Shown piece after piece: positions 1 through 64,000 of a stretch of 64,000 bases of DNA; position 1 is the stretch's first letter, and each line of letters starts with the position of its first letter. The notes beneath the pieces were generated by a model. It did no database searches. It worked only from the letters and a program-made list of their open reading frames with translations, and had not been told where the DNA came from. This stretch comes from Pseudomonas sp. WJP1 (GTDB lineage Bacteria; Pseudomonadota; Gammaproteobacteria; Pseudomonadales; Pseudomonadaceae), in contig NZ_CP110128.1 of the NCBI RefSeq assembly GCF_028471945.1, positions 4,514,501 to 4,578,500 of the forward strand. Reading direction: 5' to 3'. The position numbers and the translations under genes were made by a program.

Positions 1-669
1 CCGCCACCGGGCTGGACACTGAAATGGTACGGCCAGTTCTTCTCCAATGCCGACTGGATGAACGCGGCCATGGCCAGCCTCAAGGTCGCGGTACTGACCA
101 CGTTCTTTGCCGTGGCCCTGGGCCTGCCGACTGCGTTTGCCCTGGTACGTGGGCGCTTCCCGGGCCGGGAAATGCTCTACGGCCTGTTCACCCTGCCGAT
201 GATCGTGCCGCTGGTGATCATTGCCGTGGCGGTGTACGCGCTGTTCCTGAAACTGGGCTACACCGGGACCATGTTCGCCTTCGTCGTCAGCCACGTCATC
301 GTCGCGCTACCGTTCACCATCATCTCGATCATCAACTCGCTGAAGCTGTTCGACCAGTCGATCGAAGATGCCGCGGTGATCTGTGGTGCCTCGCGCCTGC
401 AGGCGGTGTTCAAGGTGACCTTCCCGGCGATTCGTCCGGGCATGGTGGCAGGCGCCCTCTTCGCCTTCCTCGTCTCGTGGGATGAAGTGGTACTGAGCGT
501 GATGATGGCCAGCCCGACCCTGCAAACCCTTCCCGTGAAAATGTGGACCACCCTGCGCCAGGACCTGACGCCCGTGATCGCCGTCGCCTCGACGTTGCTG
601 ATCGGCCTCTCGGTCTTGGTCATGGTGATCGCCGCCGCACTGCGCCGGCGCAATGAAATCAGCGCCTAA
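1..669 (+). CDS. ABC transporter permease, PotC-like (5' truncated by window edge)
   Basis: Inner-membrane permease of a spermidine/putrescine/opine-type ABC importer. The reading frame is open from base 1 with no start, so the N-terminus lies outside the window. About 222 residues remain, with roughly five hydrophobic segments. The cytoplasmic coupling loop (EDAAVICGAS, then FPAIRPGM) is the EAA motif that docks on the ATPase. The usual family length is about 260-280 residues, so only a short N-terminal part is missing. The ATPase gene follows after 15 bases, so the two are co-transcribed. The substrate cannot be told from the permease alone. Confidence 0.9.
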   Translation, partial: PPPGWTLKWYGQFFSNADWMNAAMASLKVAVLTTFFAVALGLPTAFALVRGRFPGREMLYGLFTLPMIVPLVIIAVAVYALFLKLGYTGTMFAFVVSHVIVALPFTIISIINSLKLFDQSIEDAAVICGASRLQAVFKVTFPAIRPGMVAGALFAFLVSWDEVVLSVMMASPTLQTLPVKMWTTLRQDLTPVIAVASTLLIGLSVLVMVIAAALRRRNEISA

Positions 670-684
670 GCGCAGGAGTACGAC

Positions 685-1839
685 ATGAGTGCAGTGATCA
701 AAGATGCCGCGCAGCAAAATGACAAGCCCCTGGTGAGCCTGCGCAACCTGAACAAATACTACGGCGACTTTGCCGCCGTGGACGACATCTCGCTGGACAT
801 CAAGGACGGTGAGTTCCTCACCTTCCTCGGCTCCAGCGGCTCGGGCAAAAGCACCACGCTGTCGATGCTCGCCGGCTTCGAAACACCCAGCAGCGGCGAG
901 ATCCTGGTCAACGGCCAGTCGCTGGTGAACGTGCCGCCGCACAAACGCGACATCGGCATGGTGTTCCAGCGCTACTCGCTGTTCCCGCACCTGTCAGTGC
1001 GCGACAACATCGCCTTCCCGCTGGCCATCCGCAAGCTGGCCGCGGCCGAGCGTGATCGCCGGGTCGATGCGATGCTCAAGCTGGTGCAACTTGAACAATT
1101 CGCCCATCGCCGCCCTTCGCAACTCTCCGGCGGCCAGCAGCAACGCGTCGCGATCGCCCGGGCGCTGGTCTACGAGCCACGCATCCTGCTGATGGATGAA
1201 CCGCTGGGCGCACTGGACAAAAAACTGCGTGAAGATTTGCAGGACGAACTGCGCCAACTGCATCGGCGCCTGGGCATCACCATCGTCTACGTGACCCACG
1301 ACCAGGAAGAAGCCATGCGCCTGTCCCAACGCATTGCGATCTTCAGCCACGGCAAGATCGTCGGCCTGGGCAGCGGCTATGACCTGTACCAGAACCCGCC
1401 GAATGCCTTCGTCGCCTCGTTCCTCGGCAACTCCAACTTCCTCAAGCTCAAGGCCCAGGGCAATGCGGTCGCTTCGTTTGAGGGGCAGTCGCTGTCGATC
1501 CGCCTGACGGCCGGCCTGCAAACCAATCAGGATGTACTGTTGATGGTGCGCCCGGAAAAGGCCTTGGCCTTGAGCATCGAGCAAGCCGCCCAGGAACCGT
1601 TGGCCGCGGGGTGGAATGAAGTGACCGCCAAGGTCGTGGAAGTGTTGTTCCTGGGTGAAAGCCAGACGTGCAGTGTGGTGACTTCGGGCGGAACGTCGAT
1701 GACCGTCAAGGCGCTTTCTGCGGCGGGCATGCCTATGAAGGCGGGGGATCCGGTGCGGGTGCGCTGGGCGACGGCCGATGCCTGTGTTTATACCGAATGG
1801 GCTGAGAGCGATTTGAACAAGGCTGCTGGGGCGCATTGA
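685..1839 (+). CDS. ABC transporter ATP-binding protein, PotA-like
   Basis: Nucleotide-binding subunit that powers the importer whose permease ends just upstream. Visible motifs: Walker A GSSGSGKST at residues 49-57, Q-loop near 95, signature LSGGQQQR from 147, Walker B ILLMDEP at 167-173 and the switch His near 205. The C-terminal third looks like a TOBE substrate-sensing region, and 384 residues is normal for PotA/CysA-type ATPases. The start follows a purine-rich GCAGGAG. A strong hairpin terminator lies about 50 bases after the stop. Substrate is unknown; polyamines, opines or amino-acid-like compounds are the family's usual ligands. Confidence 0.93.
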   Translation: MSAVIKDAAQQNDKPLVSLRNLNKYYGDFAAVDDISLDIKDGEFLTFLGSSGSGKSTTLSMLAGFETPSSGEILVNGQSLVNVPPHKRDIGMVFQRYSLFPHLSVRDNIAFPLAIRKLAAAERDRRVDAMLKLVQLEQFAHRRPSQLSGGQQQRVAIARALVYEPRILLMDEPLGALDKKLREDLQDELRQLHRRLGITIVYVTHDQEEAMRLSQRIAIFSHGKIVGLGSGYDLYQNPPNAFVASFLGNSNFLKLKAQGNAVASFEGQSLSIRLTAGLQTNQDVLLMVRPEKALALSIEQAAQEPLAAGWNEVTAKVVEVLFLGESQTCSVVTSGGTSMTVKALSAAGMPMKAGDPVRVRWATADACVYTEWAESDLNKAAGAH

Positions 1840-1887
1840 TTTTTTTGAGGTTCGTGCCAGTGGATTGCTAGTTAAGTATCACCCTCG

Positions 1888-1924
1888 GGTCGCCGCAACG
1901 TCGGGTTGCGGTGGCCTTTTTTTT
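1888..1924 (+). terminator. Rho-independent terminator after the ABC transporter
   Basis: A 12-bp stem (inner arms CCGCAAC and GTTGCGG, loop about GTCGG, extended outward with two G-U pairs) is followed by eight T residues. It ends the permease-ATPase operon before the repeat region. Confidence 0.85.
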
Positions 1925-1940
1925 GCTTTTTGAATGGGGG

Positions 1941-1968
1941 CATATCCGTTTCTTCGGTAACGGCCACT
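1941..1968. repeat. Orphan terminus of the composite repeat
   Basis: CATATCCGTTTCTTCGGTAACGGCCACT closely matches the outer end of the four composite repeats (CATATCCATTGCTGCGGTAACGGCCACT in the copy at 40354) with few mismatches. No arm follows it, so it looks like a decayed or solo end lying about 80 bases outside the first full copy. Confidence 0.6.
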
Positions 1969-2045
1969 CATGACGGCGGGTGAAAATCCTGAACTGCCCC
2001 CCAAATGTTGGACGGTCGTTGTCGCTGCCGATGATTGTCTTTCAG

Positions 2046-2808
2046 GTGTACATATCCATTCCTGCGGTAACGGCGACTTAGGGTTTCGCCCTTACGGCGA
2101 GTCACTTGGAAACGCCCCAAGTAACCAAGGGCTCTTGCCCCTGACGTTCGGTGCCTCGCTAAGGCTCGGCATGCCCTCGCTCCGGCCCTGCTCCGTGGGC
2201 CCGCCGCGATGGGCCATCCTTGGCCCAGCGCGGCTAAACCGGCGTCCTGCCGGTTTACCCACTGCGCAGAACCTCCACTCGGCCTCTCGATGTGGCAAGA
2301 AAATCAAAAGCCAGATCAAGATCAAACGCAAAAGCGAGGCGGCCTTAAAGCCGACCTGATTGCAGGTCTATCCGCATTCCCCTGTGGGAGCCAGCCTGCT
2401 GGCGATGGTCGTCAACGATAACGCGTCCCGTCTGGATGATCGCGTTGTCTGGACGTTCATCGCCAGCAGGCTGGCTCCCACAGGGTATTGGGGTGTCTGG
2501 AAAAGATCAGGTCGGCTTTAAGGCCGCCTCGCTTTTGTTTTTGATCCGGGTGCCCCGTTAACCACGATGGCCGAACGCAGGCATTGCGCAGTGGGTAAAC
2601 CGGCAGGACGCCGGTTTAGCCGCGCTGGGCCAGGGATGGCCCATCGCGGCGACCCACGGAGCAATGCCGGAGAGAGGGCATGCCGAGCCTAAGCGAGGCA
2701 CCAAGTGGTGGGGCAAAGCCTTTTGCTTACTTTTTGGTGTTTGAAAAAGTGAGTCGCCGTAAGGGCGAAACCATAAGTGGCCGTTACCGCAGCAATGGAT
2801 ATGTACAC
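2046..2808. repeat. Composite inverted repeat, copy 1 (B-arm left, A-arm right)
   Basis: A 763-bp noncoding element. Its outer ends are inverted copies of GTGTACATATCCATT followed by SCTGCGGTAACGGC. Each arm of about 340 bp carries nested hairpins (AAACCGGC...GCCGGTTT; GGGCCATC...GGCCC) and ends inward in AAAGCGAGGCGGCCTTAA. The arms differ: the left B-arm contains CAGAACCTCCACTCGGCCTC, the right A-arm contains CGTTAACCACGATGGCCG. A facing pair of REP sequences sits in the centre (about 2383-2487). ORFs inside are by-products of GC-rich palindromes. The element fills the whole gap between the ABC operon and the NCS1 gene and is inverted relative to the other three copies. Confidence 0.85.
2383..2487. 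repeat. REP pair at the core of composite repeat copy 1
   Basis: Inverted CCTGTGGGAGCCAGCCTGCT and AGCAGGCTGGCTCCCACAGG flank about 60 bases. This is the Pseudomonas REP type seen elsewhere in the window. Confidence 0.8.
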
Positions 2809-2823
2809 ACCATTACCGCACAA

Positions 2824-2851
2824 ACAAAAATGCCCGGCAAAAGCCGGGCAT
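2824..2851 (-). terminator. Rho-independent terminator of the NCS1 gene
   Basis: Perfect 8-bp stem TGCCCGGC/GCCGGGCA with an AAAA loop. Read on the minus strand it is followed by a T-rich run (ATTTTTGTTT). It lies 28 bases past the stop of the minus-strand permease gene. Confidence 0.85.
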
Positions 2852-2878
2852 TAAAGACAAACACCATCGCTCAAAAAG

Positions 2879-4291
2879 TCAGTCGGTATAACTCAACCCC
2901 GAAGCCCTGCCCTCCTGAGTCCGTCCACGCGTAGCCAGGCAGTAATAGAGAGGACAAGTCACCACCAACCCCACCAGCCACGACAGGTCCGCCCCCTCGA
3001 CCAGGTTGGCATAAGGCCCCACATACAACGACGTATTGGCAAACGGCAGCTGCACGATGATCCCGATGAAATACGCCACGATCGCATGCAGGTTGAAACG
3101 CCCATAGATCCCGCCATCCGCACGAAAGATCGAGGCAATGTCATAAAACCCACGCTTGATCACATAGAAGTCGATCAAGTTGATCGACGCCCATGGCACC
3201 AGCACCAGCAGCAATGCCAGGATCAGCCCGATGAACTGCGAGATGAAGTCCGCCGAAGCGCCCAGCGCCACCACACAGCAGCCCGCCAGCACCACGCTCG
3301 ACAGCACCACGCGCACCTTGATGCTCGGCGTCCACTGGCTGGCGAAGGTCTGGATCGAGGTGATGATCGACAGCACCGCGCCATACAGGTTCAAGGCGTT
3401 GTGGCTGATGATGTTGAGCAGGAACAGCACCATCAGGATCGGTCCCAGCCAGCCGGTGGATTGCTTCACCGCGGCCATCGCCTCAGTGCCTTCCGGGGTC
3501 GCCAGTACCGCGACCGCGCCGAAGGTGAAGGACAGGATCGTGCCCAGGGTTGCCCCCAGGTAGGTGGCCCAGAACGGTTTGGCTATGCCGATATCGGCCG
3601 GCAGGTAGCGCGAATAGTCCGACACGTAGGGCGAAAAGCTGATCTGCCAGATGATCCCCAGGGACACGGTGGCCAACCAGCCGGTCAGGTTAAAACCACC
3701 GCGGGTGAAAAAGTCCGCCGGCAGGTCGTGGGCGAAGATGTAGAGGAACCCGGCGAGCAAGGCGCTGCCCATGACCCAGGTGCCGATGCGGTTGAGGGAA
3801 TGGATGAAGCGGTAACCGATCACGCCGATCGCCGTGGCGCTCAGGGCACCGATCAGGATGCTCGCCGGCACTGGCACCGAGGGTGCGATGCCGACAATCG
3901 ACTTGCCCGCCAGCACGATGTTGGAGATGAAGAAGCCGACGTAGATCAGTGCGGCAAAAAACACGATCAGCAACGCGCCATAGCGGCCGAACTGGCCGCG
4001 GCTCTGGACCATTTGTGGAATGCCCATGCGCGGGCCCTGGGCCGACGCCAGGGCAATCACCAGCCCGCCGACCATGTGCCCGAGGGCAATCGCCAGCAAC
4101 CCCCACAACAGGTCGAGATGGAACACCTGGACCACCATGGCACCGGTGACGATCGGCAGCGGCGCAATGTTGGTACTGAACCACAGGGTGAAAAGATCGC
4201 GGGCCTTCCCGTGGCGCTCTGCGAGTGGAACGTAGTCGACCGTGTGATTCTCGATCAACGGGTCTTGCCGGGACATCTGGGACATATGCAT
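2879..4291 (-). CDS. NCS1-family permease (purine/cytosine/hydantoin type)
   Basis: A 470-residue integral membrane protein with about twelve hydrophobic segments, typical of nucleobase:cation symporter-1 proteins. Family features include the N-terminal AERHGKARDLFTLWFSTNI stretch, GIPQMVQSRGQFG, and the SPYVSDYSRYLP motif of the central helices. It is clearly paralogous to the permease at 7351-8712. It reads away from the flavin-reductase gene, across a 316-bp gap holding two copies of an operator-like motif. Likely substrate is a purine, pyrimidine, hydantoin or related N-heterocycle. Start uncertain: ATG codons at 4291, 4285 and 4276 are possible and no strong ribosome site is visible. Confidence 0.88.
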   Translation of the reverse strand: MHMSQMSRQDPLIENHTVDYVPLAERHGKARDLFTLWFSTNIAPLPIVTGAMVVQVFHLDLLWGLLAIALGHMVGGLVIALASAQGPRMGIPQMVQSRGQFGRYGALLIVFFAALIYVGFFISNIVLAGKSIVGIAPSVPVPASILIGALSATAIGVIGYRFIHSLNRIGTWVMGSALLAGFLYIFAHDLPADFFTRGGFNLTGWLATVSLGIIWQISFSPYVSDYSRYLPADIGIAKPFWATYLGATLGTILSFTFGAVAVLATPEGTEAMAAVKQSTGWLGPILMVLFLLNIISHNALNLYGAVLSIITSIQTFASQWTPSIKVRVVLSSVVLAGCCVVALGASADFISQFIGLILALLLVLVPWASINLIDFYVIKRGFYDIASIFRADGGIYGRFNLHAIVAYFIGIIVQLPFANTSLYVGPYANLVEGADLSWLVGLVVTCPLYYCLATRGRTQEGRASGLSYTD

Positions 4292-4370
4292 GAACTCGAG
4301 TTTGTCTGTTCTTATCTTTGTATGAAGTCAAACCGGGGGACTTTCTGGCCGCCCCTCAGATGCGCACCAT

Positions 4371-4384
4371 ATTATGGTATTCCA
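4371..4384. promoter_or_regulatory. Operator-like box 1 of the Rut-like cluster
   Basis: ATTATGGTATTCCA, a near-palindrome around TGGTATNCCA, lies 80 bases before the start of the minus-strand NCS1 gene. It matches the boxes at 4544 and 5247. A GntR-type regulator is plausible but no regulator gene is adjacent. Confidence 0.6.
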
Positions 4385-4543
4385 ACATTTCCACAAGACT
4401 GATTCGGTCTTTGCGAGCCCATCTGATCCGGCATCCTGCCGCAAACCTGCACCCAGTGCCTAGCTGAAAGCCCCGTAAACACTGACTTACAGACCAAAGG
4501 CATACGTTTATCGGACGACCAAAAAAGCTCTTGCAAACGATGT

Positions 4544-4557
4544 ATTACGGTATACCA
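4544..4557. promoter_or_regulatory. Operator-like box 2 of the Rut-like cluster
   Basis: ATTACGGTATACCA, with core GGTATACC a perfect palindrome, is 50 bases before the flavin-reductase start. It is shared with boxes at 4371 and 5247. Confidence 0.65.
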
Positions 4558-4607
4558 TCAGACCTACAAACTCATAAAAACCACGTTCCACTCCCGAGGA
4601 CAGTCCA

Positions 4608-5093
4608 ATGATCGATGCCGCCATCTACAAACAAGTCATGGGCTCGTTCCCGTCCGGCGTCTGCGTCATCACCACGCTCGATGACGACGGGCAGGTCGTC
4701 GGCCTGACCGCCAGCGCCTTCAGCTCGCTGTCGATGGACCCGGCCCTGGTGTTGTTCTGCCCCAACTACAGCTCGGACTCCTACCCGGTCCTGATCAGGA
4801 ACAAGCGCTTTGCCATTCATGTGCTGTCCGGCGGCCAGCAGAGCGAAGCCTATGCCTTCGCACGCAAGGGCAAGGACAAGGCGCAAGGCATCGAGTGGAC
4901 GTTGAGCGAGCTGGGCAACCCGATCCTGGCCAACGCCACGGCGGTCATCGAATGCGAGCTGTGGCGCGAGTATGAAGGGGGCGACCACGCGATCATGGTC
5001 GGCGCGGTGAAGAACCTGATCGTGCCCCAGCACAATGCCGGGCCACTGGTGTATTGCCACGGCAAGATGGGCGCCCTGCCCGTCCTGGCCTGA
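4608..5093 (+). CDS. Flavin reductase (RutF/HpaC-like)
   Basis: A 161-residue flavin-reductase-domain protein that would reduce FMN or FAD with NAD(P)H and hand it to a partner monooxygenase. The N-terminal FPSGVCVITTLDDDG, the GLTASAFSSLSMDPALVLFC segment and the late GDHAIMVGAV and PLVYCHGKMG stretches are characteristic of the split-barrel FMN-binding fold. The obvious partner is the luciferase-like monooxygenase 222 bases downstream, although a REP pair and another operator box lie between. The start follows GAGGACAG at good spacing. Confidence 0.92.
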   Translation: MIDAAIYKQVMGSFPSGVCVITTLDDDGQVVGLTASAFSSLSMDPALVLFCPNYSSDSYPVLIRNKRFAIHVLSGGQQSEAYAFARKGKDKAQGIEWTLSELGNPILANATAVIECELWREYEGGDHAIMVGAVKNLIVPQHNAGPLVYCHGKMGALPVLA

Positions 5094-5096
5094 CCC

Positions 5097-5208
5097 TGTA
5101 GGAGCAGCCGGTCGACGCTCGAATGCTCGCGAAAAAAACCAGGCACCGCTGGGCATCAGGTTCTACGCGTTATCGTTAACGACCATCGCGAGCAGGCTCG
5201 CTCCTACA
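5097..5208. repeat. REP pair (one half degenerate)
   Basis: TGTAGGAGCAGCCGG at the left and CATCGCGAGCAGGCTCGCTC at the right are inverted REP sequences spanning the gap after the flavin reductase. The left unit is diverged. Confidence 0.65.
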
Positions 5209-5246
5209 GAAAAGCAGCAAATCGAAAATATTTGCAGATTTATCGT

Positions 5247-5260
5247 ATTATGGTATACCA
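5247..5260. promoter_or_regulatory. Operator-like box 3 of the Rut-like cluster
   Basis: ATTATGGTATACCA contains the perfect palindrome TGGTATACCA and lies 55 bases before the monooxygenase start. It implies that this gene has its own promoter, controlled together with the genes read from the 4292-4607 region. Confidence 0.65.
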
Positions 5261-5315
5261 ATAATCAACAGCCCCGCAGTCGACGGGTCGACCACAAGAG
5301 ATTCGAGGTAGCGTC

Positions 5316-6359
5316 ATGAAATTTTCCCTGTTCGTACACATGGAACGTTGGGACGAAAGCGTCAGCCACCGCCAGCTGTTCGAGGACCTGACCGAACTGA
5401 CGCTGATGGCCGAGGCCGGTGGTTTCAGCACCGTATGGATCGGTGAACACCACGCCATGGAATACACCATTTCGCCAAGCCCGATGCCGCTGCTGGCGTA
5501 CCTCGCCGGCAAGACCACCACCATTCACCTCGGCGCCGGCACCATCATCGCGCCGTTCTGGCACCCCATCCGGGTCGCCGGTGAATGCGCCCTGCTCGAT
5601 GTGATCAGCAACGGTCGCATGGAAGTGGGCCTGGCCCGTGGCGCCTATCAGGTTGAATTCGACCGCATGGCCGGCGGCATGCCAGCCTCCTCCGGCGGCC
5701 AGGCCTTGCGGGAAATGGTTCCGGTGGTTCGCGCCCTATGGCAAGGCGACTACGCCCATGACGGCGACATCTGGAAATTCCCGACCTCCACCAGCGTGCC
5801 CAAGCCGATCCAGAAACCGAATCCACCGATGTGGATCGCAGCCCGTGACCCGGACTCGCACAACTTCGCCGTCGCCAACGGCTGCAACGTGATGGTCACG
5901 CCGCTGATGAAAGGCGACGAAGAAGTCCTCGACCTGAAGAACAAATTCCAGGCCGCCCTGGACAACAACCCGGACGTGCCACGCCCGCAATTGATGGTGC
6001 TGCGTCATACCCACGTGCACTCGGTCGACAATCCCGAAGGCTGGAAAGTCGGGGCCAAGGCGATCGCCAAATTCTACCGCACCTTCGATGCCTGGTTCGG
6101 CAACAAGGAAACCCCGGTCAACGGCTTCCTGGCACCAAGTCCGGAAGAGAAATTCGCCGGCCGTCCAGAGTTCGAACTGGAGAGCCTGCACAAGACCGCC
6201 ATGATCGGCACCCCGGAAGAAATCATCCCGCGCATCAAGTACTATCAGGAGCTGGGTGTCGACGAGTTCAGCTTCTGGTGCGACAACAGCCTGCCGCATG
6301 CCGAGAAGAAAAAGTCCCTGGAGTTGTTTATCAAGCACGTGGTGCCGGCGTTCCGCTGA
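5316..6359 (+). CDS. Luciferase-like (LLM class) flavin-dependent monooxygenase
   Basis: A 347-residue TIM-barrel protein of the bacterial luciferase family that would use reduced flavin and O2 to oxidise a small organic substrate. Visible features: the N-terminal MKFSLFVHMERWDES strand, EAGGFSTVWIGEHH, IAPFWHPIRVAGECALLD, and GRMEVGLARGAYQVEFDRMA in the flavin-phosphate region. Length is usual for single-chain LLM enzymes. Its setting beside a flavin reductase, an isochorismatase-like hydrolase and NCS1 permeases resembles the uracil Rut pathway (RutA, RutF, RutB), but the protein is not an obvious RutA and the substrate is unknown. The start follows GAGGTAG. Confidence 0.92.
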   Translation: MKFSLFVHMERWDESVSHRQLFEDLTELTLMAEAGGFSTVWIGEHHAMEYTISPSPMPLLAYLAGKTTTIHLGAGTIIAPFWHPIRVAGECALLDVISNGRMEVGLARGAYQVEFDRMAGGMPASSGGQALREMVPVVRALWQGDYAHDGDIWKFPTSTSVPKPIQKPNPPMWIAARDPDSHNFAVANGCNVMVTPLMKGDEEVLDLKNKFQAALDNNPDVPRPQLMVLRHTHVHSVDNPEGWKVGAKAIAKFYRTFDAWFGNKETPVNGFLAPSPEEKFAGRPEFELESLHKTAMIGTPEEIIPRIKYYQELGVDEFSFWCDNSLPHAEKKKSLELFIKHVVPAFR

Positions 6360-6372
6360 GCCCACTTCCCTG

Positions 6373-6396
6373 CCCCTCGGATGCGAAGCCGAGGGG
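6373..6396 (+). terminator. Hairpin after the monooxygenase gene
   Basis: Perfect 8-bp stem CCCCTCGG/CCGAGGGG with an 8-base loop, 13 bases after the stop. Only a weak T run follows, so it may attenuate rather than end transcription. Confidence 0.5.
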
Positions 6397-6422
6397 TTGA
6401 TTCATGTGTAGGGTCGATTCCC

Positions 6423-6572
6423 ATGCTGAACGATCGCCGCCCATCACTTGCCCCTCCGTCCGGCGCCGAGCAGGCTTACCTGCGCGGCGAATGGACCGCT
6501 TCGCATATCCATTTCAAGCGCCTGCGCGCCAGCGTTTCCGCCAAGCAGAATGGCTTCTGGCAACCCGTTTAA
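6423..6572 (+). CDS. Possible small protein, 49 residues, unrecognised
   Basis: An ATG-initiated frame of 49 codons lies between the monooxygenase and hydrolase genes on the same strand. It is Arg-rich with no transmembrane segment or motif that I recognise. The ribosome site is weak (TAGGGT). It may be real or chance; it is reported because it is the only frame filling this 300-bp gap. Confidence 0.25.
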   Translation: MLNDRRPSLAPPSGAEQAYLRGEWTASHIHFKRLRASVSAKQNGFWQPV

Positions 6573-6667
6573 TGAGCCTGCCCGAATAGAAAGTCACGCA
6601 CGCCATACCGCTTCATTGCGCGGTATGCACTGTGCATTGTGCTTCGGCTCATGATCAGGTTTGCCCC

Positions 6668-7345
6668 ATGAACAATAAAAACGCTCTGTTGATCATCGAC
6701 ATGCAACAGGAGGACGGTTTCGTCCTCGAACACTTCGAATCGGTGCTGGCCAACACCGCCGCACTGCTCGACACCGCTCGCCAGCAACGGGTCCCGATCC
6801 TCTATACCCGCCATATCAATCAAGCCGATGGCAGCGACCTGCCACGCGGCGAACCCCGCGCGTGCGACGGCGGCCCGAGCGGCTACCGCGCCGGCACCCG
6901 CCAGGTGGAGATCATCGACAGCCTGGCGCCGCGGCCCGATGAAGCCATCGTCGACAAAGGCCGCTACAGCGCCTTCCACCGTACCGCTCTGGATGCCCGG
7001 CTCAAGGCGCTGGACGTCCACACACTGATCATCTGCGGCGTGCTCACCGATGTCTGCGTGCTGACCACGGTGTTCGATGCCTTCGCCCTGGGTTATCACA
7101 TTCGCCTGGTCAGCGACGCCTGCACCACGACCACCCAGGCCGGACACTACTCGGCGCTGTTGATCATGGCCAACTGGGTCTACTCCCTGGAAATCCTCAC
7201 CAGCGGCGAATGCCAGCGCGCCCTGCAAAACCTTGACTACCTGAGCCTCAATCCGGAGCACCCGGACCTGTTCGCCCACCAGCCCCATGAGCTGCCAGGC
7301 ACCATCGCCCGGCTGCACACCCACCTCGTGCGGACTCAGGAGTAA
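6668..7345 (+). CDS. Isochorismatase-like cysteine hydrolase
   Basis: A 225-residue hydrolase of the isochorismatase superfamily, which cleaves amide or ureido bonds through an Asp-Lys-Cys triad. The candidate triad is visible: D11 in LIIDMQ, K97 in VDKGRYSAF and C130 in CGVLTDVCV. In the Rut pathway the homologous RutB hydrolyses the ring-opened product, so here it probably acts after the luciferase-like enzyme. The permease gene follows after 5 bases. Start chosen at the ATG behind AGGTTTG; an upstream GTG frame start is unlikely. Confidence 0.92.
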   Translation: MNNKNALLIIDMQQEDGFVLEHFESVLANTAALLDTARQQRVPILYTRHINQADGSDLPRGEPRACDGGPSGYRAGTRQVEIIDSLAPRPDEAIVDKGRYSAFHRTALDARLKALDVHTLIICGVLTDVCVLTTVFDAFALGYHIRLVSDACTTTTQAGHYSALLIMANWVYSLEILTSGECQRALQNLDYLSLNPEHPDLFAHQPHELPGTIARLHTHLVRTQE

Positions 7346-7350
7346 TCGCC

Positions 7351-8712
7351 ATGCAAGTCGAAAAAAGAAGCATCGATTTCATCCCTGAAGCCGAACGCCA
7401 TGGCCGGCCGGGGTCGCTGTTCTTCATCTGGTTCGGCGCCAACATGAACATCACCACCATCGCCTCCGGAGTGCTGCCGGTGGTGATGGGGCTCAACCTG
7501 TTCTGGAGCGCCCTGGCAATTTTCGTCGGCTCGTTGCTGGGCGCGATATTCATGGCCTCCCATTCCGCCCAGGGGCCGAAGCTGGGCATCCCGCAGATGA
7601 TCCAGAGCCGCGCGCAGTTCGGCGTGCTCGGGGCGGTGTTGCCGCTGTTGTTCGTGATGCTGATCTACCTGGGGTTCTTCGTCAGCAACACCCTGCTGGC
7701 GGCCCAGGCGCTGGAGTCGGTCAGCCCGTTGCCGGCCAGCGGCAACATCTACCTGATCGGCGCCCTGTGCTTCGTGGTGGCGCTGTATGGCTACCGCCTG
7801 ATTCACCGTTTGCAGAAACTGCTGTCGATCCTTTCGCTGCTGATATTCGCCGCCGCCACGCTGCTGGCCTTGCAACTGCCGATCCCGGCCGAGCAATGGC
7901 TGCCGACGGGCTTCTCGCTGTCGAAATTCCTGGTGGCGGTGAGCATTGCCGTGACCTGGCAGCTGTCCTATGCACCGTACGTTGCCGATTATTCACGTTA
8001 CCTGCCGAGCCGCACGAGCGCCGCACAGGTGTTCTGGTACAGCTACGCCGGCACGGTCAGCGGCGGTGCATGGATGATGATTCTCGGGGCGATCCTGAGC
8101 GTCGGCATCGGCGACTTTTCCAGCAATGTCGGCGGCCATGTCGCCGGGCTGTTCGGCAGCGGCGCGGTCCTGCTGTTCGCCTTCATCGTCTACGGACAGG
8201 TGTCGATCAACGTGTTCAACCTGTACGGGGCGTTCATGTCGACCATCACAGTGATCGAGCCTTTCGCTCGATTGAAGGTGACGCCACGGGTACGCGGCCT
8301 GTTCATGCTGGTGATCAGCGTGGTAGCGACCGGCCTGTGCACCATCAACCAGGACGACTTCATCACCTTCTTCCTCAACTTCATTTTCTTCATGAGCTAC
8401 TTCCTGATCCCCTGGACGGCGATCAATCTGGTGGACTTCTATTGCCTGCGCAAAGGTGAATACCGGATCGACGACATCTTCGACCTCAACGGGATATATG
8501 GGCGGGTCAACTGGATCGCCTGCGGCAGTTTCGTGCTGGCGATTGCCCTGGAGATTCCGTTCATGAACACCACGTTCTATGTCGGTCCGGTCGCCACGGC
8601 GCTCGATGGCGTGGACCTGGCCTGGCTGGTCGGCTTGCTGGTGCCGGCCTTGAGTTATTACTGGCTGATGAAACTCGGCAAGCGGGCCGAGCGAGTCGGC
8701 GAACTGTCCTGA
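7351..8712 (+). CDS. NCS1-family permease (second copy)
   Basis: A 453-residue membrane transporter of the nucleobase:cation symporter-1 family, about twelve membrane segments. It shares with the protein at 2879-4291 the N-terminal EAERHGRPGSLFFIWFGAN, GIPQMIQSRAQFG and APYVADYSRYLP motifs. It is cotranscribed with the isochorismatase-like hydrolase and probably imports the substrate of the cluster. Having two divergent NCS1 paralogues around one oxidative cluster suggests two substrates or substrate plus intermediate. Confidence 0.92.
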   Translation: MQVEKRSIDFIPEAERHGRPGSLFFIWFGANMNITTIASGVLPVVMGLNLFWSALAIFVGSLLGAIFMASHSAQGPKLGIPQMIQSRAQFGVLGAVLPLLFVMLIYLGFFVSNTLLAAQALESVSPLPASGNIYLIGALCFVVALYGYRLIHRLQKLLSILSLLIFAAATLLALQLPIPAEQWLPTGFSLSKFLVAVSIAVTWQLSYAPYVADYSRYLPSRTSAAQVFWYSYAGTVSGGAWMMILGAILSVGIGDFSSNVGGHVAGLFGSGAVLLFAFIVYGQVSINVFNLYGAFMSTITVIEPFARLKVTPRVRGLFMLVISVVATGLCTINQDDFITFFLNFIFFMSYFLIPWTAINLVDFYCLRKGEYRIDDIFDLNGIYGRVNWIACGSFVLAIALEIPFMNTTFYVGPVATALDGVDLAWLVGLLVPALSYYWLMKLGKRAERVGELS

Positions 8713-8940
8713 TCCATCCCTGGACAGCACAACGTCGGGCGCAATGCCCGGCGTTTCTCGTGCAAGGTTCAGGCTGGTTGCCCTATGCGACGCTGATCGC
8801 CGGCGTACTGGTGGTATATGGCTGCCATCAACTGGTAGCCTGAGCTTCCTTGCCCGCAGGTACCTGATCAATCATCGGGGCGCAATGGTGCCTCGATGAT
8901 CGCTTCAGCTCTCCACTCAATCCAGACAACGGTGACTATT
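8713..8940. other. Intergenic region with weak hairpin
   Basis: Holds the imperfect hairpin TCGGGCGCAATGCCCGG near 8735, possibly ending the cluster. An open stretch near 8760-8843 would encode one membrane-like segment but has no credible start. No promoter could be assigned for folD. Confidence 0.3.
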
Positions 8941-9846
8941 TTGCTCAACGCCACCCCCGCACTTGCCCGCGATATCGACGGCAAAGCCATCTCGGCCCGA
9001 GTGCTCGACGAGGTTCGAGAAGAGGTTCAGGTCCTGGCCCGACAACAGATCTACCCCGTCCTGGCCGTACTGCTTGTGGGTGAAGACCCGGCCAGCGAGG
9101 TGTATGTACGCAACAAGCTGCTGCGGGCCAAGGAGGTCGGCATCCGTTCACTGGAGTACCGCCTGGCGGAAAGTGCCAGCCAGGACGAGGTGCTGGAACT
9201 GATCGCGCAACTGAACGCCGACGTCACGGTGAACGGGATCCTGGTGCAATTGCCACTGCCGGACCACATCGATGAAGCCGCGGTGATCCATGCCATTGAC
9301 CCGATCAAGGACGTGGACGGTTTTCATCGGGAAAACGTCGGTGGGCTGGTCCAGGGCATCGAAGTACTGACACCCTGCACCCCCAGCGGCTGCATGCGCC
9401 TGCTGCACGAAACCTGCGGTGACTTGAGTGGCTTGCACGCAGTCGTCATCGGCCGTTCGAACATTGTCGGTAAACCCATGGCGACGCTGTTGTTGCAGGC
9501 CGACTGTTCGGTCAGCGTGGTGCATTCGCGCAGCGTCGATGCGCCGGCATTGTGCAGGCTGGCGGACATCGTGGTGGCAGCGGTAGGTCGTCCACAGCTG
9601 ATCGATGCCAGCTGGCTCAAGCCTGGAGCGGTGGTGATTGATGTGGGGATTAATCGTATTACCAGCGAGTCGGGAGATCGATTGGTCGGCGATGTCGATT
9701 ACACCAGTGCACGCACCGTCGCCAGGGCAATCACACCGGTGCCCGGTGGTGTCGGGCCGATGACCATTGCCTATCTGCTGAAGAACACCCTGATTGCCAG
9801 CCAGTTGCAGCGTGCGGCCCTGACTGGCCAACCGATGCCCCTGTAA
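8941..9846 (+). CDS. folD: Bifunctional methylenetetrahydrofolate dehydrogenase/cyclohydrolase (FolD)
   Basis: Interconverts 5,10-methylene-, methenyl- and 10-formyl-tetrahydrofolate in the cytoplasm. The family motifs are present: [43 protein letters not shown] and the C-terminal [14 protein letters not shown] at 8941 behind GGTGA gives about 301 residues, a typical length. An ATG at 8896 would add 15 unconserved residues and has no ribosome site. The gene lies next to amt and the glx cluster. A second folD near C1/methylamine-type genes is common in pseudomonads, so this may be the accessory copy, which is an inference. Confidence 0.93.
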
Positions 9847-9847
9847 C

Positions 9848-9961
9848 TGTAGGAGCGAGCAGGCTCCGGGCGGCGTTCCGACGATGGACGTCAACGATAA
9901 CGCGTGCAATCTGGCTGAACACGGCGCTATTGAGACCATCGCGAGCAGGCTCGCTCCTACA
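9848..9961. repeat. REP pair between folD and amt
   Basis: Inverted TGTAGGAGCGAGCAGGCTC and GAGCAGGCTCGCTCCTACAG with about 75 bases between, in a convergent gap where it may also act as a bidirectional terminator. Confidence 0.8.
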
Positions 9962-9977
9962 GGTAGATCACTGTCGA

Positions 9978-11303
9978 TCAATGGTTGTAGGCACGCTCAT
10001 TGTGCTCGCCCATGTCCAGGCCCATCTCCTCTACCGACTCATCGGCACGCAGGCCAACCACGACATTCACCACTTTGAGAATGAGCCAGCTGATGACGAA
10101 GCAGTACACCGTCGTCAGCGCTACACCCTTGATCTGCGCCAGCACCTGACCACCCATGCTCACGCCTTCCACCAGCCCGCCCAGGGACGGCACGCAAAAC
10201 ACACCGGTCAACACCGCGCCGATCATCCCGCCGATGCCGTGAAGGCCGAACACATCCAGGCTGTCGTCATAACCGAAGCGGCGCTTGAGCACGGTGACGC
10301 TCAAGTAGCAGAACACCCCGCACAACAAGCCGATGGCCAGGGCACCGCCCACGCCCACATAGGCGCACGCTGGCGTGATCCCCACCAGCCCTGCCAACGC
10401 ACCGCTGGCCAGGCCCAGCGCACTCGGCTTGCCGACCTTGAACCACTCGGTGAACATCCAGCCAAGAATCCCGGCGCACGCCCCCAGTTGGGTATTGAGC
10501 ATGACGATGCCGGACGTGCCACTGAGGCCGCCGCCGGAGCCGATGTTGAAACCGAACCAGCCGACCCAGAGCATCGCTGCACCGACCATGGTCAGGCTCA
10601 GGTTGTGCGCCGGCATCGGGGTGTTTTCATAACCCTTGCGCTTGCCCAGGATCAGGCACGCGGCCAGCGCGGCAACGCCAGCATTGATGTGCACGGCGGT
10701 GCCGCCGGCAAAATCGAGCACACCCCAGTTATGCATCAAGGCCCCCGCACCACCCCAGACCATGTGCGCCACCGGGGCATACACCAGGGTGAACCACAGC
10801 GCCATGAACAGCAGCGCCGCCGAGAATTTCATGCGTTCGGCGAAGGCACCGGCGATCAGCGCCGGGGTGATGATGGCGAAGGTCATCTGGAAGGTCACGA
10901 ACACCCCTTCCGGAATCTCGCCGACCAGGCTTTCCGGCGTCATCCCGGCCAGGAAGGCCCGACTCATGCCGCCGACAAAACTGTTGAAGGTCACCTCGCC
11001 CTCGACCATGCCCGTGGTGTCGACCACCATGCTGTAGCCATAGATCACCCACAACACGCCCACCAATCCGGCGATGCCGAAGCACTGGGTGAACAGCGAC
11101 AACATGTTTTTCGCCCGCACCAGGCCGCCATAAAACAGCGCAAGGCCCGGCAGGCACATGAACAACACCAGCACCGCCGCCATGACCATCCAGGCCGTGC
11201 TGCCGGTGTTCAATACTGGTGCATCGGCTGCCTGCGCCAAGGGCACCAGCGCACCGCTCGCCAGTAAGCCAACAAGGGATTTGCCGAGAAGACGATTGAC
11301 CAT
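9978..11303 (-). CDS. amt: Ammonium transporter Amt
   Basis: A 441-residue ammonium/methylammonium channel of the inner membrane. The N-terminus is a signal-like segment ending in LAQAADA. Then follow about eleven membrane helices with family blocks such as LFYGGLVRAKNMLS, ERMKFSA, HMVWGG, AGGTAVHINAG, and DVFGLHGIGG with the pore-region His. Start taken at 11303 because GCAGGAGC precedes it at the right distance; a longer frame runs upstream without support. No glnK gene adjoins it. Position downstream of glxD on the same strand fits a nitrogen-assimilation role. Confidence 0.94.
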   Translation of the reverse strand: MVNRLLGKSLVGLLASGALVPLAQAADAPVLNTGSTAWMVMAAVLVLFMCLPGLALFYGGLVRAKNMLSLFTQCFGIAGLVGVLWVIYGYSMVVDTTGMVEGEVTFNSFVGGMSRAFLAGMTPESLVGEIPEGVFVTFQMTFAIITPALIAGAFAERMKFSAALLFMALWFTLVYAPVAHMVWGGAGALMHNWGVLDFAGGTAVHINAGVAALAACLILGKRKGYENTPMPAHNLSLTMVGAAMLWVGWFGFNIGSGGGLSGTSGIVMLNTQLGACAGILGWMFTEWFKVGKPSALGLASGALAGLVGITPACAYVGVGGALAIGLLCGVFCYLSVTVLKRRFGYDDSLDVFGLHGIGGMIGAVLTGVFCVPSLGGLVEGVSMGGQVLAQIKGVALTTVYCFVISWLILKVVNVVVGLRADESVEEMGLDMGEHNERAYNH

Positions 11304-11437
11304 GTTCAAAGCTCCTGCAATGGAAATCGGAAGTGTCGGGCAGCAAGCAAGTAGCAAATCAACGGGCCTTGGTGGCCTCTTCAAATATCTGAACGCCTGG
11401 CTCCTGCCGGCGAAAACGATCTTCGGACGCCTTCGCC

Positions 11438-11528
11438 TGTAGGAGCCAGGCTTGCCGGCGAAGAACGATGACGCGTTCTATCTGGAACACCGCGTCGTCT
11501 TGTTCGCCGGCAAGCCTGGCTGCTACAG
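11438..11528. repeat. REP pair between amt and glxD
   Basis: Inverted TGTAGGAGCCAGGCTTGCC and GGCAAGCCTGGCTGCTACAG, the variant type also found at the cores of three composite repeats. Confidence 0.8.
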
Positions 11529-11550
11529 AGGTCACTGCGTCCGACAGGTG

Positions 11551-12873
11551 TCAGTAACCTGAACCCGGAATCCAGCTGGTTCCCGCCAGCGGCACCCGCG
11601 CCATGGCCGCCGATTCCACAGTCAACGCCACCAGATCCTCCGGATCCAGGTTGTGCAGGTGCGACTTGCCGCACGCCCGGGCCATGGTTTGTGCTTCCAG
11701 CACCAACACCCGCAGGTAGTTGGCCAGGCGGCGACCGCCTTCCACCGGGTCCAGACGCTTGGACAGCTCCGGGTCCTGGGTGGTGATCCCGGCCGGGTCG
11801 CGGCCGTTCTGCCAGTCGTCATAAAAGCCTGCGGCTGAACCAATCTTGTGCAGCTCTTCGTCCAGGCGCGGATGGTTGTCCCCCAGCGCAATCAGCGCCG
11901 CCGTGCCAATGGCCACCGCGTCCGCGCCCAGCGCCATGGCCTTGGCCACGTCGGCACCGTTGCGAATCCCTCCCGAAACGATCAGTTGAACCTTGCGATG
12001 CATGCCCATCTCTTGCAAAGCCTGTACCGCTTGCGGGATGGCCGGCAAAATCGGAATCCCCACGTGTTCGATAAACACCTCCTGGGTCGCTGCCGTGCCC
12101 CCTTGCATGCCATCGAGCACGATCACGTCGGCCCCGGCCTTCACCGCCAGCTTGACGTCGTAGTACGGGCGGCTGGCGCCGATCTTCACGTAGATCGGCT
12201 TCTCCCAATCGGTGATTTCGCGGATCTCGGCGATCTTGATCGCCAGGTCATCCGGACCGGTCCAGTCCGGGTGCCGGCAGGCGCTGCGCTGGTCGACACC
12301 GATCGGCAGCGTGCGCATGCCAGCGACTCGCTCGGTGACTTTCATGCCCAGCAACATGCCGCCACCACCGGGTTTGGCGCCCTGCCCCAGGACGATTTCG
12401 ATGGCGTCGGCCTTGCGCAGGTCATCCGGGTTCATGCCGTAGCGCGATGGCAGGTACTGATAGACCAGATGCTGCGACTGCCCGCGCTCTTCCGGGGTCA
12501 TGCCGCCGTCACCGGTGGTGGTGCTGGTACCGGCGATGGTCGCGCCGCGGCCCAGGGCTTCCTTGGCATTGGCCGACAACGCACCGAAGCTCATGCCGGC
12601 GATGGTCACCGGAATCTTCAGGTGGATCGGCTTCTTGGCGAAGCGGTTGCCGAGGATCACATCGGTGCCGCACTTTTCCCGATAGCCTTCCAGCGGGTAG
12701 CGCGACACGCTGGCGCCGAGCAGCAGCAAGTCATCGAAGTGCGGGACCTTGCGTTTGGTGCCACCGCCGCGAATGTCATAGATGCCGGTCTCGGCGGCGC
12801 GCTGGATTTCCTGGATGGTCAGGCGGTCGAAGGTCGCGGACTCGCGCAGTACCGGAGGATTCTTCTCACTCAT
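11551..12873 (-). CDS. glxD: FMN-binding glutamate synthase-like protein GlxD (MgsC-like)
   Basis: A 440-residue homologue of the FMN/synthase domain of GltB. It carries the (beta/alpha)8 signatures: GMSFGALSANAKEAL, the GQGAKPGGGG loop, VLDGMQGGTAATQEVF, and SGGIRNGADVAKAMALGADA, which binds the FMN phosphate. In N-methylglutamate synthase (MgsABC) or Glx complexes this subunit would carry out the reductive transfer from glutamine or an amide to an oxoacid. It is the last gene of glnT-glxB-glxC-glxD, 20 bases after glxC. Whether the product is glutamate, N-methylglutamate or another amino acid cannot be read from sequence. Confidence 0.9.
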   Translation of the reverse strand: MSEKNPPVLRESATFDRLTIQEIQRAAETGIYDIRGGGTKRKVPHFDDLLLLGASVSRYPLEGYREKCGTDVILGNRFAKKPIHLKIPVTIAGMSFGALSANAKEALGRGATIAGTSTTTGDGGMTPEERGQSQHLVYQYLPSRYGMNPDDLRKADAIEIVLGQGAKPGGGGMLLGMKVTERVAGMRTLPIGVDQRSACRHPDWTGPDDLAIKIAEIREITDWEKPIYVKIGASRPYYDVKLAVKAGADVIVLDGMQGGTAATQEVFIEHVGIPILPAIPQAVQALQEMGMHRKVQLIVSGGIRNGADVAKAMALGADAVAIGTAALIALGDNHPRLDEELHKIGSAAGFYDDWQNGRDPAGITTQDPELSKRLDPVEGGRRLANYLRVLVLEAQTMARACGKSHLHNLDPEDLVALTVESAAMARVPLAGTSWIPGSGY

Positions 12874-12893
12874 AGCTATTCTCCTTGCGTGGA

Positions 12894-13577
12894 TCAGTAC
12901 GCGGACGCGTTATCGACTTTGAAGTTGTACAACTGACGGGCCGAGCCATAGCGCTTGAAGTCAGCTGCCTTATGCTCGAATCCGGCGCGGTTGAGCAGCA
13001 CTTGCAGTTCCTCCAGGTGTTCGGCGCGCATCTCTTTCTCGATGCAGTCCGACCCCAGCGACGCGACGCTGCCCTTCACGTAAATGTGCGTTTCGTACAG
13101 CGAATCGCCCAGGGCATCACCGGCATCGCCGCAGACGACCAAACGCCCGGCCTGGCCCATGAAGCAGCTCATGTGGCCAATGCTGCCGCCGACCACGATG
13201 TCGATGCCTTTCATGGAAATCCCGCAACGGGCCCCGGCATCCCCTTCAATCACCAGCAACCCGCCATGGGCGGTGGCGCCCGCAGCCTGGGACGCACTGC
13301 CCTTGATCCGCACGTAGCCTGACATCATGTTTTCCGCGACACCGACACCGGCGTTGCCGTGCACGGTGATGCTGGCTTTCTGGTTCATGCCCGCGCAGTA
13401 GTAACCGGCGTGCCCCTGGATATCGATGGACACGGCCTGGTTCACCCCGACGGCGAGGTTGTGCTTGCCGTTGGAATGGGTCACCACCCATTCGCGGTCT
13501 TCTACGGTATGCACCTGGTCATGCAGCGCCTGATTGAGGTCGCGCACAGTGGCAGTGGAAAGATCGATGGTTTTCAT
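12894..13577 (-). CDS. glxC: GXGXG-domain glutamate synthase-like protein GlxC (MgsB-like)
   Basis: A 227-residue stand-alone version of the GltB C-terminal beta-helix, with repeats such as HGNAGVGVAENMMSG, GATAHGGLLVIEGDAGARC, VVGGSIGHMSCFMGQAGRL and VCGDAGDALGDS. It is a structural subunit that links the amidotransferase and the FMN synthase subunits. It lies 11 bases after glxB, so the three-part split of GltB is intact here. Confidence 0.9.
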   Translation of the reverse strand: MKTIDLSTATVRDLNQALHDQVHTVEDREWVVTHSNGKHNLAVGVNQAVSIDIQGHAGYYCAGMNQKASITVHGNAGVGVAENMMSGYVRIKGSASQAAGATAHGGLLVIEGDAGARCGISMKGIDIVVGGSIGHMSCFMGQAGRLVVCGDAGDALGDSLYETHIYVKGSVASLGSDCIEKEMRAEHLEELQVLLNRAGFEHKAADFKRYGSARQLYNFKVDNASAY

Positions 13578-13588
13578 GTGTGCGCTCC

Positions 13589-14494
13589 TTAAGCTGACTC
13601 GCGTTCCCAGATGTACAAGGTGGCCGGTGCCGGCTCCCAGATTCTGGCGTTTTCAATGCCCGGCAGGCTCGACAGCGCCTGGTATTCCGAGGCCATGGCG
13701 ACGTAGTCGTCGGTCTCGGCGAGGATCGCCGGCTTGCAGGCGATCGGGTCGCGGATCACCGCAAAGCCGTTGCGGGTGCCGATGGCAAAGGTGAAGAAAC
13801 CGTCGAGGTCCTCCAGCGCATGGTCCAGCGCGTCCTTGAGGGAGTCGCCCTGCTGCAGGCGCCAGGTCAGGTAACCGGCGGCCACTTCGGTGTCGTTGTC
13901 GGTTTCGAACTGGATGCCTTCGCGCTTGAGCTCCTGGCGCAGGCGGAAGTGGTTGGACAGTGAGCCGTTGTGCACCAGGCACAGGTCGGCACCGGTGGAA
14001 AACGGGTGGCTGCCTTCCATGGTCACCGCGCTTTCGGTGGCCATACGGGTATGGCCGATGATGTGGCTGCCCTGCATGCCGGCCAGGCCGAAGCGTTGGG
14101 AAATCTCCTGAGGCAAGCCCATGCCCTTGAGGATCTCGATGCTCTGCCCGGCGCTCATGATGCGTACGCCCGGCGCCAGTTCGGCAAGGGCCAGGCGTAC
14201 CGGCGCCTCCTGCGCGTGGATCTTCAATACGGCGGCGCTCGCGTTCTGGAACCAATCCAGCGAGCAGCCCAGACGACCTTCCAGTTCACCCATCAGGGCT
14301 GTCCAGTCGAAGCTTTCGGTGGTTGCCTGCAGGGTCAGCTTGACCCAGCCATCGGCCACTTCATCGCCATAGATGGCAAAGCCGGCACTGTCCGGGCCAC
14401 GGTCGGTCATGGCCTGCAGCATTGGCTCGAAAAGCTGGCCGAGCCGGGATTCCAGCTGCGGGTTTTTCAGGTAAAGACCTACGATTCCACACAT
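13589..14494 (-). CDS. glxB: Class II glutamine amidotransferase GlxB (MgsA-like)
   Basis: A 301-residue Ntn-type glutaminase domain. It begins MCGIVGLYL, so processing exposes Cys2 as the nucleophile. ITDRGPDSAGFA-like (MTDRGPDSAGFA), HTRMATESAVTMEGSHPF, LVHNGSLSNHFRLR and NDTEVAAGYL are the expected substrate and ammonia-channel motifs. It provides ammonia or methylamine-like nitrogen released from an amide to GlxD. It comes 75 bases after the glutamine-synthetase-like gene in the same operon. Confidence 0.92.
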   Translation of the reverse strand: MCGIVGLYLKNPQLESRLGQLFEPMLQAMTDRGPDSAGFAIYGDEVADGWVKLTLQATTESFDWTALMGELEGRLGCSLDWFQNASAAVLKIHAQEAPVRLALAELAPGVRIMSAGQSIEILKGMGLPQEISQRFGLAGMQGSHIIGHTRMATESAVTMEGSHPFSTGADLCLVHNGSLSNHFRLRQELKREGIQFETDNDTEVAAGYLTWRLQQGDSLKDALDHALEDLDGFFTFAIGTRNGFAVIRDPIACKPAILAETDDYVAMASEYQALSSLPGIENARIWEPAPATLYIWERESA

Positions 14495-14569
14495 AAAACA
14501 GTCCTCACTACGTTCGGCAGCCGCCAGTTTCAGCGGCGAAATGGTTCGTTTGAGCGCGCCCGATGGCGC

Positions 14570-15904
14570 TTAGAAAAACTCGGTGTAGCGCTGCACTTCC
14601 CAGTCGGAGACGTGGCGGCTGTACTCCACCCACTCCATGCGCTTGAGCTTGATGAATTCGCCGACGATCTGCGGGCCCAGCACTTCAGCGAACAACGGAT
14701 CGGCCTCCAGCGCGTCGCAGGCTTCCTTGAGCGATTGCGGCAGGGTCTTGATGCCGCGCGCGGCGATCTGCGCAAGACTCAGGCTGTAGAGGTTTTCGTT
14801 GCAGACGTGGTCGATTTCCAGTTGGCGGTCGATGCCGTCAAGGCCGGCGGCGATGATCGCGGCGCTGACCAGATAGGGATTGCAACCGGCGTCCGGCAGA
14901 CGGAATTCGAGGCGGCCGTAAGGCACCCGGACCATCGCCGAACGGTTGTTGGCACCGAAGGCGATAAACGCCGGCGCCCAGGTCGCGCCGGACAACGAGT
15001 TGCCCACCACCAGCCGCTTGTAGGAGTTGACCGTGGGCGCGGCGAAGGCACACAGCGCCGGGCCATGGGCCAGCAAACCGGCAGCGAAGTGATAGGCCAT
15101 TTTCGACAGGCCCATGCCGCTGGGGTCGCTGGCATCATGGAACAGGTTCTTGTTCTCTGAGCTGCTGATCGACAGGTGAAAGTGCATGCCGTTGCCGGCG
15201 CGTTTCGGGTCGGGCTTGGGCATGAACGAACAGATCATGCCCAGGTCATTGGCGATCTCGCCGGCGGCCATGCGAAAGAAGGTGAAGCGATCCGCCGAGG
15301 TCATGGCATCGCTGTAGGTGTAGTTGATCTCGAACTGGCCGTTGGCGTCCTCGTGATCGATTTGATAGACCTCGAAATCCACCGCCTGCAAGGCTTCGGT
15401 CAAGCGTTCGAGGAACACCCGGGAGCGCGACAGGCCCTTGTAGTCGTAGCAAGGCTTGTCCAGGTTGTCGCTGAGGTCGACCAGTTGCAACTTGCCCTGC
15501 TCGTCGCGACGCATCAGGTTGAACTCCGGCTCCAGACCGGTATTGAGGGTCCAGCCCTTGTCCTCCAGGCGCCGGACCTGCTGCTGCAAGACATAACGGC
15601 TGTCATAGGGATGCGGCTTGCCATCGACATGACCGACGCACACCACCCGGCCATACCCCGGCTGCCAGGGCACGGGCGTCAGCGTGGCCAGGTCGCCGCG
15701 GGCCATGAAGTCCGGACCGTGGGGCTCCATGCCCATGCCACTGATCGCGAACCCGGCAAAACCGGCGCCCTCTTCGGCCACGGTCTTGAGCCCACAGATC
15801 GGCACCGATTTGGTCTTGGCCGCACCATGGATATCGACAAACTGCGCAAGCACGTACTTGATCCCGTGCTTGTCGATGATGCGCTGGGTTTCTGCTGGCA
15901 ACAT
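14570..15904 (-). CDS. glnT: Glutamine synthetase-like protein GlnT / GmaS-like
   Basis: A 444-residue member of the glutamine synthetase superfamily, which ligates an amine to glutamate gamma-carboxyl with ATP. Seen: [18 protein letters not shown] at the N-terminus, [29 protein letters not shown], and the late [16 protein letters not shown]. It groups by context with GlnT and gamma-glutamylmethylamide synthetase rather than housekeeping GlnA, because it heads a glxBCD operon. It would make the amide that GlxBCD then uses. The promoter region holds a sigma-54-type element. The start follows GAGGAG. Confidence 0.9.
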
Positions 15905-15983
15905 TGCTCGTCACTCCTCGCGAAAGGCAAATCTGTTGTGGGTTGGCCCTGACTTTCTTTTTATTCCTGAAAAGAAAGTTTGT

Positions 15984-15996
15984 TTCCCAATAGGAA
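15984..15996. promoter_or_regulatory. Palindromic operator-like box 1, glnT/regulator region
   Basis: TTCCCAATAGGAA, a near-palindrome repeated as TTCCCCATGGGAA at 16070. It lies next to, and downstream of, the sigma-54-type element and would overlap the glnT transcription start. It is a candidate site for the divergent XRE-cupin protein. Confidence 0.6.
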
Positions 15997-16012
15997 TGCA
16001 AGGCCCTTGCCA
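15997..16012 (-). promoter_or_regulatory. Sigma-54 (RpoN) type -24/-12 promoter for glnT
   Basis: On the minus strand the sequence reads TGGCAAGGGCCTTGCA. The GG and GC are ten bases apart, as required, and only one consensus base differs (TGGCAC is the usual form). It predicts nitrogen-dependent expression of glnT-glxBCD. Confidence 0.7.
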
Positions 16013-16057
16013 GCTTCGCGAGTGACGCGTGAAAAACACCTGGGGTGCTGTTTATAT

Positions 16058-16082
16058 GGGAAAAATCTTTTCCCCATGGGAA
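16058..16082. promoter_or_regulatory. Palindromic operator-like box 2 with overlapping inverted repeat
   Basis: GGGAAAAATCTTTTCCC (16058-16074) overlaps TTCCCCATGGGAA (16070-16082). Together with the box at 15984 this brackets the divergent region and could serve autoregulation of the XRE-cupin gene 90 bases away. Confidence 0.6.
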
Positions 16083-16171
16083 TATTGCTCAATGGACACG
16101 CGCCTGACGCCGCGACTTGCACTTTCTCAGTGCGAAACTAATATTACTGAACGGAAAGTGTGCAGGATCCG

Positions 16172-16777
16172 ATGACTATGCCGACCGAAACCGCCCCACG
16201 CCTCAAGCTCGAGCAATACCTGGGTTTGCAGATCAAGCGCCAGCGCCTGGCCCAGGACTTGAAACTGTCTGACGTGGCCAAGATCGCCGATATCAGCCAG
16301 GGCATGTTGAGCAAGATCGAAAACGCCCAGGTCTCCACCAGCCTCGACACCCTCAGCCGCCTGTGTGACGTGCTGGGCCTGCCGCTGTCGAAGTTGTTCA
16401 GTGAGTACGACCAGCAGGACGGTAGCGCACTACTGGTCAAGGCCGACCAGGGCATGGAGGTGGTGCGCCGGGGCACAGAGAAAGGCCATACCTACCATTT
16501 GCTCAATCACACCCGCGGCCCGAAGAAGAGTTTCGAGGCCTACATGGTCAGCATGGATGACGCCAGCGAAGAATTCCCGACCTTCTCCCACCCCGGCACC
16601 GAGTTTTTGCATTTGCTTGAAGGCGAGCTGATTTACCGGCATGGCAACCAGCTGTATCGCATGGAAGCCGGCGACAGCCTGACCTTCGAAGGGGAAATAC
16701 CCCATGGGCCCGAGGAGTTGGTGCAGGTGCCGATCCGGTTGTTGTCGATCATGAATTACGGTAGCGACAAGGAATGA
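16172..16777 (+). CDS. XRE-family regulator with C-terminal cupin
   Basis: A 201-residue DNA-binding protein. The helix-turn-helix is at about residues 15-70 (LQIKRQRLAQDLKLSDVAKI, then SQGMLSKIENAQVSTSLDTL). A cupin domain follows (HPGTEFLHLLEGELIYRHGN and GDSLTFEGEIPHGPEEL), which would sense a small effector. It reads away from the glnT-glxBCD operon, and paired TTCCCxATxGGAA boxes lie between them, so it is the likely local regulator. Start: ATG at 16172 behind AGGA; GTG at 16160 and ATG at 16178 are alternatives. Confidence 0.9.
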   Translation: MTMPTETAPRLKLEQYLGLQIKRQRLAQDLKLSDVAKIADISQGMLSKIENAQVSTSLDTLSRLCDVLGLPLSKLFSEYDQQDGSALLVKADQGMEVVRRGTEKGHTYHLLNHTRGPKKSFEAYMVSMDDASEEFPTFSHPGTEFLHLLEGELIYRHGNQLYRMEAGDSLTFEGEIPHGPEELVQVPIRLLSIMNYGSDKE

Positions 16778-16813
16778 TTCAGAAGGATCTGCCTACCTGT
16801 CCAAGCCATGCGA

Positions 16814-17899
16814 TCAATGACTTTGTCGGCGAATTCTAGTCGCTTCATCAATCGCTTCATAATATGACGGTGGGGGCGATTCCGATCCTGATTGATATGC
16901 CGATAGAGACGATTCCGATCCTGATTGTGAAGGGCTCATCGATCTTGATGGTGGAGGTGTTGTCGGTCTTGATGATTGAACTGATTCGGAAAAACTAAAA
17001 GCGCGACGCGTCTGGAATTGCTCAAATTCACGTACTGCCAGTTCAAACTCAAACTCATTAAACCTACTGTTAAGACTTCGTTGCGTCGAAAAACCGATAC
17101 CATTATCAAGATTAGGATTAAGAAATCTCGTCCCCCGCCCCTGTATTTGCGCACCCGGCGCATGAATTTGCGGATTTCGCGACGTTCGCAAGCCCCGTTT
17201 GGCGATCTTGTAAGCTCCGAATCCCAAGGCGCCTCCAACAACTATGGGTATGGCTCCCAATGCCATTAATGGTCCATTATCAGACTCAATAGCCCAGGCA
17301 AGAACTCCTACTCCTATCATGATAAGGCCTCCGGATGCCCCTCCCAAGAGAGCAACCCGACGCACCCTATGTCCTGTTGGATCATCTTGATTCACCGGGT
17401 TGCCCTGGCAGTACGCATAGGCATTCACCCCACCTTCGCCAAACGGGCTCAAGCTGTCAGGACTGTTGAACCGCATCAACATCGGGTTGAACTGCCGATA
17501 CCCGTTACCCAAATGATAATGCCCGGTCACCGGGTCCGGTCGTTCGCCGTTGAAGCCGAGCAAGCTGGACAAGCCATTTCCTGGTGAGCGGTGGCCGTAG
17601 GGTGTGTAGGCGAAGGGATGAGGTTGGTTTGCGTCGAGCGCATTCAATATCGAACGCTGCTGATCGGTCGCCAGCAGGAGGGTGTCGACTGTTAAATCCT
17701 CGTGCCGCAGTTGCGCCAATAGCTGGTCGTCATGCTGGAAGACGTTGCGCTTCGTGGCACCCTGGATTTCAGTCGCCAGGCGGGTTTTGCAGTAAAAGCG
17801 CTGAATGCCGGCCTGCTCGTCTGGCGTCCATTCGATCGAGCGATCCAGTGGATCGTAGTGATAGCGACATAATACGGTTTCGCGAGGTGACGTAGGCAT
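16814..17899 (-). CDS. Orphan RHS-repeat core protein with variable C-terminus
   Basis: A 361-residue protein that lacks the long RHS/YD repeat barrel but retains the RHS-associated core: GLSSLLGFNGERPDPVTG, HYHLGNGYRQFNPMLMRF, SPDSLSPFGEGGVNAYAYC and NPVNQDDPTGH (about residues 110-180). After it come two hydrophobic segments (about 185-235), then a low-complexity Ser/Pro tail ending SPPPSYYEAIDEATR. The core normally precedes a polymorphic toxin, so the tail region may be an effector, but I recognise no toxin fold. No immunity gene is evident; the neighbour at 16172 is a metabolic regulator. Start behind GGAGCG. Confidence 0.75.
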   Translation of the reverse strand: MPTSPRETVLCRYHYDPLDRSIEWTPDEQAGIQRFYCKTRLATEIQGATKRNVFQHDDQLLAQLRHEDLTVDTLLLATDQQRSILNALDANQPHPFAYTPYGHRSPGNGLSSLLGFNGERPDPVTGHYHLGNGYRQFNPMLMRFNSPDSLSPFGEGGVNAYAYCQGNPVNQDDPTGHRVRRVALLGGASGGLIMIGVGVLAWAIESDNGPLMALGAIPIVVGGALGFGAYKIAKRGLRTSRNPQIHAPGAQIQGRGTRFLNPNLDNGIGFSTQRSLNSRFNEFEFELAVREFEQFQTRRAFSFSESVQSSRPTTPPPSRSMSPSQSGSESSLSAYQSGSESPPPSYYEAIDEATRIRRQSH

Positions 17900-18035
17900 G
17901 GGTTGCGCTCCGAGCAAGGTCCATAAAGCCGGATCTTGAGCTTCGGCTGTTTTTCAGTTCTTGCCTACTAGCAGAACTGTTAGGTACACAGTCCTCACCA
18001 CGATTCAACTCAGCCGGATTGACGTCGAATTGGCC

Positions 18036-18073
18036 TAAAAAAAATCCCGCCCGGAATTCTCCGGGCAGGATTT
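18036..18073 (-). terminator. Rho-independent terminator of the NADH-dehydrogenase-like gene
   Basis: On the minus strand a 10-bp stem (TCCTGCCCGG/CCGGGCGGGA with one mismatch, loop AGAATT) is followed by eight T residues, 25 bases beyond the stop. Confidence 0.85.
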
Positions 18074-18098
18074 GTTGAATCACACAACCTCAGCCCAT

Positions 18099-19301
18099 TC
18101 AGGCAATCGGAATCAACGGATCCGCTGCCGCCCACGCGCTTTCACGATTGGCCGCCGGCGGGTAGATCCACACCGTGTTGATCTGGGTCTTCAGCGACTT
18201 GCCTTCCTGACGGGTCAGCTTGACCTGGCGATCCCAACCTTCGGTGTAGACCGCGCCCCAGGCTCCCAGGTCCAGGCAGGTCACGTATTTCGGCTGGCTA
18301 TACGGCGTCGGGTCCACCCCGAGGATCTGCGCGGCAACGTTGTTACCGGCATGACGACCCAGCACAATCGCGTGCTGGCAGGTCATCAGCGCATGGTTGC
18401 CAATGTCATCGCTGGCCGCATAGGCAACGTCGCCGGTGGCGAAGATGTCTGGCTGGCCAATGACTTGCAGGTGCGCGTCGACATGCAGGCGGCCCAGGTG
18501 GTCGCGTTCGGCCGGGATCTGTTCGGTCAGCGAGCTGGCACGCACGCCGGTGGTCCAGATGACGGTTTTGGCGTCGATGCGCTGGCCGTCAGACAAGCTC
18601 ACGCCGTTTTCATCGACGGCGACAACCGAGGCGTTAAGGTGCCATGTGACCCCGGTTTCCTCACTGGCTTCGGCAATCTTCTCGGCGATTTGCGGGCCCA
18701 TGGAGCCGCCTACCTCAGCGCCACGATCGACGATGATCACCTTGATGTCCGCACCCTCGCCGAGGATGGCGCGCAAACGGGTGGGCATTTCAGTGGCGGT
18801 TTCGATACCCGTGAAGCCTCCACCGGCCACCACCACCGTGTTGCGTGCCTGGCTCTGCGGCTGGTTGGCCAGGGATTTGAGGTGGGCTTCCAGGCGTATG
18901 GCCTGTTCGATCTGATCGACGTCGAACGCATGTTCAGCCACACCCGGGGTGTCCGGCAGCGCGAGACCGCTACCGGTGGCCAGAACGAGTTTGTCGTAGA
19001 TGCACACTTGTTTTTCGCCCGAAGCGTCGAGGTAACCCACACGCTTTTGCTCGACGTCGATGGTCTCGGCAGCCCCCTTGATGAACTTGACGCCGACCGC
19101 ATCGAACAGCTCGCCGATGGGCGCCGCCAGCTGGTGGGCATTCGGCTCGTAGAAGCGTGGACGCACGCGCAGTTCGGCCTGGGGCGCCAGTACCGTTACG
19201 TCAACGTCATTGTGACCATGGATATCGAACAGGCGGGTGGCGCTCAAAGCGCTCCACATGCCACCGAAACCTGCGCCAATTACCAGGATGCGTTGTTTCA
19301 T
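18099..19301 (-). CDS. NAD(P)/FAD-dependent oxidoreductase, NADH dehydrogenase II-like
   Basis: A 400-residue flavoprotein of the pyridine-nucleotide disulfide-oxidoreductase fold, as in type II NADH dehydrogenases. The FAD-binding GxGxxG is in ILVIGAGFGGMWSA at the N-terminus, the second dinucleotide fold is near TVVVAGGGFTGIE (about 160), and IFATGDVAYA is the FAD-contacting motif. It probably passes electrons from NADH to quinone without proton pumping. It is divergent from an Rrf2 regulator, with a clear inverted repeat between them, so it is likely redox-controlled. Confidence 0.88.
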   Translation of the reverse strand: MKQRILVIGAGFGGMWSALSATRLFDIHGHNDVDVTVLAPQAELRVRPRFYEPNAHQLAAPIGELFDAVGVKFIKGAAETIDVEQKRVGYLDASGEKQVCIYDKLVLATGSGLALPDTPGVAEHAFDVDQIEQAIRLEAHLKSLANQPQSQARNTVVVAGGGFTGIETATEMPTRLRAILGEGADIKVIIVDRGAEVGGSMGPQIAEKIAEASEETGVTWHLNASVVAVDENGVSLSDGQRIDAKTVIWTTGVRASSLTEQIPAERDHLGRLHVDAHLQVIGQPDIFATGDVAYAASDDIGNHALMTCQHAIVLGRHAGNNVAAQILGVDPTPYSQPKYVTCLDLGAWGAVYTEGWDRQVKLTRQEGKSLKTQINTVWIYPPAANRESAWAAADPLIPIA

Positions 19302-19402
19302 TTTTAACTCCAGGGGAAAAAAACCAGGCAGTGAATTGGGTTAAGGAGTCAGGAGGTCGGCACTCGCTCTCTGCTGAAAGGGCCTTCCGCTCCCGACCTG
19401 AC

Positions 19403-19427
19403 AACTACGACTTTATTGATCGTAGTT
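19403..19427. promoter_or_regulatory. Inverted repeat between NDH-like gene and Rrf2 regulator
   Basis: Perfect 8-bp arms AACTACGA and TCGTAGTT separated by 9 AT-rich bases. There is no T run, so an operator is more likely than a terminator. A related TTACGACAACATTAGTCG lies at about 19574, close to the Rrf2 start. Confidence 0.6.
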
Positions 19428-19601
19428 AATTCGAGCAAGGTATTTTTCTCAATGGTTCGAATCGATGCCATCGATAGACCGGCCAAACCCTGCCAAATCC
19501 GATGTTTTCAAGGCCTTTCCAGCGCGTTGGGAAAAATCGCAATCGTTGCCTGGCTAAGGGTCAGCTGCTAATATTTACGACAACATTAGTCGGAGATTGA
19601 T

Positions 19602-20165
19602 ATGTCTCTTTATAGCGCGGGCGTCGAGTACGGCATTCACTGCCTGATTTTCCTGGTGGGCAATGGTGGCGAGACCCGCGAGGCGAGCGTGCGTGACCTG
19701 GCAGAGCTGCAAGGCGTGCCGTTGGACTATCTGGCAAAAATCTTCACCAAACTGGCCAAGGCAAAACTGGTGGTTGCCACCGAAGGTGTGCGTGGGGGTT
19801 TCAAGCTGGCGCGGCCGGCCGATGAGATCAGCCTGCTGGACATCGTCAACGCCATCGACGGGCGCAAGGCCATTTTCGAATGCCGGGAAATCCGCGGTCG
19901 CTGTGCATTGTTCGAAGGCGAGGTGCCTGAGTGGGCGCTGGACGGCCATTGCTCGGTGCATGGGGCCATGCTGACTGCGCAGAAGCGCATGGAGGAAGCC
20001 CTGGCCCAGCAGACCATCCTGGACATCGCCAGAAAGGTCGGGCGCAAGGCGCCTGCGCAGTTCAATGCGCAGGTCGACAGCTGGATGAGTGATCGCCGGG
20101 AGAAAAAAGGCACCGCCAGTGCCCAGGTCGATCAACTGATCCAGGTCACCGAGATCGAAGGCTGA
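19602..20165 (+). CDS. Rrf2-family transcriptional regulator, probable Fe-S sensor
   Basis: A 187-residue Rrf2 protein. The N-terminal winged helix is typical (YGIHCLIFLV, ASVRDLAELQGVPLDYLAKI, VRGGFKLARP). Three cysteines follow in the cluster-binding loop at 94, 101 and 117. In IscR and NsrR the three cysteines are closer together, so the spacing here (6 and 15 residues between) is unusual and the ligand set is uncertain. Likely represses the divergent NADH-dehydrogenase-like gene through the repeat at 19403. It has a 22-residue basic/polar tail beyond the normal domain. Confidence 0.85.
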   Translation: MSLYSAGVEYGIHCLIFLVGNGGETREASVRDLAELQGVPLDYLAKIFTKLAKAKLVVATEGVRGGFKLARPADEISLLDIVNAIDGRKAIFECREIRGRCALFEGEVPEWALDGHCSVHGAMLTAQKRMEEALAQQTILDIARKVGRKAPAQFNAQVDSWMSDRREKKGTASAQVDQLIQVTEIEG

Positions 20166-20168
20166 GCC

Positions 20169-20507
20169 CTACAGGCAGTCGCGTACGGCCTGGCGCATGG
20201 CCCCTGATTTTGCCCAGGGCGGCCCCTGGTACAGCGAGACCCGGCTGCCTTCCTTGTACTTCACGATATCCAGCACTTCATCGGCGGTTATGACACTCGG
20301 CGCGGTGATCCGGTAGCCGTTGGAAATCGAAGTCTGGGTGGTCTTGGCGATCTCCTTTTGCCAGGCCGGCAATACACACGCCGCCACATCCTTGGGTATT
20401 TTGTCGCTCGGTTTGTTGTAGTTCGGCTCTCCCGGTACCAGGGACGCAGGCAACGAACACCCCGCCAACAACGCCATCACCACTCCCCCCATCAACATTC
20501 GACTCAT
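20169..20507 (-). CDS. Small lipoprotein, unknown function
   Basis: A 112-residue protein with a short signal peptide and lipobox LLAGC (Cys17), so it should be anchored in a membrane facing the periplasm. The mature part has two further cysteines (in VAACVLP and the C-terminal VRDCL) that could form a disulfide. I do not recognise a family. It converges with the Rrf2 gene, with stops 3 bases apart. Confidence 0.75.
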   Translation of the reverse strand: MSRMLMGGVVMALLAGCSLPASLVPGEPNYNKPSDKIPKDVAACVLPAWQKEIAKTTQTSISNGYRITAPSVITADEVLDIVKYKEGSRVSLYQGPPWAKSGAMRQAVRDCL

Positions 20508-20580
20508 GAAGCATCCTTAAACCTGAAAAAATAAAATGTAGCCTGTTGCCGCACTGACAGCCATTTTGTTGCATCGAGCC

Positions 20581-20799
20581 TCAAGGGCTGATGTTGTGAT
20601 CGCCGGGACCGGGGTAGGAGCGCTCGTTCAGATAAGTCGTCCATCGCTCGTAGGCTTCGTGTTGCCATTGACTGACCCGCTCCCATTCCGGCCCGCTGAG
20701 CTGATGCTCGGAGATGAGTTTCATCATTTCGCTGGTGGCGGCATCCAGATCGGCGATCAGTTCCTGGGCATGCGCCCTGAAGTCATCGGTTGTGGTCAT
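20581..20799 (-). CDS. Hypothetical protein, 72 residues
   Basis: Small soluble acidic protein, mostly helical by composition, with the segment AHAQELIADLDAATSEMMKLISEH. No signal peptide and no known family. It is read in the same direction as the lipoprotein gene at 20169 but 73 bases upstream. The amphipathic pattern looks like a real protein; function unknown. Confidence 0.6.
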   Translation of the reverse strand: MTTTDDFRAHAQELIADLDAATSEMMKLISEHQLSGPEWERVSQWQHEAYERWTTYLNERSYPGPGDHNISP

Positions 20800-20968
20800 T
20801 TTGAACGCACCCTGCCCTGCTGAAATTTCGGCACTTCACTACGACAGCGAATTTTGCGAAACGCGCAAATTTCCCGACCAATGGAAGCCCTTTGGCATCA
20901 GACGAACACAACGCCGCATCACGCGAATGGGTCTAAAATTTCGTAGCACGAAGTTACGGGAGATCATC

Positions 20969-21208
20969 ATGTGGCTTAACGAACATGAACAGACGCTTCG
21001 ACGTGACCTGCAAGGGCTTGCATCGGACCTGCGATGGTCGGCGGTAGAGCTATTGCGCATCGCCGAACAATTGCGCCTGTCGGGGAACGATGTCGATGCA
21101 GAGGCCGTGAGGCGGCTGTGCGATCTGTTCCAGGGCGATGAACAACGGCTGGCGGGTTATGCCGAGGAAGTGAAGGCCAAGATCATCAGTCGAAACAAGC
21201 CTGAATAG
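20969..21208 (+). CDS. Hypothetical protein, 79 residues
   Basis: Small helical protein beginning MWLNEHEQTLRRD. The start follows GGGAGATC at good spacing; a longer frame reaches upstream but lacks support. It contains the segment DLFQGDEQRLAGYAEEVKAK and no membrane helix. The OsmE-like lipoprotein gene starts 13 bases later, so the two are probably co-transcribed. Family not recognised. Confidence 0.65.
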   Translation: MWLNEHEQTLRRDLQGLASDLRWSAVELLRIAEQLRLSGNDVDAEAVRRLCDLFQGDEQRLAGYAEEVKAKIISRNKPE

Positions 21209-21221
21209 CGGGAGTCGAGCC

Positions 21222-21572
21222 GTGAACAAGTCCCTCTACACGCTTGCCACCCTGATCATGGTGCTGGCGGGCTGCAGCACCGACTCACAGATTTATCGGG
21301 ATCAACCACTGGTGGCAAAAGTCGAGACCGGGATGAGCAAGGAGCAAGTCGAGAAAATCGGCGGCCCACCCCTGTCGATCTCCAACCGCACGGTCGAGCC
21401 CGGCACCTGTTTTGACTACAACCTGACCCAGCCTGGTCATCAGCAACGGTACAACGTCAGCTTCGATAGCCGGGGCAGGGTCGATCATACAAGCTTCATG
21501 ACCTGTGCCGAATGGAGTAACGCGCAGCAAAAGGCCAGGGAACCGACCCGCAGCGGCGGTGGAGGCTACTGA
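21222..21572 (+). CDS. osmE: OsmE-like outer-membrane lipoprotein
   Basis: A 116-residue lipoprotein with lipobox VLAGC (Cys18) and an SmpA/OmlA-type fold: VAKVETGMSKEQVEKIGGPP, then GTCFDYNL and TCAEW with the two cysteines found in OsmE. OsmE in enterobacteria is induced by osmotic stress; the role here is inferred. Its last 7 bases overlap the end of the convergent betaine-type binding-protein gene, an osmolyte-related neighbour. Confidence 0.8.
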   Translation: MNKSLYTLATLIMVLAGCSTDSQIYRDQPLVAKVETGMSKEQVEKIGGPPLSISNRTVEPGTCFDYNLTQPGHQQRYNVSFDSRGRVDHTSFMTCAEWSNAQQKAREPTRSGGGGY

Positions 21573-22591
21573 GCCGCTAACAATTGCGTGGCGACACGCT
21601 CAGCCACCTCCCCCGGCACCCAACCCTTCCAGATCTGCGGCTGGTCACGCAGGAAAGCTTCCGCCACCTGACGCGGCTGCAGGCGCTTTTCGCTCATCTG
21701 GCCGAGGGTATGGTTGAGCAGGTCGATCGGCAAGTCGACCTTTTCGAAGAACGCCACCAGGTCCGGGTACTGCGCCTTGAACGGTGCGGACACGCCGATC
21801 GCCAGGCTGGCCGGCATCGACCGGGTGCCCTTTGGGTGCGGGTTGTTGGCGTCGGCCAGGGTCTTCCAGGCTTCGGCGTCAAACGCCGGCTCGTCAAGTT
21901 TCACCAGTTTGAAACGCCCCAGCAGCGGCGTCGGCGACCAGTAGTAGAACAGCACCGGCTTGCCACGGCGGATCGAGGAAGCCACTTCGGCATCCAGTGC
22001 CGCACCCGATCCCGTGCGGAAGTTGACGAAGCTGTCGGTTAGCTCGTAAGCCTTGAGTTTCTGACTGTTGACGATCTCCGAGGTCCAGCCGGTCGGGCTG
22101 TTGAGGAAGCGCCCACGGCTTGGGTCTTCCGGGTCGCGAAACACGTCCTTGTAGCGGGCCAGGTCGGCGACGGATTTCAGTTCCGGGGCCACGGGCTTGA
22201 TGCCTCGTTCCGGGTCGCCCTTGATCACGTATTCCGGCACCCACCAGCCTTCGGTGGCGCCCTTGACCGTGTCGCCTAGGCCAAACACTTTGCCTTCGGA
22301 AGCGGCCTTGACCCACCCCGGACTGCGCCCTGCCCACTCCTCGCCGATCACCTGGATATCGTTTTTGGCCAACGCTGCTTCGAGGCTGACGGTGCTGCCC
22401 GGCAAGGTGTCTGTCGGGTAACCGTAACCTTTCTCGACAATCACCCGAAGGATTTCGGTGATGAGGCTACCGCTTTCCCAGGTGATGTCGCCGAAGTGGA
22501 TCGGCGCGACTTTTTCTGCAGCGGGAGCCTGAGTCGCCACAAGGCTCAGGGCCAGCAGCGAACTGCCGAGCAGGGTTTTCAACGATCTCAT
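21566..22591 (-). CDS. Glycine-betaine/choline-type ABC substrate-binding protein (OpuAC family)
   Basis: A 341-residue periplasmic binding protein with a cleavable signal peptide (ends near APAAEK). OpuAC-family blocks include IHFGDITWESGSL, VIGEEWAGRSP, TEGWWVPEYV, TGSGAALDAEVASSIRRGKPV and FYYWSPTPLL, where aromatic residues form the quaternary-amine cage. Start at 22591 behind GGAGGT. That start overlaps the end of the ECF sigma gene by 4 bases, an unusual pairing. No permease or ATPase gene is next to it, so it must work with a transporter encoded elsewhere or act as a sensor. Confidence 0.88.
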   Translation of the reverse strand: MRSLKTLLGSSLLALSLVATQAPAAEKVAPIHFGDITWESGSLITEILRVIVEKGYGYPTDTLPGSTVSLEAALAKNDIQVIGEEWAGRSPGWVKAASEGKVFGLGDTVKGATEGWWVPEYVIKGDPERGIKPVAPELKSVADLARYKDVFRDPEDPSRGRFLNSPTGWTSEIVNSQKLKAYELTDSFVNFRTGSGAALDAEVASSIRRGKPVLFYYWSPTPLLGRFKLVKLDEPAFDAEAWKTLADANNPHPKGTRSMPASLAIGVSAPFKAQYPDLVAFFEKVDLPIDLLNHTLGQMSEKRLQPRQVAEAFLRDQPQIWKGWVPGEVAERVATQLLAAQ

Positions 22592-23130
22592 GCGGACCTC
22601 CAGGTCAGGGAATTCAGGGATTGATTGGCGCTGTGCCGTGCACACAGGGCTTGGGAGCGAGTCATGTAATCGCTCACCGAACGTTGGGAAATGCCCAGTC
22701 GGGCGGCAATTTGCGGGTAGGTCAGGCCGTCGATCCGCGACAACAGGAAGGTTGCCCGGACCTTGCCCGGCAAGCGTTCGAGCGTGCGCGCCAGGCCATG
22801 CAACGCCTGGGTCAGTTGCACCTGTTCTTCGGGCGAGATCGCTTGATGCCGATCAACGTTCTGCAAATGTTCGAGGTACTGACGTTCCAGGTCACGACGG
22901 CGCCAGAGCTGATAGATCAACCGATGGGCAATGGTGGTGAGCAAGGCGCGAGGTTCTCGGATCGGGGTCAGCCCCGGCGATTCGAGCAACTGCACAAAGG
23001 TCTCGGCAGCAATGTCTTCGACGCTGGGGCTGGCCCCCAGATACCGGCGTAACCGAGTGCAGAGCCAGGGGTAATGCGCGCGGAATAATCCGCCCACGTC
23101 GTTGCGATGGGAAAAGTCGGTGCCGGACAT
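22588..23130 (-). CDS. ECF sigma factor, FecI-like
   Basis: A 180-residue RNA polymerase sigma factor. Region 2 lies at about residues 10-75 (LFRAHYPWLCTRLRRYLG, SVEDIAAETFVQLLE). Region 4 lies at about 115-170 (LARTLERLPGKVRATFLLS, then LTYPQIAARLGISQRSV, the helix-turn-helix). Sequence and length suit the FecI iron-starvation class, but the usual downstream fecR anti-sigma and TonB-receptor genes are missing. Instead its stop overlaps the start of a betaine-type binding protein, so that protein may be its co-expressed partner. Confidence 0.88.
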   Translation of the reverse strand: MSGTDFSHRNDVGGLFRAHYPWLCTRLRRYLGASPSVEDIAAETFVQLLESPGLTPIREPRALLTTIAHRLIYQLWRRRDLERQYLEHLQNVDRHQAISPEEQVQLTQALHGLARTLERLPGKVRATFLLSRIDGLTYPQIAARLGISQRSVSDYMTRSQALCARHSANQSLNSLTWRSA

Positions 23131-23247
23131 AGAGGCTCCAAAGGTCAGGGGTCGCTGAATGTCCGGTGATCCGGTGACGCGATCCTAGCAAGGAGCCTTA
23201 TTCATTAATAATACTTATAAAGCATTTTTATATTCCAATAAGAAATT
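23131..23247. promoter_or_regulatory. AT-rich region upstream of the ECF sigma gene
   Basis: The stretch at about 23190-23250 is very AT-rich for this genome and lies between the sigma gene and the next minus-strand gene. It probably carries the promoter of the sigma operon; no consensus could be fixed. Confidence 0.35.
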
Positions 23248-24039
23248 TTAACGTAATCGTCCGAACCCCAGATCCTCGGCCTCTCGCTGGTAGTCGAGAA
23301 CGATTTGATAGTCGCTTTCGCTAGCCGGCAGGATCTCTTGCAAACCGAGGATTTCGGCGACGTCCGGCAGCTCCTGCAACGTCTGATTCATCACCTGCCG
23401 AAGGTGCCTGGCCTGCTGTTCGGTGACGGTAGCCGCGATGATGTAGGGCAACGTCGGACTGAAGGCGCTGCGACCGATGATCCGCAGGTTGGCCACTTCG
23501 TCTTCGGCGTGTCGCGCCAGGTAGGCAAAGGTCACGCTGTCGATGGCCGCCAGGTCCGCTTTATCTTCACGCAACCAGCGAAGACTTTCGCGGTGACTGC
23601 CGCTGATACCGACACTGGCAAAAAACTGCCCCTCTCGCTGCAGCGGCGCCAGTCGGTGCCGCAGCAGATTCATGCCGCTGTTGGAATCTTCGCCATTGAT
23701 CACACCGCGGCTGCCTCCGAAGGCCGACAAGCTGCGCCGTGGGTCATCGGCGCGACTCAGCAACAGGCTGCAATGGTTGCCGCCGCTGGCGTCCGGCAAT
23801 TCATAACGAGGACGGCCGATGATCCGCACCCGACCGCGCAATGCCGTCATCAGCGGATAACCGCAGGTCTGCGTCAGCAGCAAGTGCGGGGACAACCACA
23901 GGTCCATCAGCGAAAGTCCTTCGGCGTTGCGGCGTGTAGCTCCAAGGCGCTCGAGGATGCGGCTCAGCCAGCGCTCGTTGGCCTGGCGGACCGGTTCGGG
24001 GGCGACGTACATCAAAAGCTCTGCGTAGGCTGAAGTCAT
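23248..24039 (-). CDS. PhnD-like substrate-binding protein without signal peptide
   Basis: A 263-residue protein of the phosphate/phosphite/phosphonate binding-protein (PhnD) fold. Seen: LLLTQTCGYPL, then RADDPRRSLSAFGGSRGVINGED, SGSHRESLRWLREDKADLAAID, and SPTLPYIIAA, which place it in type II periplasmic binding proteins. It lacks a signal peptide or lipobox, so it appears cytoplasmic unless the start is wrong. ATG at 24039 behind GAGAGAA is best. It starts 8 bases after the stop of the desaturase gene, so it is probably translationally linked. No cognate permease is near. Confidence 0.8.
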   Translation of the reverse strand: MTSAYAELLMYVAPEPVRQANERWLSRILERLGATRRNAEGLSLMDLWLSPHLLLTQTCGYPLMTALRGRVRIIGRPRYELPDASGGNHCSLLLSRADDPRRSLSAFGGSRGVINGEDSNSGMNLLRHRLAPLQREGQFFASVGISGSHRESLRWLREDKADLAAIDSVTFAYLARHAEDEVANLRIIGRSAFSPTLPYIIAATVTEQQARHLRQVMNQTLQELPDVAEILGLQEILPASESDYQIVLDYQREAEDLGFGRLR

Positions 24040-24047
24040 GGGTTCTC

Positions 24048-24989
24048 TCAACTGAACGGATGCCGCGGGCTATCGATGGCCTTCACCCCGTGCCGGCGCC
24101 ATAACTGGCCATAACCCTGCACCAAAAACCCGCCGCTGCGCGCCAGCCATTGCTCGCGACGCGCGCGGTAAGCGCGGGGCAAGTCATACCAAGGCAGCCC
24201 CGGCAAGTCGTGATGCACCAGGTGCAGGTTGAGGTTCAGGAAGAGCCAGCGCCACGGCCAGGCGGCTTCATTGATGACCGTCCTTTGCTCGGGTTGGGCA
24301 TGGGGACGGTGTTCATAGTAGGAGCGGATCATGGCAATCGATAGCGCCGGCACGCTGATCAGCAACAGGTAATGCCAGACGGGCACGACGCTGTAGCGGG
24401 CGATAAACAGCAGCATCAGCAGGGTCAAGGTGCCGTGGCTCAGCCACATCAACCAGGCCTGTCGCTCACCGGTTTTCAGGCGCTGCAGCTCTTCCTGGGC
24501 CAGCGCCAGCAAGGCCAGCGGAGCGCCAAGGATGAAACGACCCAGCACGGTTTTGTTCAGCCAGTGCAGGCCTTGTTCGAACAGTGAACTGCCCTGCCAT
24601 TGCTCGGCGCTCAGGTAACGGCTTTCCGGATCGCGACCCGGCAGCGTCAGGTCTTCATCGCGGTGATGCAGCAAATGGCTGTCGCGATACAGGGTGTAGG
24701 GATACCAGACGGCGAACGGTGCGTAGCCGAGGAGCTTGTTCAGCGACGCCCAGCGGGTGGGATGACCGTGCAGCAATTCGTGCTGCAGCGACAACCAGAG
24801 CACCACCAGTGGGATCAACAGCAATGTGCTCCACCACAGGCCCAACCCGTCACTGCCCAGTACGATGCCGAACCAGCCGGCATACACGCTGACCAGCAAC
24901 AACCAGGTCGGCCACTCGGTGCGAGCGGTCAGGCGTTGGCGCAAGGTTTCGATTTCTACACGGTGGGCGGTATCGAAGTAATGGGGCAT
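24048..24989 (-). CDS. Fatty acid desaturase-like membrane di-iron protein
   Basis: A 313-residue membrane protein of the fatty acid desaturase superfamily. Three histidine clusters that would bind two irons are visible: HELLHGH at residues 70-76, HLLHH near 105-109 and HLVHHDLP near 275, with hydrophobic hairpins between. It would introduce a double bond or hydroxyl group into a lipid chain. ATG at 24989 chosen; the frame extends upstream, but those codons run into the composite repeat and are not part of the protein. Probably co-transcribed with the PhnD-like gene. Confidence 0.85.
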   Translation of the reverse strand: MPHYFDTAHRVEIETLRQRLTARTEWPTWLLLVSVYAGWFGIVLGSDGLGLWWSTLLLIPLVVLWLSLQHELLHGHPTRWASLNKLLGYAPFAVWYPYTLYRDSHLLHHRDEDLTLPGRDPESRYLSAEQWQGSSLFEQGLHWLNKTVLGRFILGAPLALLALAQEELQRLKTGERQAWLMWLSHGTLTLLMLLFIARYSVVPVWHYLLLISVPALSIAMIRSYYEHRPHAQPEQRTVINEAAWPWRWLFLNLNLHLVHHDLPGLPWYDLPRAYRARREQWLARSGGFLVQGYGQLWRRHGVKAIDSPRHPFS

Positions 24990-25094
24990 GGCGTTGCTCG
25001 GATCGGGGACCAGTCCCCTTCTGTGCAACGGCGTCGGGTTTTCTTGCAGATTATTTTGTTTGTCGAACTGGCCTAGTGGCGACTGGATTGGGGG

Positions 25095-25813
25095 GATATC
25101 CATTGCTGCGGTAACGGCCACCTAGGGTTTCGCCCTTACGGCGAGTCACTTTCGAAAAGCGCGAAAGTAACCAAAGCGCTCTTGCCCCACCACTCGGTGC
25201 CTCGCTAGGGCTCGGCATGCCCTCTCTCCGGCATTGCTCCGTGGGTCGCCGCGATGGGCCATCCATGGCCCAGCGCGGCTAAACCGGCGTCCTGCCGGTT
25301 TCCCCACTGCGCAATGCCTGCGTTCGGCCATCGTGGTTAACGGGGCACCCAGATCAAAAACAAAAGCGAGGCGGCCTTAAAGCCGACCTGACTTTTGCAC
25401 ATACCCCCAATCCTCTGTAGGAGCCAGCGGTGCGGCGATCCGACTTGCCGGCGAACCAGGCGCTGCGGTGTGTCTGTTGTACCGCGTTATCGTTCTTCGC
25501 CGGCAAGTCGGATCGCCGCACCGCTGGCTCCTACAAGGGGAATGCGTACGGCTTCCGATCAGGTCGGCTTTAAGGCCGCCTCGCTTTTGCTTTGCTTTTG
25601 ATTTTCTTGCCCCATCGAGAGGCCGAGAGGAGGTTCTGCGCAGTGGGTAAACCGGCATGGATGCCGGTTTAGCCGCGCTGGGCCATGGATGGCCCATCGC
25701 GGCGACCCACGGAGCAGGACCGGAGCGAGGGTATGGCGAGCCTTAGCGAGCCACCGAACGCCAGGGGCAAGAGCCCTTGGTTACTTGGGGCTTTTCCAAG
25801 TGACTCGCTGTAA
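25095..25813. repeat. Composite inverted repeat, copy 2 (A-arm left, B-arm right, split by the IS)
   Basis: Same element as at 2046 and 40354: outer end GATATCCATTGCTGCGGTAA, an A-arm (ATCGTGGTTAACGGGGCACC), an REP core at about 25415-25536, and a B-arm (CATCGAGAGGCCGAGAGGAG). At 25813 the B-arm stops in TGACTCGCTGTAA and the insertion sequence begins. The missing outer end resumes at about 27255. Confidence 0.85.
25415..25536. repeat. REP pair at the core of composite repeat copy 2
   Basis: Inverted TGTAGGAGCCAGCGGTGCGG and CCGCACCGCTGGCTCCTACA; the arms extend inward through CGATCCGACTTGCCGGCGAA and its complement. Confidence 0.85.
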
Positions 25814-25892
25814 TTGGATGGACTCGCCCGCGCCGAGGCGTCAATGCGCCACGGGGGCAGTCTAAGAAGCCACCGACAGCGAGGGCGAATCC

Positions 25893-26996
25893 ATGAAAAA
25901 GCATACGACGGTTAAACAGTCTTTGTCTTCCAGCGATCTGTCGGCCTGCACGACAGTGGCGGTCGATTTGGCCAAGCAGGTCTTTCAGGTGGCAGGCGAA
26001 GACGCTCTTGGCCAAGTGCTTTACGAAGAACGCATCAAGTCGCGTGAAGCCTTTCATGCCTTTCTGCGCCAACTGCCGCCAAGCATAGTAGTGCTCGTGG
26101 AAACAGGTCCAGGCGCTCAAGCATGGGCGCGCCAACTACAGGCTCAGGGCAATCTGGCGCGGATTCTTCCGGCACAGCTTGTGGCCCTGCACCGCAGCGG
26201 CGCCAAAAATGATCGAAATGATGCACTGGCCATATTGCGTGCCGGGCGCGACAGCAAAATTGCCGCGGTCCCCATCAAAAGCGCCACCGCACTGGCCATG
26301 CAGGCCTTGCACCGGGCCCGCCAGGGTTATGTCCGTCGGCGCACAGCCATGAGTAACCAGATGCGCGGTTTGCTGATGGAGCATGGCGTTGTCCTGGCAC
26401 AGGGTGATGCGGCGATCAACCAGACCCTGCCTCGGGTGCTGGAAGATGCCACTCAACCGTTGCCGGAGATGTTGCGTGAACTGATCGACGAGCTGCTGGG
26501 TGAGTGGCGCCAACTGGGCGAACGGGTCAACGTCCTGACCGGTCGCCTGGAGAAGGCCGCGAACGAGGACAAAACGGCCCGACGGCTGATGACCGTGCGC
26601 GGGATCGGCCCGATCATCGCCACTGCGCTTTTGGCCAAGCAGACCGACCCTGAGCGCTTCGCCAATGCACGCCAGTTCGCCGCCTACTTCGGCATGGTGC
26701 CTGAGCAGAAAAGCAGTGGGCAGAAAATTCGCCTGGGCCGGATAAGCAAACGCGGCGACAGCTATGTGCGCAGCCTGATGGTTCAAGGTGCTCACGCGGT
26801 ATTGAGGCATTTGCGCGCGGATTCGGAGCTGCCCGACGATCGTCGCTTGCAACGGTGGCAGGCCCGGCTGGGGCGCAAGGAAGCGGCGATACGCTTGGCG
26901 AACCGCAACCTGCGAATCGTTTGGGTGCTGCTACAAAATGAGCAGACTTACCGCAGCCAACCGGCCCATGGCCGGCCAGCTGCGCCAAGTCACTGA
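25893..26996 (+). CDS. IS110-family (IS1111 group) recombinase/transposase
   Basis: A 367-residue DEDD recombinase. The RuvC-like N-terminal domain shows D25 (VAVDLAK), E70 (VLVETG), and D107/D110 (KNDRNDA). A coiled-coil region follows. The C-terminal Transposase_20 domain has the helix-hairpin-helix VRGIGPIIATALLA (about 235-248), YFGMVP and the Ser-containing SSGQK (S274/S275). The frame is complete, so the element may be active. Members of this family are guided by an RNA made from the element's noncoding end. Confidence 0.93.
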   Translation: MKKHTTVKQSLSSSDLSACTTVAVDLAKQVFQVAGEDALGQVLYEERIKSREAFHAFLRQLPPSIVVLVETGPGAQAWARQLQAQGNLARILPAQLVALHRSGAKNDRNDALAILRAGRDSKIAAVPIKSATALAMQALHRARQGYVRRRTAMSNQMRGLLMEHGVVLAQGDAAINQTLPRVLEDATQPLPEMLRELIDELLGEWRQLGERVNVLTGRLEKAANEDKTARRLMTVRGIGPIIATALLAKQTDPERFANARQFAAYFGMVPEQKSSGQKIRLGRISKRGDSYVRSLMVQGAHAVLRHLRADSELPDDRRLQRWQARLGRKEAAIRLANRNLRIVWVLLQNEQTYRSQPAHGRPAAPSH

Positions 26997-27236
26997 ACAA
27001 AAGCGTTCTGCCACCGGGGCGCCACGGCGCTTCAGCCCCTGCTAGAAAACATTGACCCCAGGTCAGACCGTCGCGGATCGATGCCTGCGCTCTTACCGGC
27101 CTTCGAGGCCTGCATGTAATCGGCATACCGCGAGCTCAACCAATGTCGGCCAGAAGCCGCAGACAGGGCTTCCTCGAACAGGCCTTATACATAGATGCAA
27201 CCGGGTAGCAGTGTTTGAAAAACAGGTGGCCAGTGG
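26997..27236 (+). ncRNA. Candidate guide (bridge/seek) RNA region of the IS
   Basis: Noncoding right side of the IS1111-type element, about 240 bases, where members of this group are known to encode their guide RNA. It includes possible stems, e.g. ACCGGCCTTCGAGGCC near 27089. TACCGCGAG at 27126-27134 differs by one base from TACAGCGAG, the complement of the left insertion flank. The RNA itself is inferred, and the limits are not defined. Confidence 0.4.
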
Positions 27237-27254
27237 GGGCGAGTCCATACATAA

Positions 27255-27300
27255 GAGCGAAACCGCCAGACGCCGTTACCACAGCAATGGATATACACCC
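27255..27300. repeat. Displaced outer end of composite repeat copy 2
   Basis: GAGCGAAACC, followed by CGCCGTTACCACAGCAATGG and ATATACACCC, matches the right end of the intact copies (GGCGAAACCCTAAGTGGCCG then TTACCGCAGC). It shows that the IS landed inside a pre-existing element. Confidence 0.75.
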
Positions 27301-27319
27301 AATCCTGTTGAACGTGCCT

Positions 27320-27517
27320 TCAAGTGGCTTGCTGATTACGAGGCTTGCCAGCACGGGCCTTGTAACCAGGCAACGCCGCCGCAAAGGCCAACGCCTCCTC
27401 ACGACTGGCAAATGAGCCAAGCCGGTCTCCTTGGGTGCAGACCCGCCACGGGCCGTTGTTCACACTGAGTACGTCATAACCGTTCATGTGCATCTTGTTC
27501 AACATCGGAACGCTCAT
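27320..27517 (-). CDS. Small DUF2188-like protein
   Basis: A 65-residue protein starting MSVPMLNKMHMNGYD behind a perfect GGAGGTGACT. The middle (NNGPWRVCTQGDRLGSFASR then EEALAFAAAL) resembles one unit of DUF2188, whose function is unknown. Basic C-terminus (KARAGKPRNQQ). It lies just outside the split composite repeat. Confidence 0.7.
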   Translation of the reverse strand: MSVPMLNKMHMNGYDVLSVNNGPWRVCTQGDRLGSFASREEALAFAAALPGYKARAGKPRNQQAT

Positions 27518-27732
27518 AGTCACCTCCATCTTGGCAGTGATCACAGGGTTGACTTGCCTACCTTACACCCCCTGCCGTGAAGATGCCGACCGGACGTCGA
27601 GTCGGGCTGGCGCAGCGGGATTGCACTTTTAGACACCTGTGCTGTTCAAAATGTCCAGGAAACCTGCAATGGGTTGCGGCCCGAATATTGCATTTTTGTT
27701 ACAGTCTTGTGACAACCTGGATTGAAAGACCC

Positions 27733-28095
27733 ATGAAAGTACGCGCAACCGTCATTTGCGAGCACGACCGGCACGTCCTCCTGGTACGCAAGACCAGGAG
27801 CCGCTGGATGTTGCCCGGCGGCAAGGTGGAACGCGGCGAAACCGCGCAGGATGCCGCCCTGCGCGAGTTACAGGAAGAAACCGGACTGGGCGCCGACGAC
27901 ATGCTGTACCTGATGGAGCTGGAAACAGGGAGCACCCGACACCATGTCTACGAAGCATCGTTGCCGGATCCCGATCAGGCGCGGCCGCAGAACGAGATTT
28001 TCGATTGCCTCTGGTACCCGCTGGACTCGGTGCACAACCTGAACCCCAGCGACGCCACGCTGCAAATCCTCAGAGCGTTTCAGCGTCGCCTGTAA
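27733..28095 (+). CDS. NUDIX hydrolase
   Basis: A 120-residue Nudix hydrolase that would cleave a nucleoside-diphosphate-linked compound. The Nudix box is complete: [20 protein letters not shown] followed by ETGLG, fitting GX5EX7REUXEEXGU. Preceded by WMLPGG. Start at 27733; an upstream extension of the frame is Cys-rich and unlikely. Convergent with benD; substrate unknown. Confidence 0.92.
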
Positions 28096-28105
28096 CCAGC
28101 GCATT

Positions 28106-28879
28106 TCAGCCCTGGTCGCCACCGCCCACCGGCATCACCATGCCAGTGATGTAGGAGGCCTCGTCGCTGGCCAGGAACAGGATGGCGCCGGCCTGCTCAT
28201 CCAGCGTGCCGTAGCGCTTCATCAAACTGCTGTCGAGGGTCTGATCGACGATCTGCTGGTACCAGACCTTCTCTTGCTCACTCTGCTCGGCACTGTTGCG
28301 CGGAATGGCCCGTGGCGGCGCTTCGGTGCCGCCGGGCGCCGTGGCGTTGACCCGAACACCGCGACCGGCGGTTTCGAACGCCAGGCAGGCGGTCAGCGCA
28401 TTCACCCCGCCCTTCGCTGCGCCGTAGGGCACACGGTTGACGCTGCGGGTGGCGATCGACGAAACGTTGACGATCGCTCCACTGCCCTGCTCCAGCATGA
28501 ACGGCAAGGCGGCATGGCAGCACCACAAGGTCGGAAACAGCGAACGGCGAACCTCAGCCTCGATCTGCGACGCCTCGTAATGCTCGAAGGGCTTGGTCCA
28601 GATGGTTCCACCAACGTTGTTGACCAGCACGTCGAGTCGACCGAAACGCTCGACGGCGGTTTGCATGACCCGGTTGCACTCCTCGTACTGCTCAAGGTCG
28701 GCGGTCAGGGCCAGGACCTGGCTATGCGCGGCCAGTTGTTGCTGCACTTCGAACACCAGCTCGGAGCGATCGACCAGGATCAGCTTCGCCCCTTCCGCCG
28801 CCATACGTTCTGCAACACGCCGACCGATGCCCTGGGCCGCGCCGGTGATCAGCGCGACTTTTTCGTGGAATCTGTTCAT
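28106..28879 (-). CDS. benD: Benzoate diol dehydrogenase BenD
   Basis: 1,6-dihydroxycyclohexa-2,4-diene-1-carboxylate dehydrogenase. It oxidises and decarboxylates benzoate cis-diol to catechol using NAD+. It is a 257-residue classical short-chain dehydrogenase: TGAAQGIGR (nucleotide binding) at the N-terminus, NNVGG, catalytic Ser in NVSSIATRSV and YGAAK for Tyr/Lys. The GGTEAPPRAIPRN insertion is typical of BenD/XylL. It is the last gene of benABCD, 12 bases after benC. Confidence 0.95.
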   Translation of the reverse strand: MNRFHEKVALITGAAQGIGRRVAERMAAEGAKLILVDRSELVFEVQQQLAAHSQVLALTADLEQYEECNRVMQTAVERFGRLDVLVNNVGGTIWTKPFEHYEASQIEAEVRRSLFPTLWCCHAALPFMLEQGSGAIVNVSSIATRSVNRVPYGAAKGGVNALTACLAFETAGRGVRVNATAPGGTEAPPRAIPRNSAEQSEQEKVWYQQIVDQTLDSSLMKRYGTLDEQAGAILFLASDEASYITGMVMPVGGGDQG

Positions 28880-28891
28880 GGAGAGAAAACC

Positions 28892-29905
28892 TCACGCCGC
28901 GCTGGCAGCAAATTTTTCGTAGTAGAAATTCGCCGGCTTGATGCCTTGCTCGCCGATGTACTTGCTGACCGCCTCGACCATCGGCGGTGGGCCGCACAGG
29001 TACACGTCGACGTCGCCATCGTTCAGATGCTTGGGTGCGATATGCTGGGTCACGTAGCCCTTGAGCGGGTGCTGGCTGTCGGGGCTGGCCACGCAGGCGC
29101 TGTAGGTGAAGTTGGGGATGCGTGCGGCGAAGGCTTCCAGGCGGTCGAGTTCCACCAGGTCGAAATCGTTGGTCACACCGTAGATCAGGTGCAGCGGGTG
29201 TTCACTGCCCTGCTCGGCGATCTTCTCCAGCATCGCGGTGAACGGCGCCAGCCCGGTGCCGCCCGCCAACAGCAACAAAGGCCGACGGATGTCGCGCAGA
29301 TAGAAACTGCCCAGGGGACCTGCCAGGCTCATGCTGTCGCCGGCCTTGGCCATGCCGGTGAGGAAGCTGCTCATCAGGCCGCCAGGCACGTTGCGGATCA
29401 GGAAGCTGACTTCACCGTCGCGTTGCAGCGAGCTGAACGAATAGGCGCGGGTCTGCTCGCTGCCGGGAATGCCCAGGTTCACATACTGGCCTGGCAGGAA
29501 CGCCAGTTTGCTCAAGGACTCGCCCTTGATCGACAGGGCGATGGTGCTGTCGGACAACTGGCGCACCGCGCTGATGGTGGCGTCGTAGCTGGCCTGACGG
29601 GTGCGGCAGACTTCCGATGACGTCGGCACCCGCACCACGCAATCGCTCTTGGCGCGCATCTGGCAGGTCAGGACAAAACCCTGCGCGGCCTCTTCAGGGC
29701 TGAGGGCGTCTTCGATGTATTCCTCGCCCAGATCGTAGCTGCCCGCTTCGGCAAAGCACTTGCAGGTGCCGCAGGCGCCATCGCGGCAGTCCAGCGGGAT
29801 ATTGATGCCCTGGCGGTACGCGGCATCGGCCACGGTCTCGCCGGCATTGGCGTCGATGAACCGGGTGACGCCGTCTTCGAAATTGAACGCAATGGAATGG
29901 GTCAT
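28892..29905 (-). CDS. benC: Benzoate 1,2-dioxygenase reductase BenC
   Basis: Electron-transfer component that passes electrons from NADH through FAD and a [2Fe-2S] cluster to the BenAB oxygenase. 337 residues: plant-type ferredoxin domain with CRDGACGTCKC (C40, C45, C48) and a fourth Cys near 80; FAD domain with RAYSFSS; NADH domain with LLAGGTGLAPF and CGPPPMVEAV. Start at 29905 excludes nine upstream codons. Lies 10 bases after benB. Confidence 0.95.
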   Translation of the reverse strand: MTHSIAFNFEDGVTRFIDANAGETVADAAYRQGINIPLDCRDGACGTCKCFAEAGSYDLGEEYIEDALSPEEAAQGFVLTCQMRAKSDCVVRVPTSSEVCRTRQASYDATISAVRQLSDSTIALSIKGESLSKLAFLPGQYVNLGIPGSEQTRAYSFSSLQRDGEVSFLIRNVPGGLMSSFLTGMAKAGDSMSLAGPLGSFYLRDIRRPLLLLAGGTGLAPFTAMLEKIAEQGSEHPLHLIYGVTNDFDLVELDRLEAFAARIPNFTYSACVASPDSQHPLKGYVTQHIAPKHLNDGDVDVYLCGPPPMVEAVSKYIGEQGIKPANFYYEKFAASAA

Positions 29906-29915
29906 GACGGCTGCC

Positions 29916-30404
29916 TCACAAGTGGTAAACATCGATGACCTGGCGAACGTAGTCGTTCTTCAGGATCACTTTCTTGGCCTTGATCAACGGGTTTTCACCG
30001 CGCACATCGAGGGTGTAGAAACTGCTGCCGAAATAGCTGTCGACGGTCTTGTAGCGAAAGCTCAGGGTGTGCCAGTTGAAGCGCACCTTGCACAGGCCGT
30101 CGGCTTGCTCGAGCAGCTCGATGTTGCTGATGTTGTGGGACGTGCGGGTGTCCGGCACGCTGGCGCTGGAACGCTCGGTCTTGATGCGGAAGATGCGGTC
30201 TTCAAGGCCGGTGCGGTTGCCGTACCAGATCAGCGAGATTTCCCGCTGCGGATCTTCGGTCAGCTCATCGTTGTCGTCCCAGGACGGCATCCAGTACGTC
30301 GCGTCGGGGGCGTACAGCTCCAGCCACTCGTCCCACTGGCGGTCGTCGAGGTAGCGCGCTTCGCGGAAGAGAAAATCGCGCACGGTTTCATAGGAAATGG
30401 TCAT
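29916..30404 (-). CDS. benB: Benzoate 1,2-dioxygenase small subunit BenB
   Basis: Beta subunit of the ring-hydroxylating oxygenase that, with BenA, forms the hexamer adding O2 to benzoate. 162 residues with the SnoaL-like cone fold: [48 protein letters not shown]. Structural role; no cofactor. Its start overlaps the end of benA by 4 bases, giving translational coupling. Confidence 0.95.
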
Positions 30405-31765
30405 TGCACGTCCTCCACGGCGATCAGTTTCGACTGCTCGGCCGCCAGGGCCTTGAGCATGGTCTGCTGCCAGTATTTGTGTTGCAGCACGAACAGGCCT
30501 TCGTCCTCGGTACGCACGCCGCTGAGCAATGGATGCAGGTCGATTTCCTTTGCCGCCTCGTCGGCGCCTTCAATCCAGTGTTCGGCGCCACGGGACATGT
30601 CGTTCCAGGTGGTGACGCTGCCCTGGTAGCTGGTCTGGCAGGAGCGGAACTCTTCCAGATCGTCCGGCGTGGCCATGCCGCTGACGTTGAAGAAGTCTTC
30701 GTACTGACGAATCCGGCTCGATCGCGCGTGGTCGCTTTCGCCTTTGGGGGCGATGCAATAGATGGTGATTTCCGTGCGGTTGACCGAGATCGGCCGGGCG
30801 ATACGGATCTGCGAACTGAACTGGTCCATCAGGTACACGTTGGGGTACAGGCACAGGTTGCGCGAGTTCTCGATCATCCAGTCGGCGCGGGCCTTGCCGA
30901 AGTCCTGGGCGAGTTCGTCGCGACGTTCGTACAGCGGACGGTCCTCGGGGTTGGCCCAGCGGGTCCAGAGCAGCATGTGGCCCTTGTCGAAGGAATAGAA
31001 ACCACCGCCCTGCTTGGCCCAGCTGCCGGCGCTCATGGTCGGGTTCTCGTCACCGGCTTCGCGCTGTTTGCGCTGGTTCTGGGTGGCGGCGTAGTTCCAG
31101 TGCACGGAGCTGACGTGGTAACCGTCGGCGCCGTTTTCGGCGGTGAGTTTCCAGTTGCCTTCGTAGATGTAGCTGGAAGAACCGCGCAGCACTTCCAGGC
31201 CATCGGTGGACTGGTCGACGATCATGTCGATGATCTTCGCCGATTCGCCCAGGTGCTCGACCAGCGGCACCACGTCAGCCTTGAGGCTGCCGAACAGGAA
31301 ACCGCGATAGGACTCGAAGCGCGCCACTTTGGTCAGGTCGTGGGAGCCTTCGCAGTTGAAGCTCGACGGGTAACCGGCGTTGGCCGGGTCCTTGACCTTG
31401 AGCAGCTTGCCGGAGTTGTTGAAGGTCCAGCCGTGGAACGGGCAGGTGTAGGAGCTTTTGTTGCCGGACTTGTGCCGGCACAGGGTCGCGCCGCGATGAC
31501 TGCAGGCGTTGATGAAGGCGTTGAGCACACCCTCCTTGTTGCGCGCGATGAAGATCGACTGGCGCCCCATGGTGGTGGTGTAGAAATCGTTGATGTTGGG
31601 GATCTGGCTTTCGTGTGCCAGATACAGCCAGTTGCCTTCGAAGATGTGTTCCATCTCCAGATCGAACAGGCGCGGATCGGTAAACATCTCGCGCTTGCAG
31701 CGATAGATGCCCTGCTCTGGATCGTCTTCAAGCAGGGACTCAAGGTATTCAGGTCGCAGGGTCAT
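30401..31765 (-). CDS. benA: Benzoate 1,2-dioxygenase large subunit BenA
   Basis: Catalytic alpha subunit, 454 residues. The Rieske [2Fe-2S] ligands are C88 and H90 (CSHRG) with C108 and H111 (CPFHGW). The C-terminal domain holds the mononuclear iron; [16 protein letters not shown] supplies the bridging Asp and the histidines. Converts benzoate to the cis-diol. First structural gene of benABCD, preceded by two BenR/XylS-type boxes. Start at 31765 behind GGAGGCGG. Confidence 0.96.
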
Positions 31766-31829
31766 GGCCGCCGCCTCCATTGTTATTGTTCAGGCAAGGC
31801 TCATGCTAGGACGGGGCAATGGGAGGGAC

Positions 31830-31844
31830 TATCCGCGGGGTGCA
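31830..31844 (-). promoter_or_regulatory. BenR box, proximal half-site of the benA promoter
   Basis: On the minus strand: TGCACCCCGCGGATA, a match to the XylS/BenR half-site TGCA-N6-GGNTA. It lies 65 bases before the benA start and 21 bp (two helix turns) from the distal site. Confidence 0.8.
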
Positions 31845-31850
31845 GAGGTT

Positions 31851-31865
31851 TATCCGTTTTGTGCA
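31851..31865 (-). promoter_or_regulatory. BenR box, distal half-site of the benA promoter
   Basis: On the minus strand: TGCACAAAACGGATA, again TGCA-N6-GGATA. A direct repeat of the proximal site at 21-bp period, as in the XylS-activated Pm promoter. Confidence 0.8.
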
Positions 31866-31908
31866 GGGAGATGGTGTTGTGTCAGGCGACATCAATGGTG
31901 AATGTGCC

Positions 31909-31984
31909 GGCCCCATCGCGAGCAAGCTCGCTCCCACAGGGTAACGCGATCCAATGTGGGAGCGAGCTTGCTCGCGATGGGGCC
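31909..31984. repeat. REP palindrome with perfect 30-bp arms between benR and benA
   Basis: Left arm begins GGCCCCATCGCGAGCAAGCT and the right arm is its exact complement over 30 bp, with a 16-base spacer. It separates benR from the benA promoter and could end benR transcription. Confidence 0.85.
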
Positions 31985-32012
31985 AGACCAGGCAACATCA
32001 AGCCTGAAGGTT

Positions 32013-32972
32013 TCAGTGCCGGCGCTTGAGGGTATCCGATGGTAACTCGCCGAACTGCTTGCGATAGCTGTCGGAGAAGCGTCCCAGGTGCAGGAAGCCG
32101 TAGTCCATCGCGATCTCCGTGACGTTGCGTACGTTGCAGGTCGGGTCGCTGAGGCAGGCGTTGACGCGTTCCAGGCGTTTCTGGCGGATGTAGTTTTTTG
32201 GCGTGGTGCTCGCGTTGCGTTCGAACAGGCCATATAACGAGCGCAGGCTCATGCTGGCCTGGCGCGCCAGCTCTTCGCTGTCGATGTCCTGCTTGAGATT
32301 CCTGGCGATGTAATCGGCAATCGCTTCGAACGTGGCGGCCTGGGAGCCGAGTTCGAGGCGGCTGACGTTGGTCTTCATCAGGCTGAGCATCTTGCTCACG
32401 ATGATCTGCGCGTAATGTTCCTGCACCCGGGGAATCTGCTCGGTGGCCTCGGCCTCCTGGCAAATCATCGCCAGCAGGTTGACGAAGCCTTCCAGCTCAT
32501 TGAGCTGGTAGCGGTTCTCGAGAAACCGCACGCCTTGCCCCGGATAGCGCCAGCGCTGCTCGTTGCAGACGGACTCGAACAGGGACGTGGGGACCTTGAG
32601 GATGAATTTTTCGCAATCGTCGGAGTAGGTCAAGTCGACCGGATCGTCCGGATTGATCAGCAGCAGCTCACCGGGGGCAAAGTAGTGTTCCTGGCCATGG
32701 CCGCGCCACAGGCAATTGCCGCGCAACAAGACTTGCAGGTGATAGATGGTTTCCAGCGCGCCCGAGGTGACGCGAACGCTGCCGCCGTAGCTGATACGGC
32801 ACAGGTCCAGGCTGGCGAATTTGCGATGATTGAGGCTGGCCAGGGGGTGCCCGGCGCGAGGCATCAGGATGCAATGGTTCCCGACATGCTGATTGACGTA
32901 GCCCGACACCGCGTACGGGTCGGCATGGTCGAATACGGTGCTGCGCTGACTCAACAGTTGCGCTTGCATCAT
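32013..32972 (-). CDS. benR: AraC/XylS-family activator BenR
   Basis: A 319-residue activator of benABCD that responds to benzoate. The N-terminal effector domain is followed by two helix-turn-helices in the last 100 residues (IDSEELARQASMSLRSLYGL and VTEIAMDYGFLHLGRFSDSY), and FGELPSDTLKRR closes the protein as in XylS. It is upstream of benA in the same direction. Matching sites occur at 31830 and 31851. Start ATG at 32972 or the next codon. Confidence 0.93.
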   Translation of the reverse strand: MMQAQLLSQRSTVFDHADPYAVSGYVNQHVGNHCILMPRAGHPLASLNHRKFASLDLCRISYGGSVRVTSGALETIYHLQVLLRGNCLWRGHGQEHYFAPGELLLINPDDPVDLTYSDDCEKFILKVPTSLFESVCNEQRWRYPGQGVRFLENRYQLNELEGFVNLLAMICQEAEATEQIPRVQEHYAQIIVSKMLSLMKTNVSRLELGSQAATFEAIADYIARNLKQDIDSEELARQASMSLRSLYGLFERNASTTPKNYIRQKRLERVNACLSDPTCNVRNVTEIAMDYGFLHLGRFSDSYRKQFGELPSDTLKRRH

Positions 32973-33076
32973 CGGGTCACTCTCGTTGTTGTTATAGGGT
33001 GCATCAGGTCATTCTAGGGCAGTACTGGCAGTGGTGTATCAGTGGACTGACCTGTGGGTCATTTCACAATGTAACC

Positions 33077-33176
33077 TGTAGGAGCGAGCATGCTCGCGAT
33101 GGACTTGAGGACGCCGCGGGGCATCAGGCACCCAGCGTCATCGTTGACGTCCATCGCGAGCAGGCTCGCTCCCACA
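33077..33176. repeat. REP pair between benR and catA
   Basis: Inverted TGTAGGAGCGAGCATGCTCG and CGCGAGCAGGCTCGCTCCCA with about 60 bases between. It lies between the benR promoter and the catA stop. Confidence 0.8.
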
Positions 33177-33190
33177 GTGAATCAGGACAA

Positions 33191-34120
33191 TCAGTCCTCC
33201 AGCGCACGCACCCGCTCGTGGCGCTGCTGCTCTTCAGGCTGGGCGGACGATTGCAGGGTGAAGTCGAACTCGATTTCCGCAAAGCGACCGCTGACACCGT
33301 ACTGCGCTGCACGCGCCTGGTCATCGCTGAAGGTGATCTTGGCGATCAGCTCGTCGCGGGTGGCGTAGGCGAAATCGTCGTGCAGGTACTTCTCGCCATC
33401 CAGGTTGATCTGGGTGGTCAGGTGACGATGGTCCGGTGCGGAGATGAAGAAGTGCACGTGCGCCGGACGCTGGCCGTGACGGCCCAGTTGATCGAGCAGT
33501 TGCTGGGTCGGACCGTCCGGTGGGCAGCCGTAGCCCGACGGCACGATGCTGCGGAAACGGTAGCGGCCTTCGGCGTCGGTGACGATGCGGCGACGCAGGT
33601 TGAATTCCGACTGGGAAGCATCGAAGTACGAGTAGGTGCCGCCAGTGTTGGCGTGCCACACGTCCACGATGGCGCCAGTCAAAGGTTCGCCAGCGGTGTT
33701 GAACACACGGCCTTGCATGAACAGGGTCACACCTGGATCGACGCCGTCATCCAGGCGTGCTTCGCCTTGGGACAGCGGTGCACCGGCCACGTACAGCGGG
33801 CCTTCGATGGTGCGCGGGGTGCCACCGGATTTACCGGCCTGCTCGTCTTCCGCGTCCATCAGCAGGTCGAGGTAGTGCTCCAGGCCCAGGCCGGCCACCA
33901 CCAGCCCGGCTTCCTGGCGTGCACCCAGCACGTTCAGGTAGTTGACCGCTTTCCAGAACTCTTCCGGGGTGACGGCGAGGTCTTCGATGATGTTCACCGA
34001 ATCGCGCAGAATGCGGTAGATCAGGGCTTTGGTGCGCGCATCACCGGCATCGTTATGCAGGCCGCTGGCTTCTTCGAGAAATTTCTGGACTTCGGCAGTG
34101 TGGGAAATCTTGACGTTCAT
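33191..34120 (-). CDS. catA: Catechol 1,2-dioxygenase CatA
   Basis: Intradiol ring cleavage of catechol to cis,cis-muconate by non-haem Fe(III). 309 residues. The dimerising helical N-terminus is followed by the catalytic beta domain: GPLYVAGAP, IVDVWHANTGGTYS, IVPSGYGCPPDGP and RPAHVHFFISAP, which contain the Tyr and His iron ligands. Last gene of catBCA, 54 bases after catC. Confidence 0.96.
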   Translation of the reverse strand: MNVKISHTAEVQKFLEEASGLHNDAGDARTKALIYRILRDSVNIIEDLAVTPEEFWKAVNYLNVLGARQEAGLVVAGLGLEHYLDLLMDAEDEQAGKSGGTPRTIEGPLYVAGAPLSQGEARLDDGVDPGVTLFMQGRVFNTAGEPLTGAIVDVWHANTGGTYSYFDASQSEFNLRRRIVTDAEGRYRFRSIVPSGYGCPPDGPTQQLLDQLGRHGQRPAHVHFFISAPDHRHLTTQINLDGEKYLHDDFAYATRDELIAKITFSDDQARAAQYGVSGRFAEIEFDFTLQSSAQPEEQQRHERVRALED

Positions 34121-34174
34121 TTTACAGGTTCCTCATCTTGTAATTATTGGCATGGCGAACTGAACAGGCTGGGT

Positions 34175-34465
34175 TCAGCGGTCATCCTCGCGAATCGACG
34201 AAGGATGCCGGCACATCGCGGTGACTTCGATTGCCATGTACGGATACAGCGGCAGTTGCATGAGCAAATCGTGCAATTCCTGGACGCTGTCGACATCGAA
34301 CACGCTGTAGTTGGCGTAGAGCCCGGCGATGCGCCACAGGTGACGCCACTTGCCTTGGTCCTGCAGGCGCTGGGCCAGGGCTTTTTCGTCGGCCTTGAGC
34401 TGCGCGGCGCGTTCAGGGTTCATGTCGACCGGCAAATTCACGGTCATCTTTACGTGGAACAGCAT
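34175..34465 (-). CDS. catC: Muconolactone delta-isomerase CatC
   Basis: Converts muconolactone to 3-oxoadipate enol-lactone. 96 residues, the normal length, beginning MLFHVKMTVNLPVDMNP, with DEKALAQRLQDQGKWRHLWR and the active-site-containing YSVFDVDSVQELHDLL region. Lies 10 bases after catB. Confidence 0.96.
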   Translation of the reverse strand: MLFHVKMTVNLPVDMNPERAAQLKADEKALAQRLQDQGKWRHLWRIAGLYANYSVFDVDSVQELHDLLMQLPLYPYMAIEVTAMCRHPSSIREDDR

Positions 34466-34475
34466 AATGCTCTCC

Positions 34476-35621
34476 TCAGGCTTGATGAATGGTGGATGTC
34501 TTGTCGCGACGGAAAAACGCCAGGCGTTCTTCGTCCAGGTTCAGGCCCAGACCCGGGGTCTTGGGCACATGCAACTCGAAATCGCGGTAAACCAGCGGTT
34601 CGCTGAGAATGTCTTCGGTCAGCAGCAGCGGGCCGAACAGTTCGGTGTCCCACGCCAGTTTATTCAGGGTGACAAAGGCATGGGCTGAAGCCATGGTGCC
34701 GATGCCGCCTTCGAGCATGGTGCCGCCGTACAGGGCGATACCGGCCGCTTCGGCAATGGAGGCGGTGCGCAGCACAGCGCGCGGGCCGCCATTCTTGGCG
34801 ATCTTCAGGGCAAACACCGTGGCCGCGCCTTCGCGCGCCAGGTTGAATGCATCTTCCACGCACTCGATGGACTCGTCGGCCATGATCGGTGCCGGGCTCA
34901 TGGCATTCAGGCGGGTCATGCCAGCGCGGTTGTTGCGCGAGATCGGCTGTTCGATCAGGTCGATGCCGTTGGTGCCGAGGATGCGGCAGGCGCGCAAGGC
35001 GACGGCTTCGTCCCAGGCCTGGTTGACGTCGACCCGCACGCTGGCGCGATCGCCGAGGGCTTTCTTGATCGCAATCACGTGGGCGAGGTCGCGATTGACT
35101 TCGCCGGCACCGATTTTCAGCTTGAAGATGCGGTGGCGGCGCAGGTCGAGCATTTTTTCCGCTTCGGCGATGTCCTTTTCGGTGTCGCCGCTGGCCAGGG
35201 TCCAGGCCACGGGCAGCGAGTCACGTACGCGCCCGCCGAGCAATTCGCTGACCGGCAGGCCAAGACGCTTGCCCTGTGCATCCAGCAGTGCGGTTTCGAT
35301 GCCGGACTTGGCGAAGGTGTTGCCACGGATGCTGCGTTCCAGGCGCAACATCGCGGCATTGACGTTGCCGCTGTCCTGGCCGATCAACAACGGTGCGAAG
35401 TGCTTGTCGATGTTGGTCTTGATGCTGTCAGGGCTTTCGTTGCCATAGGCCAGGCCACCGATGGTGGTGGCTTCGCCGATGCCTTCGATGCCATCGGCGC
35501 AGCGCACGCGAATGACCACCAGGGTCTGGTTCTGCATGGTGTGCATCGCCAGCTTGTGCGGGCGGATGGTCGGCAGATCGACGATGATCGTCTCGATCGA
35601 TTCAATGGCTGTAGCAAGCAT
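34476..35621 (-). CDS. catB: Muconate cycloisomerase CatB
   Basis: Cyclises cis,cis-muconate to muconolactone. 381 residues of the enolase superfamily, with metal/acid-base motifs in the TIM barrel: KLKIGAG (Lys), VDVNQAWDE (Asp), IEQP (Glu) and ADES, followed by KIAKNGG. Start at 35621; upstream codons in the frame run into the catR promoter. First gene of catBCA, divergent from catR. Confidence 0.96.
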   Translation of the reverse strand: MLATAIESIETIIVDLPTIRPHKLAMHTMQNQTLVVIRVRCADGIEGIGEATTIGGLAYGNESPDSIKTNIDKHFAPLLIGQDSGNVNAAMLRLERSIRGNTFAKSGIETALLDAQGKRLGLPVSELLGGRVRDSLPVAWTLASGDTEKDIAEAEKMLDLRRHRIFKLKIGAGEVNRDLAHVIAIKKALGDRASVRVDVNQAWDEAVALRACRILGTNGIDLIEQPISRNNRAGMTRLNAMSPAPIMADESIECVEDAFNLAREGAATVFALKIAKNGGPRAVLRTASIAEAAGIALYGGTMLEGGIGTMASAHAFVTLNKLAWDTELFGPLLLTEDILSEPLVYRDFELHVPKTPGLGLNLDEERLAFFRRDKTSTIHQA

Positions 35622-35707
35622 TTCGATACCCGTCAGGTTCTTGAAGTTCTGGACCTGATTCTCATACGGCTTTTTCCGGGCGGCCAATATAGAATTGGTC
35701 TGGCTTG

Positions 35708-35722
35708 ATACCCTGAAGGTAT
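35708..35722. promoter_or_regulatory. CatR binding site between catB and catR
   Basis: ATACCCTGAAGGTAT is a dyad fitting the CatR/CatM/BenM recognition form ATAC-N7-GTAT and also a T-N11-A LysR box. It lies 27 bases before catR and 87 before catB, suited to activation of catBCA and repression of catR. Confidence 0.8.
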
Positions 35723-35748
35723 GCAAGCGCTCGATATCCGGAGGCCCC

Positions 35749-36645
35749 ATGGAACTGCGTCACCTGCGTTACTTTCAGGTGTTGGCTCAAACCCTCAATT
35801 TCACCCGCGCCGCCGAACGGCTGCACATCGCCCAGCCGCCCCTGAGCCGACAAATCCAGCAGCTGGAAGATGAACTGGGGGTGATGCTGCTCGAGCGTGG
35901 CCGACCGTTGAAGCTGACCGACGCCGGACGCTTCTTCCATGAGCACTCCACCGCCCTGCTCGACCAGTTGCACAAGGTCTGCGACAACACGCGGCGCATT
36001 GGCCTCGGGGAAAAGACCTGGCTGGGCATTGGCTTTGCGCCCTCGACGCTCTACGGCGTGTTGCCGCAACTGATTCGCCGCTTGCGCAGTGGCGAACCGC
36101 TGGAACTGGAACTCGGGCTGTCGGAGATGACCACGCTGCAGCAGGTGCAGGCGCTCAAGGCCGGGCGCATCGACGTTGGCTTCGGCCGCATCCGCATCGA
36201 CGACCCGGCCATCGTCCAGACCGTGCTCACTGAAGACCGCCTGGTGGCCGCCCTGCCCGCCGGTCACCCGCTGTTGGCCGGGCCCGTGAGCCTGCGCGAC
36301 CTGGCCAAAGAGCCGTTCGTGCTGTACCCCGGTAACCCGCGCCCCAGCTATGCCGACCACGTGATCGCGCTGTTCGAATCCTATGGGGTGAGCATCCATA
36401 TCGCGCAATGGACCAACGAGCTGCAGACGGCGATCGGGCTGGTGGGTGCCGGGATAGGGATCACGCTGGTGCCGGCCTCGGTGCAGTTGCTGCACCGCGA
36501 CGACATTGGATTCACTCCGCTGCTGGAAGACAACGCCACCTCACCGATCATTCTCAGTCGGCGGGTGGGCGATGTGTCACCGGGGTTGAACCATTGTTTG
36601 CGGATGATCGACGAGCTGCTGCCACAGGCGATCTTGCCCGTGTAG
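35749..36645 (+). CDS. catR: LysR-family regulator CatR
   Basis: Muconate-responsive activator of catBCA, 298 residues. Winged helix-turn-helix at residues 1-60 (LRHLRYFQVLAQTLNFTRAA, QPPLSRQIQQLEDELG). The effector domain follows, including LGLSEMTTLQQVQALKAGRI. Start behind GGAGG. Divergent from catB with the dyad at 35708. Confidence 0.95.
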   Translation: MELRHLRYFQVLAQTLNFTRAAERLHIAQPPLSRQIQQLEDELGVMLLERGRPLKLTDAGRFFHEHSTALLDQLHKVCDNTRRIGLGEKTWLGIGFAPSTLYGVLPQLIRRLRSGEPLELELGLSEMTTLQQVQALKAGRIDVGFGRIRIDDPAIVQTVLTEDRLVAALPAGHPLLAGPVSLRDLAKEPFVLYPGNPRPSYADHVIALFESYGVSIHIAQWTNELQTAIGLVGAGIGITLVPASVQLLHRDDIGFTPLLEDNATSPIILSRRVGDVSPGLNHCLRMIDELLPQAILPV

Positions 36646-36654
36646 GAGCGGTGT

Positions 36655-36894
36655 TCAGCCCGCGAATGCCCGGCGTCCGGCGCTCATCTCGGTGCGCAAT
36701 TCACCGATAAAGTCGGAAATGGCACGCACGCTGGTCAACTGCTCGGTTGATACACCGGCGATAAGCAGCTTGACTTGCCCGCTGGCGGGTTCATAGACCT
36801 CGATCCGCAGCAGCCCGCCGCTCTCCGTGCAGTCGCAAGACAGGGGCTCAAAACCGGACTCTACAATGTTGCAAAGGACTGAAATGGGAACCAT
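36655..36894 (-). CDS. DUF1652-family protein
   Basis: 79 residues starting MVPISVLCNIVESGFEPLSC behind GGAGG. Pattern ISxLCxIxExGFxPLSC, LLRIEVYEPASG, STEQLTSVRAISDFIGELR is typical of the Pseudomonas DUF1652 family, whose function is unknown. Convergent with catR, 9 bases apart. Confidence 0.8.
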   Translation of the reverse strand: MVPISVLCNIVESGFEPLSCDCTESGGLLRIEVYEPASGQVKLLIAGVSTEQLTSVRAISDFIGELRTEMSAGRRAFAG

Positions 36895-37004
36895 GACCGA
36901 CGCCTCCGTGGCAGTGAAACGGAATGGATCCGGTGAGAATAGACGCCATTTGCCGATTCTGCGCCAGTCAAAACTGTTAACTGCCTCGCATTTGCAGCCT
37001 TTGC

Positions 37005-37904
37005 TCAATGGCTATTGTCTTTCCAGATCCAGTTCCAGATCCCCGGCAACTGCGCCGGCTGTGAGCTGTCGCGCAGCGTGCGGGCCATGGCGGCCCGTTG
37101 CAGCGCGGCAGTATCGTCATAAAACGCCAATGGCGCGGTCCTGACACCCGTCGCCCGGGCGCTGTCGAGAAGGATCTGCAGGTATTCGCGAGTGTGCCGC
37201 GCGGTGTAGCGATTGAGGTCATGGAACGTCACCACCACCGGAATCACCCCGTCCACCACTGGCAGCTCGCCCCGGGCAATGCGTTCGCGCACTTCGGACA
37301 TCGATCGCAGCATATGGGCGCGGCGCCGGGGGCTGGCGTTGAAGCCCCAGATCTTGCCGTCATTGGCGCTCAGGTCGGTCAGCAGCACATGCAGGCCATG
37401 CTGCTGGTAAGCGGCGAAGGTGCGCTTGTCGTAGCTCCAGAATGGCGGGCGCAGCAGGGTCGGCGGCGCGCCGGTGATCGCGGCAATGTCGGCACACCCA
37501 TCGGTGAGCGCCTGTTCCAGTTCCTGCGCGTCCAGCGAGCGATGATTAGTGTGCGAAGGCGTGGCCGTGTGGAAGGCCAGGATGTGCCCGGCATCGCGCT
37601 CGCGGTGCATGACCGCCCGCCCGATTTCACTGTTGCCGGCCCGCGGGGCCCGGGTCTGCACGAAAAACACTGCCTTGATGCCGGGTTGCACGGGATTGAT
37701 CGCCAGGCTGTCGAGCACGGTTTCGGTCGGGTTCCAGAAACTCGAGGCGCTGGGGCCATCGTCGAAGGTCAGCAAAAAGCGGACCGGTGGTTGCGTGCGC
37801 AAAGCCTGTTCGGTTTGCGCGGTCATTTCAATGGGGGCGGCGATGCAGCCCAGCAGGCCGACTGCCATGGCGAACACCGATAGAACCTTGAACAACTGTT
37901 TCAT
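37005..37904 (-). CDS. Polysaccharide deacetylase-family lipoprotein
   Basis: 299 residues. Signal peptide with lipobox VGLLGC, so lipid-anchored on the periplasmic side. NodB-homology domain: FLLTFDDGPSA holds the catalytic and metal Asp; HTATPSHTNH supplies the two metal His; LRPPFW is motif 3; VVVTFHDLNR is motif 5. It likely removes acetyl groups from a cell-wall or exopolysaccharide amino sugar. The long GC-rich frame upstream is not coding. Start at 37904. Confidence 0.85.
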   Translation of the reverse strand: MKQLFKVLSVFAMAVGLLGCIAAPIEMTAQTEQALRTQPPVRFLLTFDDGPSASSFWNPTETVLDSLAINPVQPGIKAVFFVQTRAPRAGNSEIGRAVMHRERDAGHILAFHTATPSHTNHRSLDAQELEQALTDGCADIAAITGAPPTLLRPPFWSYDKRTFAAYQQHGLHVLLTDLSANDGKIWGFNASPRRRAHMLRSMSEVRERIARGELPVVDGVIPVVVTFHDLNRYTARHTREYLQILLDSARATGVRTAPLAFYDDTAALQRAAMARTLRDSSQPAQLPGIWNWIWKDNSH

Positions 37905-37999
37905 GTTTTGCCTTGCACCAGACCGTGATCCGCGCAGCCGCGGGCCGAGGTTGGATAAGGTACACAGTGTTTGGTTCCGGCGCTCGCCAAGGCAGCGGT

Positions 38000-38947
38000 T
38001 CAGTTCGCCAGTGCCTGCTGGAACGAATGATCGATGATCGGTGCGGTGGCAAGCTCGGCCGGCAGCGCCTTGACCTTGAACAGGAAGTCGGCGGTGTGCT
38101 GCAGATCCCCGGCTGCCTGGGCGTCCACCGGGCCGACGGTCAGGTGGGCCTGGCGCAACCAGTGGCGGGACACGTTCTGGTCGAGATTGGCCTTCTTCGC
38201 CCACAGGTCAGCGTATTCGTCAGTGTGGTTATCGACCCAGGCCCGGGCCTTTTTCAGACGCCCGAGGAAGTCGGCAATGGCTTCGCGCTTGCTGTCGATC
38301 GAAGGGGTAGAGGCGGCGATGGCACTCAGGCCGGGCATCAGGTTCTTTGCGGTGAGGATGGGCCGCGCGCCGGAGAACAGGATCTGCTGGGAAATGTACG
38401 GTTCCCAGACCGGGAAGGCGTCGATACTGCCCTGGGGCAACGCAGCGGCCGCATCGATCGGCATCAGCTTGATGAAATCGACATAGTCCTGCGGGAGGTT
38501 GGCCTGTTCCAAGGCGCGCAAGGTCAGTTGCTGGCTCCAGGCACCCGGCCAATAGGCGACTTTCTTGCCCTTGAGATCAGCGATGGTTTTCACCGGCGAG
38601 TCCTTGGGCACCAGCAAGGCGATGGTGTCCGGGTTCTGCCGCGACACCCCGATCAGCTTGACCGGCGCCTGTTTGGCGGCCAGGAACAGAAAGCCCGAAT
38701 CGCCCAGAAAGCCCAGGTCCAATGCACCGGTACTCAAGGCTTCGGCCAGCGGCGCGGCAGCCTGGAAGTGTTTCCAGTCGACGGTATAGGGCGCGCCTTT
38801 CAACACACCGGACGCTTCGACCGAGGCACGAATGTTGTAGTAGTTCTGATCGCCGACATGCAGGACGACAGGTTCGCTGGCGTAGGCCAGTGGCGCGGCA
38901 AACAGGGCGCTGGTCAACAGACCGCGCAGCAATCGGGACAGGTTCAT
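38000..38947 (-). CDS. Aliphatic-sulfonate-type ABC substrate-binding protein (SsuA-like)
   Basis: 315 residues. Signal peptide ends LAYASEP. Type II binding protein: VGDQNYYNIRASVEASG, EALSTGALDLGFLGDSG, LKGKKVAYWPGAWSQQLTLR, GSIDAFPVWEPY. It probably captures sulfonates, sulfate esters or taurine-like compounds. No ssuBC-type permease or ATPase lies next to it; the following gene is a deacetylase. Start behind AAGGAGC. Confidence 0.85.
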   Translation of the reverse strand: MNLSRLLRGLLTSALFAAPLAYASEPVVLHVGDQNYYNIRASVEASGVLKGAPYTVDWKHFQAAAPLAEALSTGALDLGFLGDSGFLFLAAKQAPVKLIGVSRQNPDTIALLVPKDSPVKTIADLKGKKVAYWPGAWSQQLTLRALEQANLPQDYVDFIKLMPIDAAAALPQGSIDAFPVWEPYISQQILFSGARPILTAKNLMPGLSAIAASTPSIDSKREAIADFLGRLKKARAWVDNHTDEYADLWAKKANLDQNVSRHWLRQAHLTVGPVDAQAAGDLQHTADFLFKVKALPAELATAPIIDHSFQQALAN

Positions 38948-39145
38948 CCGGGGCTCCTTGAGGTTCATTTATTTAGACCATAAAGGCCTTAATAAATAAT
39001 TTTAAATACCCTTTTCGCATAAGCTCATGACCCGTTGCACACAGTGTTTGCGCAGCAACAACGACTCGACAGAGTGCGTTCTGCCGGACACCCGCCCCTG
39101 GGTTCAAACCTCTATGCTGAACACTCCAAACGGAGGGTTCGATCG

Positions 39146-39829
39146 ATGTGCGGACGCTTGTCGCAATACAGGGGCATTCACGATTTCGTGGCGGTGCTGA
39201 GCATTCCCGACGCCTTGATCAACCACGTCGGCGATCAGCCACTGGGCCGCTATAACGCCGCGCCCACCACCCAGCTCGCGCTGTTGCACCTGGAGAGCGA
39301 TGGCCTGCACGCCGACCCGCAGCGCTGGGGCTGGCGACCGCACTGGGCGAAGGATCGTGCGGCGCCGATCAATGCGCGCGTCGAGAAAGTCGCCCACGGC
39401 CCGTTCTTTAGAGCCATCTGGCCCCATCGCGCCATCTGCCCGGTGGACAACTGGTTCGAATGGGTCGATGCCGGGGATGGCACGCGACTACCCTGGCTGA
39501 TTCGCCGACGTGACCAGGGGCCGGTCTTCTGCGCGGCGATCGGGCAATTCCCGGTGGGCGGCGCAGCCCCCAGGGACGATGACGGCTTTGTCATCATCAC
39601 CGCCGATAGCGCGGGCGGCATGCTGGACGTGCATGACCGCCGACCGGTGGTGTTCAGCGCAGAACTGGCACGCGAATGGCTGGACCCGGCGACGCCCAGG
39701 GAACGTGCCGAGCAAATGGTGCTGCTGCAGGGGGAAGACAGTGATGCTTTCGAGTGGTACCGGGTCGATAAGGCCGTGGGCAATGTCAGGAATCAGGGGG
39801 CTGGGTTGATTGACACTTTGAAGGCATAA
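39146..39829 (+). CDS. SRAP-family DNA-protein crosslink protein (YedK/HMCES-like)
   Basis: 227 residues. Begins MCGRLS, exposing Cys2, which crosslinks to abasic sites in single-stranded DNA. Further SRAP motifs: RYNAAPTTQL, INARVEKVAHGPFFR, RAICPVDNWFEW (catalytic Glu region), and VHDRRPVV with the conserved His. Protects abasic sites during replication. Stand-alone gene; start at 39146. Confidence 0.93.
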   Translation: MCGRLSQYRGIHDFVAVLSIPDALINHVGDQPLGRYNAAPTTQLALLHLESDGLHADPQRWGWRPHWAKDRAAPINARVEKVAHGPFFRAIWPHRAICPVDNWFEWVDAGDGTRLPWLIRRRDQGPVFCAAIGQFPVGGAAPRDDDGFVIITADSAGGMLDVHDRRPVVFSAELAREWLDPATPRERAEQMVLLQGEDSDAFEWYRVDKAVGNVRNQGAGLIDTLKA

Positions 39830-39995
39830 AACATGTATAGAAACATGGCATTTTGATGCTCCCACCGCTTGTCAGACGACATCAGGCACTTACATACAAT
39901 TGTCAGTGTCGAGGCTAGGATTCGCGCCGTATTTTCCAGCGGCATCCCCAGTTGACCAAAGAGTCAGCAACTAAGGAAACTCCATACAACAAACC

Positions 39996-40280
39996 TTGCA
40001 GAGAACTCAATTGCGCGACGATTTTACAAATAATCAAGTCGCAAGTCTGGTGTGCATTTATCTTACAAAGACAGAGCACTACCAACTCGACCATTTCATT
40101 GGGCAGTACATACAATCGCGTAATCTGCTTTCAATTCCCGATATCAAACAGGTGCTGGGTTCAATCCTCGAACGCTATCCAGGCAAAGCCCCGGTCATGG
40201 TTAATGAGTTGAACGCGTGGATCGACAGGAACCTGGGTTATCGGGCTACTCATCCCGACTTTTCGCAGTTGCTGGAATAA
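39996..40280 (+). CDS. Hypothetical protein, about 94 residues, AT-richer
   Basis: Frame starting with TTG (39996, or TTG at 40011 behind GAGAA). An in-frame stop at 39972 rules out anything longer, and no ATG lies near the start. Protein has a helical pattern: LVCIYLTKTEHYQLDHF, PDIKQVLGSILERYPGKAPV, LNAWIDRNLGYRATHPDF. Base composition is clearly more AT-rich than neighbours, which suggests transfer. Family not recognised. Confidence 0.5.
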   Translation: MQRTQLRDDFTNNQVASLVCIYLTKTEHYQLDHFIGQYIQSRNLLSIPDIKQVLGSILERYPGKAPVMVNELNAWIDRNLGYRATHPDFSQLLE

Positions 40281-40353
40281 GCTCGAAGCCCCCGCTCGAT
40301 GCGCAATGCTGTTCACTTAGGCATGGGGGTTGAATAGGGATTGGAAGGGGGGG

Positions 40354-41113
40354 CATATCCATTGCTGCGGTAACGGCCACTTAGGGTTTCGCCCTTACGG
40401 CGACTCACTTTTTCAAACGCCAAAAAGTAAGCAAAAGGCTTTGCCCCACCACTCGGTGCCTCGCTAGGGCTCGGCATGCCCTCTCTCCGGCATTGCTCCG
40501 TGGGTCGCCGCGATGGGCCATCCATGGCCCAGCGCGGCTAAACCGGCGTCCTGCCGGTTTCCCCACTGCGCAATGCCTGCGTTCGGCCAGCGTGGTTAAC
40601 GGGGCACCCAGATCAAAAACAAAAGCGAGGCGGCCTGACAGCCGACCTGACTTTTGCAGATACCCTAATCCCCTGTAGGAGCCAGCGGTGCGGCGATCCG
40701 ACTTGCCGGCGAACCAGACGCTGCGGTGTATCTGTTGTACCGCATTATCGTTCTTCGCCGGCAAGCCTGGCTCCTACAGGGGGGAACGCGTACGGCTCCC
40801 GATCAGGTCGGCTTTAAGGCCGCCTCGCTTTTGCGTTTGATCTTGATCTGGCTTTTTATTTTCTTGCCCCATCGAGAGGCCGAGTGGAGGTTCTGCGCAG
40901 TGGGTAAACCGGCAGGACGCCGGTTTAGCCGCGCTGGGCCAGGGATGGCCCAGCGCGGCGGGCCCACGGAGCAGGACCGGAGCGAGGGTATGCCGAGCAT
41001 TAGCGAGGCACCGAACGCCAGGGGCAAGAGCCCTTGGTTACTTGGGGCTCTTCCAAGTGACTCGCCGTAAGGGCGAAACCCTAAGTGGCCGTTACCGCAG
41101 CAACGGATATACA
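40354..41113. repeat. Composite inverted repeat, copy 3 (A-arm left, B-arm right)
   Basis: Intact 760-bp copy. Outer ends are CATATCCATTGCTGCGGTAA and its approximate inverse (TTACCGCAGCAACGGATATA). The A-arm contains CAGCGTGGTTAACGGGGCAC; the core REP pair is at about 40673-40780; the B-arm contains CCCATCGAGAGGCCGAGTGG. The junctions are AAAGCGAGGCGGCCTGACAG and its near-inverse. Noncoding. Confidence 0.85.
40673..40780. repeat. REP pair at the core of composite repeat copy 3
   Basis: Left TGTAGGAGCCAGCGGTGCGG, right CGGCAAGCCTGGCTCCTACA. The two units are of different subtypes here, unlike copy 2, which suggests exchange of one half. Confidence 0.8.
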
Positions 41114-41132
41114 CCCAATCCAAATATGTCAC

Positions 41133-41276
41133 TCAGAACTTGCGGTCAGGCTCCGACAACTCTCTGCTGTCGTCATGCTTCCACGTCTGCTCCGAATGTT
41201 TTTGCTCTTCGATTTCTTCTTCCGTCGGTTCATCCTCATCTTCTTCGAGATCCAGCGGCTTTTGCTCTGTTGCCAT
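41133..41276 (-). CDS. Small acidic protein, 47 residues
   Basis: MATEQKPLDLEEDEDEPTEE begins a 47-residue, strongly acidic, probably disordered protein, with a charged C-terminus (DDSRELSEPDRKF). Start at 41276 behind GAGAGGTGA; the same frame runs further upstream without a start signal. Begins close beside composite repeat copy 3. Function unknown. Confidence 0.65.
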   Translation of the reverse strand: MATEQKPLDLEEDEDEPTEEEIEEQKHSEQTWKHDDSRELSEPDRKF

Positions 41277-41344
41277 GGGTTCACCTCTCTTCCTGAAGGG
41301 ATCGGTCATCAACTTTAAGCGTAGAACAATTTCCCCTGCCCGGC

Positions 41345-41659
41345 TCACAGCCACCAACGCAGCAAAAAGAAAAAGCCCATGCTCAACAGCATGCTGAGCA
41401 AGGTATTGCGGGTGTACAGCACCAGCCCAACGGCCACCAGCGAACTGATCAGGTAGGGATTGTCCCATTGCAGGTTCAGCTGCTTGTCCGGCATGAACAC
41501 GATCGGTCCGCAGATCGCCGTCAACATGCCCGGCACGGCAAATCCGAGGAACTGCCGGGCATTGCTGCTCAAGCGCAGCGGCAGGCGCGGTTCCAGGAAT
41601 ACATAGCGGTTGAGAAACACCAGGACGCCCATGCCGATAATCACTGCCCAGACCATCAT
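41345..41659 (-). CDS. AzlD-family membrane protein
   Basis: 104-residue small subunit of a branched-chain amino-acid exporter pair. Four hydrophobic segments. RYVFLEPRLPLRLS, GFAVPGMLTAICGPIVF and LLSMLLSMGFFFLLRW fit AzlD. Its start (41659) overlaps the end of the azlC-like gene (41656), as is standard. Start behind AGGGAG. Confidence 0.88.
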   Translation of the reverse strand: MMVWAVIIGMGVLVFLNRYVFLEPRLPLRLSSNARQFLGFAVPGMLTAICGPIVFMPDKQLNLQWDNPYLISSLVAVGLVLYTRNTLLSMLLSMGFFFLLRWWL

Positions 41660-42354
41660 GTGCGCGCTCCCTGGAATTTGTTGCAGATAAACCCGGCGGT
41701 CATGCCGGCAAGTCCCGACAGCACCAGGGCCGAGCCCCATTGCCAGTAGCTGAACAGCACCGAGCAGAACAGCGAGACCGCGACACAGACCACCGTCGGC
41801 ACATTGCGCACCACCGGGGTGATCAGGGCGATGAAGGTGGCGGCGATGGAGAAGTCCAGCCCCAGGTGTTCCAGGCCCGGAATGCTACTGCCCAGCACGA
41901 TGCCCGCCAGGGTGAAGAGGTTCCAGGCCACGTAGAACGTCAGGCCGACACCCAGGGCGTACCAGCGATCGAACTGTTGCTTGTCGTGCTGGCTGGTCAG
42001 GGCGAACAGTTCATCGGTGAGCAAAAAGCCCAGCCCCGCTCGCCAGCGACCCGGCAACGGCGAGATCACCGAACGCATGCTCATCCCGTAGAGCAGATGC
42101 TGGGAGGTCAGCAACAAGGTGGTCAGCAGGATCGAAAAAATCCCGGCCCCGCCCTTGAGCATGCCGATGGCCACCAGCTGCGCGGCGCCGGCAAACACGA
42201 TGCTCGACAAGCCCTGGCCTTGCAGGGGCGTGAGGTTGGCTTCGATGGCCATGGAACCCGCCAGCAGGCCCCAGGGTGCCGTCGCCAGGGATAACGGCAT
42301 GATCGCCACGGCGCCACGCAAGAATGCGCTGCGCGGCAAGAGTGAATTGGACAT
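41656..42354 (-). CDS. AzlC-family branched-chain amino acid exporter subunit
   Basis: 232-residue large subunit with about five to six membrane segments. AzlC patterns: GAVAIMPLSLATAPWGLLAG, FAGAAQLVAIGML, LTSQHLLYGMSMRS, GFLLTDELFAL. Exports branched-chain or related amino acids with the AzlD-like partner. Start at 42354; a longer frame upstream has no support. Confidence 0.9.
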   Translation of the reverse strand: MSNSLLPRSAFLRGAVAIMPLSLATAPWGLLAGSMAIEANLTPLQGQGLSSIVFAGAAQLVAIGMLKGGAGIFSILLTTLLLTSQHLLYGMSMRSVISPLPGRWRAGLGFLLTDELFALTSQHDKQQFDRWYALGVGLTFYVAWNLFTLAGIVLGSSIPGLEHLGLDFSIAATFIALITPVVRNVPTVVCVAVSLFCSVLFSYWQWGSALVLSGLAGMTAGFICNKFQGART

Positions 42355-42761
42355 AACGCTCTGCAACCAGGGAAAGACCTGAGACTGTGCCAGCAGTCGC
42401 GGTCGATGGCTTGAACAATCTTGCGCACTTGGGCCGCTCACAGGCTGGCGGCGCATTTTCCTGATATTCGTGATTGACAAACAACGCGCCGGCTTTTAAA
42501 ACTGGGCGTCTCATTCAGGGTGTAACCAAAGATGTCCGCAACCTTCAATCTCGACGCTTGTGTCATTGGCTTGACTGCCAAGGCCCAAGGTTGCGTTGCG
42601 CACGCCCTCAAATCGAAGAAACAGTCGCTCATGTGATCGGGGCGCGCTGTCCCGTCAGATGAGCTGACAGGACATTGAGCGCGACGGACCACCCTCCCCT
42701 TGCTTACTTCCTTCTACGCTTCTGACGGTGACGAAATCGGTCAACCATCAGGAGAAAGTGC
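42355..42761. other. Divergent intergenic region, 407 bp
   Basis: No gene seen. Separates the azlC-like gene from the dapA-like gene. Its only clear structure is the inverted repeat at 42649-42673, listed separately. Confidence 0.4.
42649..42673. promoter_or_regulatory. 10-bp inverted repeat upstream of the dapA-like gene
   Basis: Arms GTCCCGTCAG and CTGACAGGAC with loop ATGAG, one mismatch in ten. No T run follows, so it may be an operator or a leader structure. It is 89 bases before the gene start. Confidence 0.45.
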
Positions 42762-43637
42762 ATGTCATCGTTTCAAGGTATCTGGGTTCCCCTCGTCACG
42801 CCGTTCCACAATGGCGCTATCGATTTCGTCGGGTTGCGCCGGCTGGTCAGCCATCTGCTGGAACAAGGCGTCGACGGCCTGATTGTCTGTGGCACCACCG
42901 GCGAACCGGCGGCCATGGGCAAACAAGAACAGCTGGCGGTGCTGGATGCGGTGCTGGAGCAAGTGCCGGCCCGGCAGGTCGTCATGGGCCTGGCCGGCAA
43001 CAACCTGATCGAGCTGCTGCACTTTCAGCAGGAAATCCTCAAGCGCCCGGTGGCCGGCCTGCTGGTGCCGCCGCCGTATTACATCCGGCCGTCCCAGGCC
43101 GGGCTGGAAGCGTTTTTCCAAACGGTGGCCAACGCGTCCAGTGTGCCGCTGATCCTGTACGACATCCCCTACCGCACCGGCGTGACCTTCGACCAGGCAA
43201 CCCTGCTGAACATCGTCGCCCATGAGCGGATCGTCGCGATCAAGGACTGTGGCGGCAACCTGGGTAACACCCTGGCATTGCTGGCCAGCGGCAAGGTCGA
43301 TGTGCTGTGCGGTGAAGACAACCAGATTTTCAATGCCCTGTGCCTGGGCGCCAAAGGCGCGATTGCCGCGTCGGCCCATGTCCACCCGCAACGTTTCGTG
43401 GCGCTGTACCGGCAGATTCGCGATAACCAGCTGGCGGCCGGCCGGGCAACCTTCTTCCAGCTACTGCCGCTGATCCAGAGCCTGTTCATCGAACCCAACC
43501 CGGCGCCGGTGAAAACCGCGCTGGCCCTGCAAGGCTTGATCACTGATGAACTGCGCGCACCGATGCAACGCAGCAGCGATGCCATGGTGGGACGTTTAAA
43601 GGCGGTGCTCGGCGCACTGGACAGCGACAATCGATAG
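42762..43637 (+). CDS. Dihydrodipicolinate synthase/N-acetylneuraminate lyase family aldolase
   Basis: 291-residue class I aldolase. GTTGEPAAM binds the pyruvate carboxylate, YDIPYRTG supplies the catalytic Tyr and IVAIKDCGG the Schiff-base Lys. Sequence and solitary position suggest a DapA paralogue or a DapA-like aldolase for another substrate rather than certain lysine biosynthesis. Start behind AGGAGAAAG. Confidence 0.88.
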   Translation: MSSFQGIWVPLVTPFHNGAIDFVGLRRLVSHLLEQGVDGLIVCGTTGEPAAMGKQEQLAVLDAVLEQVPARQVVMGLAGNNLIELLHFQQEILKRPVAGLLVPPPYYIRPSQAGLEAFFQTVANASSVPLILYDIPYRTGVTFDQATLLNIVAHERIVAIKDCGGNLGNTLALLASGKVDVLCGEDNQIFNALCLGAKGAIAASAHVHPQRFVALYRQIRDNQLAAGRATFFQLLPLIQSLFIEPNPAPVKTALALQGLITDELRAPMQRSSDAMVGRLKAVLGALDSDNR

Positions 43638-43697
43638 AGCGCCAGGCACCCGCCCGAGTACCATGGGGCGATTCGACTGACGCGATCGGAGGTCGAC

Positions 43698-44072
43698 ATG
43701 CTCTACCGAATCGCCGCCGATGGGCTGGTGCTGTTTCACCTGGCGTTCATTGTGTTCGTCGTGTTCGGCGGACTGCTGGTGCTCAAATGGCCACGCCTGA
43801 TCCTGTGGCACCTGCCCGCCGCCATCTGGGGCGTGGCGGTGGAGCTGTTCCACCTGCCTTGCCCGCTGACGCACTGGGAAAACCTGATGCGCCAGGGGGC
43901 GGGGCAAACCGGTTACGGCGGTGGCTTTATCGAACATTACGTGTGGCCGATCATCTACCCGGCCGGGCTGACACCGGCCATTCAACTGGGGCTGGGCAGC
44001 GCGGTACTGCTAGTGAATGTACTGGTCTATCTTCGATTGTTCTGGCACAGGAAACGGCGGCGTCTATCGTAA
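43698..44072 (+). CDS. DUF2784-family membrane protein
   Basis: 124 residues, about three membrane segments. FHLAFIVFVVFGGLLVLKWP, WHLPAAIWGVAVELF, CPLTHWEN and GGFIEHYVWPIIYPAGLT are typical of DUF2784. Function unknown. Start behind GGAGGT. Confidence 0.85.
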   Translation: MLYRIAADGLVLFHLAFIVFVVFGGLLVLKWPRLILWHLPAAIWGVAVELFHLPCPLTHWENLMRQGAGQTGYGGGFIEHYVWPIIYPAGLTPAIQLGLGSAVLLVNVLVYLRLFWHRKRRRLS

Positions 44073-44096
44073 CCGTCAAACACGAGGGTGCGGCCC

Positions 44097-45014
44097 ATGC
44101 TGTCGACTGAAGACCTGACGCTGCTGCAAGCGATCCGCGAGACCGGCAGTCTGTCGCGGGCCGCGGCCTACCTCGGCAAGGCGCCCTCTACGGTGTCTTA
44201 CGCCGCGCGGCAACTTGAAGAACGCTTCGATGCCTTGCTGTTCGATCGTCGGCGCTACCGCCTGCAACTCACCCCGGCCGGTGAATTGCTGGTCAACGAA
44301 GCGGCGCGACTGATGCAGGACGTCTCGCGCCTGACCCAACGGGTGCAGCAAGTGGCCAATGGCTGGGAAAGTCGCCTGTGGATCGTCACCGACGAACTGC
44401 TGGAATTCGAAACCCTGATCCCGGTGATCCACGAGTTCGATGCGCTGGGTTCCGGCGTACCGCTGCGCATCACCCAGGAAGTGCTCCGGGGTGTCTGGGA
44501 GGCCCTGCGTGAAGGCCGCGCGGACCTGATCATCGGCGCCACCAACGAGCCACCGGCCATCGCGTCCCTGCGCTGGATGCAATTGGGGGAAATGCAGTGG
44601 GTGTTCGCCGTCTCGCCCAGGCATCCGCTGGCCAAGGCCCCCGAACCGATCACCCGCGCCATGGTGGCGCAGCACCGCGCGATTGTCGTGGCGGACTCCT
44701 CCCGGGCCAGCGAAGGCAGTACCTACGGTGTCTCCGGTGGCCAATCGGTGCTGGCGGTGCCGACCATGCGCGCGAAAATCCTCGCCCAGTGCGACGGCCT
44801 CGGCGTGGGCTGGCTGCCCAGGCATCGGGTCGCCTCGTTACTGGACAATGGCACGCTGGTGGAAAAACAGATGGCCGACCCCCGCGAGCCGAACATCCTG
44901 TATGCCGGCTGGCGCGGCGATCACGACGGGCGGGCGTTGGGCTGGTGGCTGGAGAAGCTCAAGCAACCCTACCTCTGCACCCGGCTGGTACAGGGCAGCG
45001 ACCGGTTTGCCTGA
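44097..45014 (+). CDS. LysR-family transcriptional regulator
   Basis: 305 residues. N-terminal winged helix (LLQAIRETGSLSRAAAYLGK, STVSYAARQLEERF), then an effector-binding domain (TDELLEFETLIPVIHEF, GVWEALREGRADLIIGAT). Start at ATG 44097 behind GAGGG rather than GTG 44088. Its target is not apparent, as it is not divergent from any neighbour. It sits 24 bases after the DUF2784 gene and may be co-transcribed. Confidence 0.9.
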   Translation: MLSTEDLTLLQAIRETGSLSRAAAYLGKAPSTVSYAARQLEERFDALLFDRRRYRLQLTPAGELLVNEAARLMQDVSRLTQRVQQVANGWESRLWIVTDELLEFETLIPVIHEFDALGSGVPLRITQEVLRGVWEALREGRADLIIGATNEPPAIASLRWMQLGEMQWVFAVSPRHPLAKAPEPITRAMVAQHRAIVVADSSRASEGSTYGVSGGQSVLAVPTMRAKILAQCDGLGVGWLPRHRVASLLDNGTLVEKQMADPREPNILYAGWRGDHDGRALGWWLEKLKQPYLCTRLVQGSDRFA

Positions 45015-45017
45015 GCC

Positions 45018-46571
45018 TCAGTTGGCAATCACGCTCATATTGCGCCCGCTGGCCTTGGCCACGTACAGCGCCTTGTCGGCCGCCCCGATCAGCTCGCTGG
45101 TCTGGGCCTTCGACGCCGGATCATAACCGCACACACCCACGCTGACCGTCACCTTGCCATCAGGGCTTTCAGTGTGTGGCAGGCTGGCAGCCTGGACCGC
45201 ATGGCGGATTTTTTCCGCCAGCAGGAATGCCCCGACGTAGTCAGTCCCCGGCAGCACCACGGCAAACTCCTCGCCGCCAAAGCGCGCAGCCAGATCCCCA
45301 GGACGCCTGATGTGGTCGGTGATGAGCGCCGCGATCTTGCGCAGGCACTCATCGCCGGCCAGATGGCCGTAGCGATCGTTGAACGGCTTGAAGTGGTCGA
45401 CATCGATCATCAGCAGGGCCAGGCCCGTCGAGTTGTGCCGGGCGCGGCCCATTTCCGCCTGGATGAACAGGTCGAACTGGCGCCGGTTGGCCAGGCCCGT
45501 GAGCGCATCTTCCAGGGCCAGCAACTCAAGGTTGCGATTGAGCTCGAGCAGCCGTTCCTGAGTGCCAAGCAACTCGCCCTGGATGCGGTCCTGCTTCTTC
45601 ATCAACTTGATCAGGCGATAGCCGAGTACCCCCAGCACCCCGAGCAGCAGCGCGACGATCCCCGCACTGAGCAAGGACTCCTGGCGCCAGCCCGCCAGCA
45701 CCTCGTCCTTGTTGAGTGCGGCAAAGACGATCAGCGGATAACCCTCGACCCGGCGATAGCCCACGACCCGCTCCACGCCATCCAGGATGGACCGCACGGT
45801 AGCCGTGCCCGAACTGGCCTGTGGCAGGAGCTTGGTGAACAACGGACTCTTGGCCAGGCTGGTGCCGATGTCGGCCTCGTGAAACGGCCGGCGCACGATA
45901 ATGCTGGCATCGTCGGCGATCAGGTTGATCACGCCGTTGCGGCCCATATCGATGCCATCGTACAGCTGCAGGAAATGGCTGAGGTAGAGGGTGGCCAGCG
46001 CCACGCCGGCGAAACGGCCGTCGGGGTGGTTGATCCGGCGCGACACCGTCATGATCCATTCACCGCTGGAGCGGCTCTTGATCGAAGGGCCGATGTGCGG
46101 TCCGCGGTCGGGATGATCGCGGTGATAGATGAAGTATTCGCGGTCGGAATTGTTGGCAACCCCCACCTCGGCACCGTTGGAGTTGGCGATCCATTTGCCG
46201 GTTTCGTCATAGACGAACAGCCCGTGGACCTGGCTCAGCTCACCGCGCTGGGCGCCGAGCAGGCGTTGCAGGCGATTGAGCCGGCCCGGCTCGATACCCT
46301 CGTTCTCCAGGCGGTCGACCAGGGTGAACAGCAGCGTGTCGGCTTGTTTTATCGCCGCCTGGGCCTGCGAGGCCAGGGTCTGCGCAAGGTTGGACATGGC
46401 CACTTCCTTGTCATGCAGATGGTACTGGCGCGAGCTCCAGGTTTCCCAGATCACGATCACCGCCATCGACAGGCAGACGGCAATCAAGAGGGTCACGGCA
46501 GAGCGGGTCTTGAGCCGGGCGATACCCTGCCGGTGTTGTTCCACAGGGTCGTGAATGGACGGCTGCCCCAT
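45018..46571 (-). CDS. Diguanylate cyclase with periplasmic Cache-type sensor
   Basis: 517 residues. One membrane helix near the N-terminus (VTLLIAVCLSMAVIVIW), a large periplasmic sensor (DREYFIYHRDHPDRGPHIG and GEWIMTVSRRI, as in dCache), and a second helix about residue 305. The C-terminal GGDEF domain has active-site RFGGEEFAVVLPG. The inhibitory I-site RPGD lies five residues before GGEEF, so the enzyme should be active and product-inhibited. Makes cyclic-di-GMP. Start behind AAGGAGCG. Confidence 0.93.
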   Translation of the reverse strand: MGQPSIHDPVEQHRQGIARLKTRSAVTLLIAVCLSMAVIVIWETWSSRQYHLHDKEVAMSNLAQTLASQAQAAIKQADTLLFTLVDRLENEGIEPGRLNRLQRLLGAQRGELSQVHGLFVYDETGKWIANSNGAEVGVANNSDREYFIYHRDHPDRGPHIGPSIKSRSSGEWIMTVSRRINHPDGRFAGVALATLYLSHFLQLYDGIDMGRNGVINLIADDASIIVRRPFHEADIGTSLAKSPLFTKLLPQASSGTATVRSILDGVERVVGYRRVEGYPLIVFAALNKDEVLAGWRQESLLSAGIVALLLGVLGVLGYRLIKLMKKQDRIQGELLGTQERLLELNRNLELLALEDALTGLANRRQFDLFIQAEMGRARHNSTGLALLMIDVDHFKPFNDRYGHLAGDECLRKIAALITDHIRRPGDLAARFGGEEFAVVLPGTDYVGAFLLAEKIRHAVQAASLPHTESPDGKVTVSVGVCGYDPASKAQTSELIGAADKALYVAKASGRNMSVIAN

Positions 46572-46620
46572 GACGTTCGCTCCTTGAATCGAATGAAAAG
46601 GCCCTTGCTGCTCCATGGGT

Positions 46621-47148
46621 CTAGCGTGCTGCCTGCTTCAGCGCGTCCAGCCAGGCCGGGTCCAGTCGCGTCTGTCGAATGTCGATGCCCAGCGCCTGCA
46701 TCCGCGCCTGATGTTGCTCCATTTCCCGGTGCAATTGCGCATCATCGCTGGAGTTACCGTCCAGTTGGTGCATCTGGCTCAATCCCAGGTGATAGAAGCG
46801 CAACAGCTTCATGGCGTTGGGATCCCCCGCTTCCACGCCCGCCTTGAGGTGGTGCATGACGTTGGTGATGCTCATCAGGCTGCGCTTGAGTTGCCAGCTG
46901 TAGACCGCCGGCGCCATCCATTCCTGGTGCCAGAACAGCTTGCGCATCAACGCGGCCATGACCAGGACGGCGGCAAACACCCCGCCGATATTAAAGCGTA
47001 GATTGTCCCCTCCCGGCTCGCCGAACAACGTCACCGCCGCGGTGGACAGGGCCATCGCCAGCGCGAGGAAGATCAGCGCGATCATCAACGTGCTGCGCCG
47101 CGTCCGTTGCCGATAGTCGTCGGCGTTCATCGGCTGGATTTCGAACAT
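46621..47148 (-). CDS. DUF3087-family membrane protein
   Basis: 175 residues, two membrane helices near the N-terminus (LMIALIFLALAMALSTAAVT and IGGVFAAVLVMAALM), then a soluble domain rich in His/Gln (WHQEWMAPAVYSWQLKRSLM). Fits DUF3087. Function unknown. Start ATG at 47148, second Met in the frame. Confidence 0.8.
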   Translation of the reverse strand: MFEIQPMNADDYRQRTRRSTLMIALIFLALAMALSTAAVTLFGEPGGDNLRFNIGGVFAAVLVMAALMRKLFWHQEWMAPAVYSWQLKRSLMSITNVMHHLKAGVEAGDPNAMKLLRFYHLGLSQMHQLDGNSSDDAQLHREMEQHQARMQALGIDIRQTRLDPAWLDALKQAAR

Positions 47149-47384
47149 GACGTCGGGATTCCTTGGCTTCAATGGCAAAAAAAGGGTCTCAGGGTAAAAA
47201 GACCGCGGGCCATTATCGCCTCTGCGACGGATTTAGCTATGCTGGGGCTCCTTTTCATCTATACATCATCAAAAGGAGGACATGGCGACACCGCGCAGTT
47301 CGTGCCATCTTCTTTCATGGATACTCTCTATTCGGATGCCATTCGTTGTTTGCGCGTGAATGACATCGTTTTAAGGATCATTGA

Positions 47385-48758
47385 ATGACCCAACGACAAG
47401 TAATCAATGCATCGGTCAGCCCGAAAGGCAGCCTGGAAACACTCTCCCAACGGGAAGTCCAGCAACTGAGCGAAGCCGGATCCGGCAGTACCTACGACAT
47501 CTTCCGCCAGTGCGCCCTGGCCATCCTCAACACCGGCGCCCACGTCGATAACGCCAAGACCATCCTCGAAGCCTACAAGGACTTCGAAATCCGCATCCAC
47601 CAGCAAGACCGCGGCGTACGCCTGGAACTGCTGAACGCACCGGCCGACGCCTTCGTCGACGGCGAAATGATTGCCAGCACCCGTGAAATGCTGTTCAGCG
47701 CCCTGCGCGACATCGTCTACACCGAAAACGAACTCGACAGCCAACGCATCGACCTGAGCACCTCCCAGGGTATCAGCGACTATGTCTTCCACCTGCTGCG
47801 CAACGCCCGCACCCTGCGCCCCGGCGTCGAGCCGAAGATCGTGGTGTGCTGGGGCGGTCACTCGATCAATACCGAAGAATACAAATACACCAAGAAAGTC
47901 GGTCACGAACTAGGCCTGCGCAGCCTGGACGTGTGCACCGGTTGCGGCCCCGGCGTGATGAAAGGCCCGATGAAAGGCGCCACTATCGCCCATGCCAAAC
48001 AGCGCATCCACGGCGGTCGCTACCTGGGCCTGACCGAGCCCGGGATCATCGCCGCCGAGGCGCCGAACCCGATCGTCAACGAACTGGTGATCCTGCCGGA
48101 CATCGAGAAGCGCCTGGAAGCTTTTGTCCGCGTCGGCCACGGCATCATCATCTTCCCGGGTGGCGCCGGTACCGCCGAAGAGTTCCTGTACCTGCTCGGC
48201 ATCCTGATGCACCCGGACAACGCAGGCCTGCCCTTCCCGGTCGTCCTCACCGGCCCGAAACATGCCGCGCCTTACCTTGAGCAACTGGACGCGTTCGTCG
48301 GCGCTACCCTCGGCGCAGACGCCAAGAAGCACTACGAGATCATCATCGACGACCCGGCTGAAGTCGCCCGACACATGACCCAGGGCCTCAAGGCGGTCAA
48401 GCAGTTCCGTCGCGAGCGCAACGACGCCTTCCATTTCAACTGGCTGCTGAAGATCGACGAAGGCTTCCAGCGCCCGTTCGACCCGACCCACGAAAACATG
48501 GCCAACCTCAAGCTGAGCCGCGACCTGCCACCCCACGAACTGGCCGCCAACCTGCGCCGTGCGTTCTCCGGCATCGTCGCCGGCAACGTCAAGGACAAGG
48601 GCATCCGCCTGATCGAAAAACACGGGCCGTACCAGATCCGTGGCGATGCGGCCGTCATGCAACCGCTGGATCAACTGCTCAAGGCCTTCGTCGCCCAGCA
48701 CCGGATGAAACTGCCGGGTGGCGCAGCTTATGTGCCGTGTTATCAAGTGGTTGCGTAA
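47385..48758 (+). CDS. ppnN: Pyrimidine/purine nucleotide 5'-monophosphate nucleosidase PpnN
   Basis: 457 residues, LOG/YgdH family. Cleaves nucleoside monophosphates to base and ribose 5-phosphate; in E. coli it is stimulated by (p)ppGpp. LOG motifs: CTGCGPGVMKGPMKGA and FPGGAGTAEEFLYLLG. N-terminal and C-terminal extensions are as in PpnN rather than the short LOG proteins. Hairpin terminator after the stop. Confidence 0.93.
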   Translation: MTQRQVINASVSPKGSLETLSQREVQQLSEAGSGSTYDIFRQCALAILNTGAHVDNAKTILEAYKDFEIRIHQQDRGVRLELLNAPADAFVDGEMIASTREMLFSALRDIVYTENELDSQRIDLSTSQGISDYVFHLLRNARTLRPGVEPKIVVCWGGHSINTEEYKYTKKVGHELGLRSLDVCTGCGPGVMKGPMKGATIAHAKQRIHGGRYLGLTEPGIIAAEAPNPIVNELVILPDIEKRLEAFVRVGHGIIIFPGGAGTAEEFLYLLGILMHPDNAGLPFPVVLTGPKHAAPYLEQLDAFVGATLGADAKKHYEIIIDDPAEVARHMTQGLKAVKQFRRERNDAFHFNWLLKIDEGFQRPFDPTHENMANLKLSRDLPPHELAANLRRAFSGIVAGNVKDKGIRLIEKHGPYQIRGDAAVMQPLDQLLKAFVAQHRMKLPGGAAYVPCYQVVA

Positions 48759-48785
48759 TCTCGTTAATGTAAATTGTTAGCCGCG

Positions 48786-48807
48786 AGCCGAAGCCAATGC
48801 TTCGGCT
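48786..48807 (+). terminator. Hairpin terminator after ppnN
   Basis: Perfect 9-bp stem AGCCGAAGC/GCTTCGGCT with CAAT loop, 28 bases after the stop, followed by a weak T-rich stretch. Confidence 0.7.
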
Positions 48808-48904
48808 TGCTGCTTTCTGGGAGAGGTGAATCAGATCGCACTAGCGGCGCCTCTAACAACGTTGAACCATGCCGCGTCAAAGCCTGTGGGGGATTGTTGT
48901 ATGA

Positions 48905-49545
48905 GTACATATCCATTGCTGCGGTAACGGCGGCTTATGGTTTCGCCCTTACGGCGAGTCCCTTTTTCAAACGCCAAAAAGGAACCAAAAGGCATGCCCC
49001 ACCACTCGGTGCCTCGCTAGGGCTCGGCATGCCCTCTTTCCGGCCATCGTGGTTAACGGGGCACCCAGATCAAAAGCCAAAGCGAGGCGGCCTGAAAGCC
49101 GACCTGATTTTGCGGGTGTACCCCCCCGTAGGAGCCAGGCTTGCCGGCGAAGAACGATAACGCGGTAGAACAGGCACACCGCAGCGCCTGGTTCGCCGGC
49201 AAGCCTGGCTCCAAGGGGAACGCGTTCGGCTCCCGATCAGGTCGGCTGTCAGGCCGCCTCGCTTTGGCTGTTGATTTGGCTTTTGATTTTCTTGCCCCAT
49301 CGAGAGGCCGAGTGGAGGTTCTGCGCAGTGGGTAAACCGGCATGGATGCCGGTTTAGCCGCGCTGGGCCAAGGATGGCCCATCGCGGCGGGCCCACGGAG
49401 CAGGACCGGAGCGAGGGTACCCCGAGCCTCAGCGAGGGGCCGAACGCCAGGGGCAAGAGCCCTTGGTTACTTGGGGCTTTTCCAAGTGACTCGCTGTAAA
49501 AGCGAAACCATAAGTGGCCGTTACCGCAGGAACGGATATGTACAC
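48905..49545. repeat. Composite inverted repeat, copy 4 (shortened A-arm, B-arm right)
   Basis: 641 bp. Outer ends GTACATATCCATTGCTGCGG and the inverse TTACCGCAGGAACGGATATG. The A-arm lacks about 120 bp (from the CTCTCTCCGG area to CGGCCATCGTGG), while the B-arm is complete. Core REP at about 49129-49213. Confidence 0.85.
49129..49213. repeat. REP pair at the core of composite repeat copy 4
   Basis: Inverted CGTAGGAGCCAGGCTTGCCG and CGGCAAGCCTGGCTCC, with the last bases missing on the right. Confidence 0.75.
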
Positions 49546-49576
49546 CTGAAAGACAATCATCGTCTGTCAGGCCGCA

Positions 49577-49676
49577 TTCGCCGGCAAGCCTGGCTCCTAC
49601 AGTGGATCGATCGAGTACTTCCGCCGGCGACCGGTCGCCTGTGAGACCGTCTTCGCTGGCAAGCCAGCGCCTACAA
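49577..49676. repeat. Two REP units in direct orientation before the response regulator
   Basis: TTCGCCGGCAAGCCTGGCTC (49577) and TTCGCTGGCAAGCCAGCGCC (49651) face the same way, unlike the inverted pairs elsewhere. They lie directly outside composite copy 4 and reach to 32 bases before the regulator start. Confidence 0.7.
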
Positions 49677-49707
49677 AATGTATCGTTGCACAAAAGAGGA
49701 TCGACCA

Positions 49708-50448
49708 ATGGACCACGTCAACCACATCCTGATCGTCGACGATGATCGCGAAATCCGCGAACTGGTCGGCAACTACCTGAAGAAAAACGGCCTGCGCACC
49801 ACAGTGGTCGCCGACGGCCGGCACATGCGCAGCTTCCTCGAAGCCAACCAGGTCGACCTGATCGTGCTCGACATCATGTTGCCCGGCGACGACGGCCTGG
49901 TCCTGTGCCGCGAACTGCGTGCAGGCAAGCACAAAGCCACGCCGATCCTGATGCTCACCGCCCGCAACGACGAAACCGACCGTATCCTCGGCCTGGAAAT
50001 GGGCGCCGACGACTACCTGACCAAACCCTTCGCCGCCCGCGAACTGCTGGCGCGGATCAACGCCGTATTGCGCCGCACCCGCATGCTGCCACCCAACCTG
50101 CTGATCAGCGAAAGCGGGCGGATGCTCGGTTTCGGCCGCTGGCGCCTGGACACCACTGCCCGTCACCTGCTGGACCAGGACGGTACCCTGGTGGCCCTCA
50201 GTGGCGCCGAATACCGCCTGCTGCGGGTGTTCCTCGATCACCCGCAACGGGTGCTCAGTCGCGACCAGTTGCTCAACCTGACCCAGGGCCGTGACGCCGA
50301 CCTGTTCGACCGCTCGATCGATTTGCTGGTCAGCCGCCTGCGCCAACGGCTCAAGGACGACTCACGGGAATCGACCTACATCAAGACCGTGCGCAGCGAG
50401 GGCTACGTGTTCTCCTACCCGGTGGAAATGCTCGACGCACAGGCCTGA
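49708..50448 (+). CDS. OmpR-family response regulator (no kinase adjacent)
   Basis: 246 residues. Receiver domain with the acidic pair DDD near residue 10, phosphoacceptor Asp in LIVLDIMLPGDD (about 55) and Lys in DYLTKPF. The C-terminal winged helix (LSGAEYRLLRVFLDHPQRVL, DRSIDLLVSRLRQRLKDD) ends in ESTYIKTVRSEGYVF. OmpR family. No histidine kinase follows within the window, so it is an orphan or works with a distant kinase. Start behind GAGGA. Confidence 0.92.
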   Translation: MDHVNHILIVDDDREIRELVGNYLKKNGLRTTVVADGRHMRSFLEANQVDLIVLDIMLPGDDGLVLCRELRAGKHKATPILMLTARNDETDRILGLEMGADDYLTKPFAARELLARINAVLRRTRMLPPNLLISESGRMLGFGRWRLDTTARHLLDQDGTLVALSGAEYRLLRVFLDHPQRVLSRDQLLNLTQGRDADLFDRSIDLLVSRLRQRLKDDSRESTYIKTVRSEGYVFSYPVEMLDAQA

Positions 50449-50572
50449 ATGGCACGCGCCCGCCTACGAAGATCGACACGCTCGATAACGACTATGCGCA
50501 AGGGTGTTTTTTCATCGCGATGCTCCAGCACTACAGTGGCCACATCTTCTCCCCACGCTCTGGAGCAACATC

Positions 50573-50785
50573 ATGAAAAGCCTCATCGGTCTCGGCTTCG
50601 CCCTTTCGGTTCTTGGCGCCACCAGCGCCATCGCCGCCCCTCACGCCACTGCGCCAGTTGTTGCAGCGGCAAAAGTCAGCCAACCGGCCACACTGAACGT
50701 GAACACCGTCAGCGCGGACCAGAAAGACAAACTCTACGTCGCGGAAAACCGTCCTGAGTTTGGCTCCAAATATCAGCGCTATTGA
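50573..50785 (+). CDS. Small exported protein, unknown
   Basis: 70 residues. N-terminal signal peptide (MKSLIGLGFALSVLGATSA, cleavage near IAAPHA); the mature part is about 47 residues, small and polar (LNVNTVSADQKDKLYVAENR). Lacks Cys. Downstream of the response regulator by 124 bases and followed by a bidirectional terminator. No family recognised. Confidence 0.7.
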   Translation: MKSLIGLGFALSVLGATSAIAAPHATAPVVAAAKVSQPATLNVNTVSADQKDKLYVAENRPEFGSKYQRY

Positions 50786-50812
50786 TCAACGGCCTTGGGC
50801 TGCCTGAAACAA

Positions 50813-50836
50813 GAAACCCCGCCAGTGCGGGGTTTC
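50813..50836. terminator. Bidirectional terminator
   Basis: 10-bp perfect stem GAAACCCCGC/GCGGGGTTTC with loop CAGT; T-rich on the right and A-rich on the left. Serves the small exported protein (+) and the long minus-strand operon. Confidence 0.85.
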
Positions 50837-50852
50837 TTCATTTGTGCGACGC

Positions 50853-52283
50853 TCAGGCTGTTGCCAGGCGCGCGGCCAACGCCTTGGCCTGACTGGCCAC
50901 GTCCGTCACGGCGGTGCTTTCCCACCACATCCCGCGCAACGGTGGGCCCATGGCAAACAGGCGGCTGGCAGCCTGGCCGTCGGCATCCAGCACCGCACCG
51001 TCGACCTCGGCCGCAATCCCCAGCGCCAGGTGTCCCGGGCGGATCAGCCCCCGCGCCAGCAATTGCCGGGGCAACGGTCGCGCCACCCGCCGCCAGTCGT
51101 ATTCGATACCGCTGGAGTTGATCAATGCCGCGCCACTGACGACAACCGTTTGCGTTTCACCTCGCCGGCGGATACGAATCCTCACTTCATTGCCCGAAGC
51201 AGGCTCCAGCCCTTTGAACGACGCCGCCTGAATGCGCAACCGCCCTTCCCCGTGCAGGCGTGCCACCAGTTCGGCGCTCAACGGCGGTGAGCGGTGATGA
51301 TGACTTTCCCACCACGGCCGTACATGGCGCACGAACTGTCGGCGCTGTACGTCGCTGGCCTGATTCCACAAGCGCCCGATGTGCGCCCGTACCGTGTCCA
51401 GCGGTGCCTGCCAGTCAATGCCTTGGGCGATGGCGTTGCGGCAATGCCGGCGCAATTCACGCACCAGCTGGCGTGGCGTGCGAATGCTCTGATCCTCGGC
51501 CAAAAAATCCACCCAGGCCGGGGGTTGGCGCCGCACATGGGGCAGCAGGCCGTGCCGGGAAAACACTTCGATCGGCCCGCGATGCCCGGCCTGTTCCAGC
51601 GACACCACGGCATCGACCATGGTCAGCCCCGAGCCGATGATCAACACCGTCGACTGCGGATCGAGCTGACGCATCGCCGCCACGTCCCACGGGTCAAGCG
51701 CCGCCGCGTTCAAGCCGCTGGATTCGGTCTGCGGCGTGCGCGCGGCCGGGAACATCCCCGTGGCGAGCACGGCAAAAGCACCCTGCAGTCGCTGGCCGTC
51801 GCTCAAGCTCAAACGCACCGACTGCGCATCGGTTTGCAGGTCAACCACCTCGGCTTGTATATGCTCGACCGTTGAGCCGTTCAACGCCCCCACGGCTTGC
51901 GCCTCGGCCAGGCGCTGCTGCACGTACAGGCCGAAAATCCCCCGGGGCGGGAACAGCTCGCTGATCGGTACATGCTGCTCATCCGACTCCGGCCAGCCGC
52001 CGGCCGCGATGTAGTCGGTCAGCCATTGGGTGAGGTCATCGGCGTTGTCCGGATCGACACTCATGCGCGCCGCGTTGCCGTTGAGCGTATGCCCCAGCTC
52101 CACGGCGCTGTAGGCCTCGCCACGCCCCAGCTCGGCGCGCGGTTCGATCACCAGCACCTGGCGCTTGCCCGGCAGGCGCAACAGTTGCGCCGCCAGCATC
52201 GCGCCGCTGAGGCCGCCGCCGATGATCAGGATGTCCGCGTGACGGATGACGTCGGTCGCCTGTCCGTTTTGGGTTTCACTCAT
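50853..52283 (-). CDS. FAD/NAD(P)-binding protein
   Basis: 476 residues. N-terminal dinucleotide fold with IIGGGLSGAM (about 20-30), then GHTLNGNAARMSVDPDN and a second fold with VLIIGSGLTMVDAVVSL (about 215). Belongs to the NAD_binding_9-type oxidoreductases. Last gene of the Liv-type operon, 14 bases after the ATPase gene; may oxidise or reduce the imported compound or a derivative. Substrate unknown. Confidence 0.82.
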   Translation of the reverse strand: MSETQNGQATDVIRHADILIIGGGLSGAMLAAQLLRLPGKRQVLVIEPRAELGRGEAYSAVELGHTLNGNAARMSVDPDNADDLTQWLTDYIAAGGWPESDEQHVPISELFPPRGIFGLYVQQRLAEAQAVGALNGSTVEHIQAEVVDLQTDAQSVRLSLSDGQRLQGAFAVLATGMFPAARTPQTESSGLNAAALDPWDVAAMRQLDPQSTVLIIGSGLTMVDAVVSLEQAGHRGPIEVFSRHGLLPHVRRQPPAWVDFLAEDQSIRTPRQLVRELRRHCRNAIAQGIDWQAPLDTVRAHIGRLWNQASDVQRRQFVRHVRPWWESHHHRSPPLSAELVARLHGEGRLRIQAASFKGLEPASGNEVRIRIRRRGETQTVVVSGAALINSSGIEYDWRRVARPLPRQLLARGLIRPGHLALGIAAEVDGAVLDADGQAASRLFAMGPPLRGMWWESTAVTDVASQAKALAARLATA

Positions 52284-52297
52284 GCCGTTCTCACTGC

Positions 52298-53065
52298 TCA
52301 GTGTTTACCTAGATAGAAGTCATGCAGATCGCCCCGGGCCAGCAACGCGCTGGCGCTGCCGGACAACACCACACGGCCGGTGTCGAGGACGTAGGCCGTG
52401 GAAGCGTACTTGAGCGCCACATTAATATTTTGCTCGGCAATCAGGAAGCTCACCTGTGCCTCGCGGTTGAGCTGGGCGACGATCTCGAAAATTTCCTGGA
52501 CGATAATAGGCGCCAAACCCATGGAAGGTTCATCGAGCAGTACCAAAGTAGGACGCGTCATCAACGCGCGGCCGATGGCGACCATCTGCTGCTCGCCTCC
52601 GGAGGTGAGCCCGGCCTGGGTTTTGCGCTTGGTTTTCAGGCGCGGGAACCAGGCATAGATGCGTTCCAGGTCCCGGGCCATGTCCTGGCGGCTCAAACCG
52701 CGGACGAAACCGCCACTGCGCAGGTTGTCTTCCACCGTCAGTTGCGCAAAGACGTGCCGGCCCTCCAGTACGTGAACCATCCCCTGGCGCACCCGCAGGC
52801 TCGGATCGACCCCTGCGGTATCGCGCCCCAGGAACTCGATGCTGCCGCGGCTGACCTCGGCCCGTTCGGCCCGCACCAGCCCGGAAATCGCCTTGAGCGT
52901 GGTGCTTTTTCCCGCGCCGTTGGCCCCGAGCAACGCGACGATGCCGCCCTTGGGCACCGTCAGCGACACGCCGGCCACGGCCAGGATCGCGCCGTCGTAG
53001 ATCACTTCGATGTCATTGACCCGCAACAGATCGCTCGCGGCAATGTCACTGGCGGCTTGGCTCAT
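52298..53065 (-). CDS. Liv-type ABC transporter ATP-binding protein (LivF-like)
   Basis: 255 residues. Walker A GANGAGKST near residue 39, signature LTSGGEQQM (variant of LSGGQ), Walker B LVLLDEPSMGL, His in AEQNINVALK area. LivF-like of the hydrophobic amino acid uptake family. Follows the binding-protein gene by 3 bases. Confidence 0.92.
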   Translation of the reverse strand: MSQAASDIAASDLLRVNDIEVIYDGAILAVAGVSLTVPKGGIVALLGANGAGKSTTLKAISGLVRAERAEVSRGSIEFLGRDTAGVDPSLRVRQGMVHVLEGRHVFAQLTVEDNLRSGGFVRGLSRQDMARDLERIYAWFPRLKTKRKTQAGLTSGGEQQMVAIGRALMTRPTLVLLDEPSMGLAPIIVQEIFEIVAQLNREAQVSFLIAEQNINVALKYASTAYVLDTGRVVLSGSASALLARGDLHDFYLGKH

Positions 53066-53068
53066 GGC

Positions 53069-54409
53069 TTATTCATCTCCGGTGCAGGTGCGCGGCGTCA
53101 GGCCTTTTTCCTTGGCGAACGCGGCGGATTTCTCGTCGATCAACGGCCGCAACAATGCACGGTCGGCGGCGATCCAGTCGCTGATCAGCGTCCAGTTGGC
53201 GCCGTCCCACTGCTGCACCCGCGCCGAACCGCCGCCCTCGTGATCCTTGCAGGACAGCTTGAGGTTCTGCATCAGGCCGAAGTAGCCCATGTCCTTGAGC
53301 CGCGCATCGTCGATGTTCAAATGCTCCAGGCCCCAGCGTCCTTCCTCACCGTTGAGCGGGCGCTTGCCGAATTTGCCCTGGGCGGTGCGAATCGCTTCCA
53401 CCGCCACGGCGGCATTCACCAGCCCGGAGTTGTAATAGACGCTGCCGAAATTCTTCAGGTCCTTGAGGTCGCTCTTGCCCTTGTCGAGGATGTATTGCTT
53501 GAGGCGCTTGTGGATCTCGAAATCACTGCCGGCCGGGTACGGCGTCAGCGCCAGATAGCCCTTGGCGGCTATACCTGCGGGCAATACGTCTTCGCTGGAA
53601 CTGGCCCAAATGTCGCCGACGATGTGGTCCACCGGGAAGCCAAAGCGCGCCGCAGTCTTGACCGCCACCGGGGTCGACACACCCCACGTACGCAGGAACA
53701 CCCAGTCCGGGTTCAGCTGGCGGATTTGACGCCATTGCGCCGATTGCTCGTTGCCCGGATCGGCCACCGGAATCTGGATGTTCTCGAAGCCGTACTTCTC
53801 GGCCAGCAGCTTCAGGGGACCCAGGGTTTCGCGGCCGTACGCCGAGTCGTGGTAGACCGTGGCGATCTTCTTGCCCTTGAGTTTGTCGAAGCCGCCTTCA
53901 CGCTGAGCGATGTAGTTGATCAGGCTGGAGGCCTCGCTGTAGAAGGTCAGCATCACCGGGAAGTTGTACGGAAACACCGTGCCGTCGGTGGCTTCGGTGC
54001 GGCCGTAGCCGAGGGTGATCAGCGGGATCTTGTCGACTTCCGCGCGTTCGCTCAGCGCATAGGCCGCGGGTGCGCCGTTGGGTGAATAGATCGCCACCGG
54101 CGCACCATCCAGGCCTTTCTTGAAGCGCTCGTAGCACTCGATGCCCTTCTCCGCCGTCCACTCGGTTTCGCATTCCTGCCAGACCAGTTTCACCCCGTTG
54201 ATCCCGCCCTCCACCTCGTTGATGTAGTTCAGGTAGTCGAGCATGCCGGCCCAGACTTGCACGCCGCTGGAGGCGTAGGCGCCGACCCGGTAAGTGGCCA
54301 GGGGGAAAAACTGCTGGTCCGCCGAGGCCTGGGCCAGCGGTACTGCGCTGCCGAAAACTGCCAGCGCCAACGCGGCGCCGAGCAGGGAACGTTTCAAGGA
54401 TGCACGCAT
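53069..54409 (-). CDS. Liv-type ABC substrate-binding protein
   Basis: 446 residues, larger than classic LivJ/LivK. Signal peptide cleaved near AQASAD. Type I binding protein: YASSGVQVWAGMLDYLNYIN, GINGVKLVWQECETEW, LGYGRTEATDGTVFPYNFPV, VYHDSAYGRETLG. Cys at 89-99 region (ECETEW, IECYERF) is unusual. The ligand is unknown; context points to an organic compound oxidised by the downstream flavoenzymes rather than leucine. Confidence 0.9.
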   Translation of the reverse strand: MRASLKRSLLGAALALAVFGSAVPLAQASADQQFFPLATYRVGAYASSGVQVWAGMLDYLNYINEVEGGINGVKLVWQECETEWTAEKGIECYERFKKGLDGAPVAIYSPNGAPAAYALSERAEVDKIPLITLGYGRTEATDGTVFPYNFPVMLTFYSEASSLINYIAQREGGFDKLKGKKIATVYHDSAYGRETLGPLKLLAEKYGFENIQIPVADPGNEQSAQWRQIRQLNPDWVFLRTWGVSTPVAVKTAARFGFPVDHIVGDIWASSSEDVLPAGIAAKGYLALTPYPAGSDFEIHKRLKQYILDKGKSDLKDLKNFGSVYYNSGLVNAAVAVEAIRTAQGKFGKRPLNGEEGRWGLEHLNIDDARLKDMGYFGLMQNLKLSCKDHEGGGSARVQQWDGANWTLISDWIAADRALLRPLIDEKSAAFAKEKGLTPRTCTGDE

Positions 54410-54435
54410 GTTGTCTCTCTGATAGGAGGAAGAAT

Positions 54436-55485
54436 TCAGAAGCGCAGCGGCCAGTGGCCCAGCCGTTCACGAAGATTGCCCAGCAGGCGGATCAAGCCTT
54501 CCGGTTCCTTGATCAGGAACAGGATGATCAGCACGCCGAAGATGATTTTTTGCAGGTTTTGCAGCTGCCCGGCATCCACCGCGCCACCGAGCAGGGCTTG
54601 GCCTGCGTGGCTGAGCAGGATCGGCAACAGGCTGATGAACGCCGCGCCGACGAAGTTGCCGGCGATGCTGCCCATGCCGCCGATAATGATGATGAACAGG
54701 ATCTGGAACGATCGATTGATATCGAAGCTGCTGGCACTGGCGGTACCCAGGTAGGCAAAGGCCCACAAGGCGCCGGCGATGCCCAGGTAGAACGAGCTGA
54801 CGGCGAATGCCAGGTGCTTGTAGCGCGCCACGGGAATGCCGATCACGGCAGCGGCGGTGTCCATGTCGCGGATCGCCATCCAGTTGCGGCCGATCTGGCT
54901 TTTCACCAGGTTTACCGCGACCCAGGTCAACAGCAGCACGGTGATCAGGGTCAGCCAATAGCGGCCCAGCGGTGTGTTCAGGTCATGGCCGAACAGCGCC
55001 AGTTTTGGCGCGGTAATGGTCCCGGACGAGCCGTAGTTGTAGAACCAGGGGAATTTGACGAACAACCACTCCAGGAAAAACTGCGCCGCCAGGGTGGTGA
55101 CCATCAGGTAAAAGCCCTTGATCCGCGAACTGGGCAGCCCGAAGACAAAGCCCACCACCGCGCTGATCAAGCCGCCGCCAAGCAACGCCACCGGCAGACC
55201 CAGTTCAGGCAAGCGCAACAGAAAGCCGTACGTGGCAAACGCCCCGACCGCCATGAACCCTGCCGCGCCGACCGAGGTCTGGCCGGTGTAGCCGGTGAGC
55301 AGGTTCAACCCGAGCCCGGCCAGGGACAGCACCAGGAACGGAATCAAAATGGCGTTCAGCCAATAGTCGTTACCGGTCAGTGGCACGACGACAAAGGCGA
55401 TCAGCAACAAGCCGACCAGACCAAACGGTACGCGGCGCTGGAGCATTACCGCCGGTGCGGTTTCGCGGGTAAGGGAAATCGACAT
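54436..55485 (-). CDS. Liv-type ABC permease (LivM-like)
   Basis: 349 residues, eight to nine membrane segments: GLVGLLLIAFVVVPLTGNDY, GLGLNLLTGYTGQTS, and the EAA-like region VKSQIGRNWMAIRDMDTAAA. ATG at 55485, 4 bases after the livH-like stop; the extended upstream frame overlaps livH and is not coding. Confidence 0.92.
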   Translation of the reverse strand: MSISLTRETAPAVMLQRRVPFGLVGLLLIAFVVVPLTGNDYWLNAILIPFLVLSLAGLGLNLLTGYTGQTSVGAAGFMAVGAFATYGFLLRLPELGLPVALLGGGLISAVVGFVFGLPSSRIKGFYLMVTTLAAQFFLEWLFVKFPWFYNYGSSGTITAPKLALFGHDLNTPLGRYWLTLITVLLLTWVAVNLVKSQIGRNWMAIRDMDTAAAVIGIPVARYKHLAFAVSSFYLGIAGALWAFAYLGTASASSFDINRSFQILFIIIIGGMGSIAGNFVGAAFISLLPILLSHAGQALLGGAVDAGQLQNLQKIIFGVLIILFLIKEPEGLIRLLGNLRERLGHWPLRF

Positions 55486-55489
55486 GGGT

Positions 55490-56371
55490 TCAGACTCGCT
55501 CGATGGCGCGCTCGCCGAACAGGCCGGCGGGACGGATGTAGAGGAAGGCAAGGGCCAGGACATAAGCGAACCACGGCGTGATGCCACCGCCGATCAGCGG
55601 GCCGATGTAGACCTCGGCGAGGTTCTCCGCCGCACCGACGATCAACCCGCCGACAATCGCCCCGCCAATCGAGGTGAAGCCGCCGATGATCAACACCGGC
55701 AACGCCTTGAGCACCACCAGCGACAGGGAAAACTGCACCCCTTGCCGCGCGCCCCAGAGCAACCCGGCCACCAGCCCGACCACCCCGGCCACGGCCCAGA
55801 CGATCTGCCAGATGCGGTTGAGGTTGATGCCGATGGACAGCGCGGCGGTGGTGTCATCCGCCACCGCCCGCAACGAGATGCCGATGCGGGTCTTGTTGAA
55901 CAGCAGTGCCAGCACCGTCACCAGCACGATGGCCGCAGCGGCGGCAATCAGGTCGAACTGGCTGACCATCATCGCGCCGATGAACAGCGGCACGTCGTCG
56001 ATGCCCAGGTCCAGCGCCCGCACTTGCGAGCCCATCAGGCCTTGCGCCAGGCCTTCGATGATGAAGGACAGGCCGAGGGTGGCCATGAACAGGGTGATCT
56101 GCGAGCGATTGACCAATGGCCGCAGCACCAGCCGTTCGATCAGCAGCGCGCCGATGATCATCACCAGCACCGTCAGCAGCAGCGCCAGTGCAAACGGCAC
56201 CCCCTGGTCGTGCAGGCTGACGAAGGTCAGCGCGGCAAACAGCAGCATCGCGCCCTGGGCGAAATTGAATACACCGCTGGCCTTGTAGATCAGCACGAAG
56301 CCGATGGCGACCAGCGAATACATGGTCCCGGCGAGCAAGCCGCCGAGCAGGGTTTCGAAGAAAAACGTCAT
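55490..56371 (-). CDS. Liv-type ABC permease (LivH-like)
   Basis: 293 residues, about eight membrane segments: FFFETLLGGLLAGTMYSLVA, GFVLIYKASGVFNFAQGAML and KTRIGISLRAVADDTTAALS (EAA loop). Start shares one base with the stop of the livG-like gene. Confidence 0.93.
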   Translation of the reverse strand: MTFFFETLLGGLLAGTMYSLVAIGFVLIYKASGVFNFAQGAMLLFAALTFVSLHDQGVPFALALLLTVLVMIIGALLIERLVLRPLVNRSQITLFMATLGLSFIIEGLAQGLMGSQVRALDLGIDDVPLFIGAMMVSQFDLIAAAAAIVLVTVLALLFNKTRIGISLRAVADDTTAALSIGINLNRIWQIVWAVAGVVGLVAGLLWGARQGVQFSLSLVVLKALPVLIIGGFTSIGGAIVGGLIVGAAENLAEVYIGPLIGGGITPWFAYVLALAFLYIRPAGLFGERAIERV

Positions 56372-57147
56372 CAGTGCACCACTCCCAGATACGCCGCGAT
56401 TACCTCGGGGTTGGCCTGCACCTGGGCAGGCGTGCCGTCGCCGACCTTGCGTCCGTAATCGAGCACCACCACATGGTCGGACAGGCCCATCACCACGCTC
56501 ATGTCATGCTCGATCAACACCACCGTGGTGCCGAGGTCGCGGTTGATGTGGGTGATGAACCGGGCCATTTCCTGTTTTTCCTCGGCATTCATCCCGGCCA
56601 TCGGCTCATCGAGCAGCAACAGGCTCGGGCCGGCGATCAGGGCGCGGCCCAGTTCGACGCGCTTTTGCAGGCCATAGGAGAGATTGCCCACCGGCACATC
56701 GCGCTGGGCTTGCAGCTCGAGGAATTCGAGAATGCCCTGGGCCTGCTGGCGAAAGGCTTGTGCTTCACGCCGGGCACGGGGAAAACCCAGTGCCTGTTCG
56801 ATGAAGCTGCTGCGCAGGTGCCGCGACAGGCCGGTGAGCAGGTTGTCGATCACGCTCATTTTCTTGAACAGCGCGTTGTTCTGGAACGTGCGGCCAATGC
56901 CCCGGCGCGCGGCGCTCAAGGGATCGATGCGTTTGAAGGACTGTTGCTCGAACACGATCGCACCTGCATCGAAGCGGTACACGCCGTTGAGCACATTGAG
57001 CAACGAACTCTTGCCTGCGCCGTTGGGGCCGATCAACGCGCAGATCTCGCCACGGCGCACCTCGAACGACAGTTCATTGATCGCCTTGACGCCTTTGAAG
57101 GACAGGGAAATATCGCTGACTTGCAGGATGGAATCGGTCGAGGTCAT
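56371..57147 (-). CDS. Liv-type ABC transporter ATP-binding protein (LivG-like)
   Basis: 258 residues. Walker A GPNGAGKSS near residue 39, signature LSYGLQKRVELGRAL (a LivG-type variant), Walker B LLLLDEPMAGM, and IEHDMSVVM. Overlaps the acyl-CoA-synthetase-like gene by 4 bases. Confidence 0.93.
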   Translation of the reverse strand: MTSTDSILQVSDISLSFKGVKAINELSFEVRRGEICALIGPNGAGKSSLLNVLNGVYRFDAGAIVFEQQSFKRIDPLSAARRGIGRTFQNNALFKKMSVIDNLLTGLSRHLRSSFIEQALGFPRARREAQAFRQQAQGILEFLELQAQRDVPVGNLSYGLQKRVELGRALIAGPSLLLLDEPMAGMNAEEKQEMARFITHINRDLGTTVVLIEHDMSVVMGLSDHVVVLDYGRKVGDGTPAQVQANPEVIAAYLGVVH

Positions 57148-58049
57148 GCGATGTTCCGTTTGAATTCGGTGAGCCAGGCAGGAGTGGGTTGTGCTTGCGC
57201 TGTGCGCGTGGCTTGCCAGATGAAGTGCAGGTTGTGAAAGCCCAGCAGGCGGCGAACGCGATTCTTGATCAGGCGTTGCAGGGGCTTTTGCGGTTGGGCG
57301 ATGGCCCAGTCACACAGGCGGCGGCGCCAGGTGCCCGGTGACGCGAGGCGGCTTTCGATTTCCGTGGCAAGCAGTTGCAGGCGCTCGGCGGAAAGCAGCA
57401 GGCCCGAAGGCGCCACTTCGCGGCGATCACGACTGGCGCTGCCAGGGCTTTCCGGGAAGGCCAGGGTTTGCCCGCCACCGAGCCATTGTTCGAACAACAC
57501 CGTCAGGCCATCGCGCCACTGGGTGCCCTCTTCACTCCACAACTGTTCGCCGGACAGCCCCAGGCGCAAGCGTTGCGGATGCTCTGTCGGGCCCAGCAGT
57601 TCGGCGAAGTCGAGCAGCGACTGGCCTTGGTCCTGCCACAGTTGCCGTGCCTGCCGGCCCTGCACAAAGGCGTGGGTAGGACCGCTGCGCCACAGGGCGT
57701 GGTGCAAGGCGGGAGCATCGAGGTTGTCGGCGATGGCCAGCAGCTCCCCGCCGATCTGTTGCGCGGCCAGGGCCAGCAGCAACAGGTTCGGTTCGAAGGC
57801 GCCACTGACGGCCAGGCGCGACGTTTCGCTGAAACCCTGCTGGCGCAAGCCATCGGCCAGGCGCTCGACATCGCGCAACACATCGATCCAGCGCCAGGCA
57901 AACCATTGCCCGTGACGCTTGTGGCGCAATGCCGGCTGCAATGGGCTGACTTGCGCCCAATGGCGCAACTGCTCCAGCGCCTTGGGCGCGCTGACCAGCC
58001 ATTCCCTGGTATCCGCAATCGGCGGACGCTTGAGTTCGTGCACGCTCAT
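57144..58049 (-). CDS. AMP-dependent synthetase N-terminal-like fragment
   Basis: 301 residues, where acyl-CoA synthetases have about 500-550. It matches the N-terminal subdomain only: PALRHKRHGQWFAWRWIDVL, DVERLADGLRQQGFSETSRL, NLLLLALAAQQIGGELLAIA. The ATP-binding P-loop (SSGTTGxPKG) and the C-terminal lid are not seen. The frame is intact and overlaps livG by 4 bases, so it is kept under selection rather than being a random remnant. It may not be a ligase; a binding or regulatory role is possible. Preceded by a REP pair. Confidence 0.7.
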   Translation of the reverse strand: MSVHELKRPPIADTREWLVSAPKALEQLRHWAQVSPLQPALRHKRHGQWFAWRWIDVLRDVERLADGLRQQGFSETSRLAVSGAFEPNLLLLALAAQQIGGELLAIADNLDAPALHHALWRSGPTHAFVQGRQARQLWQDQGQSLLDFAELLGPTEHPQRLRLGLSGEQLWSEEGTQWRDGLTVLFEQWLGGGQTLAFPESPGSASRDRREVAPSGLLLSAERLQLLATEIESRLASPGTWRRRLCDWAIAQPQKPLQRLIKNRVRRLLGFHNLHFIWQATRTAQAQPTPAWLTEFKRNIA

Positions 58050-58105
58050 GGGTTGACCTCCTGTTCATGGGCAACTGGCGACATTGATGTTGGATGTGCC
58101 GGCCT

Positions 58106-58199
58106 CATCGCGAGCAGGCTCACTCCTACAGGGGGTTTGCGGTGACCACAGAATTTGTGAGCGACACAACAACCTGTAGGAGCGAGCCTGCTCGCGATG
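58106..58199. repeat. REP pair inside the Liv-type operon
   Basis: Inverted CATCGCGAGCAGGCTCACTC and GAGCGAGCCTGCTCGCGATG units, between the monooxygenase and synthetase-like genes. May lower expression of downstream genes. Confidence 0.8.
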
Positions 58200-58203
58200 G
58201 CGT

Positions 58204-59610
58204 CTAGGCCGACACCACCTTCTTCTCCTGCTGCCGCAACGCCGCCAAATCGCGATACCCGCTGCCCGGATGAATCTGTGGCAATCGCGCCCCTTCCCCA
58301 AACAGCTTCTCGCGCAAGGTCCCCGGCGCGTATTCGGTCTTGTACACCCCGCGTTTCTGCAACTCAGGCACCAGCAGTTCTACGGCGTCGATGAAAGTCT
58401 CGTGGGTCAGCGCATAAGCCAGGTTGAAGCCATCCACATCCGTCTCCTCGACCCACTCCTGCAACAGGTCGGCGACAGTTTCCGGGCTGCCCACAAACAA
58501 CGGGCCAAAGCCACCGATGCCCACCCAGTCGGCCAGTTCATTCGGGGTCCAGACCTTGTTCGGATCCGCCGTGGAAAACGCCTCCACCGCCGATTGAATT
58601 GCGTTGGTGTGCACATGCTTGAGCGGTTCATCCGGTTTGAACTGGCTGAAGTCGATGCCGGTCCAGCCGGAAATCAGCGCCATCGCGCCTTCATAGCTGA
58701 CCCAGCTCTTGTATTCCTCGAACTTGGCCTTGGCCTTGGCGTCGGTCTCGCCGAGGATTACCGTCTGCAGGTTGAAAATCAGGATCTTCGACGGGTCACG
58801 CCCCGCCTGCGCCGCACGCCTGCGGATATCGGCCACGGTTTTCTTCAGCAGCACTTTCGACGGTGCGGCGACGAACACGCACTCGGCATGCTCGGCCGCG
58901 AACTGCTTGCCGCGACTCGACGCGCCGGCCTGATACAACACCGGGGTACGTTGCGGCGAGGGCTCGCAGAGATGAATCCCGGGCACCTGGAAGTGTTTGC
59001 CGACATGCTGGATCTCGTGGATTTTGCTCGGGTCACTGAAGATCCGTCGCTCGCGATCACGCAGGATGGCGCCCTCTTCCCAGCTGCCTTCCCACAGCTT
59101 GTAGCAAACCTCCAGGTACTCCTCGGCGAAGTCGTAGCGGGCGTCGTGTTCGGTCTGGGTTTTCTGCCCGAGGTTCTTCGCGCCGCTCTCCAGATAGGAG
59201 GTCACGATGTTCCAGCCGGCGCGGCCCTTGGTCAGGTGATCGAGGGTCGACAGGCGTCGGGCGAACGGGTACGGATGCTCGAACGACAGCGACGCGGTCA
59301 GGCCAAAGCCCAGGTGTTCGGTCACCAGCGCCATCGGCGGGATCAGTTGCAGCGGATCGTTGACCGGCACCTGGGCCGCCTGGCGGATCGCCGCATCGCC
59401 GTTGCCGTTGTAGACGTCATAGATGCCGAGTACATCAGCGATGAACAGCCCGTCAAACTTGCCGCGTTCGAGGATTTTCGCCAGGTCGGTCCAGTATTCC
59501 AGGTCCTTGTACTGCCACGAACGATCCCGCGGATGCGCCCACAACCCCGGCGACTGATGGCCGACGCAGTTCATGTCGAAAGCATTGAGACGAATTTCAC
59601 GGGCCATCAA
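58204..59610 (-). CDS. NtaA/SnaA/DszA-family flavin-dependent monooxygenase
   Basis: 468 residues of the luciferase superfamily branch that includes nitrilotriacetate, pristinamycin IIA and dibenzothiophene-sulfone monooxygenases. Seen: LNAFDMNCVGHQSPGLWAHP, FERGKFDGLF-like (LERGKFDGLFIADVLGIYD), GRAGWNIVTSYLESGAKNLG, YQAGASSRGKQFAAEHAECV, and GIGGFGPLFVGSPETVADLL. Uses FMNH2 and O2; a flavin reductase gene is not in the operon. Probably cleaves a C-S or C-N bond in the compound brought in by the Liv-type importer. Start overlaps the preceding gene. Confidence 0.9.
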   Translation of the reverse strand: MMAREIRLNAFDMNCVGHQSPGLWAHPRDRSWQYKDLEYWTDLAKILERGKFDGLFIADVLGIYDVYNGNGDAAIRQAAQVPVNDPLQLIPPMALVTEHLGFGLTASLSFEHPYPFARRLSTLDHLTKGRAGWNIVTSYLESGAKNLGQKTQTEHDARYDFAEEYLEVCYKLWEGSWEEGAILRDRERRIFSDPSKIHEIQHVGKHFQVPGIHLCEPSPQRTPVLYQAGASSRGKQFAAEHAECVFVAAPSKVLLKKTVADIRRRAAQAGRDPSKILIFNLQTVILGETDAKAKAKFEEYKSWVSYEGAMALISGWTGIDFSQFKPDEPLKHVHTNAIQSAVEAFSTADPNKVWTPNELADWVGIGGFGPLFVGSPETVADLLQEWVEETDVDGFNLAYALTHETFIDAVELLVPELQKRGVYKTEYAPGTLREKLFGEGARLPQIHPGSGYRDLAALRQQEKKVVSA

Positions 59611-60056
59611 ACGGCTCCCTTGGTTGATGTGTGCAAGCTGGGTGGGTGAATGCCGTTGAGGCGAAAGTTGCCGATGAGCTGGAGCTTGCCGCGCAGCGGG
59701 TCGTGGAGTGAACCGGGCAACGCGGTGCGCTGGCCCGTGAGTTCGAATTCGGCATTGCTGGCAGTGCTCAATGCCTCGGCGCTGGCCAGGCGGGATTCGG
59801 CGACGGCGATGCTGACTTCGATGTCGTCGGTGCCACTGGCGAGGAATTCTTCGGCGCGCTCCAGCAGCGCAGCGGCGACTTCGATGCGGATGTGCACATC
59901 GCCAAAACGGCTGATGACCAAGGGATCGTCAGCTACCTGAGTGTGCTGGCGGACGAAACCCAAGGTCGCATCGAACAAGCTGCGGGCGTTTTGCAGATCG
60001 TGCCGGCTGTTGGCCAAAGGTTGTTCAGCGGCGATTGGTTGGGTCAAGGCGTTCAT
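59607..60056 (-). CDS. Free-standing acyl-CoA-dehydrogenase C-terminal-like protein
   Basis: 149 residues that resemble the helical C-terminal part of SfnB-type dehydrogenases: RIEVAAALLERAEEFLASG, AVAESRLASAEALSTASNAE, and LHDPLRGKLQLIGNFRLNGI, which parallels LHDPARWKFHLIGNYLLNGV in the gene just upstream. The flavin and substrate domains are absent. It may arise by partial duplication of the neighbour. Overlaps the monooxygenase gene by 4 bases; 10 bases after the dehydrogenase gene. Confidence 0.75.
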   Translation of the reverse strand: MNALTQPIAAEQPLANSRHDLQNARSLFDATLGFVRQHTQVADDPLVISRFGDVHIRIEVAAALLERAEEFLASGTDDIEVSIAVAESRLASAEALSTASNAEFELTGQRTALPGSLHDPLRGKLQLIGNFRLNGIHPPSLHTSTKGAV

Positions 60057-60066
60057 GGTGGGCTCC

Positions 60067-61284
60067 TCAGTTCCAGGCGTGGCGCGCAGGCTTCACGCCG
60101 TTGAGCAGGTAGTTGCCGATCAGGTGGAATTTCCAGCGCGCCGGGTCGTGCAGGGTGTGGGTGCGCGCGTTGCGCCAGTGACGGTCGAGGTTGTATTTGC
60201 CGAGCACCGAGCGGGTACCGGCCAGTTCGAAGAGCTTGCTGCTGGTGAGCAAGGCGATTTCGGCGGACAGCACTTTGGCCTGGGCGACCACCACCGAGGC
60301 GTGGGCCACCGTGTCTTCATTGGCGTCGAGCAGCGCGGCGTCGATGGCCTGGCCGGCCTTTTTCAGGATCGCTTCGGTGCCATGCACACGCCATTCGAGG
60401 TCGCCGATGGCGGCAATGCTGAACGGGTCCTGCCAGCCGTGATCCTGCCCGCTGTCGATCCATGGCCGGGCTTCACGGGCGTAACGTTTAGTTTCCTCCA
60501 GGGCCCCCACGGCGATACCGGTGTCTACGGCGGCCTGGATGATCTGCGAGATCGGGCCGTCGGCGGTCGGCTCATCGAAGGCTTTGTGGGCCGGGATCAC
60601 CGCGCTGAGCGGGACCTTCACCGCGTTCAGGGTCACGCCACCGCTGGCGGTGGTGCGCTGGCCGAAACCGTCCCAACTGTCGATCACGGTCAAACCGGGA
60701 TTGTCGCGCTCGATGAAGGCGATGAAGGCCTGGTTCTGTTCATTGACCGCCACCGCCGGCACGATGTGCGCGAACAGGGCGCCGGTGCAGTAGAACTTCT
60801 CGCCATCGATTTGCGCGCTGTCGTCGTTGAAGCGGATGCGGGTTTCGAAAGCCCCGGCGTTCTTGCTTTTCGATTCCGAGAAGGCGTTGCCAAAGCGGTA
60901 ACCCTGCAGGACTTTGTCGAAGTAGTAGCGCTTCTGCTCTTCGCTGGCGGTTTGCACCAGGATGTCGAGCACGCCGAGGTGATTTTGCGGGATCTGGCCC
61001 AGGGACGAGTCGGCAGCGGAAATGATCTTGATCACTTCGGCGACGGTCACATAAGACACTCCGGCGCCACCGTAGGCTTTAGGCACGGTGATGCCCCACA
61101 GGCCGCTGGCGGAGAACTCGTCAAGCTCGGCAACCGGCAGGCGGCGCTCGCGATCGCGCACGCTGGCGTCGACGGCGAAACGCGCCGCGAGCTTGTGGGC
61201 GACGGCAATCGCTTCCGCATCCGAGCGGATCACATGGGCAGGGCTCACATTGGCCGAGCGGGGGAATTGGGCTGTGGCTGTCAT
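60067..61284 (-). CDS. SfnB-like acyl-CoA dehydrogenase-family flavoenzyme
   Basis: 405 residues. Acyl-CoA dehydrogenase fold: LWGITVPKAYGGAGVSYVTV, SLGQIPQNHLGVLDILV, IDGEKFYCTGALFAH, SWDGFGQRTTASGGVTLNAV, and RNARTHTLHDPARWK. Sequence looks like SfnB and related DszC/DmoA-associated flavoproteins of sulfur acquisition rather than fatty-acid oxidation. First gene of the operon down to 50853. Start at 61284 behind CGGAG. Confidence 0.87.
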   Translation of the reverse strand: MTATAQFPRSANVSPAHVIRSDAEAIAVAHKLAARFAVDASVRDRERRLPVAELDEFSASGLWGITVPKAYGGAGVSYVTVAEVIKIISAADSSLGQIPQNHLGVLDILVQTASEEQKRYYFDKVLQGYRFGNAFSESKSKNAGAFETRIRFNDDSAQIDGEKFYCTGALFAHIVPAVAVNEQNQAFIAFIERDNPGLTVIDSWDGFGQRTTASGGVTLNAVKVPLSAVIPAHKAFDEPTADGPISQIIQAAVDTGIAVGALEETKRYAREARPWIDSGQDHGWQDPFSIAAIGDLEWRVHGTEAILKKAGQAIDAALLDANEDTVAHASVVVAQAKVLSAEIALLTSSKLFELAGTRSVLGKYNLDRHWRNARTHTLHDPARWKFHLIGNYLLNGVKPARHAWN

Positions 61285-61441
61285 GGGCCGACTCCGGGTT
61301 CTGGGTGAATGCACCAGAGCTTTTGCAGGAGTCGTGCCTGAAATTAAATTCGTTATTTTTCAGTTAGTTAACGAATTATTAGAGAAAAACTTTCAGTTTT
61401 AGAACAGCAAAGTATTTATCCAGTGTTGATCGGCCAACAGT

Positions 61442-62005
61442 TCAGATCACCACATTGCGTACAAAGCGCACCGCCACGTCTCCCTCGTTGCGATAGGAAT
61501 GAGGCTGGTTGCTGGCGAACATGAAGAACTCGCCGGCGGCGATCCTGTGCGGCACGTCGCCGACCATCAGCGTCAGGCAACCTTCGAAGACGTAGAACTG
61601 TTCGCTCCAGCCTTCGGCGTCCGGCTCCGACGGGTAATGTTCACCCGGTTCCAGGCGCCATTCCCAGAGTTCGACTTCACGGGTGGCATTGGCCTTGGCC
61701 AGCAGCACCGCCTTGCTGCCGGGGATGGTACCGGCCCAGGCCAGCTCGTTGATGCGGCTGTGGTCGCGCACATCGGGGGCCTGGATCAGGTCGCTGAAGG
61801 CCACGTCCAGCGCTTCGGCCACACGGTCGAGGGTGGTCAGGCTGACGTTCTTTTCGCCGGCCTCGATCGCCACCAGCATCCGGCGACTGACACCGGATTT
61901 TTCCGCCAACGCGGTCTGGCTCATATCGGCGGCATGGCGCAAACGCCGAATATTCTGGCTGACGTGCTGCAGGACCGAAGCCCGGGGCGAGGAATCTTTG
62001 TGCAC
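61442..62005 (-). CDS. XRE-family regulator with C-terminal cupin
   Basis: 187 residues. Helix-turn-helix at about 15-70 (VSQNIRRLRHAADMSQTALA, SGVSRRMLVAIEAGEKNVSL), then a cupin (EWRLEPGEHYPSEPDAEGWS, FYVFEGCLTLMVGD, EFFMFASNQPHSYRN). GTG at 62005 chosen; further upstream the frame runs antisense through the exporter gene. Divergent from an EamA exporter with a palindrome between, so probably its regulator. Confidence 0.88.
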   Translation of the reverse strand: MHKDSSPRASVLQHVSQNIRRLRHAADMSQTALAEKSGVSRRMLVAIEAGEKNVSLTTLDRVAEALDVAFSDLIQAPDVRDHSRINELAWAGTIPGSKAVLLAKANATREVELWEWRLEPGEHYPSEPDAEGWSEQFYVFEGCLTLMVGDVPHRIAAGEFFMFASNQPHSYRNEGDVAVRFVRNVVI

Positions 62006-62030
62006 TATATTGCTCACTTGATGGTGTTGC

Positions 62031-62042
62031 GCAGTATACTGC
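62031..62042. promoter_or_regulatory. Perfect 12-bp palindrome between XRE-cupin and EamA genes
   Basis: GCAGTATACTGC, a perfect dyad in the 84-base divergent gap. Candidate operator for the XRE-cupin protein. Confidence 0.6.
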
Positions 62043-62089
62043 CCAACTTCGGGCGCATTGTGCGTCCCCCTCAAATAGTGTGCAAGATC

Positions 62090-63025
62090 ATGACGTCGGC
62101 GAACTCCTCCCAGGCCCCCTCCCGTTTCCTGCGGCTCAGCAAGGCCGAGTGCGTGCTGGTGTTGATCACCATGGTCTGGGGCGGGACCTTTTTGCTGGTC
62201 CAGCATGCGATGACCGTCAGCGGCCCGATGTTTTTCGTCGGCCTGCGCTTTGCCGCCGCCGCGATCATCGTCGCCTTGTTCTCCTGGCGCAGCCTGCGGC
62301 AATTGACCGTGTTCGAACTCAAGGCCGGCGCCTTCATCGGCGTGGCGATCATGCTCGGCTACGGCTTGCAGACGGTGGGGTTGCAGAGCATTCCCAGCAG
62401 TCAGTCGGCGTTCATTACCGCGTTGTACGTGCCCTTCGTGCCGTTGCTGCAGTGGCTGGTGTTGGGCCGTCGTCCGGGCTTGATGCCCAGCATCGGGATC
62501 ATGCTGGCGTTTACCGGATTGATGCTGCTGTCGGGGCCTTCCGGCGCGGCGTTGAACTTCAGCCCCGGCGAAATCGCTACATTGATCAGCGCCATTGCCA
62601 TTGCCGCGGAGATCATTCTGATCAGCAACTTTGCCGGGCAGGTCGATGTGAAGCGGGTGACCGTGGTGCAATTGGCGGTCACCTCGCTGCTGTCGTTCCT
62701 GATGGTGGTGCCGACCCAGGAGCAGATTCCTGGTTTCTCCTGGTTGCTGTTGTGCAGCGCCCTGGGGTTGGGCGCAGCGAGTGCGGCGATCCAGGTGGCG
62801 ATGAACTGGGCGCAGAAGAGTGTTTCGCCGACCCGGGCCACATTGATCTACGCCGGTGAGCCGGTGTGGGCGGGGATTGTCGGGCGGATCGCCGGGGAGC
62901 GTTTGCCGGCGATTGCGTTGGTGGGGGCGGGGTTGATCGTGGCGGCGGTGATTGTCAGTGAGTTGAAGACCAAGGGTAAGGCGGCTGAGGCTGAGGAAGC
63001 GTTGGAGCGGGAAACCCAGGGTTGA
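62090..63025 (+). CDS. EamA/DMT-family transporter
   Basis: 311 residues, ten membrane segments in two EamA repeats (VLITMVWGGTFLLVQHAMTV, GLRFAAAAIIVALFSW; second repeat from about 160). Late PTRATLIYAGEPVWAGIVG is the usual EamA signature. Exports a small metabolite, often an amino acid or derivative. Start at 62090 with a possible GTG at 62078. Divergent from the XRE-cupin gene. Confidence 0.9.
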   Translation: MTSANSSQAPSRFLRLSKAECVLVLITMVWGGTFLLVQHAMTVSGPMFFVGLRFAAAAIIVALFSWRSLRQLTVFELKAGAFIGVAIMLGYGLQTVGLQSIPSSQSAFITALYVPFVPLLQWLVLGRRPGLMPSIGIMLAFTGLMLLSGPSGAALNFSPGEIATLISAIAIAAEIILISNFAGQVDVKRVTVVQLAVTSLLSFLMVVPTQEQIPGFSWLLLCSALGLGAASAAIQVAMNWAQKSVSPTRATLIYAGEPVWAGIVGRIAGERLPAIALVGAGLIVAAVIVSELKTKGKAAEAEEALERETQG

Positions 63026-63056
63026 GCCGCAATATTTGCTGCGTTTGATAGATAGC

Positions 63057-63124
63057 TATCGCGAGCAGGCTCACTCCTACATGGGAATGCGTTCCTCTGT
63101 AGGAGCGAGGCTTGCCCGCGAAGG
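63057..63124. repeat. REP pair before the antiporter gene
   Basis: Inverted TATCGCGAGCAGGCTCACTC and TGTAGGAGCGAGGCTTGCCC units separated by 16 bases. Confidence 0.75.
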
Positions 63125-63270
63125 GACCAGACCTGCTTAACACAGGCCGCTGAAACAATGTTAAACAAGACTTTTCCGTCTACCTTGTAGGATTCTGCGA
63201 CAGCTTGGCGTTTGGTGATCCGGGAGCTGGCACGTATGATGCTTCACAAACTTCCGCAGATTAGAAGCCT

Positions 63271-64000
63271 ATGTCCCTGATAGTTCTACTGCTTCTGCCT
63301 TTCATAGGCAGCTGTCTGGCAGCGGTGTTGCCACACAACGCGCGAAATACCGAATCACTTCTGGCTGGCCTGGTTGCCTTGATCGGCACTGTCCAGGTCG
63401 CCCTCCTGTACCCGCAAATCGCCCATGGCGGCGTCATCCGCGAAGAATTTTTCTGGCTGCCCAGCCTTGGCCTGAACTTCGTCCTGCGCATGGATGGCTT
63501 CGCCTGGCTGTTCTCGATGCTGGTGCTGGGCATCGGCACCCTGGTGTCGCTGTACGCCCGCTACTACATGTCGCCGGACGATCCGGTGCCGCGTTTCTTC
63601 GCGTTTTTCCTGGCGTTCATGGGCGCCATGCTCGGGCTGGTAATCTCCGGCAACCTGATCCAGATCGTGTTTTTCTGGGAGCTGACCAGCCTCTTCTCGT
63701 TCCTGCTGATCGGCTATTGGCACCACCGCGCCGACGCCCGGCGCGGCGCCTACATGGCGCTGATGGTCACCGGCGCGGGCGGCCTGTGCCTGCTGGCGGG
63801 GGTCATGCTGCTAGGCCATGTGGTGGGCAGCTATGACCTGGACAAGGTCCTGGCCGCCGGCGACCTGATTCGCGCACATGCCCTCTACCCCATCCTTTTA
63901 CCCCTGATCCTGATCGGCGCGCTGAGCAAAAGCGCGCAATTCCCCTTCCACTTCTGGCTGCCCCACGCCATGGCCGCGCCGACACCGGTTTCGGCCTATC
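63271..64000 (+). CDS. Multisubunit Na+/H+ (K+/H+) antiporter subunit A, 3' truncated by window edge
   Basis: The frame is open from ATG 63271 to the end of the window, giving 243 residues. Start MSLIVLLLLPFIGSCLAAVL, then repeated membrane segments; VFFWELTSLFSFLLIGYW and LSKSAQFPFHFWLPHAMAAP carry the conserved Glu and Lys residues shared with complex I proton-channel subunits (NuoL family) and MnhA/ShaA/PhaA. Part of a cation/proton antiporter complex; the remaining subunits should follow outside the window. Confidence 0.88.
   Translation, partial: MSLIVLLLLPFIGSCLAAVLPHNARNTESLLAGLVALIGTVQVALLYPQIAHGGVIREEFFWLPSLGLNFVLRMDGFAWLFSMLVLGIGTLVSLYARYYMSPDDPVPRFFAFFLAFMGAMLGLVISGNLIQIVFFWELTSLFSFLLIGYWHHRADARRGAYMALMVTGAGGLCLLAGVMLLGHVVGSYDLDKVLAAGDLIRAHALYPILLPLILIGALSKSAQFPFHFWLPHAMAAPTPVSAY

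What the first reader, a model, noticed from the sequence alone, without database searches (positions are those of the whole stretch)
2046..49545. Composite repeat: A-arm, REP core, inverted B-arm, four copies
Four noncoding elements (2046-2808, 25095-25813 plus 27255-27300, 40354-41113, 48905-49545) share outer ends, nested hairpins and a central REP pair. Each always joins one A-type and one B-type arm, never A-A or B-B. Copy 1 is reversed. Fixed pairing suggests the whole composite moves or is maintained as a unit, or that the two arms act together. Pseudomonas fluorescens genomes are known to hold many intergenic repeat families; I cannot tell whether this one has a name.
Basis: seen in the sequence. 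Interest (0 to 1): 0.75.

Follow-up and report, generated by a model that had tools for sequence, protein, structure and literature searches.

The report
Head-to-head pairs of RNA-hairpin repeats
A soil Pseudomonas carries dozens of copies of a 750-base repeat made of two different hairpin-forming RNA units set back to back around a small hairpin element; the units look like bait for a regulatory protein, which would matter because such bait is otherwise best known from a few small-RNA genes.

Summary
The arm core is the orphan Rfam RNA TwoAYGGAY (RF01731; 6 of 8 window arms), read from the centre outward. In 53 diverse arms compensatory changes keep the fold (97.5% of cells paired; 18 of 33 pairs changed on both sides; 0 of 500 shuffles as high), while both loops keep GGA; the loop consensus CANGGANG is a published Rsm (CsrA) site. 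In other Pseudomonas arms also stand alone or in tandem; neighbours mostly face outward and are unlike. Unlike facing pairs also occur in three other families of the class. The central REPIN matches REPINs flanking a RAYT gene. An IS110 element parasitises the arms: 12 of 12 full copies sit at one site. Best reading: a dispersed RNA repeat whose transcripts bind Rsm proteins, copied as a unit, with arms kept unlike so that each folds alone and the pair is no dangerous palindrome. Transcription and Rsm binding were not tested.

The parts
2052..2359 (-). Copy 1, B arm (RNA sense reads outward, i.e. on the minus strand)
   Evidence: inner boundary read from sequence; TwoAYGGAY hit 2197-2260 minus
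2360..2506 (.). Copy 1, core with a REP pair of type GTGGGAGCCAGCCTGCTGGCGATGG
   Evidence: REP types counted
2507..2803 (+). Copy 1, A arm (sense outward, plus strand); below the Rfam cut-off
   Evidence: inner boundary read from sequence; no hit
25095..25391 (-). Copy 2, A arm (sense outward, minus strand)
   Evidence: TwoAYGGAY hit 25243-25304 minus
25392..25558 (.). Copy 2, core REPIN
25559..25813 (+). Copy 2, B arm, inner part, cut by the IS insertion
   Evidence: TwoAYGGAY hit 25645-25708 plus
25814..27255 (+). IS110-family insertion sequence inside the B arm (ORF 25893-26996, 367 aa); ends uncertain by about one base
   Evidence: PF02371 and PF01548; 12 of 12 full genomic copies at the same site of an arm
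27256..27300 (+). Copy 2, outer end of the B arm behind the IS
40354..40650 (-). Copy 3, A arm (sense outward, minus strand)
   Evidence: TwoAYGGAY hit 40502-40563 minus; RNA fold z -5.0
40651..40802 (.). Copy 3, core REPIN; best pieces 95-100% identical to REPINs flanking the RAYT gene at G000:3186566
40803..41110 (+). Copy 3, B arm (sense outward, plus strand)
   Evidence: TwoAYGGAY hit 40902-40965 plus
48907..49107 (-). Copy 4, A arm with the TwoAYGGAY block deleted
   Evidence: no Rfam hit on this arm
49108..49236 (.). Copy 4, core REPIN
   Evidence: REP types counted
49237..49540 (+). Copy 4, B arm (sense outward, plus strand)
   Evidence: TwoAYGGAY hit 49330-49394 plus; RNA fold z -6.3

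Best explanation
Each arm is a copy of a dispersed structured-RNA repeat (Rfam TwoAYGGAY, extended outward to about 300 bp). Read from the centre outward it forms a closing stem, two hairpins with GGA loops of the CsrA/RsmA/RsmE type and further hairpins. Two arms from different subfamilies are joined head to head around a REPIN, and in this genome the A-REPIN-B composite is copied as one unit. A transcript that runs through an element from either side contains one arm in sense, which can bind Rsm protein. Facing arms stay unlike for two reasons: complementary arms would pair with each other instead of folding singly, and a near-perfect ~700-bp palindrome would be cut or lost during replication. 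Shown: anatomy, pairing, covariation, strand bias, loop conservation, spread, IS targeting. Inferred: transcription, Rsm binding, joint copying by an enzyme in trans, the reason for the divergence.
For: Rfam hits at the curated cut-off on 6 of 8 window arms, all 6 centre to outside. 53 arms, 51 distinct: 97.5% of cells paired against 85.6% shuffled and 32-42% when slid; 174 cells with both sides changed against 45.6; 0 of 500 shuffles as high on any of the five measures. A and B differ by compensatory changes inside each arm (GGCATTGC/GCAATGCC against GGTTCTGC/GCAGGACC). On the outward strand G-U cells outnumber A-C cells 92 to 22, and the alignment folds at -61.25 against -37.65 kcal/mol for the other strand (which still held 3 false anchors). 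Loop of hairpin 2 over 123 own-genome contexts: CA-N-GGA-N-G in 121, first N being T 44, A 36, G 41. GGA is invariant in both loops across 53 arms. Published Rsm consensus A/U-CANGGANG-U/A (PMC4353343, passages); TwoAYGGAY proposed as a CsrA ligand on motif grounds (PMC4333381, passage). This genome has 3 CsrA-family genes. In P. putida KT2440 all three Rsm proteins pull down intergenic RNAs next to ISPpu8 or at putative ISPpu8 insertion sites, one a 'long palindromic region' (PMC7937890, passages). Partner arms are on average less alike than non-partner arms in 8 of 9 genomes, with one-sided p below 0.05 in 5 of 9; direct neighbours 0.94 against facing 0.86 median identity. Unlike facing pairs in three other families of the class.
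Against: No sigma-70-type promoter match in copy 3 and no expression data. Rsm binding rests on the motif and on one published data set whose KT2440 sequences I could not compare with this repeat. That same paper concludes that rsmY and rsmZ are the main, if not the only, true antagonists of Rsm proteins in P. putida (passage), which speaks against a large titrating role. It also quotes a stricter consensus, RUACARGGAUGU; T at N, seen in 44 of 121 second loops, does not fit R. Hairpin 1 of A arms has a pentaloop (CAGGACG in 70 of 123 contexts). PS662 shows no partner divergence, and one of its facing pairs reaches 0.96 identity; three more of the nine genomes are not significant alone. Facing pairs within a genome are copies of one another, so counts are not independent. 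No clean target duplication or precise empty site was found. Identities were taken over aligned columns only, gaps ignored. Most loci were fetched because they hold arms.
Confidence: 0.6

Rival explanations
1. The elements are purely selfish DNA of the MITE or BIME type. The hairpins act as single-stranded DNA recognised by a transposase (a RAYT or another enzyme), and the resemblance to Rsm sites is incidental.
For: Core REPIN matches REPINs on both sides of a RAYT gene; a REP follows the outer end of at least 19 of 51 B arms; sites empty in relatives; copies are rare around the origin.
Against: The G-U over A-C bias of 92 to 22 on one strand and a fixed GGA beside a freely varying N point to RNA and to a protein that reads GGA. 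Arms without a facing partner exist in G112 (10 of 10 sampled).
Confidence: 0.25
2. 3'-end elements: the hairpins stabilise or terminate transcripts in convergent intergenic regions, like REPs, with no dedicated protein partner.
For: Convergent genes flank 14 of 30 own copies and 11 of 17 sampled solo arms (crude gene calls); published tail-tail bias of P. fluorescens repeats (PMC2718517, section 10 read); 4 terminator-like matches in copy 3 against 1.5 in shuffles.
Against: Does not explain an invariant GGA loop next to a variable N, nor covariation of the long closing stem.
Confidence: 0.1
3. A-B pairing is a founder effect only: one A-REPIN-B copy spread, and nothing selects against A-A. 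(This concerns the pairing and can hold together with the best explanation of the arms.)
For: Own B arms form one group with the B arm of relative G286, own A arms lie with G286 A arms but unresolved; 41 of 41 is what copying of one founder gives; PS662 shows no partner divergence.
Against: Unlike pairing recurs with other subfamilies in G017 (8 of 8 facing pairs) and in other families (10 facing pairs in 20 regions, all 10 with unlike arms; four of the regions were picked because one search showed facing hits).
Confidence: 0.35

Closest known systems
TwoAYGGAY RNA (Rfam RF01731)
   Same: Closing stem and two hairpins with AYGGAY-type loops; 6 of 8 window arms pass the curated cut-off.
   Different: Listed as a probable RNA, taxa human gut, gamma-Proteobacteria and Clostridiales (PMC2864571, table passage). 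Here it is the core of a ~300-bp dispersed repeat, paired head to head; A arms have a shortened first loop.
RsmX/RsmY/RsmZ and CsrB/CsrC decoy RNAs
   Same: GGA-loop hairpins of the form CANGGANG, several per transcript.
   Different: Those are single genes with promoter, GacA site and terminator (partly recalled; GacA site in PMC4353343, passage). The arms are many and intergenic; no sigma-70-type promoter match in copy 3.
REPIN / BIME with RAYT
   Same: Core pieces of 44-94 bp are 95-100% identical to REPINs on both sides of a RAYT gene of this chromosome.
   Different: REPINs are far shorter (recalled); the arms share no match longer than 13 bases with the three RAYT loci.
P. fluorescens intergenic repeat families R200, R26, R178 (Silby et al. 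2009, PMC2718517)
   Same: R200 (320 bp, 47 copies in SBW25) and R26 (352 bp, 20 copies in Pf0-1) have about the length of one arm (Table 3 in passages).
   Different: No sequences are in the text seen, so identity is untested; no two-arm composite and no GGA-loop RNA appear in the two sections read.
ISPpu8-flanking long palindromic regions of P. putida KT2440 (PMC7937890)
   Same: Long palindromic intergenic region and IS flanks whose RNAs co-purify with RsmA, RsmE and RsmI (passages).
   Different: Sequence not compared; ISPpu8 is an IS4-family element (PMC3056050, table passage), not IS110.

Membership tests
TwoAYGGAY RNA (RF01731) | Covariance-model score at or above the curated cut-off | tested here: met
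   6 of 8 window arms, 44.2-54.9 bits against 43; not reached for the A arms of copies 1 and 4
TwoAYGGAY RNA (RF01731) | Two hairpins with AYGGAY loops | tested here: inconclusive
   Hairpin 2 is ANGGAN in 121 of 123 contexts; hairpin 1 in 51 of 123, shortened CAGGACG in 70
TwoAYGGAY RNA (RF01731) | Outer closing stem | tested here: met
   8-bp stem, 7 of 8 pairs with both-side changes, 97.8% of cells paired
Rsm/Csr decoy RNA | Several GGA loops fitting CANGGANG | tested here: met
   In most B arms two, in most A arms one; consensus from PMC4353343; the stricter RUACARGGAUGU fits fewer
Rsm/Csr decoy RNA | Own promoter and terminator | tested here: inconclusive
   Copy 3 only: 0 sigma-70-type matches (0.4 expected), 4 terminator-like matches (1.5 expected)
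Rsm/Csr decoy RNA | Binds Rsm/Csr protein | not testable with these tools
   Only the published KT2440 pull-down, sequence not compared
REPIN | Two inverted REPs matching those around a RAYT gene | tested here: met
   For the core only: matches on both sides of the RAYT gene at G000:3186566; the copy 1 REP type does not match there beyond 12-16 bases
MITE | Terminal inverted repeats shared with an autonomous element | not tested
   Outer ends recur in inverted pairs, but I made no search for a transposon with these ends
MITE | Target-site duplication | tested here: inconclusive
   No clean empty site in the relatives examined
Silby R200 / R26 / R178 | Sequence identity with the published family | not testable with these tools
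   Only lengths and counts seen
IS110 family (insert in copy 2) | DEDD_Tnp_IS110 and Transposase_20 domains | tested here: met
   PF01548 and PF02371 above cut-off

The most novel reading that the evidence does not exclude
Pseudomonas, and some other gammaproteobacteria, carry a genome-wide population of mobile Rsm/CsrA ligands: head-to-head pairs of unlike TwoAYGGAY RNAs that present an Rsm-binding RNA whichever strand is read. Copy number then sets an extra, evolvable sink for the Rsm proteins, and IS110 elements use these repeats as safe landing sites. (Probability lowered from 0.35 to 0.3 on checking, because PMC7937890 holds rsmY and rsmZ to be the main antagonists in P. putida.)
Probability: 0.3. 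Interest if true: 0.88.

Novelty: new variant of a known kind. Interest (0 to 1): 0.72.

Why it matters
It joins three things that are apart in the papers I saw: an orphan Rfam RNA, long intergenic repeats of Pseudomonas, and unexplained palindromic RNAs that co-purify with Rsm proteins. If Rsm binding is confirmed, a global regulator of Pseudomonas would have a scattered set of ligands that varies between species, and models that count only RsmX/Y/Z would be incomplete. The rule that facing arms are unlike is also a testable case of selection against long palindromes.

Tried and rejected
Considered and rejected: (a) coding repeat: not supported, since covariation is of RNA type; no reading-frame test was made. 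(b) IS110 as mover of the composite: it is inserted into the arm, and its 12 full copies occupy 11 composites, far fewer than the 41 pairs and more held here. (c) Cruciform between the two arms as the selected structure: A-B differences in the closing stem are compensatory within each arm. (d) Plasmid or phage origin: one plasmid record (22% of the query, 81%) and one phage record (26%, 77%) match.

One search used 56 arms of which 3 were false anchors; they were dropped. Searches aligned copies without turning reversed ones, so their half-conserved columns are an artefact. could map only this genome and was repeated. One search holds one misplaced long branch (L180, false anchor). The 123 contexts were deduplicated by sequence; a few may be the same arm. 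The REP count is a text test: it gives 1 of 73 A ends but misses at least L109.
Full report
What is there. The window lies at 4,514,501-4,578,500 of a single-contig 7,004,124-bp chromosome whose contig starts at a dnaA-like gene (recognised by eye from the translation). The four elements are confirmed. Each complete one consists of an A arm (297 bp in copy 3), a core of about 150 bp holding a REP pair, and a B arm (308 bp) in inverted orientation; A and B are 79% identical.

Genome-wide pairing. With one diagnostic 27-mer for each arm type (up to 2 mismatches) there are 70 A and 48 B markers. A script on these positions finds 41 facing pairs within 3 kb: 22 A-B, 19 B-A, none A-A, none B-B. Of the 36 remaining markers, 21 face an arm or arm fragment of the opposite type, 10 have no partner, 4 are ambiguous and 1 was scored A-like by a small margin but has a B-type stem. 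The pairing claim therefore stands for this genome.

The arm is a structured RNA unit. Rfam TwoAYGGAY is hit on 6 of 8 window arms above its curated cut-off, all six reading from the centre outward; the A arms of copies 1 and 4 are not hit. Folding of three arms gives z-scores of -6.3, -5.9 and -5.0 with the same architecture: an 8-bp closing stem, a 5-6-bp stem and two hairpins. From 56 diverse arms of this and other Pseudomonas genomes 3 false anchors were dropped; the other 53 (51 distinct) pair in 97.5% of cells (shuffles 85.6%), with both-side changes in 18 of 33 pairs and 174 cells (shuffles 45.6); partners slid by 1-3 columns pair in only 32-42%. In the 56-arm alignment, which still held the false anchors, the outward strand shows 92 G-U cells against 22 A-C cells and folds at -61.25 against -37.65 kcal/mol for the opposite strand. 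G-U is tolerated in RNA and becomes A-C on the other strand, so the selected molecule is most simply an RNA read from the centre outward. The sequences share ancestry, so these counts are not independent events.

The loops. In 123 contexts of this genome the second loop reads CA-N-GGA-N-G in 121, the first N being T 44, A 36 or G 41 times; the first loop is CAGGACG in 70 and CANGGA(T/C)G in 51. Across 53 arms GGA is invariant in both loops while the stems below change. A published Rsm site is 5'-A/U CANGGANG U/A-3' (PMC4353343, passages); a stricter one, RUACARGGAUGU (PMC7937890, passage), would exclude T at N. A motif study proposed TwoAYGGAY as a CsrA ligand, with Clostridia in mind, and called validation work in progress (PMC4333381, passage). 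This genome encodes three CsrA-family proteins. I found one experimental lead: in P. putida KT2440 all three Rsm proteins pull down intergenic RNAs next to ISPpu8 copies or at its putative insertion sites, one described as a long palindromic region downstream of PP_3547; the authors leave the reason open (PMC7937890, passages). They also conclude that rsmY and rsmZ are the main, if not the only, true antagonists of the Rsm proteins there. I could not compare the KT2440 sequence with this repeat, so it is a lead and not a test.

Relatives. A DNA search with copy 3 matched 23 of 38 genomes including this one, all of this genus, with none in the 13 other genera of the order sampled. RF01731 is present in 73 of 119 sampled Pseudomonas genomes (63 over the cut-off) and in 0 of 14 control genomes. 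In G112 all 10 sampled copies (of 21 scored) are single arms; in G017 8 of 10 sampled loci carry facing pairs, and in all 8 one arm has two CANGGANG hairpins and the other one; G010 has single, direct and facing arms. Over all loci held, neighbouring arms less than 3 kb apart face outward in 110 cases, run in the same direction in 13 and face inward in 1 (43 of the 110 lie in this genome, and most loci were fetched because they hold arms). Facing arms within 500 bp are on average less alike than non-partner arms in 8 of 9 genomes, with one-sided p below 0.05 in 5; PS662 is the exception, with one facing pair at 0.96. Direct neighbours are more alike than facing ones (median 0.94, n=10, against 0.86, n=45, this genome left out). 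The arm tree puts the two subfamilies that pair in G017 apart from own A and own B (bootstrap not settled, many forks open).

Outside Pseudomonas. Of 274 genomes sampled from the class, 18 including this one have the RNA, 14 of them over the cut-off, and five others reach the scoring ceiling of 9 copies. I fetched 20 regions from ten such genomes, four of them because one search already showed facing hits. Ten show facing hairpins with different stems in the two arms: six in G567 and G678 (one genus; each joins a tcggagcgac arm to another type), three in G650 and one in G495. The other ten show one arm only by my stem test. Unlike facing pairs thus recur with quite different stem sequences.

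Why unlike arms. Inference: identical arms would pair with each other in a read-through transcript and, as a ~700-bp interrupted palindrome, form hairpins during replication. In E. coli a 246-bp interrupted palindrome forms a hairpin at every replication cycle that SbcCD cleaves (PMC3315005, passage). Divergence that is compensatory inside each arm keeps each fold while spoiling pairing between arms. A founder effect explains the within-genome uniformity equally well; the recurrence elsewhere favours selection.

Mobility and neighbours. Copy 4 is present at the same place in G286; in seven of the 29 relatives' stretches compared (L214, L215, L219, L225, L230, L235, L237) the flanking genes lie 65-292 bp apart with no copy 4 match, and most of the other stretches do not show both flanks. 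Copy 3, with some sequence beside it, is missing in G289, and copy 2 in G286. No clean target duplication was seen. Pieces of the copy 3 core match, at 95-100%, REPINs on both sides of one of the chromosome's three Y1-transposase (RAYT) genes, but other copies, copy 1 among them, carry a different REP type, so the core may be exchanged. By a simple text test a REP follows the outer end of 19 of 51 B arms and of 1 of 73 A arms (at least one missed). The composite is thus a mosaic like a BIME on a larger scale.

The IS110 parasite. The 1,442-bp element in copy 2 has 12 full copies in the chromosome plus a 35-bp remnant at the same kind of site; all 12 are inserted at CGCTGTAA followed by (A)AGCG(A/G)AACC, in the outer hairpin of an arm, in the same orientation to the arm, and one composite (L026) carries it in both arms. 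Its long 3' non-coding end contains CGCTCTTAC, which matches 9 bases of one strand of the presumed uninterrupted site (read). A guide RNA as described for IS110 and IS1111 elements (PMC11208160, PMC11187229; search listing and abstract starts only) would explain this; not tested.

Verdict. The finding is real and larger than described. Its kind is known in parts (Rfam RNA, REPIN, intergenic repeat), but I found no description of the composite: searches, in a library that lacks most subscription journals.

Noticed in passing
window 25814-27255 and 11 other places of the chromosome (L021, L024, L026 twice, L029, L094, L104, L111, L112, L126, L131): IS110-family element with 12 of 12 full copies at one identical site inside the repeat arms; its 3' non-coding end holds 9 bases matching the presumed target, a candidate guide RNA.
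   Followed up: partly
whole chromosome G000: Only 7 of 70 A arms lie in the 3 Mb around the origin (30 expected if even), and A-to-B orientation follows the replichore in 29 of 41 pairs (Fisher p 0.012; terminus taken as mid-chromosome). Cause unknown; conserved gene content near the origin may explain the first.
   Followed up: partly
L384 (G000:3186566-3186889): RAYT (Y1 transposase) gene flanked on both sides by REPINs identical or nearly so to the core of some composites.
   Followed up: partly
L133, L134, L136-L140: A third arm type that matches A or B only in the outer ~140-156 bp (75-88%); the TwoAYGGAY block is not matched.
   Followed up: no
L135, about 2000-2222: A 220-bp palindrome made of the outer ends of an A and a B arm only, without hairpin block or REPIN; possibly a minimal derivative.
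   Followed up: no
window 1937-1968: A solo 32-base piece of the repeat's outer end just before copy 1.
   Followed up: no
L356, L369 (P. umsongensis contig 1): Direct arrays of several nearly alike arms.
   Followed up: no
L204 (G010) 795-1793 and L323 (P. fluorescens PS918) 4569-5597: Distant IS110 relatives (31-32% identity to the window's transposase); in L204 it lies between two facing arms.
   Followed up: no
L428-L432, L434 (G567, G678), L435-L437 (G650): Facing pairs of TwoAYGGAY arms in other families of the class, with stems unlike those of Pseudomonas.
   Followed up: partly
plasmid NZ_CP015601.1 (P. antarctica), phage record MT121968.1: Pieces of the arm (22% and 26% of copy 3) at 4 and 2 places, so the repeat can ride on mobile replicons.
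   Followed up: no
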